Assembly (NCBI GenBank): GCA_017454265.1
Contig: JAFTDJ010000027.1
Span: forward strand, 1-51,629
Origin: Bacteroidales bacterium
GTDB lineage: Bacteria; Bacteroidota; Bacteroidia; Bacteroidales; UBA932
Direction of reading: 5' to 3'
DNA: 51,629 bases
The translations under genes and the position numbers were made by a program. This document shows, in pieces, positions 1 through 51,629 of this stretch; within the stretch, counting starts at the first letter, position 1, and the number at the start of each line of letters is the position of its first letter. The notes under the pieces are model-generated. The model saw nothing but the letters and a program-made list of their open reading frames with translations. It was not told where the DNA came from and did no database searches.

Positions 1-26
1 CCAACAAGAAGAAGGCGACCAAGTAA
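1..26 (+). CDS. rpsM: 30S ribosomal protein S13, C-terminal end (partial)
   Basis: Only the last seven codons (N-K-K-K-A-T-K, then TAA at 24-26) lie in the window. The basic Lys-rich tail, and the position 11 bp before rpsK in the standard order S13-S11-S4-rpoA-L17, identify it as the end of S13. The gene continues off the left edge. The call rests mainly on gene order. Confidence 0.8.
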
Positions 27-37
27 TCAGATGAATT

Positions 38-424
38 ATGGCAAAGAAAACTACAACATCCAAGAGAGTTGTCAAGGTTGAAGCTTATGGCGAGGCCCAT
101 ATTTCATCAACCTTCAACAACGTGATCGTTTCCCTTACCAACGCCCAGGGCCAGGTCATCAGCTGGGGCTCTGCCGGCAAGTGCGGTTTCAGGGGTTCCA
201 AGAAGAACACTCCCTACGCCGCCCAGATGGCTGCCGAAGATGCTGCAAAGACCGCTTATGATGCAGGTCTCCGCAGGGTCAAGTGCTATGTGAAAGGTCC
301 CGGCTCCGGACGTGAGTCCGCTGTCCGCACCATCAACAACGCGGGTATCATCGTGACCGAGATTATCGACGTCACCCCTATGCCCCACAACGGATGCAGA
401 CCGAAAGGCCGTCGTAAAGTTTAA
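38..424 (+). CDS. rpsK: 30S ribosomal protein S11
   Basis: This 128-residue protein has the S11 landmarks: an [10 protein letters not shown] segment near residue 22, the [14 protein letters not shown] segment near residue 50, and the conserved basic C-terminus ending [14 protein letters not shown]11 sits on the 30S platform near the decoding site, where it contacts 16S rRNA together with S6/S18. Length and order (S13, S11, S4) are normal. It is 21 bp upstream of rpsD with no promoter between, so it is co-transcribed. Confidence 0.98.
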
Positions 425-445
425 TCAAGTTAAAGCAGAATTACT

Positions 446-1048
446 ATGGCAAGATATACAGGTCCCAGCACCAAGATCGCCCGTAAGTTCGGCGAGCCAA
501 TTTTCGGCGCAGACAAATATTTCGAAAAGCGTAACTTCCCTCCGGGACAGCACGGACTCGCTGCAAAGCGCAAAAAGCAGAAGGAGTACGGCACCCAGCT
601 CAAGGAGAAGCAGAAAGTCAAGTATATGTACGGTGTGCTCGAGCGTCAGTTCCGCAACACCTACGACAAGGCGGCCCGCATGTCCGGACAGAAGGGTGAG
701 AACCTCATTCTCCTCCTCGAGTCCCGCCTGGACAATGTAGTGTACCGCATGGGTATCGCTCCCAGCCGTGCCGCTGCACGTCAGCTTGTATCCCACCATC
801 ACATTACCCTCAACGGCGAGGTATGCAGCATCCCTTCCACCCAGGTGAAGCCCGGAGACAGCGTCGCAGTCCGTGAAAGGTCAAAGAGCCTCGAGGTTAT
901 CCAGGCAAGCGTGGCATCCGTCACCAAGTATTCCTGGCTTGAGTTCGACCAGAAGACACTTGTGGGTAAATTCCTCAACCTCCCTGCACGCGCAGAGGTT
1001 CCCGAGACCATCAACGAGCAGCTTATCGTCGACCTCTACTCCAAATAA
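446..1048 (+). CDS. rpsD: 30S ribosomal protein S4
   Basis: The protein is 200 residues. It opens with [21 protein letters not shown], and the mid-protein [27 protein letters not shown] stretch (about residues 93-119) is the S4 RNA-binding domain. S4 is a primary 16S rRNA binder and in many bacteria represses its own operon; no operator is evident here. Both flanking genes are the expected alpha-operon partners. There are no Cys zinc-knuckle residues at the N-terminus, so this is the zinc-independent form. Confidence 0.98.
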
Positions 1049-1073
1049 CAGTTAACACCAGAAAAAGAATAAT

Positions 1074-2084
1074 ATGGCAATCTTAGCATTTCAGAAACCT
1101 GACAAGGTAATAGTGCTCGAAAGCTCCGAAACCGTCGGCCGCTTCGAATTCCGTCCTCTTGAGCCGGGATACGGGCAGACCATAGGCAACGCGCTTCGCC
1201 GCATCCTTTTGGCTTCTTTGGAGGGTTTTGCTATTTCACAGGTCAAGATTGTCGGCGTAGACCAGGAGTTCCAGAATATCCCCGGTGTCATCGAGGGTAT
1301 GCAGGATATCATCCTCAACCTCAAGCAGGTGAGGTTCCGCAGAATGGTCGAGTCCGTCGATTCAGAGACCGTCAACATTACCGTCAGCGGCAAGCATGAA
1401 TTTACCGCTGAAGATATCTCCAAAGGATTGTCTTCTTTCAAGGTGTTGAACCTGGAGCAGCATATCTGTACTCTCGAGCCTTCCGTCAAACTTGAAATAT
1501 CCCTCACCATCACCAAGGGCCGCGGCTTCGTGCCCGCCGAGGAGAGCAGGGACGAGAACACGCCTATCGGCACCATCCCCGTGGATGCCATCTACACCCC
1601 TATCCGCAAGGTCAACTGGAGCGTAGACAACTTCCGCGTGGAGCAGAAGACGGACTACGAGAAACTGACCTTGGAAGTCGTTACCGACGGCTCTATCAGC
1701 CCCGAGAACGCTCTGGAGGAGGCTGCAGGCATTCTGATCTACCATTTCAGACTGTTTACGGACGACAAGAAGGTGCCCATCGAGAGTGCCGTGGAGTCCG
1801 CCAGCAATGAACTTGACGAGGAATCTCTCCGTACAAGGCACCTGCTTCTTTCCAAGCTTGCCGACGTAGGTCTTTCCGTCCGTGCTTTCAACTGCCTCAA
1901 GGCCGCTGAAATCGAGACCTTTGCAGACCTGGTGTCCTACACCCGTCCCGAGCTTATGAAGTTCCGTAACTTCGGTCGCAAGAGCCTTCACGAGATCGAG
2001 CTTCTCGTCGAGAAGATGAAACTCGAGTTCGGAATGGACGTCACCAAATATAATATCGAACCCAAGAAAAAAATTGAACAGTAG
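1074..2084 (+). CDS. rpoA: DNA-directed RNA polymerase subunit alpha
   Basis: The 336-residue length is typical. The N-terminal domain contains the dimer-interface [15 protein letters not shown] motif near residues 33-47. The C-terminal domain (about residues 255-325) has a helix-hairpin-helix with [14 protein letters not shown] and FGRKSLHEI, used for contacts with UP elements and activators. The polymerase therefore keeps a normal alpha-CTD although Bacteroidota promoters differ from the enterobacterial type. It lies 25 bp after rpsD and 2 bp before rplQ. Confidence 0.98.
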
Positions 2085-2086
2085 AG

Positions 2087-2584
2087 ATGAGACACAATAA
2101 AGCTATCAATCATCTGGGACGTCAGAGCGGTCATCGCAAGGCGATGCTAGCAAATATGGCTTCTTCCCTGATTATGCACAAGCGCATCACCACCACCGTA
2201 GCCAAGGCCAAAGCCCTCAGGAGCTATGTGGAGCCGCTTATCACCAAATCAAAGGAAGATACCACCCACTCCCGCCGCGTCGTGTTCAGCTACCTCAAGG
2301 ACAAGAATGCAGTCACCGAGCTGTTCCGCAACATAGCTCCCAAGATTGCAGAGCGTCCGGGCGGATATACCCGAGTTCTTCACACCGGTTTCCGTCAGGG
2401 TGATGCCGCTGAAATGGCCCTGATCGAGCTCGTGGACTTCAACGAGGCTGCACTTGCAACTACAGCCAAGGCCGCAAAGAAGACCACCCGCCGCAGCCGC
2501 GCCAAGAAGGCGGAAGCCGCTCCCGCAGCACCCGCACAAGAGCCTGCAGCAGAGGCCCCTGCACAGGAGGAGAAGGCTGAATAA
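2087..2584 (+). CDS. rplQ: 50S ribosomal protein L17
   Basis: The 165-residue protein has a classical L17 core: [11 protein letters not shown] at the start, then [24 protein letters not shown] and, near residue 95, [10 protein letters not shown]. After about residue 120 it carries a low-complexity Lys/Arg- and Ala/Pro/Glu-rich tail (repeats of EAPAAPA type). Such tails are common on Bacteroidota L17 and are absent from the 127-residue E. coli protein. It is the last gene of the alpha operon and is followed by a strong terminator. Confidence 0.97.
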
Positions 2585-2600
2585 AAAATGCTCAGAGCAT

Positions 2601-2639
2601 AAGCCCCGACCTTTTTGAAATGGTCGGGGCTTTGTTTTC
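2601..2639 (+). terminator. Intrinsic terminator of the alpha ribosomal operon
   Basis: A perfect 11-bp stem (2601-2611 with 2622-2632, AAGCCCCGACC/GGTCGGGGCTT) with a 10-nt loop is followed by TGTTTTC. It lies 17 bp after the rplQ stop. The T-run also contains the TTTG that probably serves as the -33 element of the next promoter. Confidence 0.93.
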
Positions 2640-2661
2640 AGCTAAAATATGTTTACTTTAG
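2631..2661 (+). promoter_or_regulatory. Probable promoter for hppA
   Basis: TTTG at 2631-2634, a 19-bp spacer and TACTTTAG at 2654-2661 match the Bacteroidota pattern TTTG-N19-TAnnTTTG with one mismatch in the -7 box. The -33 element overlaps the upstream terminator. The predicted leader is about 23 nt. An inverted repeat GCTAAA/TTTAGC (2641-2646 and 2657-2662) overlaps the spacer and -7 box and may be chance. Confidence 0.55.
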
Positions 2662-2688
2662 CAGTTCGAAACGTATAACCAAAATTTT

Positions 2689-4902
2689 ATGAATCCACTA
2701 TTCTATGCAGTTCCCTGCGCGTCGATCCTGGCGTTGCTCTTTGCCTTTATCTTTTACAGGCAGATGAAAAAGCAGGATGAAGGTACCCCTACTATGAAGC
2801 AGATCGCCCAGTACGTACGCGAGGGCGCAATGGCTTATCTTAAGCAGCAGTACAAAGTAGTCATCATCGTTTTTGCAATTATGGCTGTGTTCTTTGCCAT
2901 ACTTGCCTATGTATTCCACGTACAGAATCCCTGGGTTCCGTTTGCATTCCTCACCGGAGGTTTCTTCAGCGGTCTTGCAGGCTTCATCGGAATGAAGACC
3001 GCGACCTTCGCTTCCGGCCGTACTGCCAATGCCGCCCGTCGCAGCCTGAATGCCGGCCTTAAGGTGGCGTTCCGAAGCGGCGCCGTCATGGGTCTCACCG
3101 TGGTCGGCCTCGGCCTTCTTGATATTGCGCTGTGGTACATCGTGCTCAACGCCTGCATCGTTGAGGCTACCGAAGCTCAGAAGCTCGTGGTTATCACCAC
3201 CACAATGCTTACCTTCGGAATGGGTGCATCCACCCAGGCCCTCTTCGCCCGTGTTGGCGGCGGTATCTATACCAAAGCTGCCGATGTAGGCGCAGATATA
3301 GTGGGTAAGGTGGAGACTGACCTCCCTGAGGACGATCCCCGCAATCCCGCAACCATTGCAGACAACGTGGGAGACAACGTGGGAGACGTGGCCGGAATGG
3401 GTGCAGACCTCTACGAGAGCTACTGCGGTTCCATCCTGTCCACCATGGCTCTCGGCGCTTCAGCGTTCTATATGGCTGGTCCTGAGATGCAGACAAAGGC
3501 CATCATCGCCCCTATGCTCATTGCAGCCGTGGGGGTTGTGCTGTCCGTACTCAGCATCTTCACCGTACGCACCAAGGAAGGTGCAGGTATGGCCCAGCTC
3601 CTCAAGAGCATGAGCTTCGGAACCAATCTTGCCGCCATACTCAGCGGAGTCGCCACTTTCGGCGTGCTCGCCCTGGTCTTCGGCACCGCGAACAACGACT
3701 GGTGGCACTTCTCCTGCTCCGTCGTGGCCGGCCTGCTCGCAGGCGTAATCATCGGCAAGGCAACCGAATACTACACGTCACATTCATATAAGCCCACCCA
3801 GAAGCTCGCCGAGGCTTCCAAGACCGGTCCCGCAACCGTTATCATAAACGGTGTCGGCCTTGGTATGGTATCCACTGCAGTTCCCGTGATCGCCATCGTG
3901 TGCGCCATCGTGCTTGCATATCTCTTCGCCATCGGATTCGATGTGCAGAATATGATGACTGCCGCCAGCCTTTCCAAGGGCCTCTACGGTGTGGCCATTG
4001 CAGCTGTAGGTATGCTCAGCACCCTGGGCATCACCCTTGCTACCGATGCATACGGCCCCATTGCCGACAATGCCGGAGGCAACGCCCAGATGAGCGAACT
4101 GGAGCCTGAGGTCCGCGAACGCACCGACGTGCTCGACGCCCTTGGCAACACTACTGCAGCAACCGGAAAGGGCTTCGCAATCGGTTCCGCCGCCCTTACC
4201 GCACTTGCATTGCTTGCCTCCTACATCGAGGAAATCAAGATAGCCCTGGAACGTTCCGGTGCTTATATAGCCGGAGTGGCGGGTCAGGTCAAGGCAGCGG
4301 ACGCATCCATACTGGACATACTCAACAACTTCAACGTATCCCTTATGAACCCCACCGTCCTTGCCGGCGTGTTCGTGGGCTCTATGATGGCATTCCTCTT
4401 CTGCGGCCTCACAATGAATGCGGTCGGCCGTGCAGCTTCCAAGATGGTGGTGGAAGTACGCCGTCAGTTCCGTGAGATCAAGGGTATCCTCACTGGAGAG
4501 GGCACTCCCGACTACAAGCGCTGCGTAGAGATTTCTACAAAGGCCGCCCAGCACGAAATGCTCGGCCCCTCACTGCTTGCTATCATCGTGCCTGTCGTGG
4601 TCGGTTGCGTGCTCGGCGTAGCCGGCGTGCTCGGACTGCTCATCGGCGGACTCGGCGCAGGATTTGTCCTGGCTGTGTTCATGTCCAATTCCGGCGGTGC
4701 CTGGGATAACGCAAAGAAGTACGTGGAAGAAGGTCATTTCGGAGGAAAGAATTCAGAGTGCCACCATGCTACCGTGGTGGGAGACACCGTGGGCGATCCT
4801 TTCAAGGATACGTCGGGACCTTCCCTCAATATCCTCATCAAGCTTATGAGTATGGTGAGCATCGTGATGGCCGGCCTCACCGTAGGTTTCCACCTGCTGT
4901 AA
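2689..4902 (+). CDS. hppA: K+-dependent membrane-bound pyrophosphatase (ion pump)
   Basis: This 737-residue polytopic protein (about 16 membrane segments) couples PPi hydrolysis to export of H+ and/or Na+ across the inner membrane. The substrate-binding region around residues 200-245 contains the Asp-rich [20 protein letters not shown] stretch, followed by [14 protein letters not shown]; a second acidic site, [18 protein letters not shown], lies near residue 697. The sequence [10 protein letters not shown] near residue 485 has Ala and Gly at the two positions that are Lys and Thr in K+-independent enzymes, so this is the K+-dependent class. Na+, H+ or dual transport cannot be decided by eye. 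The gene appears monocistronic, with its own promoter and terminator. Confidence 0.97.
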
Positions 4903-4928
4903 GCTGCCGCTTTGCTGATGCCGTATAC

Positions 4929-4970
4929 CTCGCTCAAGGGTGCATCGCCTGGCACCCTTGAGCGAGTTTT
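4929..4970 (+). terminator. Terminator after hppA
   Basis: A perfect 15-bp stem (4929-4943 with 4952-4966) encloses an 8-nt loop and is followed by TTTT. The right arm contains GCACCCTTGAGCGA, which is repeated exactly 52 bp downstream in a second hairpin. Confidence 0.9.
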
Positions 4971-4980
4971 AGCCACTTTT

Positions 4981-5018
4981 TTCGCTTAAAGGTGCTTCCG
5001 CCGGCACCCTTGAGCGAA
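4981..5018 (+). repeat. Second copy of the post-hppA hairpin
   Basis: Arms 4981-4995 and 5004-5018 form a 15-bp stem with one G.U and one A.C pair. Its right arm repeats GCACCCTTGAGCGA of the hairpin at 4929-4966. It looks like a degenerating duplicate or a short dispersed palindromic element. No T-run follows it, so its role in termination is doubtful. The region 5020-5115 shows nothing else recognisable. Confidence 0.6.
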
Positions 5019-5116
5019 TTAATAGACCAGATTTGTTCAGAAAGTGTCTATCTCTACCAAAGCGAAGATGACGGACAGCAGCCTGACGGCTCGGAGCCTT
5101 GGACTATAAACAAAAT

Positions 5117-5162
5117 AGAAGGTGTATTCCTTGCAAAAGTCTTAGAATACACCCTCTTTTTG
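5117..5162. terminator. Probable bidirectional terminator between convergent ends
   Basis: GGTGTATTC (5121-5129) pairs with GAATACACC (5145-5153), extended by three flanking pairs around one mismatch. The plus strand continues with TTTTTG. On the minus strand the hairpin follows the 5187-5663 gene and runs into TATTTTG. It most likely ends the minus-strand gene and backs up the hppA terminator. Confidence 0.7.
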
Positions 5163-5186
5163 TAAGTGCTAGATTCTGAAGGGTAT

Positions 5187-5663
5187 TTAGTTGATCAGGC
5201 GGATAGCGCCGAACACACCGAGGGAGGCGGCGAGCATGATTGCGCCGGCGAGAACGACTCCGAGCATGACAAAAATGACGCTCTTCTTGAAGTCCATGTT
5301 GAGAATGCTGGCGGCGAGGGTGCCCGTCCAGGCGCCCGTGCCGGGCAGGGGAATGCCTACGAAGAGCAGCAGGGCCCAGTAGAGCCCGCGTCCGGCCTTG
5401 GACTCCAGTTTCCGGCCGCCCTTCTCGCCTTTCTCAAGGCACCAGCGGAAGAAGCCGCCGATATACCTTTTGTCCTTTCCCCATTCCAGGATGCGTCGGG
5501 CAAACAAAAAGATAAAGGGTACCGGGACCATGTTTCCCAGCACTGCAACAATTATAGACGGCACCAGAGGCAGCCCGAAGCCCACTGCATATGGCATTGC
5601 GCCGCGAATCTCTATCAGCGGCACCATGGAAATAAGAAAAACTATGAGATACTTCTTGATCAC
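5187..5663 (-). CDS. Small multidrug export-type (Sm_multidrug_ex) membrane protein
   Basis: The protein is about 158 residues with four hydrophobic segments. Family marks are SMVPLIEIRGAMPYAVG near the N-terminus, a GNMVPVPFIFLFAR segment, and PLPGTGAWTGTLAA in the C-terminal half. These fit the DUF/PF06695 family, annotated as small multidrug export protein with weak functional evidence. The GTG at 5661-5663 is chosen as start because the family begins with (M)IKKYLIVFLIS, and a perfect TATCTTTG box ends 5 bp upstream of it. A longer in-frame reading back to 5768 would run over both divergent promoters and the kinase start. The substrate is unknown. Confidence 0.82.
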   Translation of the reverse strand: MIKKYLIVFLISMVPLIEIRGAMPYAVGFGLPLVPSIIVAVLGNMVPVPFIFLFARRILEWGKDKRYIGGFFRWCLEKGEKGGRKLESKAGRGLYWALLLFVGIPLPGTGAWTGTLAASILNMDFKKSVIFVMLGVVLAGAIMLAASLGVFGAIRLIN

Positions 5664-5668
5664 GGCCG

Positions 5669-5676
5669 CAAAGATA
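5669..5676 (-). promoter_or_regulatory. -7 box for the minus-strand export-type gene
   Basis: The minus strand reads TATCTTTG, a perfect TAnnTTTG, only 5 nt before the GTG start. No clear TTG is visible 19-21 bp upstream. The spacing implies a transcript with essentially no leader. Confidence 0.65.
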
Positions 5677-5689
5677 AGCAAATTCTTGC

Positions 5690-5697
5690 TATATTTG
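5690..5697 (+). promoter_or_regulatory. -7 box for the PfkB kinase operon
   Basis: TATATTTG is a perfect TAnnTTTG match ending 6 nt before the ATG at 5704. It lies 13 bp from the opposing TATCTTTG box, so the two divergent promoters overlap in their upstream regions. A leaderless or near-leaderless mRNA is predicted. Confidence 0.65.
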
Positions 5698-5703
5698 TGA
5701 GTT

Positions 5704-6714
5704 ATGAAATCTATTCTTGGTATAGGCAACGCCCTTACGGACATTCTCGCCGTTCTTCCCGACGACACCCTTCTGAATACTTACCACCTGCCACGCGGCA
5801 GTATGCAGCACGTGGACATGGAGACGGGAGACAAGATTTGGGCGGCCCTCAAGCCCCTCGGAGTCAAGTATGTAGCGGGCGGAAGCGCTGCAAATACTAT
5901 AGTCTGCACGTCCATCTTCGGTATGCCGTCCAGTTTCATAGGCAAAATTGGCGACGACGAGCTGGGCCTGCTCTTCAAGAGCGACCAGGAACAGTACGGA
6001 GTGAAGACCATGCTCCTCAAGAGCGAGCATTCGAGCGGTCGCAGCATGGTCTTCGTGAGCGGAGGCAACGCCGAACGTACTTTTGCTGTTTACCTTGGCG
6101 CCGCAATGGACCTGGTACCCGAGGACCTCAAGCCTGAGTATTTCGCGGGGCACGACTACTTCCATATCGAGGGATACCTGGTCCAGAACCAGGGCCTCAT
6201 CCGCAAGGCCGTGGAGCTTGCCCACGACGCCGGTTGTATCATTTCCCTCGACATGGCGTCGTACAACGTGGTGGAGAGCAACAATGCATTCCTGCACGAT
6301 ATCGTGGAGCGCTACGTAGATATAGTATTTGCCAACGAGACGGAAAGCCGTGCATTCACCAAGCACACCAGCCCGGAGAGGGCCCTGGCCGACATTTGCA
6401 AGCTCTGCAAGATTGCGGTGGTGAAGGTGGGCAAAGACGGCAGCTGGGTGCAGTCGGGGCACGAAAAGCACTACATCCCTTCCTGGCCGGCCGCTACCCT
6501 GGACGCCACTGGCGCAGGCGACACCTATGCCGCCGGCTTCCTATATGCCCACTCACTTGGCATGCCGCTGAAAGTGTGCGGCGAGGTTGGCTCCATAATA
6601 GCCGCCAAGGTGGTGGAAGTGATAGGAACCAAGATAGACATCCCCCGCTGGCGCGACGCAAAGATCGAAATCCGCGACCTTATCGCAGCGAACGGCGTTC
6701 AATTGAAACAATAA
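5704..6714 (+). CDS. PfkB-family carbohydrate/nucleoside kinase (adenosine kinase-like)
   Basis: The 336-residue ribokinase-fold protein opens with GIGNALTDI and has the substrate-lid region GGSAANT near residue 58. The PfkB signature DATGAGDTYAAGF lies near residues 267-279, with Asp273 the expected catalytic base. Bacteroidota orthologs of this length are usually annotated adenosine kinase (adenosine to AMP), but sugar specificity cannot be excluded by reading. It is followed after 19 bp by the nfnA/nfnB-like pair and is probably co-transcribed with it. The start is supported by the promoter box 6 nt upstream. Confidence 0.88.
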   Translation: MKSILGIGNALTDILAVLPDDTLLNTYHLPRGSMQHVDMETGDKIWAALKPLGVKYVAGGSAANTIVCTSIFGMPSSFIGKIGDDELGLLFKSDQEQYGVKTMLLKSEHSSGRSMVFVSGGNAERTFAVYLGAAMDLVPEDLKPEYFAGHDYFHIEGYLVQNQGLIRKAVELAHDAGCIISLDMASYNVVESNNAFLHDIVERYVDIVFANETESRAFTKHTSPERALADICKLCKIAVVKVGKDGSWVQSGHEKHYIPSWPAATLDATGAGDTYAAGFLYAHSLGMPLKVCGEVGSIIAAKVVEVIGTKIDIPRWRDAKIEIRDLIAANGVQLKQ

Positions 6715-6733
6715 CAAACAACCACATACTCTT

Positions 6734-7594
6734 ATGTTTGAAATTCTATCCAAAGAAATGCTGACTCCCATCATCTGCAGGATGAAGGTGTCGGCTCCCC
6801 GGGTTGCGGCCGCAGCCCAGCCGGGCCAGTTCCTGATTGTGCGCGCCGACGAAAAGGGCGAGCGTATTCCGCTTACCATCAGTGACTTTGACCGCGAGGA
6901 AGGTACTGTAACTATAGTTACCCAAAAAATCGGGGCGTCAACCTCCGACATCATAGCGTACGAGCCCGGTGAGTGCTTTGCCGATGTGGTGGGCCCTCTC
7001 GGCCTTGCGTCTGAGTTCGTCGGGATGGACCCTGCCAAGCTGGCGCAGCAGCGTTATGTCCTCATTGCCGGCGGCCTTGGTACCGCTCCCGTTTACCCTC
7101 AGGCCAAATGGCTCAAGGAGCACGGAGTCCCCGTAGATGTAATCATCGGCGCCAAGACCAAAGACATACTCATCTATACCGAGGAGATGCGCGACGTGTG
7201 CGACAACCTTTTCATCTGCACCGACGACGGCTCTTTCGGTTTCAAGGGTATGGGTACCAATATGCTGGAGCATGTGGTTTCCGAGGGTCACAGCTACACC
7301 CAGGCTGTCATCATAGGCCCTATGATAATGATGAAATTCACCACCCTCACCTGCAAAAAGCTGGGCATCCCCGCAATCGTCAGCCTTAACACCCTTATGG
7401 TGGACGGAACCGGCATGTGCGGAGCCTGCCGCGTGAGCGTCGGAGGAAAAACGCGCTTCGCGTGCGTGGAAGGCCCCGAATTCGACGGCTATGAAGTTGA
7501 CTTCGACCAGGCGATGCGCCGTCAGGCACAGTACAAGGCGGAAGAAACCGCTGCAAATGAAAATCACGTATGTAAAATAGGGAGGGGAAAATAA
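6734..7594 (+). CDS. nfnA: NfnA-like ferredoxin-NADP+ reductase subunit (FAD/NAD-binding, [2Fe-2S])
   Basis: The protein has 286 residues and the ferredoxin reductase fold of the sulfide/dihydroorotate dehydrogenase electron-transfer family. An N-terminal FAD-binding barrel (PGQFLIV, then RIPLTIS) is followed by an NAD-binding half with GGLGTAPVYPQ. The C-terminal cluster loop is VDGTGMCGACR with Cys229, Cys232 and Cys244; Asp224 is the likely fourth ligand, as in Thermotoga NfnA. It works with the next gene product, with which it shares a TAATG stop/start overlap. The pair either bifurcates electrons between ferredoxin, NADH and NADPH, or acts as an NADPH-linked oxidoreductase. Confidence 0.9.
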   Translation: MFEILSKEMLTPIICRMKVSAPRVAAAAQPGQFLIVRADEKGERIPLTISDFDREEGTVTIVTQKIGASTSDIIAYEPGECFADVVGPLGLASEFVGMDPAKLAQQRYVLIAGGLGTAPVYPQAKWLKEHGVPVDVIIGAKTKDILIYTEEMRDVCDNLFICTDDGSFGFKGMGTNMLEHVVSEGHSYTQAVIIGPMIMMKFTTLTCKKLGIPAIVSLNTLMVDGTGMCGACRVSVGGKTRFACVEGPEFDGYEVDFDQAMRRQAQYKAEETAANENHVCKIGRGK

Positions 7595-8973
7595 TGGCAA
7601 ACAGAATACCCAGAGTCGCGGTCCGCGAGCAGGATCCCAAGGTCCGTGCAACCAATTTCGAAGAAGTATGCTACGGCTATAACCGTGAAGAAGCGATGCT
7701 GGAGGCAAGCCGCTGCCTGCATTGCAAGAATCCTCGTTGCGTTGCGGCATGTCCGGTGAACATTCAGATTCCCGACTTCATTGCCAAGGTAAATGAAGGC
7801 GATATTGAAGGCGCTGCGGCAGTCATTGCAAGGGACAGCTCCCTTCCCGCCGTCTGCGGCCGCGTATGCCCGCAGGAAACCCAGTGTGAGGGCAGCTGCG
7901 TGCTGGGCGTGAAGGGCGAGCCCGTAGCCATCGGCAAGCTCGAGAGGTTCGTCGCAGACGAGACACTCGGCAAGGCAAGTGCTGAGGTTGCTACCGCTAA
8001 TGGTATTAAAGTAGCGGTGGTCGGTTCAGGACCCGCTGGCCTTGCATGCGCAAGCGACCTTGCCAAATGGGGCTACGACGTGACCATCTTCGAGGCCCTT
8101 CACAAGGCCGGCGGCGTGCTGGAGTACGGTATCCCCGAGTTCCGTCTTCCCAAGGACAATGTGCTTAAGCATGAGATTGAGGAGGTCAAGCGCCTCGGAG
8201 TGAAGATAGAGACCGATGTCATCATAGGCAAGACCGTAACTATCGATTCCCTGATGGATGAAGAGGGCTTCAAAGCCGTATTCATAGGTTCGGGAGCAGG
8301 TCTTCCCAAGTTTATGAACATCCCCGGCGAGAACCTCTGCGGCGTATTCTCCGCCAACGAATTCCTTACCCGCAACAACCTTATGAAGGCCTGGCGCGAC
8401 GACTATATGACGCCTATACACGCCGGAAAGAAAGTCTGCGTGGTCGGAGGCGGCAACGTGGCTATGGACGCCGCCCGTACAGCCCTCCGCCTGGGTGCCG
8501 AAGTCCATATTGTGTACCGGCGTACCGAGGCTGAACTTCCTGCACGCCGGGAAGAAGTGCATCACGCCATAGAGGAGGGAATCATCTTCGATATGCTTAC
8601 TAATCCCGTTGAGGTAATCGGCGACGAAAAGGGCTGGGTAAAGGCTCTGAAGTGCATCCGTATGGAGCTTGGCGAGCCCGACGAGAGCGGCCGTCGCAGC
8701 CCGGTGCCCATTGCCGGCAGCGAATTTGAGATTGAGACGGAGACTGTCATCATGGCTCTCGGAACGTCTCCCAACCCCATGATTTCGAAGAGTACCGCAG
8801 GCCTGGAGACCAACCGCCGAGGTTGTCTCGTGGCCGATGAAAACGGTGCCACCACCCGTCCGGGCGTATTCGCCGGAGGTGATGCCGTTACCGGTGCCGC
8901 CACAGTTATCCTTGCCATGGGAGCCGGCCGTACCGCCGCTAAGGCGATAGACGAGTATTTGCGTCAGGCATAG
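7594..8973 (+). CDS. nfnB: NfnB/GltA-like NADPH-dependent glutamate-synthase-family oxidoreductase
   Basis: This 459-residue flavoprotein has an N-terminal double [4Fe-4S] region: CLHCKNPRCVAACP near residue 42, then CGRVCPQETQCEGSC near residue 87. Two dinucleotide-binding folds follow (VVGSGPAGLACA near residue 143 and VVGGGNVAMDAAR near residue 285). The C-terminal FAD motif is GVFAGGDAVTGA. It resembles the small subunit of glutamate synthase, but no GltB large subunit is nearby, and pairing with the NfnA-like gene points to the Nfn role. Its last 35 bp overlap the convergent sulfatase gene. Confidence 0.9.
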   Translation: MANRIPRVAVREQDPKVRATNFEEVCYGYNREEAMLEASRCLHCKNPRCVAACPVNIQIPDFIAKVNEGDIEGAAAVIARDSSLPAVCGRVCPQETQCEGSCVLGVKGEPVAIGKLERFVADETLGKASAEVATANGIKVAVVGSGPAGLACASDLAKWGYDVTIFEALHKAGGVLEYGIPEFRLPKDNVLKHEIEEVKRLGVKIETDVIIGKTVTIDSLMDEEGFKAVFIGSGAGLPKFMNIPGENLCGVFSANEFLTRNNLMKAWRDDYMTPIHAGKKVCVVGGGNVAMDAARTALRLGAEVHIVYRRTEAELPARREEVHHAIEEGIIFDMLTNPVEVIGDEKGWVKALKCIRMELGEPDESGRRSPVPIAGSEFEIETETVIMALGTSPNPMISKSTAGLETNRRGCLVADENGATTRPGVFAGGDAVTGAATVILAMGAGRTAAKAIDEYLRQA

Positions 8974-10525
8974 GCACGGGGAGGCCGCTCTCGCGCACGA
9001 TTGGCATGGAGGCGTCCCATTCCTTCAGGCGGGAGCTTAGTGCCGCTGCCAGGCTTTGAACCACATCGGGGTGTTCGGCGCTCACATCGTGCCGCTCCCC
9101 GATGTCTTCTTTCAGGTTATAGAGTTCAAGGGCCCCCGTGTGCATACGGTACACAAGTTTCCAGTCTCCCCTGCGGATTGCAGACAAGAAATCTATGTCC
9201 TCCTGGTCTTCCACCCTCCACTGGTGGGGGTAATGGAATACCAGGTCCCTGTCTATAGGGCTTCCTTCCAGGAAAGTGGGCAGTAGCGACACCCCGTCTA
9301 TAGTCTGAACGGTGCTGAAAGAACGCACGCCGGCTATGTCCAGCAGGGTGGGGAAGATGTCTTCCGGCATCGCCGGTACATTCTCCCTGCGGGCTTTCGT
9401 GCGCCCGGGCCAGTAGAATATCATGGGTACGCGTATGCCACCTTCGTACACGGAGGCCTTGCCCTCTCGCAGCGGCAGGTTCTGGGTATGGTCCTCGCCG
9501 CCCTTGGCACTACCCACGCTCTGTCCGCCGTTGTCGGACATGAAAAGGATTACCGTATTGTCGGCCACTCCGCGCTCCTCCAGCCACTGCATAATCTGCC
9601 CGAGGCTCCAGTCTACGCTCTCCACCATTGAGGCGTAGCGGGCTTCCTTCTCGCTCATTCCGGCGTCCAGGTACTTCTGCACAAAGCGCTCGTCCCTCTG
9701 GATGGGCGTGTGGGTGCCGTGGTGGCTCATGTAGAGGTAAAAAGGCTGATTATGCCGCACCGGATAGTCGAGAGCCTTCAGGGCTTCGCGGGTAAGGGCT
9801 TCCGTGAGATTGACGTCCGTCCCGTAATATTCAACCATGTTCTGGATTGCGGCAAGGTCCCATAAATCCTTGGTGTTGCCGTAATTGTCGGCTCCCAGGT
9901 AGCTCCTTGGATGGCCGTTGGAGCCTCCTGCGATGTTCACGGCGAAGCCGTAATTGTAGGGGTTTGTCCCAGGTGTTCCGGCCGGCGCCCAGTGGGCTTT
10001 GCCGGCGTGGACGGTAAAGTACCCGGCATCCTTGAGCAGTTGCACTACAGGAGTTACGAATGCCGTGTGGTTAAGTCCGAGGCGGGCGCTGTCTGGACGG
10101 AACGCCGCCGGGCAGATGCCGTTGTGATTCCACTCGGGATTGGCGAAAATATCCGATTCGTTGGGGTTGACGCTGCCCGGAGCACCGCCGATTGCATCGG
10201 AGGGCTTGTCTTTTTCCAGGGACGTGAAGTTGGTCACCTTTATGCGGGCGGCGTTCATACCGCTCATCATACACGCGCGGGTGGGTGTTGAAACCGGGCA
10301 GGCGTATGCATTGCCCATCACGACTCCCATGCCTGCGAGGCGCTGCATGTTAGGGGTGTTGAACCTGAGGTTGTACGGGTATAGCTGTTCTCCATACTGC
10401 ACGCTGCTGTCGGTCCAGCCGTAGTCGTCGATTAGAAAAAAAACGATGTTGGGCTTGTCTGGCGTGCCGTTGCAAGCGCTCAGCGCGATTGGCGCCGTAA
10501 GCGCCAGGGGCTTGATTCTGTTCAT
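8939..10525 (-). CDS. Secreted sulfatase lipoprotein, serine-type (S1 family)
   Basis: The protein has 528 residues with a lipoprotein signal (LSAC, Cys18). The alkaline-phosphatase-like core starts at NIVFFLIDDYGW with metal ligands Asp33/Asp34. The activation motif is S-T-P-T-R (residues 79-83) in PVSTPTRACMMSG, so the formylglycine precursor is Ser and maturation would need an anSME-type enzyme, which is not in this window. LYMSHHGTHTP and MSDNGGQ are further S1 motifs. The ATG overlaps the aroDA stop as ATGA, so translation is coupled to a shikimate enzyme, an odd pairing. The 3' end overlaps nfnB by 35 bp. The substrate is unknown. Confidence 0.92.
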   Translation of the reverse strand: MNRIKPLALTAPIALSACNGTPDKPNIVFFLIDDYGWTDSSVQYGEQLYPYNLRFNTPNMQRLAGMGVVMGNAYACPVSTPTRACMMSGMNAARIKVTNFTSLEKDKPSDAIGGAPGSVNPNESDIFANPEWNHNGICPAAFRPDSARLGLNHTAFVTPVVQLLKDAGYFTVHAGKAHWAPAGTPGTNPYNYGFAVNIAGGSNGHPRSYLGADNYGNTKDLWDLAAIQNMVEYYGTDVNLTEALTREALKALDYPVRHNQPFYLYMSHHGTHTPIQRDERFVQKYLDAGMSEKEARYASMVESVDWSLGQIMQWLEERGVADNTVILFMSDNGGQSVGSAKGGEDHTQNLPLREGKASVYEGGIRVPMIFYWPGRTKARRENVPAMPEDIFPTLLDIAGVRSFSTVQTIDGVSLLPTFLEGSPIDRDLVFHYPHQWRVEDQEDIDFLSAIRRGDWKLVYRMHTGALELYNLKEDIGERHDVSAEHPDVVQSLAAALSSRLKEWDASMPIVRESGLPVPMPDANTRLSP

Positions 10526-12519
10526 TGCTCAAAAATATGGAAAAAGTCCGGGAAGGATTTGCTCACACAGGCGGTGTCGTCGATTCCGACGGCACTGTCT
10601 GCGCCCAAAGAAGCTACGCTCAACGCCATTGCCATGCGGTGATCGTGGTGTGACGAGTAGCTCCCGCCCCTGAGCAGGCGCCCGGTGAGCAGGCGGCTTG
10701 CCCAGGTTTCGCCTTGTATGACGAGCGTATCTCCCTGAGCCTCGGCTTCCACTCCCATCTGATGCAGCATCTCCAGTATGGCGGAGGCGCGGTCCGATTC
10801 TTTCCCTGCAAGTCTTCCGATGCCCGATATGCAGGACTGGCCGGCGCAGAAAGCCGCCAGGACGGACACGATGGGGAACAGGTCAGGGGCGTTGTTGAGG
10901 TCTGTCGTGAAGCCTTCCAGAGGGGCGCGGCGGACACAGATGGTGCCGTCTTCCAGTTGTGAGACCAGCGCGCCGGCCTCTACCAGCACGTCCACTATTG
11001 CTATGTCGGCCTGTATGGACTTCATATCCATACCGTCCAGCTCCACGCATCCGAAGATGGCTCCTGCGACGAGGAAATTGGCGGCGGCGCTCCAGTCGGC
11101 TTCGATTCCGAAGTCTGCGGCCTTGTATCGCTGGCCTCCCCGCACCTTGAAACTTATGGCGCTGCATCCGCTCCAGTCTTCATCTTCCAGCAGTGCGGCG
11201 TCTCCTTCCATCTCGCTGCGTGTGCTTATGCCGAAGTGGCGCAGTACGTCCAGGGTGATGTACATATACGGTATGCTCTTGGGCTCCGTCACGTGCAGGG
11301 AGCTGTCTTTGGCGCAAAGCGGGAGGGCCATCAGAAGGCCGGAAATGAGTTGCGAGCCTCCGCTGCCGCTCACTTCCGCCGTGCCCGGTATGAGCGTGCC
11401 GCGCACTGTAAGCGGAACGTGAATCTCCCGCTTTGAGGGCGCTTCGTCGTCGCCGTTGGTAAGAAGTACGCCGAAGGATGCCATTATGTCTGCAGCGGAG
11501 TTCATGGGCCTGCGGGGAAGGGTGCCGTGGCCTTCCACCCGGAAGGGCTTCCCGTTTACCGCCGCCAGCACGGGTATGCACAGGCGGGCCAGAAGCCCCG
11601 ATTCGCCCACGTCCAGGGAATCAAGTCCAAGGGCTCCGGATGCAGGTGCGGTACCTGTAATTATGAGGGTGCCGTTATCTTTTTCTACGGTGGCTCCCAA
11701 GGCCCGGGCTACCCGGATGGCGGATTCGCTGTCGTCGCAGGGGGAGTAGTCGTAGAGGTGCGAGACGCCGTCTGCCAGGGCCGCGGCCAGTATTGCCCGC
11801 TGCGCAAAACTCTTGGACGCCGGCATGCGCAGGTCTTCTTTTACGAAGAAGCCCTTGTCTCCGTAAATTTTTTCTGCAAGTTCACCGGTGGCCGGCTGGC
11901 CTGGTGCCGTAGCTTCTTCCGGCCGCAGCGCGGCATAGGTGAACGGAGCGCCGCGGCGAAGGCAGTCGATGCGGGACGCCTTGCCGGCCTCTCCCATCCC
12001 GAAGGCCACAAGACGCCCCTGCATGGAATCGACGTCTTCCAGCACAACGCTGTAGAGGGAACCCAGGCGGGCCGCATCTTCTGCGCTGTGGCAGGCGGTA
12101 ACTATTTTGGCAATGTCTGCACCATAGCGGAAACAGCGGGCAAGAGCCATCTGCAGCCCCTGGTCGTCAGGAGTTTCCAGATAGTTATGGTAGGAGCGTA
12201 TGATTTCCGTGCCGCATTCGCGGCAGAGTTTCTGGAAGCGCCGGCTGAATGCCGACGGGGCTTCTATCTCCAGGTCGGCAAAGCGTGCGCCGGCCTGTAT
12301 GGCAATGGATAATTTGCGTTCGGAATCACTCCATCCGGCAGGTTCCGTTCCGGCTGTGCGGCAGGTGGCTATAAGGGGAACGTCGGTCTGGGAAAAGAGT
12401 TCTTCTGTCTCGGCGTCGCTCAAGTTGCAGAGGTCCAGACGTATTTCAGCCATTTCAACATCCGGCAGCAGGGCCAGGATTTCATCGTATGTTTTATTCT
12501 TGATGCAGGTACAAATCAT
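10522..12519 (-). CDS. Fused type I 3-dehydroquinate dehydratase / EPSP synthase
   Basis: One 665-residue protein carries two shikimate steps. Residues 1-215 are type I dehydroquinase: His111 in SYHNY, Schiff-base Lys138 in DIAKIV, and Arg183 in GKASRI. Residues from about 217 are EPSP synthase: PASKS (Lys236), LPRRPMNSA, the Asp-containing NAPDLFPIV, GKESDRA, DHRMAMALS and SKSFPDFF. The usual GNAGTAMR loop reads GESGLLAR (305-312), so the Asn and Thr that line the PEP site are Glu and Leu. The ATG at 12519 is chosen over an upstream one at 12576 because dehydroquinase begins MICTCI and a -7 box lies 8 nt upstream. Both steps act in chorismate synthesis, although they are not consecutive. Confidence 0.9.
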   Translation of the reverse strand: MICTCIKNKTYDEILALLPDVEMAEIRLDLCNLSDAETEELFSQTDVPLIATCRTAGTEPAGWSDSERKLSIAIQAGARFADLEIEAPSAFSRRFQKLCRECGTEIIRSYHNYLETPDDQGLQMALARCFRYGADIAKIVTACHSAEDAARLGSLYSVVLEDVDSMQGRLVAFGMGEAGKASRIDCLRRGAPFTYAALRPEEATAPGQPATGELAEKIYGDKGFFVKEDLRMPASKSFAQRAILAAALADGVSHLYDYSPCDDSESAIRVARALGATVEKDNGTLIITGTAPASGALGLDSLDVGESGLLARLCIPVLAAVNGKPFRVEGHGTLPRRPMNSAADIMASFGVLLTNGDDEAPSKREIHVPLTVRGTLIPGTAEVSGSGGSQLISGLLMALPLCAKDSSLHVTEPKSIPYMYITLDVLRHFGISTRSEMEGDAALLEDEDWSGCSAISFKVRGGQRYKAADFGIEADWSAAANFLVAGAIFGCVELDGMDMKSIQADIAIVDVLVEAGALVSQLEDGTICVRRAPLEGFTTDLNNAPDLFPIVSVLAAFCAGQSCISGIGRLAGKESDRASAILEMLHQMGVEAEAQGDTLVIQGETWASRLLTGRLLRGGSYSSHHDHRMAMALSVASLGADSAVGIDDTACVSKSFPDFFHIFEQ

Positions 12520-12527
12520 AGCAGAGA

Positions 12528-12535
12528 CGAAGATA
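12528..12535 (-). promoter_or_regulatory. Probable -7 box for the aroD-aroA fusion gene
   Basis: The minus strand reads TATCTTCG (one mismatch to TAnnTTTG), 8 nt before the ATG at 12519. A TTG lies 17 bp upstream. It is divergent from the tRNA-Leu promoter, and the two share the A/T-rich stretch between them. Confidence 0.5.
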
Positions 12536-12542
12536 CATAAAA

Positions 12543-12573
12543 TTTGAAAATCCAAGAATAATCTATACCTTTG
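12543..12573 (+). promoter_or_regulatory. Promoter of tRNA-Leu
   Basis: TTTG (12543-12546), a 19-bp spacer and TACCTTTG (12566-12573) form a full Bacteroidota consensus. It lies 21 bp before the mature 5' end of the tRNA. Confidence 0.85.
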
Positions 12574-12594
12574 CACTCGCTATTTTCTGCACTT

Positions 12595-12678
12595 GCCCGA
12601 GTGGCGGAATGGTAGACGCGATGGACTCAAAATCCATTGTCCCTTAAAGGCGTGGGGGTTCGAGTCCCCCCTCGGGCA
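12595..12678 (+). tRNA. tRNA-Leu(CAA)
   Basis: The 84-nt molecule has a long variable arm (type II). The acceptor GCCCGAG pairs with CTCGGGC, discriminator A at 12678. The anticodon stem ATGGA/TCCAT encloses CTCAAAA, giving anticodon CAA, which reads UUG. The T-arm GGGGG-TTCGAGT-CCCCC is canonical. No CCA is encoded. A reading frame running through it into the next gene is spurious. Confidence 0.96.
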
Positions 12679-12685
12679 CGAAGTT

Positions 12686-12707
12686 GCCGGCGGCTCGCCG
12701 GCTTTTT
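12686..12707 (+). terminator. Terminator of tRNA-Leu
   Basis: GCCGGCG (12686-12692) and CGCCGGC (12696-12702) form a perfect 7-bp stem with a 3-nt loop followed by TTTTT. It ends only 2 bp before the next promoter box. Confidence 0.88.
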
Positions 12708-12709
12708 GC

Positions 12710-12717
12710 TATTTTTG
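12710..12717 (+). promoter_or_regulatory. -7 box of the binding protein / phosphatase operon
   Basis: TATTTTTG fits TAnnTTTG and ends 4 nt before the ATG at 12722, so the mRNA would be leaderless. It sits directly behind the tRNA terminator. A TTG 23 bp upstream is a weak -33 candidate. Confidence 0.6.
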
Positions 12718-12721
12718 CATT

Positions 12722-13675
12722 ATGCTGCGTAAAAGTCTGATAACCGTCCTGCTTCTGTGTCTTGCCCTCACGGCATGGGCTCAAAAAATAGTTTTTTCGC
12801 CCCAGTGGACGGCGCAAGCGCAGTTTGCAGGCTATTATGCCGCCCTGCAGCTCGGATATTACAAAGAGGCCGGGCTGGATGTAGAGATACGCCACCCTTC
12901 AGCATCCAGTTCCTGCTGGAACAAACTCAAGAGCGGAGAGAGCCAGGCGGTCACGATGCAGCTTTTTTCCGCGATGCCGCTTATGGAAAGCGAAGGGCTG
13001 CCGCTGGTAAACATTCTTCAGACGTCTCAGCAAAACTGTCTTATGATTATTTCCCGCAAACCTCTCGAGCACGGGATAAAAAGCCTCTCGGGCCTCCGTG
13101 TGGGCCGTTGGAAGGCCGGTTTCGGGGAACTGATAGATATTCTGGACAGAAAGGAAGGCCTCGACATAGACTGGATATACTTCATCCAGAATATAAGTCT
13201 CTTCATATCCGGTGCCATTGACGCCACTATGGCTATGAGCTACAATGAGTACTGCCAGTTGCTGATGTCCGGCCAGCAATTCGTTCCGGAGCAGTTGGTG
13301 TATTTTTCCAAGATCGGTTACGATATCCCGGAAGACGCCATATACGTGCGCAGGGACTGGTACAAGGCTCATAAAGACGAGGCTCACCGCTTTGCCGAGG
13401 CCTCCCGCCGCGGATGGGAATGGTGTGCGGAGAATCCCGAGGCGGCCCTGGACATCGTGATGCAGCAGACTGCCGCCAACAAGATACATACGAGCCGCGT
13501 GCTGCAGAAGTTCATGTTGCAGGAAATCCTGGACAAGCAGTTGGACGCGGAAACCGGTGAACGCAGTTTCAGGCTCGACCCCGCAGATGTTGATTTCTGC
13601 AATAAACTGCTTTTGGAATACGGATATATCAAGAATCGTATATCTTACCAGCAATTGACAGGCAATGAAGATTAA
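12722..13675 (+). CDS. NMT1/THI5-like periplasmic substrate-binding protein (orphan)
   Basis: The protein has 317 residues with a cleavable signal peptide (LLLCLALTAWA, cut before Gln21). The core has the NMT1/THI5 family pattern: FSPQWTAQAQFAGYYAALQLGYYKEAGLDVEIRHP split over residues 24-58, a SGESQAV ligand loop, and a GLRVGRWKAGF hinge. Such proteins bind pyrimidines, thiamine precursors, nitrate/taurine-like or aromatic ligands. No ABC permease or ATPase lies nearby. The gene instead overlaps the following Cache-HAMP-phosphatase by 11 bp, so it may deliver a ligand to a sensor. The ATG is placed after the tRNA by its promoter and signal peptide. Confidence 0.88.
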   Translation: MLRKSLITVLLLCLALTAWAQKIVFSPQWTAQAQFAGYYAALQLGYYKEAGLDVEIRHPSASSSCWNKLKSGESQAVTMQLFSAMPLMESEGLPLVNILQTSQQNCLMIISRKPLEHGIKSLSGLRVGRWKAGFGELIDILDRKEGLDIDWIYFIQNISLFISGAIDATMAMSYNEYCQLLMSGQQFVPEQLVYFSKIGYDIPEDAIYVRRDWYKAHKDEAHRFAEASRRGWEWCAENPEAALDIVMQQTAANKIHTSRVLQKFMLQEILDKQLDAETGERSFRLDPADVDFCNKLLLEYGYIKNRISYQQLTGNED

Positions 13676-15599
13676 TGGCAAACTGAACCCGAACCGCTCC
13701 CTTTCCGCACGTCTCAGCCTGTGGGTTGCAGTTGCAGTGGCTACCGTTCAACTTACTTTGCTGATTCTGATCCTTGTTTTTGTGCGCAAGGGCATCAATA
13801 AAGAGGCTGAAGAGCGGGCAAGGGTAACGCTGGACAATGCCTCCGCTACTGTAAGCAGCGTTCTGGCCTCCGTGGAAGCAGCCGTACGAAACAGCGTTCC
13901 GACCATAGAGAACCATATCGGTGAACCGGACTTCATGTACACGGTCGCCGCCCGCCTCTGCATGTCAAATCCCGAGATTTTCGGTGCTTCAGTCTCGTTC
14001 GAAGAGAATTTTTTCCGCGACCGCAGGTTTTTCTCCGCCTATGCGAGCGTAGATCCGGTGTCCGGCAGGGATTCTCTTGTTTTTACCCAGCTTGCCAACG
14101 ACGACTACGACTACCTGCATATGGACTGGTACCAGATACCCAAACTTCTGGACAGGCCGTACTGGAGCGAACCCTACATGGACAGCGGCGGAGGAAATTT
14201 CACCATGGTCACGTATTCGTATCCTCTCCGGGACGCAGCGGGGAATATATTCGGCATGGTTACGGCGGACGTTTCCCTGAACTGGCTCACGGATATCCTG
14301 GAGGAAGTGGAATTCAGCCGTTCCTCATACAACATAGTGCTGAGTCGTAACGGTACCTTCATCGTGCATCCGGTGAAAGATTTCATTCTCGGCCAGACTA
14401 TCTTCACTTATGCCGAGGAACTGGGCGACGAGTCCTTTGCCGAGCTGGGACGCAAGGTAATATCCGGCGAGGATGGAAGCGCCGTGTTCAGGGACGGCGG
14501 GGGGCAGGAGGCCATGTTCTATTCTCCGATAGAGCGTATCGGGTGGTCTATGGCCATAATCTGTCCTACGGCAGAATTCTTCAGAAGTGCAAATGCGCTG
14601 GGCGCCTTGATAGCCGTCCTGGGCCTGCTGGGGCTTGCCGTCATAGTTCTCGTGTGCCATTTGGTGCTGAGACGTATGCTGCGCCCCCTTCGTTCCGTAA
14701 CTGAATCCGCCCAGGAAATATCCAGGGGCAATTTCGGCTCACCTCTCCCGGAGGTGGAGTCTGACGACGAAATGCGCCTGCTGCGGGACTCCTTTGCGAC
14801 GATGCAGACTTCCCTGGTGGAACAGATGAACGAGCTTGCGGAGGTCACTCAGTCCAAAGGCCGTATAGAAGGAGAACTTCAGGCGGCCCGCCAGATTCAG
14901 ATTTCCATGCTTCCCAAGACCTTCCCTCCGTTCCCCGACCTTGAAAGCGTTGCAATATACGGCCAGCTGTCGCCGGCCAAGGAGGTCGGCGGAGACCTGT
15001 ACGACTTCGTGATTCAGAACGGTAAAGTCTTCTTCTGCATAGGAGACGTAAGCGGCAAGGGCGTGCCGGCTTCGCTGCTCATGGTCGTGGCACGCAGCCT
15101 CTTCCGCAATCTTTCGGCGGCCCAAAGCAGTCCCGCCCGTATCGTTTCCCTGCTCAACAATGCCCTGTCGGAGAATAACAGCGCGGAAATGTTTGTTACT
15201 TTCTTTGCGGGAGTGCTGGACCTGTCGAGCGGCGAATTGCGTTTCTGCAACGCCGGTCACAATCCTCCCGTCCTGATGGGGAGTAATGTGGAATTCCTTG
15301 CGCTCAAGCCGAATCTGCCCCTTGGCGTCATGCCGGGATGGGAGTTTGAGGAGCAGGTGATCAGTCTGGCCGCAGGGGAGAGCCTCTTTCTTTATACTGA
15401 CGGCCTTAGTGAGGCGGAAAATCCTGAGCATCAGCTATTTGGCGACGACAGTGTGCTGTCTGTGGCGCGCCGGGTGTGCCGTCAGGACGTTCGTTCGCAG
15501 ATTGCCGCCATGACTGCCGCCGTTACAGAGCATGCCGCCGGTGCCAGCCAGAGCGATGACCTCACCATGATGTCTGTCCAGTATATCGGAAGCGTTTAG
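13665..15599 (+). CDS. Cache-HAMP-PP2C (RsbU/SpoIIE-type) membrane phosphatase
   Basis: The 644-residue membrane receptor has TM1 at about 21-43 and a periplasmic dCache-like sensor at about 45-305. TM2 is at about 310-334, HAMP at about 335-390, a short coiled linker follows, and a PP2C serine phosphatase runs from about 410 to 640. Metal-binding motifs are intact: VGGDLYDF, IGDVSGKG, CNAGHNPP, LYTDGLSEAEN and SQSDDLTMM. Family members dephosphorylate anti-sigma antagonists (RsbV/SpoIIAA type) in partner-switching pathways; no such partner is in the window. Co-translation with the binding protein suggests that protein supplies the signal. Confidence 0.92.
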   Translation: MKINGKLNPNRSLSARLSLWVAVAVATVQLTLLILILVFVRKGINKEAEERARVTLDNASATVSSVLASVEAAVRNSVPTIENHIGEPDFMYTVAARLCMSNPEIFGASVSFEENFFRDRRFFSAYASVDPVSGRDSLVFTQLANDDYDYLHMDWYQIPKLLDRPYWSEPYMDSGGGNFTMVTYSYPLRDAAGNIFGMVTADVSLNWLTDILEEVEFSRSSYNIVLSRNGTFIVHPVKDFILGQTIFTYAEELGDESFAELGRKVISGEDGSAVFRDGGGQEAMFYSPIERIGWSMAIICPTAEFFRSANALGALIAVLGLLGLAVIVLVCHLVLRRMLRPLRSVTESAQEISRGNFGSPLPEVESDDEMRLLRDSFATMQTSLVEQMNELAEVTQSKGRIEGELQAARQIQISMLPKTFPPFPDLESVAIYGQLSPAKEVGGDLYDFVIQNGKVFFCIGDVSGKGVPASLLMVVARSLFRNLSAAQSSPARIVSLLNNALSENNSAEMFVTFFAGVLDLSSGELRFCNAGHNPPVLMGSNVEFLALKPNLPLGVMPGWEFEEQVISLAAGESLFLYTDGLSEAENPEHQLFGDDSVLSVARRVCRQDVRSQIAAMTAAVTEHAAGASQSDDLTMMSVQYIGSV

Positions 15600-15612
15600 C
15601 AGCTTCGGAGAA

Positions 15613-15756
15613 TTATTTTTTATTGCAAAGTCCCTTGAGAGCGCAGCCGCAGCAGGCTGAACTGTCTTTTCTGCGGCTTCTGTGTACGGAAAAAACCACC
15701 GCCGCAACGGCGGCCGCAAGAATTACGACAAGCACTGCGGCGGTGGCGGCATTCAT
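15613..15756 (-). CDS. FeoB-associated Cys-rich membrane protein
   Basis: The 47-residue protein has one hydrophobic helix at the N-terminus (ATAAVLVVILAAAVAAVV), a basic HRSRRK stretch, and a Cys cluster CCGCALKGLC before KK. That is the pattern of the FeoB_associated family. The ATG at 15756 overlaps the feoB stop as ATGA, fixing the start against a longer in-frame reading. It probably assists Fe2+ delivery or FeoB assembly. It ends 13 bp from the convergent phosphatase gene. Confidence 0.85.
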   Translation of the reverse strand: MNAATAAVLVVILAAAVAAVVFSVHRSRRKDSSACCGCALKGLCNKK

Positions 15757-18125
15757 AGTATAAGTAATGCTAAGCGGTAAGCCCCGAAGGCCACGACCCA
15801 GGCCACGAGACATTGAAAAACAATAACAAACAACGCCCACTTGCTTCCGAGCTCACGCTTCACAGCGGCTATAGCTGCAACGCAAGGGGTATATAACAGG
15901 CTGAATACAAGCATGGAAACGGCGGTTGCGGTGGTAAGTGAAGACAGCACGTCCAACACTTCCATGGTTGCAACCACGCTCTCCTTTGCCAGGAATCCGG
16001 AAATGAATGCGGTAACGATCCTCCAGTCGCCGAGACCGATAGGCGCGAACAGAGGCGCCAGCAGTCCGGCGATCCATGCCAGCATGCTGCCTTCTCCGTT
16101 CTCTACCATATTGAAGCGGAAGTCGAAGGTCTGAAGGAACCATATCACCAGGGTTGCTAAGAAAATGACCGTGAACGCCCTCTGCAGGAAGTCTTTTGTC
16201 TTGTCCCACATCAAGTGCCCCACGTTGCGCAGCTGCGGCAGGCGGTAGTTGGGGAGTTCCATTACAAAGGGGGCGGGGTCGGATGAGCCGTCGATGTGCT
16301 TTCCTACGAGTGCCACCAGGATTCCGGTAAGAACGGAAAGCAGGTACAGGCATACCAGCACAAGTCCTCCGTGCCCCGGGAAAAACGCGCTGCTCAGGAA
16401 TCCGTATATGGGAAGTTTGGCGGAACAGCTCATAAACGGAGTAAGCAGGATAGTCTTGCGGCGGTCGCGTGCAGAGGGCAGCGTACGGGATGCCATTACG
16501 CCGGGAACGGAGCAGCCAAGGCCGATGAGGAGCGGTACGATGCTGCGCCCGGAGAGGCCGAGCTTGCGCAGGAAACTGTCGGTGACGTAGGCCACGCGCG
16601 CCATATATCCGCTGTCTTCCAGCATAGACAGGAAGAAGAACAGGATGACGATGATGGGTACGAAACTTACTACCGATCCCACTCCCCCGAAGACGGCATC
16701 GACTACCAGAGACTGCACGGCGGGACTTACGTTCCATCGTGCAAGCAGACTGCCCACGTCGGAGCCGAGCGCGGTAATTCCTTGATCCAACAAATCTTGC
16801 AGTGGAGCGCCGAGCACATCTATGGTAAGCCAGATCACAAGGGCCATGATGAACACGAAGATGGGGATGGCAGTCCACTTGCCTGTGAGAATCTTGTCTA
16901 TCCTGCGGCTGCGGCGGTATTCTTTGCTTTCCTGCGGCTTGACTACGGTCTGGGCGCAAAGCTTGTGGATGAAGGTGTAACGCATATCCGCAATGGCGGC
17001 GGCACGGTCCAGCCCGCGTTCTTCTTCCATCGTTACGATTATTTGTTCGATTGCTTCGCGCTCGCCGGAGCCCAGTTTCAGGGCCTGCTCCACCCAGTCA
17101 TCGCCCTCTATAAGTTTGGTGGCGGCAAAACGGGCAGGGATGCCGGCGGCGGCCGCATTGTTTTCTATCAAGTGAATAACGCTGTGCAGGCAGCGGTGCA
17201 CAGCTCCTCCGTTGTCGTCTTTGCCGCAGAAGTCGTTGCGGGCAGGAGCCTCCTGGTACCGTGCCACATGCATTGCGTGTTCCACGAGTTCGTCTACACC
17301 CTCGTTCTTTGCTGCGGATATTCCCACCACAGGAATTCCGAGTATGCGCTCCATCTCGTTGATTCGGATGGAGCCGCCGTTTCCGCGCACTTCATCCATC
17401 ATGTTGAGGGCCAGAACCATAGGGACGCCAAGTTCCATCAACTGGAGGGTGAGGTAAAGATTTCGCTCGATGTTGCTGGCATCTACGATGTTGATCAGGC
17501 CCCTGGTGTCTGGATTCAGGATGAATTCACGTGATACCAGTTCTTCTGCAGTATATGGAGAAAGGGAATAAATGCCGGGGAGGTCTGTTATCAGCGTATC
17601 GGGACGGCCTTTGATTACTCCTTCCTTGCGGTCCACGGTTACGCCGGGGAAATTGCCTACGTGCTGGTTGGAACCTGTGAGGACATTGAACAGGGTGGTC
17701 TTGCCGCAGTTCTGCTGGCCGGCAAGGGCAAAACTCAGGACAGTGCCCTTCGGCAAAGGATTTTCGTGGTCTTTTGAGTGGTATTTTCCACCTTCGCCGA
17801 GGCCCGGGTGGGCATTGTGGTCGTGAAGGTATGAGTTGCGGCCGTGGTTGTCTTCGTCTTCGGGTACTTTGGCCGCGGTGGCGTCAAGTTCGCCCGGGAG
17901 CGGGTCGCGGACCTGGATGTCGGCGGCGTCCGCCTTGCGCAGGGTAAGGGCGTATCCGCTGATAAGCAACTGTATGGGGTCGCCCGTGGGGGCCTTTGCA
18001 ACTACCTTCAGGGAAGCTCCGGGAATGAGCCCCATATCCAGAAAATGAGTACGTGTGGCTCCTTCGCCGCCTACTCTCTCTATTACGACCTCACGGCCGG
18101 TTTCCAATTTGTCTATCGTCAGCAT
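15753..18125 (-). CDS. feoB: Ferrous iron transporter, FeoA-FeoB fusion
   Basis: The 790-residue protein begins with a FeoA SH3-like domain (residues 1-75). A His-rich linker follows, with His at 94, 101, 103, 106, 116 and 120. The FeoB GTPase has G1 GQQNCGKTT at 136-144, then VTVDRKEG, DLPGIYSL and NMMD. The remainder is the membrane permease with the two gate repeats. It imports Fe2+ across the inner membrane. FeoA-FeoB fusions are usual in Bacteroidota; the His-rich linker may bind metal. It is transcribed with the Cys-rich partner gene. Confidence 0.96.
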   Translation of the reverse strand: MLTIDKLETGREVVIERVGGEGATRTHFLDMGLIPGASLKVVAKAPTGDPIQLLISGYALTLRKADAADIQVRDPLPGELDATAAKVPEDEDNHGRNSYLHDHNAHPGLGEGGKYHSKDHENPLPKGTVLSFALAGQQNCGKTTLFNVLTGSNQHVGNFPGVTVDRKEGVIKGRPDTLITDLPGIYSLSPYTAEELVSREFILNPDTRGLINIVDASNIERNLYLTLQLMELGVPMVLALNMMDEVRGNGGSIRINEMERILGIPVVGISAAKNEGVDELVEHAMHVARYQEAPARNDFCGKDDNGGAVHRCLHSVIHLIENNAAAAGIPARFAATKLIEGDDWVEQALKLGSGEREAIEQIIVTMEEERGLDRAAAIADMRYTFIHKLCAQTVVKPQESKEYRRSRRIDKILTGKWTAIPIFVFIMALVIWLTIDVLGAPLQDLLDQGITALGSDVGSLLARWNVSPAVQSLVVDAVFGGVGSVVSFVPIIVILFFFLSMLEDSGYMARVAYVTDSFLRKLGLSGRSIVPLLIGLGCSVPGVMASRTLPSARDRRKTILLTPFMSCSAKLPIYGFLSSAFFPGHGGLVLVCLYLLSVLTGILVALVGKHIDGSSDPAPFVMELPNYRLPQLRNVGHLMWDKTKDFLQRAFTVIFLATLVIWFLQTFDFRFNMVENGEGSMLAWIAGLLAPLFAPIGLGDWRIVTAFISGFLAKESVVATMEVLDVLSSLTTATAVSMLVFSLLYTPCVAAIAAVKRELGSKWALFVIVFQCLVAWVVAFGAYRLALLIL

Positions 18126-18144
18126 CTCACGCTCTTTAACGGTG

Positions 18145-18175
18145 CAAAGTTAGCGTTTGAAGACGCTGTGCGCAA
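18145..18175 (-). promoter_or_regulatory. Promoter of the feoAB operon
   Basis: On the minus strand TTG (18175-18173), a 20-bp spacer and TAACTTTG (18152-18145) fit the consensus. The start codon is 19 nt beyond the box. No Fur-like palindrome was recognised by eye. Confidence 0.75.
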
Positions 18176-18206
18176 TACCTAATTGTTGGGATGGCGCACC
18201 ACGCAG

Positions 18207-18237
18207 AAAAAGGCCGGAACATCACGTCCTCGGCCTT
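18207..18237 (-). terminator. Terminator-like hairpin upstream of feoAB
   Basis: AAGGCCG (18210-18216) pairs with CGGCCTT (18231-18237) around a 14-nt loop, and the minus strand then reads TTTTT. It would stop minus-strand transcription arriving from the GH92 upstream region, where no gene is seen. It may end a short RNA or be a relic. Confidence 0.45.
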
Positions 18238-18284
18238 CTCTATAGTTAGCAGTTATTATTGTTTAATCAAAATCGTAACAGCTA

Positions 18285-18303
18285 TTGGCAAACACAGTGC
18301 CAA
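18285..18303. promoter_or_regulatory. Palindrome TTGGCA-N7-TGCCAA upstream of GH92
   Basis: A perfect 6-bp inverted repeat with a 7-bp spacer lies 8 bp before the GH92 -7 box, in the place of the -33 element. It could be a repressor or activator site. On both strands it also shows GG-N10-GC, the core of a sigma-54 promoter (minus strand TTGGCACTGTGTTTGC). No sigma-54 activator is in the window. Confidence 0.45.
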
Positions 18304-18311
18304 ACTTTGAT

Positions 18312-18319
18312 TATCTTTG
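18312..18319 (+). promoter_or_regulatory. -7 box of the GH92 gene
   Basis: TATCTTTG is a perfect match ending 7 nt before the ATG at 18327, predicting a leader of only a few nucleotides or none. It decides for this start over an upstream in-frame ATG at 18285, which lies before the box. Confidence 0.7.
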
Positions 18320-18326
18320 CGCTGAT

Positions 18327-20879
18327 ATGATTAATTCCGCATTCATTATAGCTCTTGCACTGGTTACAAGCTATGTAAACCCTTTCGTTGGAACGGACGC
18401 ACACGGGCATACTTTCCCTGGAGCCTGCGCTCCATTCGGAATGGTGCAGCTGAGTCCCGACACCCGGCCAAAAAGCGGCGATTGGGACGGTTGCAGCGGC
18501 TATCACTACTCCGACACTCTCATTTACGGCTTCAGCCATACTCATCTCAGCGGTACCGGCTGTGACGACTGGTGCGACATTCTGCTTACACCTGGAGGGC
18601 GTCCGTCCCGCTTTTCCCACAGAAGGGAGAAAGCGTCTCCCGGTTATTACGAAGTGTGGCTTGCGGATACCAAGGTCAAAGCCAGGCTTGCTGCCGGCCG
18701 CAGGGTAGCTATGCACGAATACAGTTTCAGTGGAAAAGATGATCCGGTAATCAGCCTGGATCTTCGCCACCGCGATCCGCTGGACAGCTTCGCCATTCAT
18801 TACGGCCCGGGCTGGATAAGCGGGGTGAGGGTCTCTTCCAGCTGGGCGCGCGGCCAGCACGTGTATTTTTATATGGAGTTTTCTTCTCCGGCAGAGTGTA
18901 CCCTGAGTGACGACGGCCGCAAGGCGGTTCTCAGGTTCGGCGAGAGAAAAATCACGGTGAGGACCGCCATATCCAGTGTCTCGGAAGATGGCGCAAAAGC
19001 CAATCTCTATTCGGAGTATCCTGAGTCCCTGAGGCAGTTGAAGTGCAGTACGGCCAGGCGGTGGGAACTCTACATGAGTAAGCTAAAATGCCCCTGGAGT
19101 GACGTCGAGCGCAGGAGACGTTTCTACACAGCCCTATATCATACCGGCATTCACCCGTCTTTGTACTCCGATGCTGACGGACGCTACCGCGGAATGGACG
19201 GCCGAATCCACAAGGCGGAAGGGTGGGAGCGATATACCGTTTTCTCCACCTGGGACACGTTCCGCGGAGAGCACCCTCTGCTGTTCGAAATAGAGCCTGT
19301 GCGCAGCATGGATTTCATAAAGAGCATGATATCCGTATATGAAGAGAACGGCAAGCTTCCCGTCTGGGAACTCAGCGGTTGGGAAACCGATTGTATGATC
19401 GGTTACAACAGCGCCCCCGTGATTGCTGATGCCGTTGCCCGGGGGCTGACGGGATTCGACGTTCCCAAGGCGTTTGAAGCATTGCTGGCCTCGTCCTTGC
19501 GGCCGGAGTACGGTATGGACAGCTTTCGCTCCAACGGCCTCGTCCTGGCCGACGACGAGCACGAAAGCGTTTCCAAGACGCTGGAGTACGCCTACGACGA
19601 CTGGTGCGTGGCGCAGGTGGCGGCTTATCTTGGGCGCACAGAGGAATATGAGCGGTATATGCGCTCCTCACAGTATTGGAAAAACGTTTTTGACCCCGCT
19701 TCAGGCTTTATGAGAGCGAGACTCAACGGCCGCTGGTTCAGTCCGTTCGACCCCCGTGAAGTTAACAATAATTACACCGAGGCCAATTCCTGGCAGTACA
19801 GTTTCTTCGTCCCCCACGACGTGCCCGGACTCACGGAGGCCCTTGGCGGGACAGAGGCTCTTGAGGCCCGTCTGGATGCCCTTTTCTCGGCGCCGGAAGG
19901 CAATACCGGGCGCACCCAGGCCGACATCACTGGCTGCATAGGCCAGTACGCCCAGGGCAACGAGCCGAGTCACCATATCCCTTACCTCTATGCTTTTACG
20001 AAACATCCGGAGAAAGCACAAAGTACTGTAACCAAAATACTTGAAACCCTCTACAGCTCCGCCCCCGACGGACTTTGCGGTAACGACGACTGCGGACAGA
20101 TGTCTGCCTGGTACGTGCTGGGTGCGCTGGGGCGCTATCCGCTTTGTCCGGGCGCCGGAATATCCGTCACCGGTATGCCGCAGGTCGAGCCCATCGTGGT
20201 AAATCCCGTGTTCGAGATGGACGGAGATATTTTTGCCGGCTCGATGGAAGTTGCCATCCGGGGAGAAGGGAACGTAATGTACCGTATCGGAGAAGAAGAA
20301 TTCCGTCCCTACGAAGGCCCCTTCACCCTTGAGCGCGCCTGTACTATGGAGGCTTACTCCATAAAGGATGGCCGGCGCAGCTTCACGACTCGCAGCACGG
20401 TTCATAGAATTCAGTCCGACAGGGATATACAAATTTTGTCCCGCTGCAGTTCCCAATATACGGCCGGCGGTCCCGAAGGGCTCATAGACGGCCGCCGCGG
20501 CGGAATCAACTGGCGCACCGGAGGCTGGCAGGGATACCAGGCTGCGGACTTCCGTGCCGTCGTGGACTTGCGGGAACCCCGTGAACTGCACTGCCTTGGC
20601 GCAGGTTTCTGCCAGGATGCCCGTTCCTGGATATGGATGCCCCGCGAGGTGCTTTTCGAAGTCTCCTCCGACGGCGTCGGATACACCACAGTAGCAAAAA
20701 TTAAGACCACAGTTCCGGAAAGGGATATGGTCGTCCGGATATGGGACTGCGAAACTCCGGTGGAGTGTACCGCCCGCTATATCCGGGTGAGTGCCAGCAA
20801 TATAGGCACAATACCGGAATGGCACCCAGGCGCAGGATACCCCGGATTTATTTTCATAGACGAAATCTGGGCTTACTGA
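18327..20879 (+). CDS. GH92 alpha-mannosidase with C-terminal F5/8-type domain
   Basis: The 850-residue protein has an N-terminal signal (INSAFIIALALVTS). The GH92 fold starts at YVNPFVGTDAHGHTFPGA. The catalytic-acid segment QGNEPSHH lies near residue 545, and the GNDDCGQMSAWYV signature near 588 supplies the Asp pair and calcium-site residues. GH92 enzymes are Ca2+-dependent exo-alpha-mannosidases acting mainly on alpha-1,2, -1,3 or -1,4 links of N-glycan or yeast mannan type. Residues from about 705 resemble a discoidin/F5/8 C carbohydrate-binding module. It has its own promoter and lies 93 bp before susC, so it may or may not belong to the same regulon. Confidence 0.93.
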   Translation: MINSAFIIALALVTSYVNPFVGTDAHGHTFPGACAPFGMVQLSPDTRPKSGDWDGCSGYHYSDTLIYGFSHTHLSGTGCDDWCDILLTPGGRPSRFSHRREKASPGYYEVWLADTKVKARLAAGRRVAMHEYSFSGKDDPVISLDLRHRDPLDSFAIHYGPGWISGVRVSSSWARGQHVYFYMEFSSPAECTLSDDGRKAVLRFGERKITVRTAISSVSEDGAKANLYSEYPESLRQLKCSTARRWELYMSKLKCPWSDVERRRRFYTALYHTGIHPSLYSDADGRYRGMDGRIHKAEGWERYTVFSTWDTFRGEHPLLFEIEPVRSMDFIKSMISVYEENGKLPVWELSGWETDCMIGYNSAPVIADAVARGLTGFDVPKAFEALLASSLRPEYGMDSFRSNGLVLADDEHESVSKTLEYAYDDWCVAQVAAYLGRTEEYERYMRSSQYWKNVFDPASGFMRARLNGRWFSPFDPREVNNNYTEANSWQYSFFVPHDVPGLTEALGGTEALEARLDALFSAPEGNTGRTQADITGCIGQYAQGNEPSHHIPYLYAFTKHPEKAQSTVTKILETLYSSAPDGLCGNDDCGQMSAWYVLGALGRYPLCPGAGISVTGMPQVEPIVVNPVFEMDGDIFAGSMEVAIRGEGNVMYRIGEEEFRPYEGPFTLERACTMEAYSIKDGRRSFTTRSTVHRIQSDRDIQILSRCSSQYTAGGPEGLIDGRRGGINWRTGGWQGYQAADFRAVVDLREPRELHCLGAGFCQDARSWIWMPREVLFEVSSDGVGYTTVAKIKTTVPERDMVVRIWDCETPVECTARYIRVSASNIGTIPEWHPGAGYPGFIFIDEIWAY

Positions 20880-20929
20880 ACCGGGTAAAAATCGTTAAAT
20901 AAAATTATAGGAATCCGGAGATTATTTGT

Positions 20930-20937
20930 TATCTTTG
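20930..20937 (+). promoter_or_regulatory. -7 box of the susC-led operon
   Basis: TATCTTTG lies 35 nt before the susC ATG, giving a leader of about 30 nt. No clear -33 TTG is seen, which could mean an activator or alternative factor is needed. No other convincing promoter was found in the following 30 kb. Confidence 0.6.
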
Positions 20938-20972
20938 GACGTAAAACTGATAACCATCACACAATTTTACTT

Positions 20973-23900
20973 ATGAGAAACAAAAATTTGTTGATGCTTC
21001 TGTCAATGTCTATCCTGTTGGTATTCAACACGGCCGGCGTCTATGCACAGAACAGGATTCGTGTGCAGGGCGTAGTCAAGGACACCAAAGGCGAGACTCT
21101 GGTGGGAGCAATGGTGCTCGTGAAAGGCACCCAGAACGGAGCGATGACGGATGCAGGAGGCAGCTACATCCTCACAGGAGTTGCATCCAACGCCACTCTC
21201 ATCGCCAGCCTGATCGGCTATGAGGAGCAGGAAGTCAAAGTTGACGGCCGTTCCAGCATAGACTTCATCCTCAAGGACGACAACCTCGTGCTTGACGAGG
21301 CCGTGGCAATCGGTTACGGCAATCAGCGCAAGGTAACCCTCACGGGATCCGTAACCAGCACCACCGGTGAGGAACTGGTGAAAAACTCCTCCGTCAATCT
21401 TTCCCAGGGTCTTGCAGGACGTATGTCCGGCGTCATCGTGAACAACCGTTCCGGAGAGCCCGGGCGCGACGACGCCGTGATGTTCATCCGCGGACGCAGT
21501 ACCCTTGGCGACAACAGCCCCCTCATCATCATAGACGGCGTGCAGGGCCGTGGCGATGAGTTCGGACGGCTCACCGGAGACGAAATCGAGAGCGTCACCG
21601 TATTGAAAGATGCCTCTGCCGCCATTTACGGTGCCCGTTCGGCAAACGGAGTTATCCTCGTCACCACCAAACGCGGCAAGTACAACGAGGCTCCGAAGGT
21701 GAACTTCACCTACGACCTCGGCCTGCAGAGCCCTACCCGTATGGTCAAGCTCTCGGACGCCGTGCTCTACACCACCGCATACAACAAGAGTCTTGCAATC
21801 TCCGGCGGCGCCCCCGTGTACAACGACACCCAGGTGCAGCATTACATAGACCAGGACGACCCTATATCGTATCCCAATACAGACTGGTTCAAGGAAATCA
21901 TCAAGCCCGTTTCAGCCCAGCACAAGTACGGCGTGAGCATCAACGGCGGATCCGAGAGGGCTGCATACTTCGTGCAGTTCAACGGCCAGTACCAGGACGG
22001 TATCTACTACAAGTCCGCAACCAACTACAGCCAGTATAACCTGCGTTCCAACCTGGACATCCAGGTGACCAAGCGCCTCAAGCTCGGCGTGGACGTCAAC
22101 GCCCGCCAGCAGCACAAGAACTACTCGGCGTTCCCCTCCGACTCCTACGGTATCTTCTACATTGCAATGCGCATGAGGCCTACGGGAGCCGCTTATTATC
22201 CCAACGGACTGCTTCGCGGAGGCACCAACCCCGCAGTGCTGGTACAGGACCTCACCGGTTACGACCGCACCACCATCAATACAATCAACACCACCTTCTC
22301 CCTCAACTGGGACCTCTCCGCAATTACGAAGGGCCTCTCCGTCAACGGACACCTGGCCTATGACCTCGTGAGCAGGTTCAAGAAGAACTGGCAGCAGAAC
22401 TGGAACTACTGGTCCTACGACGAGATCACCGAGATTTTCGAGGAGCGCTCCAACTCCTACTGGCCCACTCCTGTTCTTCACGAGTACCAGACACATACGC
22501 ACAATACGGCAATCAACGCCAATATCAACTACGACCGCGACTTCAACGGCCACCACGTAACCGCTCTCGCCGGCTTTGAGCAGAACTCCTACAGGCTCGA
22601 CTACTTTACTGCCGGCATCAACAACTACGCTTCCGATATCCTTGACGAACTTTTCGCGGGAACTGCGGACAAGAGCTGGTACACCATCAACGGCTACGCC
22701 CGTGAAACCGCAAGGCGTTCGTTCTTCGGCCGTGTGGGTTACGACTACAAGAGCAAGTACCTCTTCCAGGCCCTCGTGCGTTTCGACGGTTCCGAGAACT
22801 TCCCCGCAGGCAAGCGCTGGGGTATCTTCCCCGGTGTGTCGGTGGGCTGGCGTCTTTCCGAGGAGCCTTTCATCAAGGACAACGCCCCGGCAATCACCAA
22901 CCTCAAGATCCGCGCCTCCTATGGCGAGCAGGGGAACGACCAGATCGACCCGTTCCAGTACATGACAACTTACGCCTACACGTCCGGCTACTCCTACAAG
23001 ACGATGTTCGACGACAAGGAGGTCAACTTCATCATTCCCGGCACCATCCCCAATCCCAACGTTACATGGGAGGTGGCGCGCACCTGGAATATCGGTATCG
23101 ACAGTAATATCAACAACGGTATGTTCGGATGGGAACTGGAGGCCTTCTACACCAGGCGTTCCAACATTCTCTGCACCCGCAACGCATCCATTCCTTACTA
23201 CACCGGCCTCACCAACAATCTCCCCGACGAGAACATCGGTATCGTGAACAACAAGGGCGTCGAACTCCAGCTCAACCACGAGAACCGCGTGCTCAACGGA
23301 GAGCTCCGCTACCGTGTGACCGGCAACTTCATGTTCGCAAAGAACACCATCGAGTACATGGACGAGACTCCATGGCCTGAAGGTCATGAATACATGAAAC
23401 TGGAAGGCCAGCCTATGGGCTCCGCCCTGTATTACAAGGTGGGCGGCATCAACAATACCGAGGATGACCTCAAGAACCACACCCAGATGAGCGGCGCCAC
23501 CCTCGGCGACTTCTGGTTTGAGGATCTCGACGGAGACGGTTCCATCACCAATCTGGACCGCTACCGTCTCGGTCTTACTTCTGTGCCCCAGATAGTCTTC
23601 GGCCTCACCTTCGACGCCACCTGGAAAAACTTCGACTTCTCGATGCTCCTCCAGGGACAGGCCCTCGCCAGGTACTACTATTCACCCCAGATGGACCCTG
23701 TGTCCGGCAACCTCGACTGGTATGCCGCGACCAACGCCTGGACCCTCGACAACCGTGAATCCAATTATCCAAGGATCGGTTCCACCGTCAGCAACGGCGG
23801 CGTCAACAGGGCCGACTACTATTCCCGCAATGCCGCCTTCCTCCGTCTTAAGAACATCGAGATAGGCTACACCCTTCCGTTCAGCAAGATAGCTCCCAAG

Positions 23901-24053
23901 CTCGGAGTCAAGGGACTGCGTTTCTACATTGCCGGTTACAACCTCCTCACTTTCTCGGAACTCAAGTACGTGGATCCTGAAACCTCCGACGAAAGCTACC
24001 AGACCTACCCGCAGATGCGTATTGTGAACACCGGTGTCAAACTTTCATTCTAA
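20973..24053 (+). CDS. SusC-like TonB-dependent outer-membrane transporter
   Basis: The 1,026-residue protein has a signal peptide (to VYAQ, residue 26). A carboxypeptidase-regulatory-like domain (about 27-112) starts RVQGVVKDTKGETLVGAMV, followed by the plug (GSVTSTTGEELVKN, then SNGVILVTTKRGK-type end near 235) and a 22-strand barrel ending with GVKLSF. It would import oligomers released by the lipoproteins encoded downstream, energised by TonB. No extra N-terminal anti-sigma-interacting (STN) domain is visible, so regulation by an ECF sigma/anti-sigma pair is unlikely. It is followed after 6 bp by susD. Confidence 0.96.
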   Translation: MRNKNLLMLLSMSILLVFNTAGVYAQNRIRVQGVVKDTKGETLVGAMVLVKGTQNGAMTDAGGSYILTGVASNATLIASLIGYEEQEVKVDGRSSIDFILKDDNLVLDEAVAIGYGNQRKVTLTGSVTSTTGEELVKNSSVNLSQGLAGRMSGVIVNNRSGEPGRDDAVMFIRGRSTLGDNSPLIIIDGVQGRGDEFGRLTGDEIESVTVLKDASAAIYGARSANGVILVTTKRGKYNEAPKVNFTYDLGLQSPTRMVKLSDAVLYTTAYNKSLAISGGAPVYNDTQVQHYIDQDDPISYPNTDWFKEIIKPVSAQHKYGVSINGGSERAAYFVQFNGQYQDGIYYKSATNYSQYNLRSNLDIQVTKRLKLGVDVNARQQHKNYSAFPSDSYGIFYIAMRMRPTGAAYYPNGLLRGGTNPAVLVQDLTGYDRTTINTINTTFSLNWDLSAITKGLSVNGHLAYDLVSRFKKNWQQNWNYWSYDEITEIFEERSNSYWPTPVLHEYQTHTHNTAINANINYDRDFNGHHVTALAGFEQNSYRLDYFTAGINNYASDILDELFAGTADKSWYTINGYARETARRSFFGRVGYDYKSKYLFQALVRFDGSENFPAGKRWGIFPGVSVGWRLSEEPFIKDNAPAITNLKIRASYGEQGNDQIDPFQYMTTYAYTSGYSYKTMFDDKEVNFIIPGTIPNPNVTWEVARTWNIGIDSNINNGMFGWELEAFYTRRSNILCTRNASIPYYTGLTNNLPDENIGIVNNKGVELQLNHENRVLNGELRYRVTGNFMFAKNTIEYMDETPWPEGHEYMKLEGQPMGSALYYKVGGINNTEDDLKNHTQMSGATLGDFWFEDLDGDGSITNLDRYRLGLTSVPQIVFGLTFDATWKNFDFSMLLQGQALARYYYSPQMDPVSGNLDWYAATNAWTLDNRESNYPRIGSTVSNGGVNRADYYSRNAAFLRLKNIEIGYTLPFSKIAPKLGVKGLRFYIAGYNLLTFSELKYVDPETSDESYQTYPQMRIVNTGVKLSF

Positions 24054-24059
24054 GGGCTT

Positions 24060-26042
24060 ATGAAAAAAATTTATTTACTCATATTTGCCGCACTTGCCCT
24101 GAGCGCCTGCAACGACAAGTTCCTGGACAAGACCCCTCTCGACAAGCTGAGCGAGGACGCTGTGTTCAACAGCGATGCATTGGCTGAATCCTATATCAAC
24201 GCCCTCTACACCGTTCTGCCCGATCCTTATCAGGAAGGCAACGTGGGCTGTATTACAGACGAAGGTTATTTCCGCTACGGCGGTACCTCAACCCGTTATA
24301 TTGCATCCGGTTATATGGATCCGGACAACGTGATGTACATCAAGGAAGGCGGTCAGGCGCATAATACCCGCACCACCATCCTCAACATCTGGAACCGTAC
24401 CTACGAGTGGATCTACAGGATGAACTACTTCCTGCAGTACATAGACGAGAAGGGTTCCAACATGAGCGAGTCAGCCAAGGCCCGCCTCACGGGGGAGGTT
24501 TACTTCCTCCGCGCATGGTCCTACTTCCTGCTCATACAGCGTTATGGCGGCGTGCCGGTCATCACCAAGCCCCACAACCTCGATGACGACTTCACGGTGG
24601 ACCGTTCGAATTTCGACGACTGCGTGGATTTCATACTCGGAGACCTTGCCAAGGCCGAGCAGCTCCTTCCTGCCAAGGAAGATGGCGTGAAAGGCAGGGT
24701 GAACAAGGACACCGTCCTCGCACTCAGGTGCCGCCTTACCCTCATAGCGGCATCCAAGCTGTTCAACGATCCCGAGAATCCTGAAGGAGGCATCTTCCGC
24801 GGACAGTACGACATGAAGAAGTGGGAGCGCGCCTTTGATGCGGCTAAAAAGATTGTTGACCGCGCCGACGTGGACGGAGCATACATGCTCGACGACACCT
24901 ACGACGGCATATGGAAAGACGTGAACTCTCCCGAGCTCATCTGGGCCAAGTACTTCATCGCAACTTCCGATGCCAACGACAACTACACCAAGAAGGCGCA
25001 GTTGCTGTACACCGTAGAGTATTTTAACGGCTGGGAGGCTTTCCATCCCACCCAGGCTGCGCAGATCGACTTCGAGATGAAGAACGGCAAGAAATGGTTC
25101 GAGGATGGCTCCGGCTACGACGAGAGGCACCCTTACCGCAACCGCGACCCCCGCTTCTACTATTGCATCGCAGCCCCCTTCAGCATGTACGGCAGCACCG
25201 ACAAGAACGGCGCCGTGAAGGAAGATGAGCTGTTGCTCTACTATCTGTACGACGGCATGACCCGCGACGACTTCCTGGTGAGCAAGAACCCCAAGGAACC
25301 CGGCTTCTCCTCCAGGGCGAAGCACCAGACTTCGGGCAACCACGGCGGCCTCGAGCTCTACAAGTGGTACCTGCCTACGGAGTACATTTCCGAGTCCCAG
25401 ACCGGCAGCAAACTGTATCCTTGGTTCCGTCTTGCAGAAATGTACCTCAACTATGCGGAGTGTGCATATATGCTGGGCAAGGAAGATATCTGCCGCGAAT
25501 ACATCAACAAGATCCGCCAGCGTCCCGACGTGCAGATGCCCCTCGTGACGGAGTCCGGCACCAACTTATGGGACCGCCTGGTCAACGAAAGGCGGGTCGA
25601 GCTCTATGCGGAGACGTTCCGCTATTTCGACCTGCGCCGCTGGAAGATGGCCGACCTGTATGAGAACGTGCCGCTGGCTTCCGCAAGGGTCATGGTGCTC
25701 AAGAACGGCAACCAGATGGATACCGTCTACCGTATCGCCCGCAAGTACGACGAAACGCGCAACAACACGAACTACTACTGGGCCAACACCGAAGCCAGCA
25801 AGACTTACATGTACTCCGGTTATGCTACGGACGCCCGTTACAACAAGCCCATCGAGTATATCATCACCTACAAGTGGCTCGGAAAGGAATACACCATCGA
25901 CTACGGTGACTGTATCCTCAACCAGAATCCTACTCCCCGTTATTTCCCCGAGGACGGACGCAACTACCTGATGCCCATTCCCCGCAACGAAATAACCAAG
26001 AGTGAAGGAAAACTCGTCCAGAACCCCGGATATCCCAACTAA
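24060..26042 (+). CDS. SusD/RagB-family surface glycan-binding lipoprotein
   Basis: The 660-residue lipoprotein has lipobox LSAC (Cys17) and the usual mature start NDKFLDKTPLDKLSEDAVFNS split over residues 18-38. RagB/SusD TPR helices and RLTGEVYFLRAWSYFLL (about 136-152) follow. The C-terminal NERRVELYAETFRYFDLRRWKMADL block ends in MPIPRNEITKSEGKLVQNPGY. It caps the SusC barrel and captures ligand. At 660 residues it is longer than many SusD proteins, with extra sequence around 240-440. Confidence 0.96.
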   Translation: MKKIYLLIFAALALSACNDKFLDKTPLDKLSEDAVFNSDALAESYINALYTVLPDPYQEGNVGCITDEGYFRYGGTSTRYIASGYMDPDNVMYIKEGGQAHNTRTTILNIWNRTYEWIYRMNYFLQYIDEKGSNMSESAKARLTGEVYFLRAWSYFLLIQRYGGVPVITKPHNLDDDFTVDRSNFDDCVDFILGDLAKAEQLLPAKEDGVKGRVNKDTVLALRCRLTLIAASKLFNDPENPEGGIFRGQYDMKKWERAFDAAKKIVDRADVDGAYMLDDTYDGIWKDVNSPELIWAKYFIATSDANDNYTKKAQLLYTVEYFNGWEAFHPTQAAQIDFEMKNGKKWFEDGSGYDERHPYRNRDPRFYYCIAAPFSMYGSTDKNGAVKEDELLLYYLYDGMTRDDFLVSKNPKEPGFSSRAKHQTSGNHGGLELYKWYLPTEYISESQTGSKLYPWFRLAEMYLNYAECAYMLGKEDICREYINKIRQRPDVQMPLVTESGTNLWDRLVNERRVELYAETFRYFDLRRWKMADLYENVPLASARVMVLKNGNQMDTVYRIARKYDETRNNTNYYWANTEASKTYMYSGYATDARYNKPIEYIITYKWLGKEYTIDYGDCILNQNPTPRYFPEDGRNYLMPIPRNEITKSEGKLVQNPGYPN

Positions 26043-26045
26043 GGT

Positions 26046-27386
26046 ATGAAATTCAGAATTCTGGCAATAGCGGCACTGCTTGCCGTCTCCTGCAACGGGG
26101 GCGGCAAGCTGGTGTGCAATTATAATGCGGCCGACATTTCCACCACGCCCGACGAGCACACCATGCTCGCAGGCTTCGCCGCACGCAATGACCTTTCCAC
26201 CGGGCTTCACCTTCCCCTCTACACGCACTGCCTGGTGCTCGGAGACGGTACAGACCGGGTCTGCATAATTTCCAACGACCTTATGGAGATTCAGCCCGAC
26301 CTCAGTCTGGAGTGGCGCAAAGAGATCGCACAGAAGAGCGGACTTCCTCTGGACCGTATTTTCATGCATTGCATCCATACCCATTCGGCGCCCCGTAACG
26401 GCGGCTGGAGGGCGGAACCCGGCGGAAGCAATTATTCCCACAAGGAGCGCCTTCACAAGGTGCTGGTGGAGAATGCGGTAAAGACCATCACCGACGAGGG
26501 CGCCTTCCGCCCCTTCAGGATGGAAGTGGGCAAGGCGCAGACCTCGATCAACGGAAACCGCTGCGAGATAACCGGTCCGGTTGACCGGGATGTGTATGTG
26601 GTGCGTTTCCTGGAACTCAGCGGCGAGCCCATTGTTTCCGTGATGAATCTTGCCTGCCATCCGGTCTGCATGGGGCCCAGGAGCCTTCTGGTATCATCCG
26701 ACTATCCCGGCGTTGCAGGCAAAATCCTCAGGGAGGCCTGGGGAGGTGACGTGTTCCAGCTTACCGGAGCCGCGGGCAATATGGATCCGGAGAGGGGACC
26801 GAAGATGGTGGAGTATGCCGAGGAGTGCGGACGCAGTCTTGCAGACTCCATCCTCAGGATAAAGTTCGAGCCCGTCCGCGGGAAAGGGGAGTTCAAGGTG
26901 GTGAACGACACCGTTTCGCTGCCCTTCCGCATTGCGGAAGTCACTCCTGAGGCCGTAGAGGCGCACGCCGCGGAGATTTCCCGGTGGGATAAAACCGTAT
27001 CTGCCAGCTGGAAGGAAGACGTGCAGGGATGGAAGGAACTCATACTCAGCCGCTTCCCCGAAGGCAAGGTGAAGAATACCCTCGACTTTACCATGGGAGC
27101 AGTGAATGTGAACGGCATAGTCTTCTTCTTTACCCAGGGCGAGCCTTTCTGCGAATACCAGATGCAGGCGAGGGAGCATTTCCAGGGCCGTACAGTGATA
27201 TTCGCAGGTTATACCAACGGCCAGAATTCATATCTCCCTTCCGCCCATGCTTACGAATACCGCAAGGGCTATGAATACGAGATAGACCAGATGCATATTT
27301 ACATCAAGGCCCCGTACCCTCTGAGCGATACCATGCCGGAGGCTTTCGCGGGAGCGATAGACAAAACTATTGAACAAGCTTTATGA
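26046..27386 (+). CDS. Neutral-ceramidase-like (NEUT/ALK N-terminal domain) lipoprotein
   Basis: The 446-residue lipoprotein has lipobox AVSC (Cys16). Family marks are the zinc-site MHCIHTHSAPRNGG near residue 102, NLACHPVCMG near 204, and a C-terminal YTNGQNSYLPSAHAYEYRKGYE pattern split over residues 385-406. The segment that holds the Ser nucleophile in true neutral ceramidases (GDVSPN) reads AAGNMDPER here, so amide hydrolysis of ceramide is doubtful. Such proteins are frequent in Bacteroidota glycan loci without known function. It follows susD by 3 bp and overlaps the first GH20 gene by ATGA. Confidence 0.82.
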   Translation: MKFRILAIAALLAVSCNGGGKLVCNYNAADISTTPDEHTMLAGFAARNDLSTGLHLPLYTHCLVLGDGTDRVCIISNDLMEIQPDLSLEWRKEIAQKSGLPLDRIFMHCIHTHSAPRNGGWRAEPGGSNYSHKERLHKVLVENAVKTITDEGAFRPFRMEVGKAQTSINGNRCEITGPVDRDVYVVRFLELSGEPIVSVMNLACHPVCMGPRSLLVSSDYPGVAGKILREAWGGDVFQLTGAAGNMDPERGPKMVEYAEECGRSLADSILRIKFEPVRGKGEFKVVNDTVSLPFRIAEVTPEAVEAHAAEISRWDKTVSASWKEDVQGWKELILSRFPEGKVKNTLDFTMGAVNVNGIVFFFTQGEPFCEYQMQAREHFQGRTVIFAGYTNGQNSYLPSAHAYEYRKGYEYEIDQMHIYIKAPYPLSDTMPEAFAGAIDKTIEQAL

Positions 27387-29188
27387 TACTGTCTTTTCTG
27401 ATTGCAAGCCTTCTTGTCGTAGGCGCTCCGGTTTTGAGCCCTCCGGTGTACGACATAGTGCCCACCCCCAGGAGCCTCGTACCTGCCGAGGGCAGCTTCG
27501 TACTCCGGAAAACCACCGGCCTTGCCGTGGAGGATGCCGCATTTTGCGAGATAGCGGATGATTTCCGCACACAGGTGCAGACGGCTACCGGCCTTATGCT
27601 GCAGGGCTCCGGGAATTACATCACATTGCGCAAGGCCCCAGGCTATGCCAAGGAGGCCTACAAGCTGGTGGTGAGCCCTTCTGCCGTGCTGGTGGAAGCC
27701 AGTGAGGTGAATGGGGCTTTCTACGGACTCCAGACCCTGCTGCAGCTGTTCCCGGCAGAAATATATGCAGACAAGCTGCAGAAAAAAGTCAAGTGGACTG
27801 CCCCTTGCTGCACCATAGAAGACGAACCGGAATTCGGCTACCGCGGCTTCCTCTTCGACAGCGGACGCTACTTCTTCCCCAAGGAAGAGGTTATGAAGTT
27901 CATTGACCTTATGGCCATGCACAAGCAGAACATGTTCCACTGGCATCTCACGGAAGACCAGGGCTGGCGTATTCAGATAGACAAGTATCCCAAACTGACG
28001 GAAGTCGGTGCATGGCGTAAGGAAACCGCATTCCACAGCTGGATAGGCGACGGCAAGCCGCATGGCGGATTCTATACCAAAGACGACATCCGCGAGGTTG
28101 TGGAATATGCCCGCAGGCGCTGCGTAACCGTAATCCCCGAGGTTGAGATCCCCGGCCACAGCACTGCCGCCATCACCGCATATCCCGAGTTCAGCTGCTT
28201 CCCCGAGCGCCATTACGAAGTGGAGACCCGCTGGGGAATATGGAAGAATCTCTATGCTCCCACGGCGCAAACCTTCCAGTTCCTGGAGGATGTATTTACC
28301 GAACTCTTCGAGCTTTTCCCGTCGCCATACTATCATATCGGCGGCGATGAGGCTCCCAAAGACGTGTATCGCGAGAGCCGGTATTGCCAGGACCTGATGA
28401 AGGTGCTCGGAATAGAAAGCGAGGAGGAACTCCAGACCTTCTTCGTGAAGAGGATGGGCGATTTCCTCCGCAAACACGGAAAGACTGTAATCGGCTGGGA
28501 TGAGATTCTGGACGGGGGCGCCCTGGACGATCCCATAGCTATGTCTTACCGTGGTCACGCCCCGGCAGCCCGTGGCATCCGTCGCGGTATCCGCGTGGTA
28601 CTTACTCCCAACCGGTGGTGCTATCTGGACAACGCCCAGGACGACCAGGGAGAAGACGTGGCCCAGGAAATCTTCATGCCGCTGAAGAAGGTGTATAACT
28701 ACTATCCTGCGGTAGATTCCATCCCCGACCTGAGCGAGAAGTACATCATAGGATACGAGACCTGTCTCTGGACAGAGTACGTGCCGGATAATGCAAAAGC
28801 CGAGTTTATGGCCTTCCCTCGCAACGTGGCAGCTTCCGAGGTTGCCTGGACTTCCCGCCCCAACAAAGACTGGGAAAGCTTCCGCCATCGTATGCCAAAG
28901 GTGCTCAGGCGCCTGGACATGAAGCACGTGGGCTACTGCCCGGTGTATTACGACGTCATTTTCGATTACGACCGCCGCCTGCCCTTCCCCAAACCTATGA
29001 ACCTTCAGCTCGATTATCCCGACGGAGTGGTGTATTACACGCTTGACGGCAGCGAGCCCACCGTCAGGTCTCTCCGCTACGACGGTACCCCCTTCACGGT
29101 TGACAAGGACGCCGTTATCAAGGCCCGCGGCTTCGGGAAAGACGGCAAGCCTCTCGGAAAGACGGTGACAAAACAGTTCTTCAAATGA
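27383..29188 (+). CDS. GH20 beta-N-acetylhexosaminidase, copy 1
   Basis: The 601-residue protein has a signal peptide (MILSFLIASLLVVGAPVLS). A GH20b-type N-terminal alpha/beta domain (about 25-145) precedes the TIM barrel from GYRGFLFDSGR. MFHWHLTEDQGWRI and the catalytic HIGGDEAPK pair (Asp322-Glu323) mark substrate-assisted catalysis through the 2-acetamido group. A C-terminal chitobiase-like beta domain has YYTLDGSEPTV near 552. It removes terminal beta-linked GlcNAc/GalNAc. It is paralogous to the next gene and shares a 35-bp identical stretch (27935-27969 with 29776-29810). Confidence 0.95.
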   Translation: MILSFLIASLLVVGAPVLSPPVYDIVPTPRSLVPAEGSFVLRKTTGLAVEDAAFCEIADDFRTQVQTATGLMLQGSGNYITLRKAPGYAKEAYKLVVSPSAVLVEASEVNGAFYGLQTLLQLFPAEIYADKLQKKVKWTAPCCTIEDEPEFGYRGFLFDSGRYFFPKEEVMKFIDLMAMHKQNMFHWHLTEDQGWRIQIDKYPKLTEVGAWRKETAFHSWIGDGKPHGGFYTKDDIREVVEYARRRCVTVIPEVEIPGHSTAAITAYPEFSCFPERHYEVETRWGIWKNLYAPTAQTFQFLEDVFTELFELFPSPYYHIGGDEAPKDVYRESRYCQDLMKVLGIESEEELQTFFVKRMGDFLRKHGKTVIGWDEILDGGALDDPIAMSYRGHAPAARGIRRGIRVVLTPNRWCYLDNAQDDQGEDVAQEIFMPLKKVYNYYPAVDSIPDLSEKYIIGYETCLWTEYVPDNAKAEFMAFPRNVAASEVAWTSRPNKDWESFRHRMPKVLRRLDMKHVGYCPVYYDVIFDYDRRLPFPKPMNLQLDYPDGVVYYTLDGSEPTVRSLRYDGTPFTVDKDAVIKARGFGKDGKPLGKTVTKQFFK

Positions 29189-31026
29189 GAAAGATTGCGT
29201 CCATAGCGCTCTGCACCCTGCTTATCGCCGCCTGCGCCCCCGGCCAGGAGGCTGCACAGATCAGCATAATCCCCCAGCCTGCGTTCCTTCAGGCGGAGGA
29301 GGGGGAGTTCGTGCTGGACCGCAACGTACCCGTGTATCTCGACAGCCCCGACTCCGCGCTTCTGCGCACCGCCGGTTTTCTCAACGGGCATCTGCAGAAG
29401 GCGGCAGGATTCAGCCTCGAGCTGATACAGGACGATCCGCTTGCGCACGGAAACGAAAAGGGAATCTTCTTCCTGGACGCGGGCCTCAGGACGGAAGCCT
29501 ATAATCTGGACGTCACTCCTGCACGAATCGTTGTGGAGTACGGCGACGGCGCAGGGGCGTTCTACGCGGTGCAGACGCTTCTGCAGCTGCTCCCGGAGGC
29601 GGTTTTCGCTTCAGGGAAGCAGGCGGGCGTACGTTGGAGCCTGCCTTGCTGCAGCATAGAAGACGCTCCCCGTTTCCCTTACCGGGGAATGCATCTGGAC
29701 TGCTGCCTGCATTTCTTCGACATTCCCTTTCTCGAGCGCTACATAGACCTTATGGCCCTCCATAAGGTGAACCGTTTCCACTGGCATCTCACGGAAGACC
29801 AGGGCTGGCGCATAGAAATCAAGAAATATCCCCTGCTCACGGAGAAGGGGCAGTGGCGCAAGGAAACCGTAGTCGGTTCCCTCTATTCCGGTGTGTACGA
29901 CGGAAAGCCGCACGGAGGCTACTACACCCAGGAAGAAATCAAGGCACTGGTGAAATATGCGGCCGACCGATACGTTACGATTATCCCGGAAATCGAGCTT
30001 CCGGGGCATGCTCTTGCCGCAATATCCTGCTATCCGGAGCTGAGCTGCGGTCTGGAAGACCATTACGAGACCGCTACCAAGTGGGGTATTTTCAAACAGG
30101 TCTTCTGCCCGAAGGAAGAAACCTTCAAGTTCCTGGAAGACGTGTTCGACGAGGTTTTCGAACTCTTCCCGTCCGAACTCATTCACATAGGCGGAGACGA
30201 ATGTCCCAAGGCCAGCTGGAAGCAGTGTCCCCATTGCCAGGCGCTCATCCGGAAGGAGGGCCTGAAGGATGAATTCGAGCTGCAGAGCTGGTTCATCCAG
30301 CGTATGGAGCGTTATATCAACTCCAAGGGCCGCCAGATTATAGGCTGGGATGAAATACTGCAGGGAGGCCTGGCGCCCAACGCCCGCGTCATGAGCTGGC
30401 TGGGCGAGGAAGGCGGCATAAAGGCGGCCCAACAGCATCACGAAGTGGTGATGGCCCCGTACCCCAAATACTATCTGGATTACTGGCAGGGCGATCCGGA
30501 CAGTGAACCGCTGGCCATGGGAGGACCCACGCTGCTTCGCACGATGTACGAATACAATCCCGTGCCCGAGGTGCTTGGTCCTGAAGAACAAAAGTATATC
30601 ATAGGCGTTGAGGGATGCGTGTGGACGGAATATATGCCCTCGCCCGCCCGCGTTGAATACATGGCATGGCCCCGGATGTGCGCAATTGCAGAGAGCGGCT
30701 GGAGCAGCGCTCCCAAGGACTGGGACGGATTTACCCGCCGTCTGGAGGCGCATCTGGCAAGACTGGACCGCATGGACGTGGGTTACTGCCCGAATTTCTG
30801 GAACCCATACATCGAGTTCCATAAGGATACCGAGTACAGCAAGGTTGTGACTATGAGCGTTGACGCTCCGGATGCAGAAATCCGCTACACGCTCGACGGC
30901 AGCTCGCCTACGGCCGCATCCCCTGTGTACGAGGGCCCCTTTGCCGTCAACCGCCAGCAGCGGGTTACCGCCGCGGCATTCCGCAATGGAAAGATGATAG
31001 GAAACATTAAATACAAAGAGTTTTAG
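29185..31026 (+). CDS. GH20 beta-N-acetylhexosaminidase lipoprotein, copy 2
   Basis: The 613-residue lipoprotein has lipobox IAAC (Cys12). Its layout matches the preceding GH20: N-terminal alpha/beta domain, TIM barrel with the same FHWHLTEDQGWRI block, catalytic HIGGDECPK (Asp338-Glu339), and a C-terminal RYTLDGSSPTA beta domain. It starts inside the previous stop (ATGA). A tandem paralog with a lipid anchor instead of a plain signal peptide suggests one surface and one periplasmic activity. It is followed 5 bp later by murQ. Confidence 0.95.
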   Translation: MRKIASIALCTLLIAACAPGQEAAQISIIPQPAFLQAEEGEFVLDRNVPVYLDSPDSALLRTAGFLNGHLQKAAGFSLELIQDDPLAHGNEKGIFFLDAGLRTEAYNLDVTPARIVVEYGDGAGAFYAVQTLLQLLPEAVFASGKQAGVRWSLPCCSIEDAPRFPYRGMHLDCCLHFFDIPFLERYIDLMALHKVNRFHWHLTEDQGWRIEIKKYPLLTEKGQWRKETVVGSLYSGVYDGKPHGGYYTQEEIKALVKYAADRYVTIIPEIELPGHALAAISCYPELSCGLEDHYETATKWGIFKQVFCPKEETFKFLEDVFDEVFELFPSELIHIGGDECPKASWKQCPHCQALIRKEGLKDEFELQSWFIQRMERYINSKGRQIIGWDEILQGGLAPNARVMSWLGEEGGIKAAQQHHEVVMAPYPKYYLDYWQGDPDSEPLAMGGPTLLRTMYEYNPVPEVLGPEEQKYIIGVEGCVWTEYMPSPARVEYMAWPRMCAIAESGWSSAPKDWDGFTRRLEAHLARLDRMDVGYCPNFWNPYIEFHKDTEYSKVVTMSVDAPDAEIRYTLDGSSPTAASPVYEGPFAVNRQQRVTAAAFRNGKMIGNIKYKEF

Positions 31027-31031
31027 TAAAA

Positions 31032-31859
31032 ATGAGCGTAAGATTAACCGAACAGCCGTCGCTATACGACCATCTTGAAACCAAAAGCGTAGCGGAACTG
31101 CTGCGCGACATCAACACTGAAGACAAAAAAGTAGCCCCTGCAATTGAAAAGGTGCTGCCGGACATCGAGAAGCTTTGCACGGCCATCGAGAACCAGTTGC
31201 GTGCCGGAGGACGTTTCTTCTGGCTCGGCGCCGGAACCGGCGGAAAACTCGGCGTCCTGGACGTGCTGGAGGTGCCCAATACCTATGGCGTGGATCCGGA
31301 ATGCTGGCAGGCCGTGCTTGCAGGCGGCGTGGAGAACCTTGTGCTTGACCTGGAGGAGGCCGAAGATGATGTGGACGAGGGCTGGATTACCCTGCGCGAC
31401 AAGCATCACATCACGCCAAAGGATATTGTGGTCGGCATCTCCGCTAGCGGCAACACCCCATATGTGATGGCTGCCATGAAGGCATGCAAGGAGAACGGAA
31501 TCCCTTGCGGAAGCATCTGCAACAACCCCGGTTCCCCCATCTCCGACTATGTGGATTATCCAATCGAGATCGTTATGGGACCTGAATTCATTACCGGCAG
31601 CACCCGTATGAAGTCCGGAACCTCGCAGAAACTGATGTGCGACATGATCAGTACTACCATTATGGTGCGTCTGGGCCGCGTCCAGGGCAACCGTATGGTG
31701 TGCGCCAACCTCATCAACAACAAGGTCATAGACCGTCTCACCCGCACTATGGTGGAGCGCAATCCCCAACTCAGCTATGAATTCTGCGAGGAGGTTATCA
31801 AGAAGACCGGAGGCCTCGTGAAGGCGGAGGAATACCTTAAACAGCAAGGCGTTTTATGA
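31032..31859 (+). CDS. murQ: N-acetylmuramic acid 6-phosphate etherase
   Basis: The 275-residue SIS-domain enzyme cleaves the D-lactyl ether of MurNAc-6-phosphate, giving GlcNAc-6-phosphate in the cytoplasm. Recognition: opening RLTEQPSLYDHLETKS, LGAGTGGKLGVLDVLE (active-site Glu region) and EEAEDDVDEG (second Glu region). VGISASGNTPYV and EFITGSTRMKSGTSQK follow. It lacks the C-terminal extension of the 298-residue E. coli protein. Its place after two hexosaminidases, with a MurK-like kinase and sugar transporter downstream, indicates MurNAc use. The start is 5 bp after the GH20 stop. Confidence 0.95.
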   Translation: MSVRLTEQPSLYDHLETKSVAELLRDINTEDKKVAPAIEKVLPDIEKLCTAIENQLRAGGRFFWLGAGTGGKLGVLDVLEVPNTYGVDPECWQAVLAGGVENLVLDLEEAEDDVDEGWITLRDKHHITPKDIVVGISASGNTPYVMAAMKACKENGIPCGSICNNPGSPISDYVDYPIEIVMGPEFITGSTRMKSGTSQKLMCDMISTTIMVRLGRVQGNRMVCANLINNKVIDRLTRTMVERNPQLSYEFCEEVIKKTGGLVKAEEYLKQQGVL

Positions 31860-33184
31860 AAACACTGAGAAACACGGTTCTTTGCCTGTTCGGCGCGCTG
31901 GCCGCACTTGCGTGCCAGAAGTCCGGACCGGAAAAAGATTATACCGGACTCGTGATAAACGAAATCGCGGCACACGACCAGACCGTGGACGCGGAAACCT
32001 GGGTTGAACTGTATAACGCGGGAACTGCGGCCATAGACCTCGACGGCCTGGAGCTTTTCGTTACCGACGAATATTTCACCGATCTCAGCCTTTGGAAGGG
32101 CAGCGGTATGCTGGAGCCCGGCGGCAGGCTGGTTCTCAGCTCCGCAGACAAGTCGCTTGTTACCGGTTTTGCTTCCAACGCAGACTTTACCCTGCGCCTG
32201 GGAACCGCAAATGGCAGTACCGACAGTTTCGTTCGCTCTCAAGACAGTCCCAAGACTCTCGGCGACCGTGGTTCCTACCAGCGCATACCCGACGGTACCG
32301 GTGAATGGAAGGCCCTGCCTTATTCGAGCCGGGATGCGGAGAACGAAGTATATGATTTTACCCGGGTGCCGCGTACGGCAATATGGGTGTGGAGTTCCCA
32401 TATCCCGTCATGGATGGCTGACGGAGGAAAAATGATGGCGCAGCTGTACGGGCTTGGATACCGTCATATCCTGCTGAACTATGCTGCTTTCCATGCCAAC
32501 AACAAGCGCACTACCCTCGAGTTCATCGAGGCCGCTGAAGAGATGGGATGGACCGTTCACGCCTGGCTGCAGTGCTTCTACAACGGCGGATGGGAGAGCC
32601 CCGTCGACGATGCAAACAAGTGCTACAAGGAAGAAGTCTTCGAGCGCATACGCAACAATGCCCGCAGCTACATAGAGGAATTCGGCGTGAAAGGCTTGCA
32701 TCTGGATTACATACGCTTCGGCGGTACGGCTTACAAGCACAATCCTTCTCCTCCCGATGTGACGGCAGTGGGCGCCGTGAACAGGTGCTGCCGGGAAATA
32801 CGCGAAGTAGCCGACAGCTTCGAAGCCGGCATCGTGACTTCCGCGGCGCTCATGCCGGAGATGAATTCCACCTATTATTACGGCCAGGATCCTTCGCAGA
32901 TGGGCAAATACATCCACATACTTATGCCGATGATTTACCGCTATTCCTACCGCTACTCCGATAACATGTGCAAGACTGTGGCCAACTGGTTCGCAGACAA
33001 TGCCGCAGATGCGGAGATGTGGTCCGGAATACAGACCTATACAGGCGGAGACAGCAGCGTCACTCCCATGGATGCCGCCGCTATACGTAAAGATATCGAC
33101 TTATTCATGGACACCCGCGGTAAGGGGATAGTGTTGTTCCGTTACGGTCTCGGCACCTTCCCCGACGTAAACGACATACAATAA
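31856..33184 (+). CDS. Lamin-tail domain / GHL-type putative glycoside hydrolase lipoprotein
   Basis: The 442-residue lipoprotein has lipobox ALAC (Cys20). Residues about 30-150 form a lamin-tail domain (VINEIAAHD, ETWVELYNAG, LEPGGRLVLSS). Residues about 165-440 are a TIM-barrel hydrolase-like domain of the GHL10/DUF4015 type: AIWVWSSHIPSWM, HAWLQCFYNGGW, GLHLDYIRFGGTAYKHNPS near 278, YYYGQDPSQMGKY and VLFRYGLG. A paralog without the lamin-tail part occurs at 39550-40431. From memory, very similar secreted domains occur in methanogens beside pseudomurein-binding repeats. Activity is unproven. The ATG overlaps the murQ stop. Confidence 0.78.
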   Translation: MKTLRNTVLCLFGALAALACQKSGPEKDYTGLVINEIAAHDQTVDAETWVELYNAGTAAIDLDGLELFVTDEYFTDLSLWKGSGMLEPGGRLVLSSADKSLVTGFASNADFTLRLGTANGSTDSFVRSQDSPKTLGDRGSYQRIPDGTGEWKALPYSSRDAENEVYDFTRVPRTAIWVWSSHIPSWMADGGKMMAQLYGLGYRHILLNYAAFHANNKRTTLEFIEAAEEMGWTVHAWLQCFYNGGWESPVDDANKCYKEEVFERIRNNARSYIEEFGVKGLHLDYIRFGGTAYKHNPSPPDVTAVGAVNRCCREIREVADSFEAGIVTSAALMPEMNSTYYYGQDPSQMGKYIHILMPMIYRYSYRYSDNMCKTVANWFADNAADAEMWSGIQTYTGGDSSVTPMDAAAIRKDIDLFMDTRGKGIVLFRYGLGTFPDVNDIQ

Positions 33185-33219
33185 ACACACACTTCAACCA
33201 TTTATTAACACAAAACACA

Positions 33220-36200
33220 ATGAAAAAAGTATTATTCATCCTCACTGCAGCGCTCACAGCGTTCGCTCTTGTGACTTCCTGCCAAAGGAAGGAAGATCCT
33301 GAGATGGTTAATGCGATGGCAAAGGTAGCTACCGCCGACGTAGTTGACGCCGCCGCTGCCGCTTATGCCGTTTGGGAAGAAGACAACACTCTTCCCGAGA
33401 CGCTTTCCGTCCCCGGAACCGCCATCACAAAAGCATCTGAACTGAAGCTTACCCAGCCCCAGTATCAGTATGCACTTGCAAAGGCCATCGTGAACATTGC
33501 CGCAGGCAAGACCGATGAGATTCTCGTGCAGCAGGCAAAGGCTGCCCAGCATCCCGAACGCGACAGCTACGACAAGACCGATGTAGCCGTCAAGAACGGC
33601 CCTGCCATCAAGGACAATGTGGGTACCGACGCAAAGGACACCACGGAAGACATCGTTGCTTTTGCAAACCGCTTCTCCGAAAGCATCCTAGCAGACAAGA
33701 CCGTTCCCAACTCTGTACTCATAGTCCGAGACGGCAACGCTATTGCATTCTCTACCAATCGTCTGACTGTCTGTATGCTCCGCACCCTGGCCGAGTACAA
33801 GAAGGCCGGTTCCCTCCCTGCAACGATCACGACCGAGTATCTCTCTGCGGCCGCCACCCTCAAGGGCTTCGCACAGCAGTTCGTGAAGATTCTCGACATC
33901 TGGGAGCAGACCGTTGGTACCGTCAGTGCAGACGGAAGCCACTGTACAGACAACAACTCCGCATGGGAGAACGTACACTTCGTGCCTATTCCCCATTCCG
34001 GCGGTGCATATGTGGACGGCAAGGACCAGTACGACGTTAAGTACCAGCCTTATTTCACCGTGGAAATCGACGGCACCACCTACACCTCCGCACAGACCTG
34101 GGGTATCGCCCTTCGCGGTATCCTTGACCTCATTACCACGGAAGGTTCCGCCAAGAAGCAGGTGAACCGCAACCCGTTCGAGCACACCCTCGGCAACGGT
34201 GCATCCCTCAAGGAGCCCATCCCCGGCGTGATTGCGGAAGACATCTGGGGCCAGTATCCCTGGTATGAGAGCACCAACGACGCACAGCCAATCAACAAAA
34301 CTGAATTCACCCCTTATCTTATCGCCCGTTGCGCCGCATGGTTCCTCACCCGTCAGGAAGCCCTCGGCAAGATCGGCAACTACCAGATTTTCGGCACCGA
34401 TCCCGACAGCGGTTTCGTGGATGAGGGCGTGGACGGCTTCGTGTGCTCCATGCGTATGTGGCTCATTGCCGCCCGCTTCTACAAGTACCTGCTCGACAAC
34501 AACATCACCGAGAACGTGTACGATGCCGTGAAGGACGTCACTTTCTCTACCGACCTGTACGGTGTAGAGATGCCTGATATCGACCTCAAGACCAAGACTG
34601 TCACCGTCGCATCTGACGGTACCGCCGTAAATGCCACCTTCGTTGCCAAGAAAGCATGGACCGCAACTGCATCCGAAAGCTGGATCCATGTAGATCCCGC
34701 TTCCGGTGAAGCCGGCACCAACGTCTCCATTGCGATTTCTGCCGATGCCAATACGGGCGATGCCCGCGAAGGAAAGGTACTGGTGAAAGGCGGAAATGTG
34801 ACCGAAGGTCTTGCCATCACCGTGACCCAGTCCAAGTATGTGGATCCCAGCAGCATTTCCCTCAAGGAATTTGCCCAGGAATTCGTAAAGGGTCTCGAAG
34901 TATGGGAGGCGACCGTAGGTACCGTTGAATCCGAAAACAAGCACCTCATCGAAAAGGGCACCGCATGGGAGAATGTCCACTTCATTCCTGTAGGCAAGAC
35001 CGGCGGCGAATACGACAACCATCCCGGCAACCAGCACGACGACAAGTACACCCCCTGGGTACTTAATGTAGGCGGCAAACAGTTCACATCTGCCCAGGCT
35101 TGGGAAATCGCAACCCGCGGTCTCCTCGACATGGTGCTGACCGACGGCCAGGGCTACATCGCCAAGATGACCAGCCGCAACAAGCCCGGATACACCCACG
35201 GCGACTACAAGTCCTTCTCCGAGCTTATGACCGTGACTCCTTCCGAGTCCGCCAGGTGGAATGCTTATCCCTGGTATGAGGAAGACGGAGTAACCTACAA
35301 CGGACAACCTTTCAACGAGGTTGGCATCGACCTTATCACCAAGGCGACGCTCGGCCATCTTGTCCGCGGCCTCGTGGGTATCCCCGGAGTATTCAACCCT
35401 CTCGGCGCAATCGGCAACTTCCAGGAGTTCGGCACCGACGACAGCGCCCTTATGCTCGATGGCTATCGTGGTCTCATCTCCCCTATGCGTGAGCTCATCC
35501 TCCTCATGCGCGTTTACAAATATTTGCTCGACAACAATATCGACAAGAACGTGTACAGCGCCATCAAGGACGTGAAGTTCGACTACGATATGTATCACCA
35601 GGGAGAGGCTCCTTCTTCCAAGGCTACAATCAAGGACTTCGCAAAGGAGTACGTTAAGATTCTCGACATCTGGGCTGCAACCACCGGCGAGGTCGTGATG
35701 CATCCCGACGCGCCTTCGGAGACCGTGGCGAACGCACATTATGTGCCTTCCACCACTACCATCACCGTGGGTGGCAAGACCTATACCACTGCCGATATGT
35801 TCGAAACCGCACTGCGCAGCTACCTGCTCGTCCGCGGCTACAACGGACTCGACACCGAGAACTACGGAAAGGGCAAGATCGCTGCCCTTGACGGAGGCGC
35901 ACTCTCCATGAGCGCAACCGAGGTTCCCGAAACTCATGGATATGCATGGGGCAGTTACCCGTACAACGAGACCTCCGGCAACGGCGGCCATCTCGTGATG
36001 GGTACCAAAGACGACAACGAGCACTGCAAGGTGAAGGTCGATATCCTCGACAACTGGGCAATGCGTTCCTTGAATTACAGCAAGGGCAATCCTATCACAA
36101 ACCTCTGCGGCTATTCCGGCGGCCAGCTCGACGGCTACTACGGCTGCTTCTGCTCCCAGAGGGCTCTTATCACCTACGCATTCTTCTTCAAGTACATGCT

Positions 36201-38421
36201 CGACAACAACCTTGACAAGGGCACCGATGTGGCTGCTGACCAGATTATCCGTTCCGAGCTCTTCGGAGACGAGGGCGGCGCCGCTCCCACCCTGAAGGAA
36301 TTCGCGCAGGAATTCGTCAAGGGCCTCGATGTCTGGCAGGCAACTGTAGGTACCGTTGAGTCGGAGAGCGCCCACCTCATCGAGAAGGGCACTGCCTGGC
36401 AGAACGTGCACTTCATCCCCATCGTGCCCAACCCCGACTGCGAATACATCAGCCACGGCGGAAATCAGTACGACTCCAAATACACCCCTTGGAAGCTCAA
36501 CGTCGGCGGCACCGAGATCAGCTCTTCCCAGGCATGGGAAATCGCTATCCGCGGCCTCATGAATATGGTAACTGCAGAGGGCGAGGAATTCCTCCCCACT
36601 ATGGACGACCGCAACAAGGCTTACACGCTCAAGGACAACAAAGGACTTGATTCCGTAATGCCTGCAGCTTCCGAGGCCAATAAATGGGGCAAGCACCCCT
36701 GGTACGAGGGAGGCGACGACGAGCGCGTCAAGTTCAACGGCAATGAAATCGAGACCGTGGACGTGAACTTCATGGTCAAGGTAGGTGCCTGGCACGTAGT
36801 ACGTTCTTTCATCAAGACCGGCGGCAACAGCAGCCCTCTTGGAATGGTCGGCAACTTCCAGCAGTTCGGCACCTCTTCCAGCACCCTGAAGCTGGACGGT
36901 TACGACGGCCTCATCGCACCAATGCGTGAACTCCTCGTTCTGATGCGTATCTACAAGTACTTGCTGGACAACAACATCACCAGTAACGTGTATTCTGCAA
37001 TCAAGGACCAGAAGTTCAGCTTCGACCTCTATGGCGCGAGCGGTGCAGGTTCCAAGGGCATCAAGACCGCCGACGAGCTGATTGCATGGCTTGCAGACCC
37101 GAGTACCGACGCCAGCCTCGAGGCCGACATCGACCTCACCGGCAAGACTTTCGCCCCTGACACCCTTACCGCAGCTTTCGACGGCAAGAACCACAAGATT
37201 ACCTATACCCTCAGCTATGAAGGAAGCGAGAAGGTTTCCGACAACGCCCAGATACAGAATCTCGGACTGTTCAAAGTCGTGGAAGGCTCCGTAAAGAACC
37301 TCCGTACCGCAGGCGCAATCAATTTTAACCCTGCGGCCGGTACAGGCACCTACCACGTAGGCGGCATAGCCGGTATGACCGAGAGCGGCGCAGTTATCGA
37401 CAACTGCACCAACGGTGTGGATATCCTCGCAACCACCAAGGTAACGCACCACATCGGCGGTATCGTGGGATTCACCGAAGCCGATACCAAGCTCGACGGC
37501 TGCAAGAATACCGGAAAGGTGGAGATGATTATCCCTGAGCTTGCAGCTGCAAACGCATCCCAGCTCGGCGGCATCGTAGGCCATATCGAGGCGTCTGGTA
37601 CATTCACCAACCTGGTGAATGACGGCCCTGTGACCTATGCAGGACTCGGAACTCCCCGTATCGCGGGTATCTGCGGCTATGTGAACAACCTTACCGACGT
37701 AACGTTCAAGAACTGCACCAACAACGGAAAGCTTCTTGTAAACGAGGGTAAGTACAATGCATCCACCTGGTCTTATGTAGGAGGAATTACCGGATATTAC
37801 GGCACTCCTGCCCATAACTCAAAGGTGCTCTACGATACCTGCGTCAACAACGGCGATATAGAGATCAACGTCACAGAAGAAAAGACCAAGATGCGCGTTG
37901 GCGGCATAGTCTCTCAGGGCGGAAAGAGCGATGGTACCTATGGAGAGGGGGAACTTGTCTGGACCGTCGTGAACTGTACCAACAACGGCAACATCAGCTG
38001 CACCTCCACCACGGCCAACAATCTTATGGGCGGTATCATCGGATTTACCGAGACCACCTGTAAGGTTATCTGCGACGGATGCACCAATAACGGTGCCATT
38101 TCGGTAGCCGGCAAGGGCCGCATCGGCGGAATCCTCGGCCAGGGCTGCAGCATAGCATCCACCTTCACCAACTTTACTGTAGGTGCAAATACCAGCCTGA
38201 CTGTAGGCGCTGACGGAATGACAGGTCTTATAATGGCAAATAAGAACACCAGCAACAGCACCGAGGTCACTACTGCAATGACCGGAAAGGTATTGGGCGG
38301 AACCATCGTCAAGAACGGTGAAACCACCACTATCACCGCAGACAACTTCGCAGCAAACCTCCTTGGCTACACCCAGGGAAGCGAAGGCGGAAGTCTTGCA
38401 GGTGTCACCTTCGGCAACTAA
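33220..38421 (+). CDS. Giant repeat lipoprotein: PMBR-like modules, BACON-like and GLUG-type regions
   Basis: The 1,733-residue lipoprotein has lipobox VTSC (Cys21). Residues about 36-103 and 145-215 resemble pseudomurein-binding repeats (EEDNTLPETLSV, then LTQPQYQYALAKAIVNI; later KKAGSLPATIT). Four modules of about 215-260 residues follow at about 213-452, 547-792, 803-1016 and 1023-1274. Each opens FA(Q/K)-(E/Q)-(F/Y)VK-LD-W, has a [Y/H]PWYE-type motif (weakest in module 3) and ends YK(Y)(L/M)LDNN. A BACON-like beta domain (WTATASESWIHVDPASGEAG) sits between modules 1 and 2. From about 1285 a GLUG-like series of GGI(V/A)GF repeats probably forms a surface beta structure. No catalytic motif was recognised, so it is probably a surface cell-wall binder. 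Confidence 0.72.
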   Translation: MKKVLFILTAALTAFALVTSCQRKEDPEMVNAMAKVATADVVDAAAAAYAVWEEDNTLPETLSVPGTAITKASELKLTQPQYQYALAKAIVNIAAGKTDEILVQQAKAAQHPERDSYDKTDVAVKNGPAIKDNVGTDAKDTTEDIVAFANRFSESILADKTVPNSVLIVRDGNAIAFSTNRLTVCMLRTLAEYKKAGSLPATITTEYLSAAATLKGFAQQFVKILDIWEQTVGTVSADGSHCTDNNSAWENVHFVPIPHSGGAYVDGKDQYDVKYQPYFTVEIDGTTYTSAQTWGIALRGILDLITTEGSAKKQVNRNPFEHTLGNGASLKEPIPGVIAEDIWGQYPWYESTNDAQPINKTEFTPYLIARCAAWFLTRQEALGKIGNYQIFGTDPDSGFVDEGVDGFVCSMRMWLIAARFYKYLLDNNITENVYDAVKDVTFSTDLYGVEMPDIDLKTKTVTVASDGTAVNATFVAKKAWTATASESWIHVDPASGEAGTNVSIAISADANTGDAREGKVLVKGGNVTEGLAITVTQSKYVDPSSISLKEFAQEFVKGLEVWEATVGTVESENKHLIEKGTAWENVHFIPVGKTGGEYDNHPGNQHDDKYTPWVLNVGGKQFTSAQAWEIATRGLLDMVLTDGQGYIAKMTSRNKPGYTHGDYKSFSELMTVTPSESARWNAYPWYEEDGVTYNGQPFNEVGIDLITKATLGHLVRGLVGIPGVFNPLGAIGNFQEFGTDDSALMLDGYRGLISPMRELILLMRVYKYLLDNNIDKNVYSAIKDVKFDYDMYHQGEAPSSKATIKDFAKEYVKILDIWAATTGEVVMHPDAPSETVANAHYVPSTTTITVGGKTYTTADMFETALRSYLLVRGYNGLDTENYGKGKIAALDGGALSMSATEVPETHGYAWGSYPYNETSGNGGHLVMGTKDDNEHCKVKVDILDNWAMRSLNYSKGNPITNLCGYSGGQLDGYYGCFCSQRALITYAFFFKYMLDNNLDKGTDVAADQIIRSELFGDEGGAAPTLKEFAQEFVKGLDVWQATVGTVESESAHLIEKGTAWQNVHFIPIVPNPDCEYISHGGNQYDSKYTPWKLNVGGTEISSSQAWEIAIRGLMNMVTAEGEEFLPTMDDRNKAYTLKDNKGLDSVMPAASEANKWGKHPWYEGGDDERVKFNGNEIETVDVNFMVKVGAWHVVRSFIKTGGNSSPLGMVGNFQQFGTSSSTLKLDGYDGLIAPMRELLVLMRIYKYLLDNNITSNVYSAIKDQKFSFDLYGASGAGSKGIKTADELIAWLADPSTDASLEADIDLTGKTFAPDTLTAAFDGKNHKITYTLSYEGSEKVSDNAQIQNLGLFKVVEGSVKNLRTAGAINFNPAAGTGTYHVGGIAGMTESGAVIDNCTNGVDILATTKVTHHIGGIVGFTEADTKLDGCKNTGKVEMIIPELAAANASQLGGIVGHIEASGTFTNLVNDGPVTYAGLGTPRIAGICGYVNNLTDVTFKNCTNNGKLLVNEGKYNASTWSYVGGITGYYGTPAHNSKVLYDTCVNNGDIEINVTEEKTKMRVGGIVSQGGKSDGTYGEGELVWTVVNCTNNGNISCTSTTANNLMGGIIGFTETTCKVICDGCTNNGAISVAGKGRIGGILGQGCSIASTFTNFTVGANTSLTVGADGMTGLIMANKNTSNSTEVTTAMTGKVLGGTIVKNGETTTITADNFAANLLGYTQGSEGGSLAGVTFGN
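33859..37045 (+). repeat. Four diverged internal modules of the giant lipoprotein gene
   Basis: Approximate module spans are 33859-34579, 34858-35600, 35629-36270 and 36286-37045. Modules 2 and 4 are most alike: both contain FAQEFVKGL and then VGTVES, HLIEKGTAW and VHFIP in the same order. Module 3 is most divergent and has an insertion rich in Asn/Gly. DNA identity is moderate, so the duplications are old rather than recent. Confidence 0.75.
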
Positions 38422-38435
38422 TCCGTACTTTTTGG

Positions 38436-38461
38436 CATCGGGGGCCTGACCGCCCCCGGTG
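38436..38461 (+). terminator. Strong hairpin between giant lipoprotein and transglutaminase genes
   Basis: A 10-bp GC-rich stem (38436-38445 with 38452-38461, one G.U pair) encloses a 6-nt loop. No T-run follows. It fills the largest gap (63 bp) in the operon and could reduce downstream expression or protect the upstream mRNA end. Confidence 0.6.
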
Positions 38462-38484
38462 CTCCTATTCATATTCTGAAAATT

Positions 38485-39546
38485 ATGAAAAAGATACTTT
38501 TCACCCTGCTTGCGGGCAGTTTCCTTATGCTGGCCTGCGGCAACAACAAACCCGTGGAACCAGACGAGCCGGACACCCCGGTTTTCAGCCTGGACAGCTA
38601 TAACGGACATTTTGCCCAGGCTGTTTCCGATGCTTACGACAGCTTTGAAAAGGACGGCTCCCTTCCTGTAACCGTAAACGTGGAAGGCATAAAGTACACC
38701 AAAGCCCAGTACATCCTTGCTTCCTGCATGCTGCTGGAAGCAATACAAAGCAACCCTGATGGCTGGCAGGATGGAGAGATTGACGTATTCAGCGCCGCGT
38801 CCGGTGATGAGTACCGTTGGAACACCTACGACCCCGACACCATCGACCTGCAGCACATCAGCTATATGGCCGGCAGGATACTGGCATACGCCAAGGACAA
38901 AGGCAGCCTGCCTAATTATGTAACCTTCCCCTCAGACGACACGTCTTCCAAGGGATATATGCCCAAGCTTACCATGGTGGTGACAGAGCACGACAATCTC
39001 ATGAACCTGCGCGCCTGCATGGTGGTTCTGGCCAGGACCATCAACTATTTTGTAAAGAGCGGGGGCAATCTTCCCGCAGAGGTGTCTTCCTGGCCTTCCT
39101 CTTATCTTGCAGACGCACGTAACTGCCCGTCCGGAGATCCCGTTGTGAAAGCTGCTGCAGATGCGGCGCTGAGCAAGCTCTCCGCCGGCGCTACCGAGCG
39201 CCAGAAGGCCGAGGCCATCTTCACCTACGCCCGCGACGAGTGGGAGTGGGAGAACTATATGAACACCCGCAAGGGTGCGGTGAGGACCATCAACGAGAAG
39301 GGCGGCAACTGCTGCGACCTCACCCACGCCACCCTCGCCATGTGCCACTATGCCGGCATTCCGGCCCGCTACCTGCACGGCCAGTGCTATTTCAGCTCCG
39401 GCGTCATCGGACACGTGATACCGGAAATCTATGTTGACGGCAAATGGTGGATTTGCGACCCTTCCAACAACAGCGCCACCTTCGGTACTCCCACCTGGAA
39501 GGGTATGGAGACTTTCAACGGACGTTATTACGAACTTGAATTCTAG
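38485..39546 (+). CDS. PMBR-like / transglutaminase-type lipoprotein (pseudomurein endoisopeptidase-like)
   Basis: The 353-residue lipoprotein has lipobox MLAC (Cys18). Residues about 30-95 and 118-205 resemble pseudomurein-binding repeats (KDGSLPVTVNVEG, KDKGSLPNYVTF, KSGGNLPAEV). The C-terminal domain is a transglutaminase-like cysteine peptidase: GGNCCDLTHATLAM (Cys276), AGIPARYLHGQCYFSSG, GHV (His310) and ICDPSNN (Asp325) give a Cys-His-Asp triad. The GNCxDLxH...IPARYxHGxCxFSSG pattern is, from memory, close to methanogen proteins and phage pseudomurein endoisopeptidases PeiW/PeiP. A role in cutting wall peptide crosslinks is inferred. It follows the giant lipoprotein and precedes a GHL protein by 3 bp. 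Confidence 0.8.
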   Translation: MKKILFTLLAGSFLMLACGNNKPVEPDEPDTPVFSLDSYNGHFAQAVSDAYDSFEKDGSLPVTVNVEGIKYTKAQYILASCMLLEAIQSNPDGWQDGEIDVFSAASGDEYRWNTYDPDTIDLQHISYMAGRILAYAKDKGSLPNYVTFPSDDTSSKGYMPKLTMVVTEHDNLMNLRACMVVLARTINYFVKSGGNLPAEVSSWPSSYLADARNCPSGDPVVKAAADAALSKLSAGATERQKAEAIFTYARDEWEWENYMNTRKGAVRTINEKGGNCCDLTHATLAMCHYAGIPARYLHGQCYFSSGVIGHVIPEIYVDGKWWICDPSNNSATFGTPTWKGMETFNGRYYELEF

Positions 39547-39549
39547 TAT

Positions 39550-40431
39550 ATGAGGCGAATCTTCACAATTCTGGCTCTCGCGCTCTCCCTTGCTGGCTGC
39601 AGGCAGGCCGCCGAGCCATGTGCCAACGGCATATGGCTATGGTCCAAATATATGAACGACGCAGACCTGGACGAATTTGCCGCCAAGGACATACGCAACG
39701 TCATACTTCACGAGGTGTCTTTCGAGCGCCACGGAACAGACTCCACCCTGGCCTTCATAACAGAGGCGCAGAAGCGCGGCATCAAGGTGCATATCTGGTT
39801 CCAGTGTTTCTACAAAGACGGCAAGTGGATCAATCCGGTAGATGATTCCCTTAACCGGTATAAGCAGGAATACTTCGACGAGGTCATCGAACGTGCGGTC
39901 AAGTACGTAGGTTACGGTGTGGACGGTATCCACTTGGACTACATACGCTTCGGAGGAACGGCATACAAGCACAATCCCTCGGAAGAAATCACTGCCACCG
40001 GCTGCGTTACCGAGTTCTGCCGCCAGATTAATGCGGCCACAAAGGCCGCCAATCCAGGCATCATCCTTTCCGCGGCCCTTATGCCCGAGCCCGACAGCGA
40101 GTATTATTATGGACAGGACCCTGCCCAGATGGGGCAGTACCTGGACATCCTGATGCCGATGATCTACTTTCACTGCGATTCTTACCGCAAGGGCGGCGCC
40201 CCGTGGGCCCGTGAGGTGGCAGACCATTTTGCCGCCAAGGGAGCTCCTGCAAAAGTGTGGGCCGGCCTCACCACTTACGAAGACACGGATACCGAGAAGG
40301 TCGTTCCCATGAGCGCCGAACGCATTCTGGACGACTGCCGCATGATGCTGGACAGCACGATGGCAGAAGGCGTGGTGCTTTTCCGCTACGGCCTCGGCGA
40401 TATTCCCGACCTTAATGCATTAAAGAGATGA
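39550..40431 (+). CDS. GHL-type putative glycoside hydrolase lipoprotein, short paralog
   Basis: The 293-residue lipoprotein has lipobox LAGC (Cys17). It consists of the TIM-barrel hydrolase-like domain only and aligns with the C-terminal part of the protein at 31856-33184. Shared blocks are VHIWFQCFYKDGKW, GIHLDYIRFGGTAYKHNPS near residue 127, SAALMPEPDSEYYYGQDPAQM and VLFRYGLGDIPDLN. The conserved Asp in LDYIRF and the Glu in MPEPDSE are candidate acids. The two paralogs flank the repeat lipoprotein and transglutaminase genes. The ATGA overlap couples it to the kinase gene. Confidence 0.8.
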   Translation: MRRIFTILALALSLAGCRQAAEPCANGIWLWSKYMNDADLDEFAAKDIRNVILHEVSFERHGTDSTLAFITEAQKRGIKVHIWFQCFYKDGKWINPVDDSLNRYKQEYFDEVIERAVKYVGYGVDGIHLDYIRFGGTAYKHNPSEEITATGCVTEFCRQINAATKAANPGIILSAALMPEPDSEYYYGQDPAQMGQYLDILMPMIYFHCDSYRKGGAPWAREVADHFAAKGAPAKVWAGLTTYEDTDTEKVVPMSAERILDDCRMMLDSTMAEGVVLFRYGLGDIPDLNALKR

Positions 40432-41279
40432 TACTGATAGCAGACAGCGGCGCCACCAAAACCGAATGGGCCTGCGTATCCCGCGACGGTGCCACGCGGA
40501 TAAGTTTTTTCAGCCAGGGCTACAATCCCAATTATATCACCGGCACCCAGATAGTCTCCGACATAAGGGCCAATATGCCGCCGGCGCTGGATCCTGCACT
40601 CGTGAATGAAATCTATTTCTACGGAGCCGGGGTCACCGAGCTGCAGTATCCTTTCATGGAGAAGACCTTGCGCGAGGTGTTTACCAAGGCGGGCAAAGTT
40701 TTCATCGCCATGGACACACTGGCTTCCTGCAGGGCCCTCCTGCAGACGGAGCCCGGCTTTGCGGCCATCCTCGGAACCGGAGCGAACAGCTGCCTGTACG
40801 ACGGCCGCAACGAAGGCCTTAACGTGGATTCCTGCGGCTTTATCCTTGGCGACGAGGGCTCCGGAGGCAACCTCGGCAAGCGTATGATTACCGACTACAT
40901 ACGGCGCAATATGCCTCAGAAAGTGTATGAGCTTGTGGGCCATGAGCTTGGCCGCAACAACGATGAACTGCTGGATGTAATATACACTAAACCCTTCCCC
41001 AACCGCTTCTGCGCCCAGTATGCAAAGTTCATTGGCGAGCATCTTGACTTCGATCCGTACTTCCCGGAACTGGTTACGGACGCTTTTCGTCAGTTCTTTA
41101 AGTTGATAGTGACACATTATCCTGATTATCAGAAATATACCTTCAATGCTGTGGGCTCGGTGGCATATTATTTCAAGCCTCTGCTGCAGCCGGTAGTGGA
41201 GGAGTTCGGCATGAAGATGGGAGTCGTCCTCAAGGCTCCCATGGAGGGACTCGTAAAATATCATCTGGAAAATGAGTAA
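40428..41279 (+). CDS. BadF/BadG-type N-acetylhexosamine kinase, MurK-like
   Basis: The 283-residue actin-fold (ASKHA) kinase has the phosphate-1 motif ADSGATKTEWA at residues 5-15. GAGVTELQYPFM, AILGTGANSCLYDG and CGFILGDEGSGGNLGKRM then complete the ATP site. Proteins of this BcrAD/BadF group phosphorylate GlcNAc or MurNAc; in Tannerella forsythia MurK acts with MurQ and the transporter MurT. With murQ in the same operon and the sugar transporter overlapping by 8 bp, MurNAc and/or GlcNAc 6-phosphorylation in the cytoplasm is the likely job. Specificity cannot be read from sequence. Confidence 0.85.
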   Translation: MILIADSGATKTEWACVSRDGATRISFFSQGYNPNYITGTQIVSDIRANMPPALDPALVNEIYFYGAGVTELQYPFMEKTLREVFTKAGKVFIAMDTLASCRALLQTEPGFAAILGTGANSCLYDGRNEGLNVDSCGFILGDEGSGGNLGKRMITDYIRRNMPQKVYELVGHELGRNNDELLDVIYTKPFPNRFCAQYAKFIGEHLDFDPYFPELVTDAFRQFFKLIVTHYPDYQKYTFNAVGSVAYYFKPLLQPVVEEFGMKMGVVLKAPMEGLVKYHLENE

Positions 41280-42465
41280 GAGCAACAGTTACATAATCCC
41301 TCTGTGCTTCATAGGGATGATGTTTTTCACCGTGGGCTTCGCCACAGGCATCAACGGCTACTTCGTGCCCTTCCTGGAAAACAACCTGCATCTTACGTCG
41401 GCACAGAGTTATCTCGTTATTGCCGCCACCTTTGCAGCCTTCCTGGTATTCAGTTTCCCGGCATCTTCCATCATAGGCAAGATAGGGTACAGGCGCACGA
41501 TGTCGCTGAGCTTCTTCCTCTTCGCCGTGGCCTTCGCCCTGTTTATCCCGGCCGCCCGGCTGGAGAGCTTTGCGCTGTACCTGCTGGCCTGCTTCATCAG
41601 CGGCACGGCAAATACGGTGCTGCAGGCCGCCATTAACCCCTATGTTACCATACTCGGCCCAATAGACAGCGCCGCCCGCCGGATCAGCATTATGGGTATA
41701 TGCAACTCGCTGGCCCTGTCGCTGCCCTCCGTGTTCATTGCCGCCGTGACCCGCAAGCCTATCGAGGCGGTGGGGCTGCAGGATCTGGACAAGCCTCTCA
41801 TTATTATCATCTGCGTAATAGTGATTCTGGGAATCATCACCCTTTTCGCCCCTCTTGAGGAAATCAAAGCCCAGGGCGAGGAGAACGAGGAGGATTGTCC
41901 GTATGCTGCGGGAAAAACAAGCCTGTGGCAGTTCCCGCACCTGGTGCTCGGCGCCCTTGCGCTCTTTGTGTATGTGGGAGTGGAGAACCTGGCGCTGCTT
42001 ACAGTTCTGGATTACGCCCAGGGCATGGGCCTTCCCAACCCGGAGAGCTATACCGTCTGGCCGGGCATAGGAATGGCGGCGGGATACATAATCGGCATTA
42101 TATGTATCCCCAAGGTGATCAGTCAGGTGAAGGCCTTGCGCATATGCACCTGGCTTGCCGTCATCGACTCGCTGCTAATAGTGCTCACGCCCCCTCAGGT
42201 TTCCGTATGGTGCGTTGCCCTGCTGAGTTTCGCCTGTTCGCTGATGTATCCGGCAATATGGCCCCTGGCAATAGTGGACCTGGGAAAATTCACCAAAAAA
42301 GGCTCATCCCTGCTGGTGGCGTCCATCGGTGGCGGCGCCCTTATCCCGCTGCTCTTCGGAGCCATGAAGGACTGGGTAGGGGGCCAGAACGCATACTGGA
42401 TTTGTCTGCCGTTCTACCTGCTTATAATGTACTACGCTTACTGGGGATACAAGATACGCAAATGA
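41272..42465 (+). CDS. FucP/GlcP-type MFS sugar transporter (NagP/MurT-like)
   Basis: The 397-residue protein has 12 predicted membrane helices and the sugar:proton symporter pattern of the FHS family: GMMFFTVGFATGINGYFVPFL split over residues 15-35, GYRRTMSLSFFLFA, NTVLQAAINPYVTILGP and a C-terminal GGALIPLLFGAMKDW. Members carry fucose, glucose/galactose, GlcNAc or MurNAc. It overlaps the MurK-like gene by 8 bp and the amidase gene by ATGA. It probably brings GlcNAc/MurNAc across the inner membrane for the kinase. Confidence 0.88.
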   Translation: MSKSNSYIIPLCFIGMMFFTVGFATGINGYFVPFLENNLHLTSAQSYLVIAATFAAFLVFSFPASSIIGKIGYRRTMSLSFFLFAVAFALFIPAARLESFALYLLACFISGTANTVLQAAINPYVTILGPIDSAARRISIMGICNSLALSLPSVFIAAVTRKPIEAVGLQDLDKPLIIIICVIVILGIITLFAPLEEIKAQGEENEEDCPYAAGKTSLWQFPHLVLGALALFVYVGVENLALLTVLDYAQGMGLPNPESYTVWPGIGMAAGYIIGIICIPKVISQVKALRICTWLAVIDSLLIVLTPPQVSVWCVALLSFACSLMYPAIWPLAIVDLGKFTKKGSSLLVASIGGGALIPLLFGAMKDWVGGQNAYWICLPFYLLIMYYAYWGYKIRK

Positions 42466-43595
42466 AACGCCTGCTGCTCATACTGATGCTGGCCATTCCC
42501 GGGCTTCCGGCTCTGTGCTGCACCACGGCCATAGTTTCCGCAGGTGCCAGCCGTTCGGGCCGGCCGATGATATGGAAGCAGCGGGATTCAGGCGAGAAAA
42601 ACACCTGCGTAGCGTATGTCCGGGGCGGCAGATTCGGCTATACCGGGCTATTCACCGTTGCGGATACGCTGAGGAGGAGCGCTTATGCCGGTATAAACGA
42701 GGCCGGCTTTGCGATTGCCAACAATCTGTCCTACAATCTTTTGCCCGATTCTCTCAATCTTGCGCCCCATAACGGAAGGCTCATGGCGGAGGCACTGGGC
42801 AGTTGCGCCAGTCTCGAAGACTTCGAGGCTTTGCTGGCGGCTAAAGCCTGCCCTATGAGGCTCAGCGCCAATTTTGCAGTTGTCGATGCTTCCGGCGGCG
42901 CGGCATATTTCGAGGTGGAAGACTACAGCGTCGTGCGTTTCGACGTGCCGGAAGGAGGTTATCTTTTCCGTACCAATTTTTCTCTCTCGGGCGATGAAGG
43001 CCGCGGCCGGGGTTATGCCCGCTATGCAACTGAAGAAGCGCTTATGGCCCGCAAGGGCGGGCGCTTTGATGCGGAGTTCTTCTTCGGCATGGGAAGGAGT
43101 TTTGTGAACGTGCTCACAGGAGGAGACGCCCTGAAGGGCAGGCGGGACGGATATATCTACGAGCACGATTTCATTCCACGCAGCACCAGCACATCTTCCG
43201 TGGTTATAGAAGGAGCCCTGCCTGGAGAGAGGCCGGATTCCGGCCTGATGTGGGTGGCGGATGGCTATACTCCGTGCTGCTATGCGGTGCCCGTATGGGT
43301 GGCTGCGGGCGCCTGCCTTCCGTCGTTCATTACGGGAGACGCCCCTGCAAACCGCTTGGCAGAGCGGCTCCACGGTTCATTCAGCACTGTGGAGTGGGAC
43401 AGCAAATATTTGGAAGTGGCGCATCTCAGCCGGAGCATAAGGCTTACGCAGAGTTTCGAGCGCAGGGAGTTTGCCGCCGGCCGCAAGCTGGACAAGCTGT
43501 TCCGCAGCGGGGGATTCAATATTGAAGCCGTGGAGCGTTACAATGCTGAGGCGGCAGACAGGTTCAATCTTTTTTATTCCAAGTTCGATTTATGA
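42462..43595 (+). CDS. C45/linear-amide-type Ntn hydrolase, secreted
   Basis: The 377-residue protein has a signal-like N-terminus (KRLLLILMLAIPGLPALC) that would expose Cys19 or Cys20. CTTAIVSAGASRSGRPMIWKQRD is the Ntn-hydrolase start with the N-terminal Cys nucleophile. NEAGFAIANNLSYN and RTNF are further family marks. Relatives cleave linear amides (penicillin, acyl-amino acids, bile-salt-like amides) or small peptides. In this operon an amide or peptide bond of cell-wall material is plausible but unproven. The start is fixed by ATGA overlap with the transporter gene; an upstream in-frame extension back to 41895 is spurious. Confidence 0.8.
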   Translation: MKRLLLILMLAIPGLPALCCTTAIVSAGASRSGRPMIWKQRDSGEKNTCVAYVRGGRFGYTGLFTVADTLRRSAYAGINEAGFAIANNLSYNLLPDSLNLAPHNGRLMAEALGSCASLEDFEALLAAKACPMRLSANFAVVDASGGAAYFEVEDYSVVRFDVPEGGYLFRTNFSLSGDEGRGRGYARYATEEALMARKGGRFDAEFFFGMGRSFVNVLTGGDALKGRRDGYIYEHDFIPRSTSTSSVVIEGALPGERPDSGLMWVADGYTPCCYAVPVWVAAGACLPSFITGDAPANRLAERLHGSFSTVEWDSKYLEVAHLSRSIRLTQSFERREFAAGRKLDKLFRSGGFNIEAVERYNAEAADRFNLFYSKFDL

Positions 43596-44926
43596 CTTTT
43601 ACGCCCTGGACTCTCCTTATCGATGTCGGTATCATCTCAGTGCTGCTGCTTTTGGGTAAGTTGCTGCGTTCCAAGGTGCGTATCATACAAAAGTTCTTCA
43701 TCCCTCCCAGCCTGCTTGCAGGGCTTACCGCCCTTGTGCTGGGCCCGGAAGTCCTGGGTTGGCTGCCGTTGTCCGGAAACCTCGGAACTTATGCAGGAAT
43801 ACTCATAGCGCTGGTATTCAGTTGCATCCCCCTTACCTCCGCCGGCAGCAAGGGCTCGGACGGAACTTCCCGGATTGGCCGCATGTGGGCCTATTCCCAG
43901 GCCGGGCTGCTGCTGCAGTGGGCCCTGGGAGGTGCGCTCGGGCTGTGGGCCCTCAGCCGTATATGGCCGGTGAACCCGGCTATGGGCCTTTCCATGCCCG
44001 CCGGATTCTGCGGAGGACACGGTACAGCCGCTGCAATAGGCGAATCATTTGCCGCTTATGGGGTTGAGGAGATGCAGTCCCTGGCTATGACGGCCGCTAC
44101 GGTGGGCATCATTGCGTCCGTCATCATCGGTATGTGGCTGATTTCCTGGGGCGCAGCCCGCGGTAAAACCAAATATATTTGCGCTTTCGAAAATCTGTCG
44201 CCCGAGCTCCGCACCGGTATTCTGCCTCCCGACAAACGTAAAAGCATGGGTCTGGCGTCGTTCTCTGCCATATCCCTTGATTCCATGAGCTTCAACTTCG
44301 CGGTTGTGGCTATGATAGCCCTGGGCGGATACGGACTTGCAAGGCTTATAGCCCTCATATGGCCCGCCCTCATGCTGCCGGTGTTCAGCTGTGCATTCAT
44401 AGTTGGAATTCTCGTCAAATGGGTGTTCGGCAAGATAAAGGTGGAAGAGCACCTTTCCAAGCCGATAATAGGGCACCTCAGCGGTGCTTTTACAGACTAT
44501 CTGGTGGCATTTGGAGTTGCGTCCATTCGCCTTGAGGTCGTCGGCCGGTTCTGGCTGCCCCTGACTATACTCCTTACTGTAGGCCTGCTTTGCACCCTGT
44601 TCTATGTGTTCTGGGTTGGAGCCCGTATCCACAAGACAGCTCCCTTTGAGAAGAGCATATTCACCTGGGGCTGGTTTACCGGCACGATGGCCATGGGAAT
44701 CGCCCTGCTTCGCATCACAGACCCCGACTCCAAGAGCGGCACGCTGGACGATTACGCTTTCGCATACCTGTATATAGCACCGGTGGAGATCGCCCTCGTG
44801 AGCTTATCGCCGTTGGCTTTCACCTACGGCCTCGGATGGCTTTTTGTGGGTATTTGCGCCCTGCTTGGACTGGGTATAGTCGGTTTTTCCGTTGCCCGCG
44901 GGTGGCTGCGGCGTTCCAAAAGTTGA
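43592..44926 (+). CDS. GltS-family sodium/glutamate symporter
   Basis: The 444-residue protein has about 10-12 membrane helices in two inverted halves. Family marks are KFFIPPSLLAGL near residue 30, GFCGGHGTAAAIGESFA near 135, and GHLSGAFTDYLVAFGVASI near 295. GltS takes up L-glutamate with Na+; the substrate could be another acidic amino acid. It sits between a secreted amidase and a secreted peptidase fusion, so it may recover glutamate from wall peptides. The start overlaps the upstream stop (ATGA). Confidence 0.9.
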   Translation: MTFTPWTLLIDVGIISVLLLLGKLLRSKVRIIQKFFIPPSLLAGLTALVLGPEVLGWLPLSGNLGTYAGILIALVFSCIPLTSAGSKGSDGTSRIGRMWAYSQAGLLLQWALGGALGLWALSRIWPVNPAMGLSMPAGFCGGHGTAAAIGESFAAYGVEEMQSLAMTAATVGIIASVIIGMWLISWGAARGKTKYICAFENLSPELRTGILPPDKRKSMGLASFSAISLDSMSFNFAVVAMIALGGYGLARLIALIWPALMLPVFSCAFIVGILVKWVFGKIKVEEHLSKPIIGHLSGAFTDYLVAFGVASIRLEVVGRFWLPLTILLTVGLLCTLFYVFWVGARIHKTAPFEKSIFTWGWFTGTMAMGIALLRITDPDSKSGTLDDYAFAYLYIAPVEIALVSLSPLAFTYGLGWLFVGICALLGLGIVGFSVARGWLRRSKS

Positions 44927-44927
44927 T

Positions 44928-47615
44928 ATGAAAAGGTTTTGCATCATATTCCTGCTCACATTATCGTTAGCAGCTTTGGCCTCCGGCGGGCGGATAAAGA
45001 AAACTCCGGCTTCAGGCCTGAAGTATCTGGATACTCATTTCCACCTCTACGATTCGCTCCAGAAGCGAATCTGGAATTATGCCGAGACAGGTTATACCGA
45101 ATTTCGGAGCGCTGAACAATGGGCCTCGTTCCTGGAGAGCCAGGGATTCAGCGTGGAGAGGGGAGTGGCCGGTATTCCTACCGCTTTCGTGGCTACGTTC
45201 GGCAGCGGTTCTCCGGTAATCGGCGTTCTTGCAGAATACGATGCACTGCCCGGAATGTCTCAGGATACCGTTCCTTACCGCAAGCCCCTCCTGGAAGGCG
45301 CCAACGGCCACGGATGCGGCCATAATCTGCTTGGAACAGGTTCCGTGGCGGGTGCCGTCGCAATATCCAAATGGCTCTCGGAGGGCCATGCCGGCACCGT
45401 GAAGCTCTTTGGCTGCCCGGCGGAGGAAGGCGGTGGCGGCAAGGCCTACATGATGAGGGAAAAGGTATTCGACGGCACCGATGCAATGCTCGACTGGCAT
45501 CCTGACACCCGGAATACCGTGAACCGCACGTCGGGCCTGGCCAACGTACAGGTGCAGTTCAATTTCTACGGGCGCTCTTCGCACGCCTCCGGTGCGCCGG
45601 AAGAAGGCCGTTCGGCGCTGGATGCGGTGGAGTCGCTGGATTATATGATGAACCTGATGCGTGAGCACGTGCCCCAGACCACTCGCATCCATTATGTGAT
45701 AACCAACGGCGGGAAGGCCCCCAACGTGGTGCCGGACCAGGCGAGCGTGAAGTACTACCTCCGCAGTCCGTCCCGCAAGGTTGTGGGCGAGCTGCTTGAA
45801 CGCGCCCTGGATGCTGCACGCGGAGCGGCTATGGGAACCGGGACCACTATGGATTACGAACTGCTGTCCGGCAACTACGAGCGCCTGCCCAACGATGCCA
45901 TGGCAGATCTTGTAGGCCGCAGTCTCGAGAAGACAGGCGGCCTCAGTTTGAATGAGCGGGAACTGGAGTTCGCCCGCGCGGTGGCGGCGGAGTCGGGTGT
46001 GTCTGCGGATCTTATCGACGGCCTTTCCGTCGTGGTTCCGCCTTCCGAGCAGGGGTACGAGGCATATGTTTCCAGCGATGTTGGCAATGTTACCTGGGCC
46101 GTTCCTACGGGGAGTTTCCGTTATGCCTGTTTTGCACCGGGCGGCGTGGGCCACAGTTGGCAGCAGGTCGCCAGCGGCGGCACAACCATCGGTACCAAAG
46201 GCGCACTGGGCGCCGCGCGCGTCATATATCTTTCTGCATATGAGCTGTTTACCGATGCAGGACTGCTGGACAAGGTGCGTTCCGAGTTTATAGCCCGCAG
46301 GGGAGAGAACTTCCGCTTCGAGCCCCTTATGGGTAACCGCAGGCCTCCTTTCATGGAGAAGGCGGAACTTTCTGCCCCCATGCCTGCCGTTGGAGATATC
46401 CGCAGCAATGCCCGCAGAACCTGGAAGGGAGACCTCGAACGATGGGACGGGATGGTAAGCCTGCAGACGGAGGCCCGAATGCGTCTTTTGAAGGCAGGAC
46501 GCAAGTTCCCTGCCGACACCACCGGCCTCGATATCTTCCTCCGTTCGTCGGGAATCACCAACCAGCGTGCCTCCGGTCGTTGCTGGTTCTTTGCTACTGC
46601 AAATGTGCTGCGTGGCGAGAACCGTTTCTCGCAGAGTTACGCCTACTTCTTCGATTTGCTGGAGAAGGCGAACCTGTTCCTCGTACGTATGTGGGATGCC
46701 CGCAAGGAGCCGCTCGACAGCCGTCTCAACGAGGCCCTGCTGCGCCGGCCCACTTGGGACGGGGGACAGTTTATGAACGCCGTTTATCTGATAGACAAGT
46801 ACGGACTCGTGCCGGCGGAGGTGATGGAAGACAGCTTCGACGCGCAGCATTCCGCGGACCTGCTGCGCGAGCTGCGCTCCCTTCTGCGGAGCTACGGCCT
46901 GCGTATGCGGCAGACTTCCGAGCCAGAGGACCTGCGGCTGCAAGCGCTTTCGGACGTTTACGGCCTGCTCTGTTCCACCCTGGGTACGCCTCCTGCAGGG
47001 TTTGAGTGGGAGGGCAAGAAGTGGACGCCTGCCGCCTGGCGCGACTCGCTTGGACTGGGCGGTCTTGCCAGGCACTATGCCGTGCTCATGAACGACCCTT
47101 CGCGCCCGTACTACAAAATGTACAGGGTGTGCGAGTCGCGCAGCGCAGCGGATGCTCCAGAGTGGACCTTCCTCAACATGCCGGCAGAAGAGCTCGAAGG
47201 CATAGGGCTTGCGTCGCTCCGCGGAGGCGACCGTTTCTACTTCACCGCAGACACTTACAAAGACTTTATGGAGGCGCAGGGGGTATATGACCTTGCCCTG
47301 TCCTGTCCCGGCTCCGCCGAGGGCGGGTCCTGGTATATGGATAAGGAGGAACTCTTCCTGAGTCGCGACGTCAGCTCGGCCCACGCTATGGCCATGTGCG
47401 GAGTAAAGCTCTCGGACGGATCCGGTGTGGAGCGTTGGGTGGCCGAGAACAGCTTCGGGGAACAACGGGGCCGCGGAGGCTACGTAACCATGCGGGGCGA
47501 CTGGTGGCGGCGCTATATGTTCCGTATGGCTGTGGACCGCAAGTATCTGCCCGCCTCCGTCTCCGCCCTGTTGGACCAGACCCCGGAGCCTATTCCCTGG
47601 TGGAACCTTTATTGA
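44928..47615 (+). CDS. Fusion of M20 (AbgB-like) amidohydrolase and C1B aminopeptidase C
   Basis: The 895-residue protein has a signal peptide (ending ALASG, about 20). Residues about 30-450 are an M20 metallopeptidase of the p-aminobenzoyl-glutamate hydrolase (AbgB) type: VLAEYDALPGMSQ, GHGCGHNLLGTG, EEGGGGKAYMM and SSHASGAPEEGRSALDA. Residues about 510-895 are a bleomycin-hydrolase/PepC cysteine peptidase with Cys552 (GRCWFFA), His819 (SAHAMAM) and Asn841 (ENSFG). The reading frame is continuous, so the two halves are one polypeptide. It is presumably periplasmic, unlike the usual cytosolic PepC. It likely trims N-acyl-glutamate and peptide products. The ATG at 44928 is 1 bp after the gltS stop. 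Confidence 0.88.
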   Translation: MKRFCIIFLLTLSLAALASGGRIKKTPASGLKYLDTHFHLYDSLQKRIWNYAETGYTEFRSAEQWASFLESQGFSVERGVAGIPTAFVATFGSGSPVIGVLAEYDALPGMSQDTVPYRKPLLEGANGHGCGHNLLGTGSVAGAVAISKWLSEGHAGTVKLFGCPAEEGGGGKAYMMREKVFDGTDAMLDWHPDTRNTVNRTSGLANVQVQFNFYGRSSHASGAPEEGRSALDAVESLDYMMNLMREHVPQTTRIHYVITNGGKAPNVVPDQASVKYYLRSPSRKVVGELLERALDAARGAAMGTGTTMDYELLSGNYERLPNDAMADLVGRSLEKTGGLSLNERELEFARAVAAESGVSADLIDGLSVVVPPSEQGYEAYVSSDVGNVTWAVPTGSFRYACFAPGGVGHSWQQVASGGTTIGTKGALGAARVIYLSAYELFTDAGLLDKVRSEFIARRGENFRFEPLMGNRRPPFMEKAELSAPMPAVGDIRSNARRTWKGDLERWDGMVSLQTEARMRLLKAGRKFPADTTGLDIFLRSSGITNQRASGRCWFFATANVLRGENRFSQSYAYFFDLLEKANLFLVRMWDARKEPLDSRLNEALLRRPTWDGGQFMNAVYLIDKYGLVPAEVMEDSFDAQHSADLLRELRSLLRSYGLRMRQTSEPEDLRLQALSDVYGLLCSTLGTPPAGFEWEGKKWTPAAWRDSLGLGGLARHYAVLMNDPSRPYYKMYRVCESRSAADAPEWTFLNMPAEELEGIGLASLRGGDRFYFTADTYKDFMEAQGVYDLALSCPGSAEGGSWYMDKEELFLSRDVSSAHAMAMCGVKLSDGSGVERWVAENSFGEQRGRGGYVTMRGDWWRRYMFRMAVDRKYLPASVSALLDQTPEPIPWWNLY

Positions 47616-47627
47616 CCCTGAGATTTT

Positions 47628-48587
47628 ATGAAAAAGTTTTTGACCGTTTTGGTTTTTGCAGCTGCGCTGGCTGCCTGTAAACCTGCCGAATCCCGCTATG
47701 CCAGCCGGGCCGAGGCCATTGCCGCACAGATTCACGATCCCGACTCTAAATATGTGGTTGTAACATGTCACCGCGGAGACTGGCGTAATTTCCCTGAGAA
47801 CTCCCTGCTGGCCATAGAGAGCATCATCAGGATGGGGGCCGACATTATGGAGCTTGACCTGAAGATGACAAAGGACTCAGTGCTGGTTCTCAGCCACGAC
47901 GCCACCGTTACCCGCTGCACGAATTTCAGCAGCGTGTTCAAGGGCGAGCCGGGCAAGAGCGCCAGGGTGAGCGACCTCACGCTTGCTGAAATAAAGCGCC
48001 TGAGTTTGAAAAGGGCCCACAATATAGTTATAGATACGGTTCATATGCCCACTCTGGAGGAAGCCCTGCGCTGCTGTAAAGACCGTATCTGCGTGAATGT
48101 AGACCAAGGGTACGAATTCTACGACGAGGTGCTCGCCATATCCGAGAAGCTCGGCGTCACGGACCAGATACTTATAAAGGGCAAAAAGCCCATTGAGGTG
48201 GTTGCGGCACATGAAGCTGCCTACGAGCACAATATGATGTATATGCCTATCGTGGACATCCAGAAGCCCAAGGGTATAGAACTGTTCAATTCCTATATGG
48301 AGCAGGGCGTGGTGCCCCTGGCATATGAAGTGTGCTGGCAGCGTAACGACGGAGCCTTTGAGGAAGCCTGCGGGAAGATATTGGAGCAGGGTTCCAAGAT
48401 TTGGGTGAATACCATCTGGGCGACGCTTTGCGGGGGAGACGGCAACGACGACGACGCCGCCTATCTGGCGGCGGATCCGGGCACGGTGTATCAGCAGTAC
48501 CTCGACAAAGGTGTATCCATGATCCAGACGGACAGGCCGGAACTTCTCATCGGCTGGCTCACAAAAATTGGGCGCCATAGTTTGTAG
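47628..48587 (+). CDS. Glycerophosphodiester phosphodiesterase lipoprotein
   Basis: The 319-residue lipoprotein has lipobox LAAC (Cys17). GDPD motifs are in order: CHRGDWRNFPENSLLAIE near residue 47, MELDLKMTKDSVLVLSHD near 78, and a C-terminal MIQTDRPELLI. The family hydrolyses glycerophosphodiesters to sn-glycerol-3-phosphate and an alcohol, using His, Glu and Asp with a divalent metal. The next gene encodes a G3P-type transporter 3 bp away. Phospholipid headgroups or glycerophosphate wall polymers are possible substrates. Confidence 0.93.
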   Translation: MKKFLTVLVFAAALAACKPAESRYASRAEAIAAQIHDPDSKYVVVTCHRGDWRNFPENSLLAIESIIRMGADIMELDLKMTKDSVLVLSHDATVTRCTNFSSVFKGEPGKSARVSDLTLAEIKRLSLKRAHNIVIDTVHMPTLEEALRCCKDRICVNVDQGYEFYDEVLAISEKLGVTDQILIKGKKPIEVVAAHEAAYEHNMMYMPIVDIQKPKGIELFNSYMEQGVVPLAYEVCWQRNDGAFEEACGKILEQGSKIWVNTIWATLCGGDGNDDDAAYLAADPGTVYQQYLDKGVSMIQTDRPELLIGWLTKIGRHSL

Positions 48588-48590
48588 ATT

Positions 48591-49964
48591 ATGGGAATGC
48601 TTGATTTCTACCGCATCAGCCCCGCGTCTCCGGACAAAGTAGCGGCTGCAGATGTGACGAAGGTTTACAAACGCCGCCGGATGCAGACCTTCCTGGCTGC
48701 GACCTTCGGCTATGCACTCTACTATGTATGCCGCCTCTCTATGGGCGTAATGAAGCAGCCCATCATAGATGCCGGCCTGCTCAACGCAACGCAGCTTGGT
48801 ATCATAGGCGCCTGTCTTTACTGGACTTATGCAGTGGGCAAGCTGGTGAACGGTTTCCTCGCCGACAGTGCCAACATCAAGCGCTTCATGTGTACCGGCA
48901 TCATCTTGTCCGTGGCTATGAACTTCATCATGGGCGTGCTCGGTGTCCGGGCTCTCGAGGGCACGATAGCCAACGGCGCCCTGTTTATCTGTTTCTGCGT
49001 GTTCTGGGCCATTAACGGTTTTGCGCAGTCGATGGGCGCCCCCGCAAGCATCGTTTCGCTTTCCAGGTGGTTCCCTCTGAGCATACGCGGTACTTACTAT
49101 GGCATCTTCAGCGCGTCGCACAATATAGGCGAGGGGCTTTCCTTCATTTTCGTGGGCTCGATAGTTGCCGCTTTGGGATGGAAGTGGGGCTTCTTCGGCG
49201 CCGCCCTGGCAGGTGTGCTGGGAGTCGTGCTTGTGCTGCTGTTCTTCCACGACAACCCCGAGAGCAAGGGGCTTCCGCCCATCGAGGTGCTCTCCGGCGA
49301 AAAGACCCTTGCGCAGCTGGACAAGGATGACGCACGCAAAGAGACCAGGCGCATGCAGCGTGCTGTCATCAAGAATCCCGGAGTCTGGATTCTTGCACTT
49401 TCAAGCGCATTTATGTATATGAGCCGCTACGCTATCAATGAGTGGGGAACCATATTCCTGCAGGAGGCCAAGGGTTATGACCTTGCAGGCGCCGCCGCCA
49501 TCATAGGAGTGAATCCTGTCTTTGGCATCATAGGTACGGTCGTTTCCGGATGGCTGTCCGATGTGCTGTTCAAGGGCGACCGCAAGTATCCCGCCTTAGT
49601 TGCCGGCCTGCTGGAGGCCGTCGCCCTGGCGCTGTTCCTTTTCGGCGGTCCTGCAAAATGGGTAAACATTCTTGCGATGATACTGTTCGGCATAGCCATC
49701 GGCGTGCTTATCAGTTTCCTCGGCGGCCTCATGGCGGTAGACCTGGTGCCCCGCAAGGCGAGCGGCGCCGCCCTTGGTATCGTGGGTATAGCTTCTTATG
49801 CGGCAGCCGGTCTGCAGAATATCGTTACCGGGCTTTTGCTGGACAACCACATGGTGGGCGGAGTTCACGATTTTACCTACGTGAGCTGGTTCTGGCTGGG
49901 TTCTGCCGTGATTTCATTCCTCCTCCCCATTCTTAACTGGAAACGTAAACCACAAGTAATATAA
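48591..49964 (+). CDS. OPA-family MFS transporter, glycerol-3-phosphate type
   Basis: The 457-residue protein has 12 predicted helices and organophosphate:Pi antiporter marks: GYALYYVCRLSMGVMKQPI near residue 42, AVGKLVNGFLADSANIKRF and SMGAPASIVSLSRWFP. ATTENTION to specificity: GlpT and UhpC/UhpT are hard to separate by eye, but the adjacent phosphodiesterase favours glycerol-3-phosphate. It would exchange the released G3P for phosphate at the inner membrane. Confidence 0.87.
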   Translation: MGMLDFYRISPASPDKVAAADVTKVYKRRRMQTFLAATFGYALYYVCRLSMGVMKQPIIDAGLLNATQLGIIGACLYWTYAVGKLVNGFLADSANIKRFMCTGIILSVAMNFIMGVLGVRALEGTIANGALFICFCVFWAINGFAQSMGAPASIVSLSRWFPLSIRGTYYGIFSASHNIGEGLSFIFVGSIVAALGWKWGFFGAALAGVLGVVLVLLFFHDNPESKGLPPIEVLSGEKTLAQLDKDDARKETRRMQRAVIKNPGVWILALSSAFMYMSRYAINEWGTIFLQEAKGYDLAGAAAIIGVNPVFGIIGTVVSGWLSDVLFKGDRKYPALVAGLLEAVALALFLFGGPAKWVNILAMILFGIAIGVLISFLGGLMAVDLVPRKASGAALGIVGIASYAAAGLQNIVTGLLLDNHMVGGVHDFTYVSWFWLGSAVISFLLPILNWKRKPQVI

Positions 49965-49970
49965 ACTGTT

Positions 49971-50942
49971 ATGAATATGAATCTTAAGTTTTTTGCGGCT
50001 TTTGCCGCCGTGGCGGTTTTATCTGCCCCTGCATTTGCCCAACAGTCTGCCCGCCGCAACAATGAGGACTCCAGGCGTCAGACCCAGAAAGTCGAAAGGC
50101 AGCAGACCAGAGTGGACAAGAACCAGAAGCCCACTAATATCACCAATCAGCCGGTAACGGACCAGAAGGTCCGCCAGGCCCAAAGCAGCAATCCTTACGG
50201 CAACGGCAACCGGCCTCCGACCGGGGGAGTCGGCAACCGGCCTCCGACCGGGGGAGTCGGCAATCAGCCTCCGACCGGGAATCGTCCGAATACCGGTGGC
50301 AATCAGCCGCCGACCGGGGGAGTCGGCAATCAGCCTCCGACCGGGAATCGTCCGAATACCGGTGGTAGTCAGCCGCCGAGCGGAGGCAATCAGCCTTCCG
50401 GAGGCTATGGCAACCAGCCGCCGGTGGGTAACCAGCCGCCGAGCGGAAACCGCCCTCCAACAGGTAATTATCCTCCTTCGGAAGGCTACGGCAACCGCCC
50501 TCCAATGCCTCCGGCCATCGATTACAGCCGCTCTCAGATATTCGAACGTACCAATGCCTCCAACATAGTGGTTTACACCACTTTCCGTACAAAGGAAGAG
50601 GCCTACGACTATATCGACCGACTGCTCTTCGTAAAGTCTTACACCGTGAACTCTTACGGAAACAATTATAATTGGCTCCAAACCGACGTGGCCTTTATTC
50701 CTACTCCCTTTGATTGGACCAACCCTATGACTCACAATCAGTTCCGTATGAAGTTCTACATTACCAGGAGTTTTGGCGAGATAAGAGTGAGCATTACTGC
50801 CGACTGGCGAGAGTCCTACCTTTCAAACGGATTCTCCAGTCTTCGTTTCCAGCCCAGTGACCGCTACAGCACCTATTACGCCTGGAACGTACTGGAAGAT
50901 ATGGCCGCCAGCATTCCCCATACTCGTGTAGCCTATAGGTAG
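49971..50942 (+). CDS. Secreted Pro/Gly/Asn-repeat protein of unknown function
   Basis: The 323-residue protein has a signal peptide (VLSAPAFAQ, about 24) and a charged Arg/Gln-rich segment to about residue 70. A repeat region (about 77-180) is built from GNRPPTGGV and GNQPPTGNRPNTG units. A C-terminal domain of about 140 residues starts YSRSQIFERTNASNIVVY and is rich in aromatic residues; it is not recognised. The repeats may be a wall-spanning or mucin-like linker. It is the last gene of the 30-kb block, 6 bp after the transporter, and is followed by a 15-bp hairpin. Confidence 0.8.
   Translation: MNMNLKFFAAFAAVAVLSAPAFAQQSARRNNEDSRRQTQKVERQQTRVDKNQKPTNITNQPVTDQKVRQAQSSNPYGNGNRPPTGGVGNRPPTGGVGNQPPTGNRPNTGGNQPPTGGVGNQPPTGNRPNTGGSQPPSGGNQPSGGYGNQPPVGNQPPSGNRPPTGNYPPSEGYGNRPPMPPAIDYSRSQIFERTNASNIVVYTTFRTKEEAYDYIDRLLFVKSYTVNSYGNNYNWLQTDVAFIPTPFDWTNPMTHNQFRMKFYITRSFGEIRVSITADWRESYLSNGFSSLRFQPSDRYSTYYAWNVLEDMAASIPHTRVAYR
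50205..50365 (+). repeat. Tandem repeats encoding Pro/Gly units
   Basis: Two exact 27-bp units (50205-50231 and 50232-50258) are followed by a 66-bp period whose 45-bp core is identical at 50255-50299 and 50321-50365. All units keep frame (multiples of 3). Near-identity at the DNA level implies recent expansion and likely length variation between strains. More degenerate units continue to about 50510. Confidence 0.9.
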
Positions 50943-50967
50943 TCGCCGGTTTGGCAGGCGGACTGAA

Positions 50968-51005
50968 CGGCAAAAGGAGGCAGACCACGTTGCCTCCTTT
51001 TGCCG
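50968..51005. terminator. Bidirectional terminator between the operon end and tRNA-Met
   Basis: A perfect 15-bp stem (50968-50982 with 50991-51005) with an 8-nt loop contains a T4 run within the stem on either strand. It begins directly at the 3' end of the minus-strand tRNA and lies 25 bp after the plus-strand gene. Confidence 0.8.
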
Positions 51006-51079
51006 TAGCGGGGGTGGGGCATGATCCCACGACCTCCGGATTATGAATCCGACGCTCTAACCAGCTGAGCTACCCCGCC
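51006..51079 (-). tRNA. tRNA-Met(CAU), elongator type
   Basis: The 74-nt cloverleaf has acceptor GGCGGGG/CCCCGCT (G1.U72 wobble) with discriminator A, D-stem GCTC/GAGC, and anticodon stem TCGGA/TCCGG enclosing TTCATAA, giving CAT. T-stem GTGGG/CCCAC encloses ATCATGC instead of the usual TTCRANY. The G1.U72 pair and lack of a GGG/CCC anticodon stem argue against the initiator; a lysidine-modified Ile-CAU identity is not excluded. No CCA is encoded. Confidence 0.9.
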
Positions 51080-51097
51080 ATCCTGTAGAATGGACTG

Positions 51098-51127
51098 CAA
51101 AGATAGGTTAAAAAATTGAATTCGCAA
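51098..51127 (-). promoter_or_regulatory. Promoter of tRNA-Met
   Basis: On the minus strand TTG (51127-51125), a 19-bp spacer and TATCTTTG (51105-51098) match the consensus fully. The box is 18 bp before the tRNA 5' end. Confidence 0.85.
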
Positions 51128-51135
51128 GCGCAAAC

Positions 51136-51166
51136 TTTGATATTTGAGAAATAATTTCTACCTTTG
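51136..51166 (+). promoter_or_regulatory. Promoter of the rplM operon
   Basis: TTTG (51136-51139), 19 bp and TACCTTTG (51159-51166) match the consensus. It is divergent from the tRNA-Met promoter, with only 8 bp between the two -33 elements. The leader of about 55 nt contains a small hairpin, CCCTA (51171-51175) with TAGGG (51183-51187). Confidence 0.85.
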
Positions 51167-51225
51167 CGTCCCCTATTTTGTGTAGGGATCGCAATAATAG
51201 TATTAACCATTTAAAGATCAAGACA

Positions 51226-51629
51226 GTGGACACACAAAGCTACAAAACACTCTCTCTGAACAAAGAGACTGTGAACACGGAGTGGGTCGTCATTGATGCG
51301 ACGGATCTCGCACTTGGTCGTCTGGCCTCCCGCGTGGCTCTTGTCCTTCGTGGCAAGACCAAGCCCGGCTTCACCCCCAACGTGGATTGCGGTGACAATG
51401 TCATCGTCATCAACGCTGAGAAAGTTGCCCTGGGTGGCAAGAAGATGACCGACCGCGTGTACACGCGTTATACCGGATATCCCGGCGGACAGCGTTTCAC
51501 CACGCCCAAGGAGATCCTCCAGAAGAGGCCGGCCGAACTCGTAAGGCGAGCAGTCAAGGGTATGCTCCCCAAGAACCGTCTTGGCAGCAAGATCCTCGGA
51601 AATCTGCACGTGTATGCAGGTCCTGAGCA
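51226..51629 (+). CDS. rplM: 50S ribosomal protein L13 (partial, 3' end outside window)
   Basis: The frame from GTG at 51226 reads MDTQSYKTLSLNKETV, then WVVIDATDLALGRLASRVA, VDCGDNVIVINAEKVALGGKK, YTGYPGGQRFTTPKEIL and VKGMLPKNRLGSKIL, all diagnostic of L13. Bacteroidota L13 proteins start MDTxSYKT, which supports the GTG start. About 134 codons are present before the right edge. rpsI and rpsB would be expected next. L13 is an early-assembling 23S rRNA binder. Confidence 0.95.
   Translation, partial: MDTQSYKTLSLNKETVNTEWVVIDATDLALGRLASRVALVLRGKTKPGFTPNVDCGDNVIVINAEKVALGGKKMTDRVYTRYTGYPGGQRFTTPKEILQKRPAELVRRAVKGMLPKNRLGSKILGNLHVYAGPE

Follow-up and report, generated by a model that had tools for sequence, protein, structure and literature searches.

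A conserved SusCD-type locus of rumen and gut Bacteroidales with a possible role in the use of archaeal pseudomurein

In this study we describe a 30-kb run of genes on the + strand of a 51,629-nucleotide stretch of Bacteroidales DNA (the whole of which is called the window), occupying positions 20973-50942 with intergenic gaps of at most 63 bases or small overlaps. A first-pass annotation of the same DNA had proposed a co-directional block here, and Pfam and NCBIfam searches confirmed it with every gene listed. One gene had been overlooked, that of a neutral-ceramidase-like amidase (26046-27386, PF04734 1.8e-10). The features are as follows.

20973..24053, + strand: SusC-type TonB-dependent outer-membrane transporter (TIGR04056 2.3e-259; Pfam Plug 4.7e-15)
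24060..26042, + strand: SusD-type lipoprotein (PF07980 4e-46)
26046..27386, + strand: neutral-ceramidase-like amidase (PF04734 1.8e-10; PDB neutral ceramidase 4wgk 6.9e-6)
27383..29188, + strand: GH20 hexosaminidase family protein a (PF00728 2.3e-105)
29185..31026, + strand: GH20 hexosaminidase family protein b (PF00728 1.4e-119)
31032..31859, + strand: divergent MurQ-type SIS enzyme, MurQ2 (NF003915 1.4e-84, over cut-off)
31856..33184, + strand: lipoprotein with Lamin-Tail-like domain and GHL/DUF4015-like barrel (PF00932 3.7e-8, 0.1 bit under cut-off; PF13200 0.0021)
33220..38421, + strand: 1733-aa repeat lipoprotein with PMBR-like N-terminus, repeated units and BACON, candidate surface wall-binding protein (BACON 5.9e-11)
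38485..39546, + strand: PMBR and transglutaminase-fold lipoprotein, candidate pseudomurein endoisopeptidase (Transglut_core 1.3e-16; triad C276, H310, D325)
39550..40431, + strand: GHL/DUF4015 lipoprotein with GH18-like barrel, candidate glycosidase (PF13200 1.9e-7)
40428..41279, + strand: sugar kinase of the MurK/NagK group with altered lactyl pocket (PDB 1zxo/MurK relatives)
41272..42465, + strand: NagP/GluP-type sugar MFS importer (NF046060 3.6e-79; TIGR01272 over cut-off)
42462..43595, + strand: C45-type Ntn amidase/peptidase with signal peptide, frequent but not constant (NF040521 1.3e-11, below cut-off; 22/33 loci)
43592..44926, + strand: GltS-type Na+/glutamate symporter, frequent member (PF03616 1.3e-18; 21/33 loci)
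44892..47615, + strand: fusion of M20 amidohydrolase and C1B (bleomycin hydrolase/PepC-like) peptidase, frequent (TIGR01891 3.2e-71, over cut-off; PF03051 2e-70; 20/33)
47628..48587, + strand: GDPD lipoprotein, in the run of this genome but outside the conserved unit (PF03009 1.8e-23)
48591..49964, + strand: GlpT/UhpC-type organophosphate MFS, outside the conserved unit (PF07690 9.1e-43; TIGR00881 1.6e-66)
49971..50942, + strand: Pro/Gly/Asn-rich protein with signal peptide and no family in the Pfam scan, outside the conserved unit

The neighbourhood of the transglutaminase gene was compared across 40 named Bacteroidales loci, in which the core from SusC to the sugar importer (20973-42465) recurs with its order largely kept, and the peptide genes up to 47615 are present in 20-22 of the 33 loci with room for them. 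The SusC gene accompanies the operon genes in 6/6 relatives, being on another contig in G387. The earlier idea of a co-inherited unit with wall-directed parts holds for the core and the frequent peptide genes, but not for the GDPD gene, seen in 0/32 loci with room, nor for the G3P-type transporter (48591-49964) and the last gene (49971-50942), which occur in none of the five relatives having at least 17 kb downstream. Since most genes recur near the transglutaminase gene in the 40 named loci, the 30-kb block is far from a chance assembly. Its bearers are uncultured rumen and gut Bacteroidales sharing this cluster; the ruminant forestomach is named in the titles of 11 loci, and 13 others carry the label RUG, which we take to mean rumen. 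Adjacent susC and susD are kept as a unit with glycan-degrading enzymes, as expected of a SusCD utilisation locus. Like Bacteroidota SusCD polysaccharide utilisation loci in general, it groups glycosidases, lipoproteins and an importer of sugars across the inner membrane with the SusC/SusD pair in a single run; what sets it apart is a transglutaminase together with PMBR-type proteins, to which many loci add the Ntn, M20/C1B and GltS genes.

The protein encoded at 38485-39546 had been pointed out as a Cys-His-Asp transglutaminase lipoprotein, and hmmscan against transglutaminase families agrees (Transglut_core 1.3e-16), with the triad C276, H310 and D325 present on a transglutaminase fold. A search for PMBR had been suggested both for this protein and for the repeat lipoprotein 33220-38421. 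In the former PF09373 matches once, with 22.7 bits by hmmscan (cut-off 24.9) and with 25.6 bits, over the cut-off, in the genome search, in which 0/14 control genomes pass; among the transglutaminase homologues 20/36 have it at E<=0.01 (best 1.7e-6). In the repeat lipoprotein and its 18 homologues the Pfam PMBR model found nothing at E<=1 (0/19). The N-terminus of the repeat lipoprotein is nevertheless homologous to the PMBR-bearing N-terminal region of the transglutaminase, as an HMM of that region detects 34/42 repeat-lipoprotein homologues at domain E<0.01; the copy in the window reaches 2.8e-8, and no shuffled or reversed control sequence does better than 0.4.

An HMM built from the operon N-termini also finds PeiW (2e-5, whole-sequence), and Foldseek places PeiP at the top for the 38485-39546 protein both in the PDB (5.2e-10, 332 columns) and among viral models of BFVD (7.4e-10). 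PF12386, the C71 catalytic domain, was matched by 0/36 homologues at E<=0.01, with no match in the window protein at E<=1, while it was recovered in PeiW (6e-89), PeiP (6.3e-96), MSTV1 (1.4e-9) and, just below cut-off, Drs3 (3.9e-4). Judged by sequence, the enzyme does not belong to C71. The suggestion of a PeiW-like transglutaminase survives testing, being upheld by PMBR, triad, PeiP as first fold and kinship with methanogen viruses, though the C71 model itself is unmatched. PeiW and PeiP (peptidase C71; phages psiM100 and psiM2) share with the enzyme a PMBR-type N-terminus and a C-terminal transglutaminase-fold Cys-His-Asp domain; they differ in that the catalytic domain gives 2-4 bits and in being phage lysins with four PMBRs, compared with a bacterial lipoprotein with one called. 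The hallmark of C71 is cleavage of the Ala-epsilon-Lys isopeptide bond of pseudomurein, for which the 38485-39546 enzyme is a candidate by likeness.

When 50,697 phage records were searched by tblastn, the sole strong match was the pseudomurein-binding repeat protein of Methanobacterium virus Drs3 (45%, 1e-20). Nine records appeared at E<=1, of which only methanogen viruses reached 1e-4 (Drs3 1e-20, vir080 1e-4), the other five lying at E 0.02 to 0.5. The top score among the best 20 of 38 matching plasmid records was 56 bits, against 99 for Drs3. An HMM made from the catalytic domain of the operon enzymes gave 120.5 bits with Drs3 and no more than 45.8 with any of 26 other bacterial transglutaminases; mean identity over this domain was 41.9% between Drs3 and the operon enzymes, 18.9% between Drs3 and the others, and 23.7% between the operon enzymes and the others. 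In the tree the operon enzymes and the methanogen-virus proteins were grouped with support 97/93, and after removal of most long branches the operon enzymes and Drs3 alone with 97/90. Drs3 aligns with the operon enzyme over its whole length, to the last residue, and combines PMBR (2.7e-17), Transglut_core (5.6e-14) and C71 (3.9e-4, just below cut-off). Judged by these alignments and profiles, Drs3 is a bridge between the operon enzyme and C71, and a methanogen-virus protein is the nearest relative found outside the enzyme's own group. The Drs3 protein (AXN53416.1), a putative enzyme, has the same architecture, but it is viral, has no lipoprotein signal and contains three called PMBRs.

PMBR also accompanies other catalytic or surface domains. 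PeiR of the Methanobrevibacter ruminantium prophage phi-mru joins it to a cysteine peptidase and inhibits rumen methanogens, but has a C39-type catalytic domain, according to PMC6189367; its two PMBRs reach Pfam E 0.11, weaker than the match in the 38485-39546 protein. In M. smithii and M. stadtmanae, group III adhesin-like proteins are described as having PMBR adjoining a C-terminal transglutaminase domain, but these belong to the archaeal surface and contain archaeal big domains (PMC11532034).

MurQ2 scores 283.7 bits with NF003915 (cut-off 168, over), 232.3 with TIGR00274 (302, below) and 243.9 with NF009222 (255, below). Seventeen positions set its group apart from canonical MurQ, 14 of them without exception; S70G with P83N is found in 29/29 operon rows and 5/5 sister rows and in 0/8 canonical rows. 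MurQ2 does not conform to the motifs GTSGR and E(C/I)PPT common to the 8 canonical rows, which we take to be MurQ active-site motifs. The operon kinase has D133 and M94 in 36/36 operon and 5/5 sister copies, against R133 and T/S94 in 6/6 paralogues from canonical pairs; position 133 is Ser in the known MurNAc kinase MurK and Arg in K1058. With D133/M94 it departs from the lactyl pocket of MurNAc kinases, Ser/Arg 133 and Thr/Ser 94, these pocket residues being taken from PMC10465942, whose authors warn that sequence alone is not decisive. The genome has another murQ-murK pair outside this locus, with canonical motifs (MurQ at G000:C64). MurNAc salvage by the MurQ/MurK of the locus, assumed in the first-pass annotation, is not supported by the 17 differences and D133/M94, and we infer from the residues that the MurK-like kinase and MurQ-like enzyme would process a sugar other than MurNAc. 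It is improbable, if conceivable, that MurQ2 applies the elimination chemistry of MurQ, which there acts on the lactyl ether, to release a 3-O-linked sugar from a hexosamine-6-phosphate. The MurTKQ of Tannerella forsythia likewise groups a sugar transporter with a MurK-type kinase and a MurQ-type enzyme (PMC10465942), but has S133/T94 where D133/M94 stand here, and here the genes lie inside a SusCD locus with a separate pair in the genome.

We consider this a SusCD-type locus that would serve the use of a cross-linked wall glycopeptide, archaeal pseudomurein being the likeliest (probability about 0.55). The main rival is murein harvesting, in which the enzyme would cut L-Ala-epsilon-Lys type cross-bridges of Gram-positives, with GHL and GH20 proteins opening the glycan and MurNAc passing through MurK/MurQ to GlcNAc-6-P. 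This we hold to be unlikely, though the foremost competitor. MurQ2 is assigned to the MurQ family, the kinase falls within the MurK/NagK group, MurTKQ of T. forsythia provides a known example of a MurNAc operon (PMC10465942), the GHL folds are close to Cwp19 and SleL, and PMB domains are able to bind bacterial spheroplasts treated with lysozyme, these being the sole target of a two-motif domain (PMC3124540). However, the objection that MurQ/MurK imply MurNAc from murein is weakened because a second canonical pair lies elsewhere and the kinase has Asp in 36/36; MurQ2 differs at its 17 positions, classical murein amidases, NlpC/P60 and lysozyme families are missing from the window unit (models of Amidase_2/3, NlpC/P60 and GH23/24/25/73 found none in the window genes and chosen others scanned), and the closest outside relative found for the enzyme is a methanogen-virus protein.

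A general scavenger of murein and pseudomurein fragments freed by gut lysis, leaving living cells unattacked, would explain MurQ/MurK-type genes beside PMBR/Pei-like parts in one locus, and the PMB domain is presumed by its authors to recognise GlcNAc, common to both polymers (PMC3124540); since the kinase pocket argues against MurNAc and the window unit showed neither a murein-specific amidase nor a lysozyme family, we find it rather improbable. Very little probability is given to glycoproteins of the host or diet as the substrate, with a generic bacterial transglutaminase-like peptidase opening gamma-Glu-Lys isopeptide cross-links, a reading under which PMBR matches, the methanogen-virus affinity of the enzyme and a repeat lipoprotein with PMBR-like region would not be expected.

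For pseudomurein utilisation, we infer the following catalytic steps, protein locations and substrate. The long repeat lipoprotein and SusD would retain wall fragments at the cell surface, where the PMBR-transglutaminase lipoprotein would cleave (iso)peptide cross-links in the manner of PeiW and PeiP, the two GHL barrels would break the backbone of amino sugars, and removal of terminal N-acetylhexosamine would fall to the two GH20 enzymes. The GHL protein 39550-40431 gave a confident model (AF2 pLDDT 91) with Cwp19, PgaB, GH18 and SleL as nearest folds, and the GHL lipoprotein 31856-33184 is alignable with it. Fragments may be imported through SusC; in loci that have them, the Ntn amidase, the M20 amidohydrolase and the C1B peptidase would strip the all-L peptide and GltS would import glutamate. 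The MFS would bring in the amino sugar, on which, as a non-MurNAc sugar, the MurK-like kinase and MurQ-like enzyme would act.

These Bacteroidales may feed on methanogen walls, because sugar-uptake machinery is joined to an enzyme nearest a methanogen-virus protein. The fuller proposal, of an archaeal-wall utilisation locus whose endoisopeptidase passed between Bacteroidales and methanogens or their viruses, with candidate pseudomurein-backbone glycosidases and MurK/MurQ re-tooled for a non-MurNAc sugar, is offered tentatively, at somewhat less than even odds. To our knowledge there is no precedent for an archaeal-wall-polymer utilisation locus of this sort, and no paper titled on Bacteroidales use of pseudomurein was among those listed by full-text literature searches. 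Much livestock methane comes from pseudomurein-walled methanogens. PeiR, a methanogen-virus lysin, is under study as a methane inhibitor (PMC6189367). If true, bacterial digestion and use of the methanogen wall would be a new trophic link within the rumen, and gut bacteria would be a source of wall-opening enzymes and candidate pseudomurein-backbone glycosidases; the locus makes the question of archaeal-wall recycling in the gut addressable with few purified proteins.

Two minor features were also seen. In the Ntn protein (42462-43595) the signal peptide is followed by CCTTA, and the homologue of the amidase (26046-27386) is fused to GH20 in locus L038 and, below cut-off, in L127 too.

The 51,629 bases analysed here are one entire contig (G000:C4) of a draft genome of 1.94 Mb in 70 contigs, 75.65% complete, and 18 genes run along its + strand from 20973 to 50942 with spacing of at most 63 bases or slight overlaps. 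Family scans over this run bore out the 30-kb co-directional block of gene families proposed in the first-pass annotation; the genes listed there were recovered, and a ceramidase-like gene had been missing from the list. In order, the run encodes SusC, SusD, a neutral-ceramidase-like amidase, two GH20 proteins, a MurQ-type SIS protein, a lipoprotein with Lamin-Tail and GHL domains, a BACON repeat lipoprotein, a transglutaminase-fold lipoprotein, a second GHL lipoprotein, a kinase of the MurK/NagK group, a NagP-type sugar importer, a C45-type Ntn protein, GltS, an M20 and C1B fusion, GDPD, a GlpT/UhpC-type MFS transporter and a Pro/Gly-rich protein. The reading of this unit as a putative utilisation locus for a wall glycopeptide is well supported, and pseudomurein would be the best single reading of its substrate (probability about 0.55). 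The features discussed below include:

31032-31859, + strand, MurQ-type SIS enzyme (MurQ2)
33220-38421, + strand, 1733-aa BACON repeat lipoprotein
38485-39546, + strand, 353-aa transglutaminase-fold lipoprotein
40428-41279, + strand, operon kinase

Conservation of the unit was followed in samples of the family, the order and the phylum. Of the genomes sampled, 7 of 249 from the same family, the window's own counted, have a strong transglutaminase orthologue (E<=1e-50); none turned up in 294 others from the order (E<=1e-10) or 394 others from the phylum (E<=1e-15). In the six relatives the neighbours of the transglutaminase gene are mostly the same genes, SusC and SusD being present in 6/6. Scanning of named genomes yielded 40 confirmed loci, which are not independent: L057 and L077 share a contig, L078, L079 and L084 appear to be near-duplicates of each other, and L046, L076, L078, L082, L083 and L085 lie on contigs as long as those of relatives already in the family sample. 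Their titles are all Bacteroidales, Bacteroidia or Candidatus Cryptobacteroides; the source is rumen, reticulum or omasum in 11, a RUG label, which we take to mean rumen, stands in 13, and among the remainder reindeer, goat cecum and horse feces are mentioned, or no legible source is given. Gene order is rearranged in L051, L057, L072 and L083, and L063 has just two of the genes. SusC, SusD and the ceramidase-like gene mostly lie outside the flanks of the named loci.

Genes of the unit in the named loci, each counted only in loci with room for it (10-kb flanks)
Repeat lipoprotein: 36/37
Lamin-Tail/GHL: 28/30
MurQ2: 27/29
Two GH20 genes: 28/29 and 27/29
Kinase: 35/38
Importer: 31/36
Second GHL: 27/38
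Ntn: 22/33
GltS: 21/33
M20/C1B: 20/33
GDPD: 0/32

From these counts and those in the relatives, the conserved core spans approximately 20973-42465, and the peptide genes up to 47615 form a frequent extension. Among the five relatives with at least 17 kb of downstream sequence, one (G387) has Ntn, GltS and M20/C1B, and none has GDPD, the GlpT-type gene or the last gene; for the last gene, whose place is beyond the 10-kb flanks of the named loci, the count rests on these five relatives. GDPD, with its 0/32, the GlpT-type transporter and the last gene were accordingly dropped as members, and since they are not conserved with the unit, the glycerophosphate leg earlier ascribed to the locus was rejected. 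At the other end, a GH92 family gene (18285-20879) stops 93 bases ahead of susC. It is not claimed as a member, as no counterpart adjoins the unit in the six relatives or the 40 loci, apart from a weak piece in genome G473, though most of their flanks end short of its place. Further left, the genes of 1074-18125 are ordinary ones: they encode RNA polymerase alpha, H+-pyrophosphatase, PfkB kinase, sulfatase, a pair of DHODB-Fe-S and Fer4_20/pyridine-nucleotide oxidoreductases, a Cache-HAMP-SpoIIE protein, a FeoA-FeoB fusion and, at 10522-12576, a fusion of 3-dehydroquinase and EPSP synthase.

The transglutaminase lipoprotein matches Transglut_core (1.3e-16) and a single PMBR at 9.8e-5 and 22.7 bits (cut-off 24.9); in the genome search this PMBR reached 25.6 bits, above the cut-off, which was exceeded in 0/14 control genomes. 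At E<=0.01, Transglut_core was found in 36/36 homologues and PMBR in 20/36 (best 1.7e-6). C276, H310 and D325 are invariant in all 36 and line up with the Cys, His and Asp of 3isr. The model of peptidase family C71, to which the pseudomurein endoisopeptidases PeiW and PeiP belong, matched none of the 36 at E<=0.01, nor the window protein at E<=1 in the same scan in which the controls were recovered (PeiW 6e-89, PeiP 6.3e-96, M. smithii virus MSTV1 1.4e-9, methanogen virus Drs3 3.9e-4, just below the cut-off). The predicted enzyme is built like PeiP, yet by sequence lies outside C71.

Its affinities point to viruses of methanogens. Nine of 50,697 phage records match the transglutaminase at E<=1: two of Methanobacterium virus Drs3 with the best match (45.1% over 112 residues, 1e-20), two of Methanobacteriales virus vir080 (1e-4) and five weak ones (0.02 to 0.5). 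The matching Drs3 protein, annotated as a pseudomurein-binding repeat protein, can be aligned from the N-terminal repeats through the last residues. With an HMM of the operon catalytic domain, Drs3 scored 120.5 bits and vir080 38.4; three further Pei proteins of methanogen viruses came to 15-20, and PeiW and PeiP to 2-4. Among 26 other transglutaminases of bacteria, 23 of them taken from the family search and 3 from plasmids, the highest score was 45.8 bits. A 97/93 branch of a 69-domain tree, which carries a long-branch warning, has the operon enzymes together with seven methanogen-virus proteins on the same side. A second tree, made without most long rows, keeps Drs3 with the operon enzymes (97/90); Drs3 and a plasmid row remain long in it, and support for the exact place of Drs3 within the operon side is weak (83/82). 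Mean catalytic-domain identity is 41.9% between Drs3 and the operon enzymes, 18.9% between Drs3 and the others and 23.7% between the operon enzymes and the others. Plasmid records gave weak matches only, and viral contigs searched with the transglutaminase alignment, with the Drs3 protein and with both yielded no relative. Judged from sequence, the nearest relative found outside the enzyme's own group, over the phage, plasmid and sampled Bacteroidota searches, is a methanogen-virus protein. A further Drs3 protein, A0A385AHB8 (1403 aa, named Prominin), also matches the transglutaminase model (BFVD E 1.6e-3), perhaps a second such domain in this virus.

The joining of PMBRs to a catalytic domain is described for PeiW and PeiP in an excerpt of PMC2989375, and part of PMC11532034 reports a PMBR adjoining a C-terminal transglutaminase domain in group III adhesin-like proteins of M. 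smithii and M. stadtmanae. PeiR, a rumen-methanogen lysin, is credited in a section of PMC6189367 with two PMBRs at a Pfam E of 0.11, weaker than the match here. An HMM built from the operon transglutaminase N-termini alone found PeiW (2e-5), Drs3 (0.004) and PeiP (0.2) over the whole sequence. At domain E<0.01 it also picked up 34 of the 42 long repeat lipoproteins; no shuffled or reversed control scored better than 0.4. The Pfam PMBR itself, earlier suggested for the 33220-38421 protein, was found in 0/19 repeat lipoproteins. According to passages of PMC3124540, a PMB domain required three motifs for pseudomurein and its two-motif form bound bacterial spheroplasts only; bacterial spheroplasts treated with lysozyme were also a target of the three-motif and PeiW forms, though the former failed to bind murein particles. 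In one scan PeiW and PeiP each have four called PMBRs, Drs3 has three and the window protein has a single one. In contrast to the three motifs needed, this single called repeat counts against pseudomurein, and because it falls short of that number, repeat binding cannot settle the substrate.

MurQ2-type genes also occur in genomes without a strong transglutaminase, where they sit in other SusCD loci. In genomes G325, G343, G485 and G358 the locus comprises a large GH20 gene, a kinase, an Ntn-containing gene and, if one was called, the importer; in G431 and G297 it consists of ceramidase-like, GH20, kinase and importer genes. Pfam scans of sister loci were mainly of G485, whose contig C35 (L127-L128) encodes a ceramidase-like (below cut-off)/GH20/GH20 protein, an Ntn-C1B fusion, MurQ2, kinase, importer, a GH18-GHL10 fusion and an N-formylglutamate-amidohydrolase-like protein, and no transglutaminase. 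Since MurQ2-type genes occupy such loci, the putative MurQ2 sugar would be independent of the transglutaminase.

Pseudomurein has talosaminuronic acid instead of MurNAc, beta-1,3 bonds and L-amino acids only (excerpt of PMC4592898), and therefore a MurNAc pathway would favour murein, the main rival as substrate, which we consider less likely. The window genome has a second MurQ at C64, 45% identical and adjoining a second kinase, and such pairs recur in G387, G526, G405, G325 and G343. At each of 17 positions, 28 or all 29 of the operon MurQs agree on a residue unlike that of at least seven of eight canonical rows, a small set (six from these genomes, two from PDB); 14 positions are without exception, including S70G in GTSG and P83N in E(C/I)PPT, and five sister-locus MurQs have nearly all of these changes. 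Both glutamates, presumably catalytic, are kept in the MurQ2 rows shown. For the kinases, part of PMC10465942 states that S133-P134-L135 and T94 of T. forsythia MurK leave space for the lactyl ether, and that its paralogue K1058, a MurNAc kinase too, has Arg and Ala at the first two of the three. In kinases of the second pairs, a small comparison set, position 133 is Arg and position 94 is Thr or Ser (6/6); in 36/36 operon and 5/5 sister kinases these positions are Asp and Met. An acid in the predicted lactyl pocket argues against MurNAc as the kinase sugar. The kinase authors caution in the same part of PMC10465942 that sequence alone does not reveal MurNAc binding, and this caveat, together with the repeat count, weakens the pseudomurein reading. 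Among the papers listed in searches of the open full-text literature, subscription journals being mostly outside its scope, none reports Bacteroidales using pseudomurein in its title or abstract opening.

Several named loci have additional features, the Pfam scan having taken in 10 of their 88 unlabelled + strand ORFs. Contig JAFRSW010000022.1 (L057, L077) carries two transglutaminase genes approximately 18 kb apart, with more SusC/SusD genes close by. In L047, a 939-aa protein (14-2833) whose sole match is Lamin-Tail, below cut-off, lies directly upstream of the transglutaminase, in the expected place of the repeat lipoprotein. An ATPase_2 gene (12076-13332) directly follows the second GHL gene of L060, and in L059 a serpin gene (17701-19011) lies within the operon, behind a second GHL copy.
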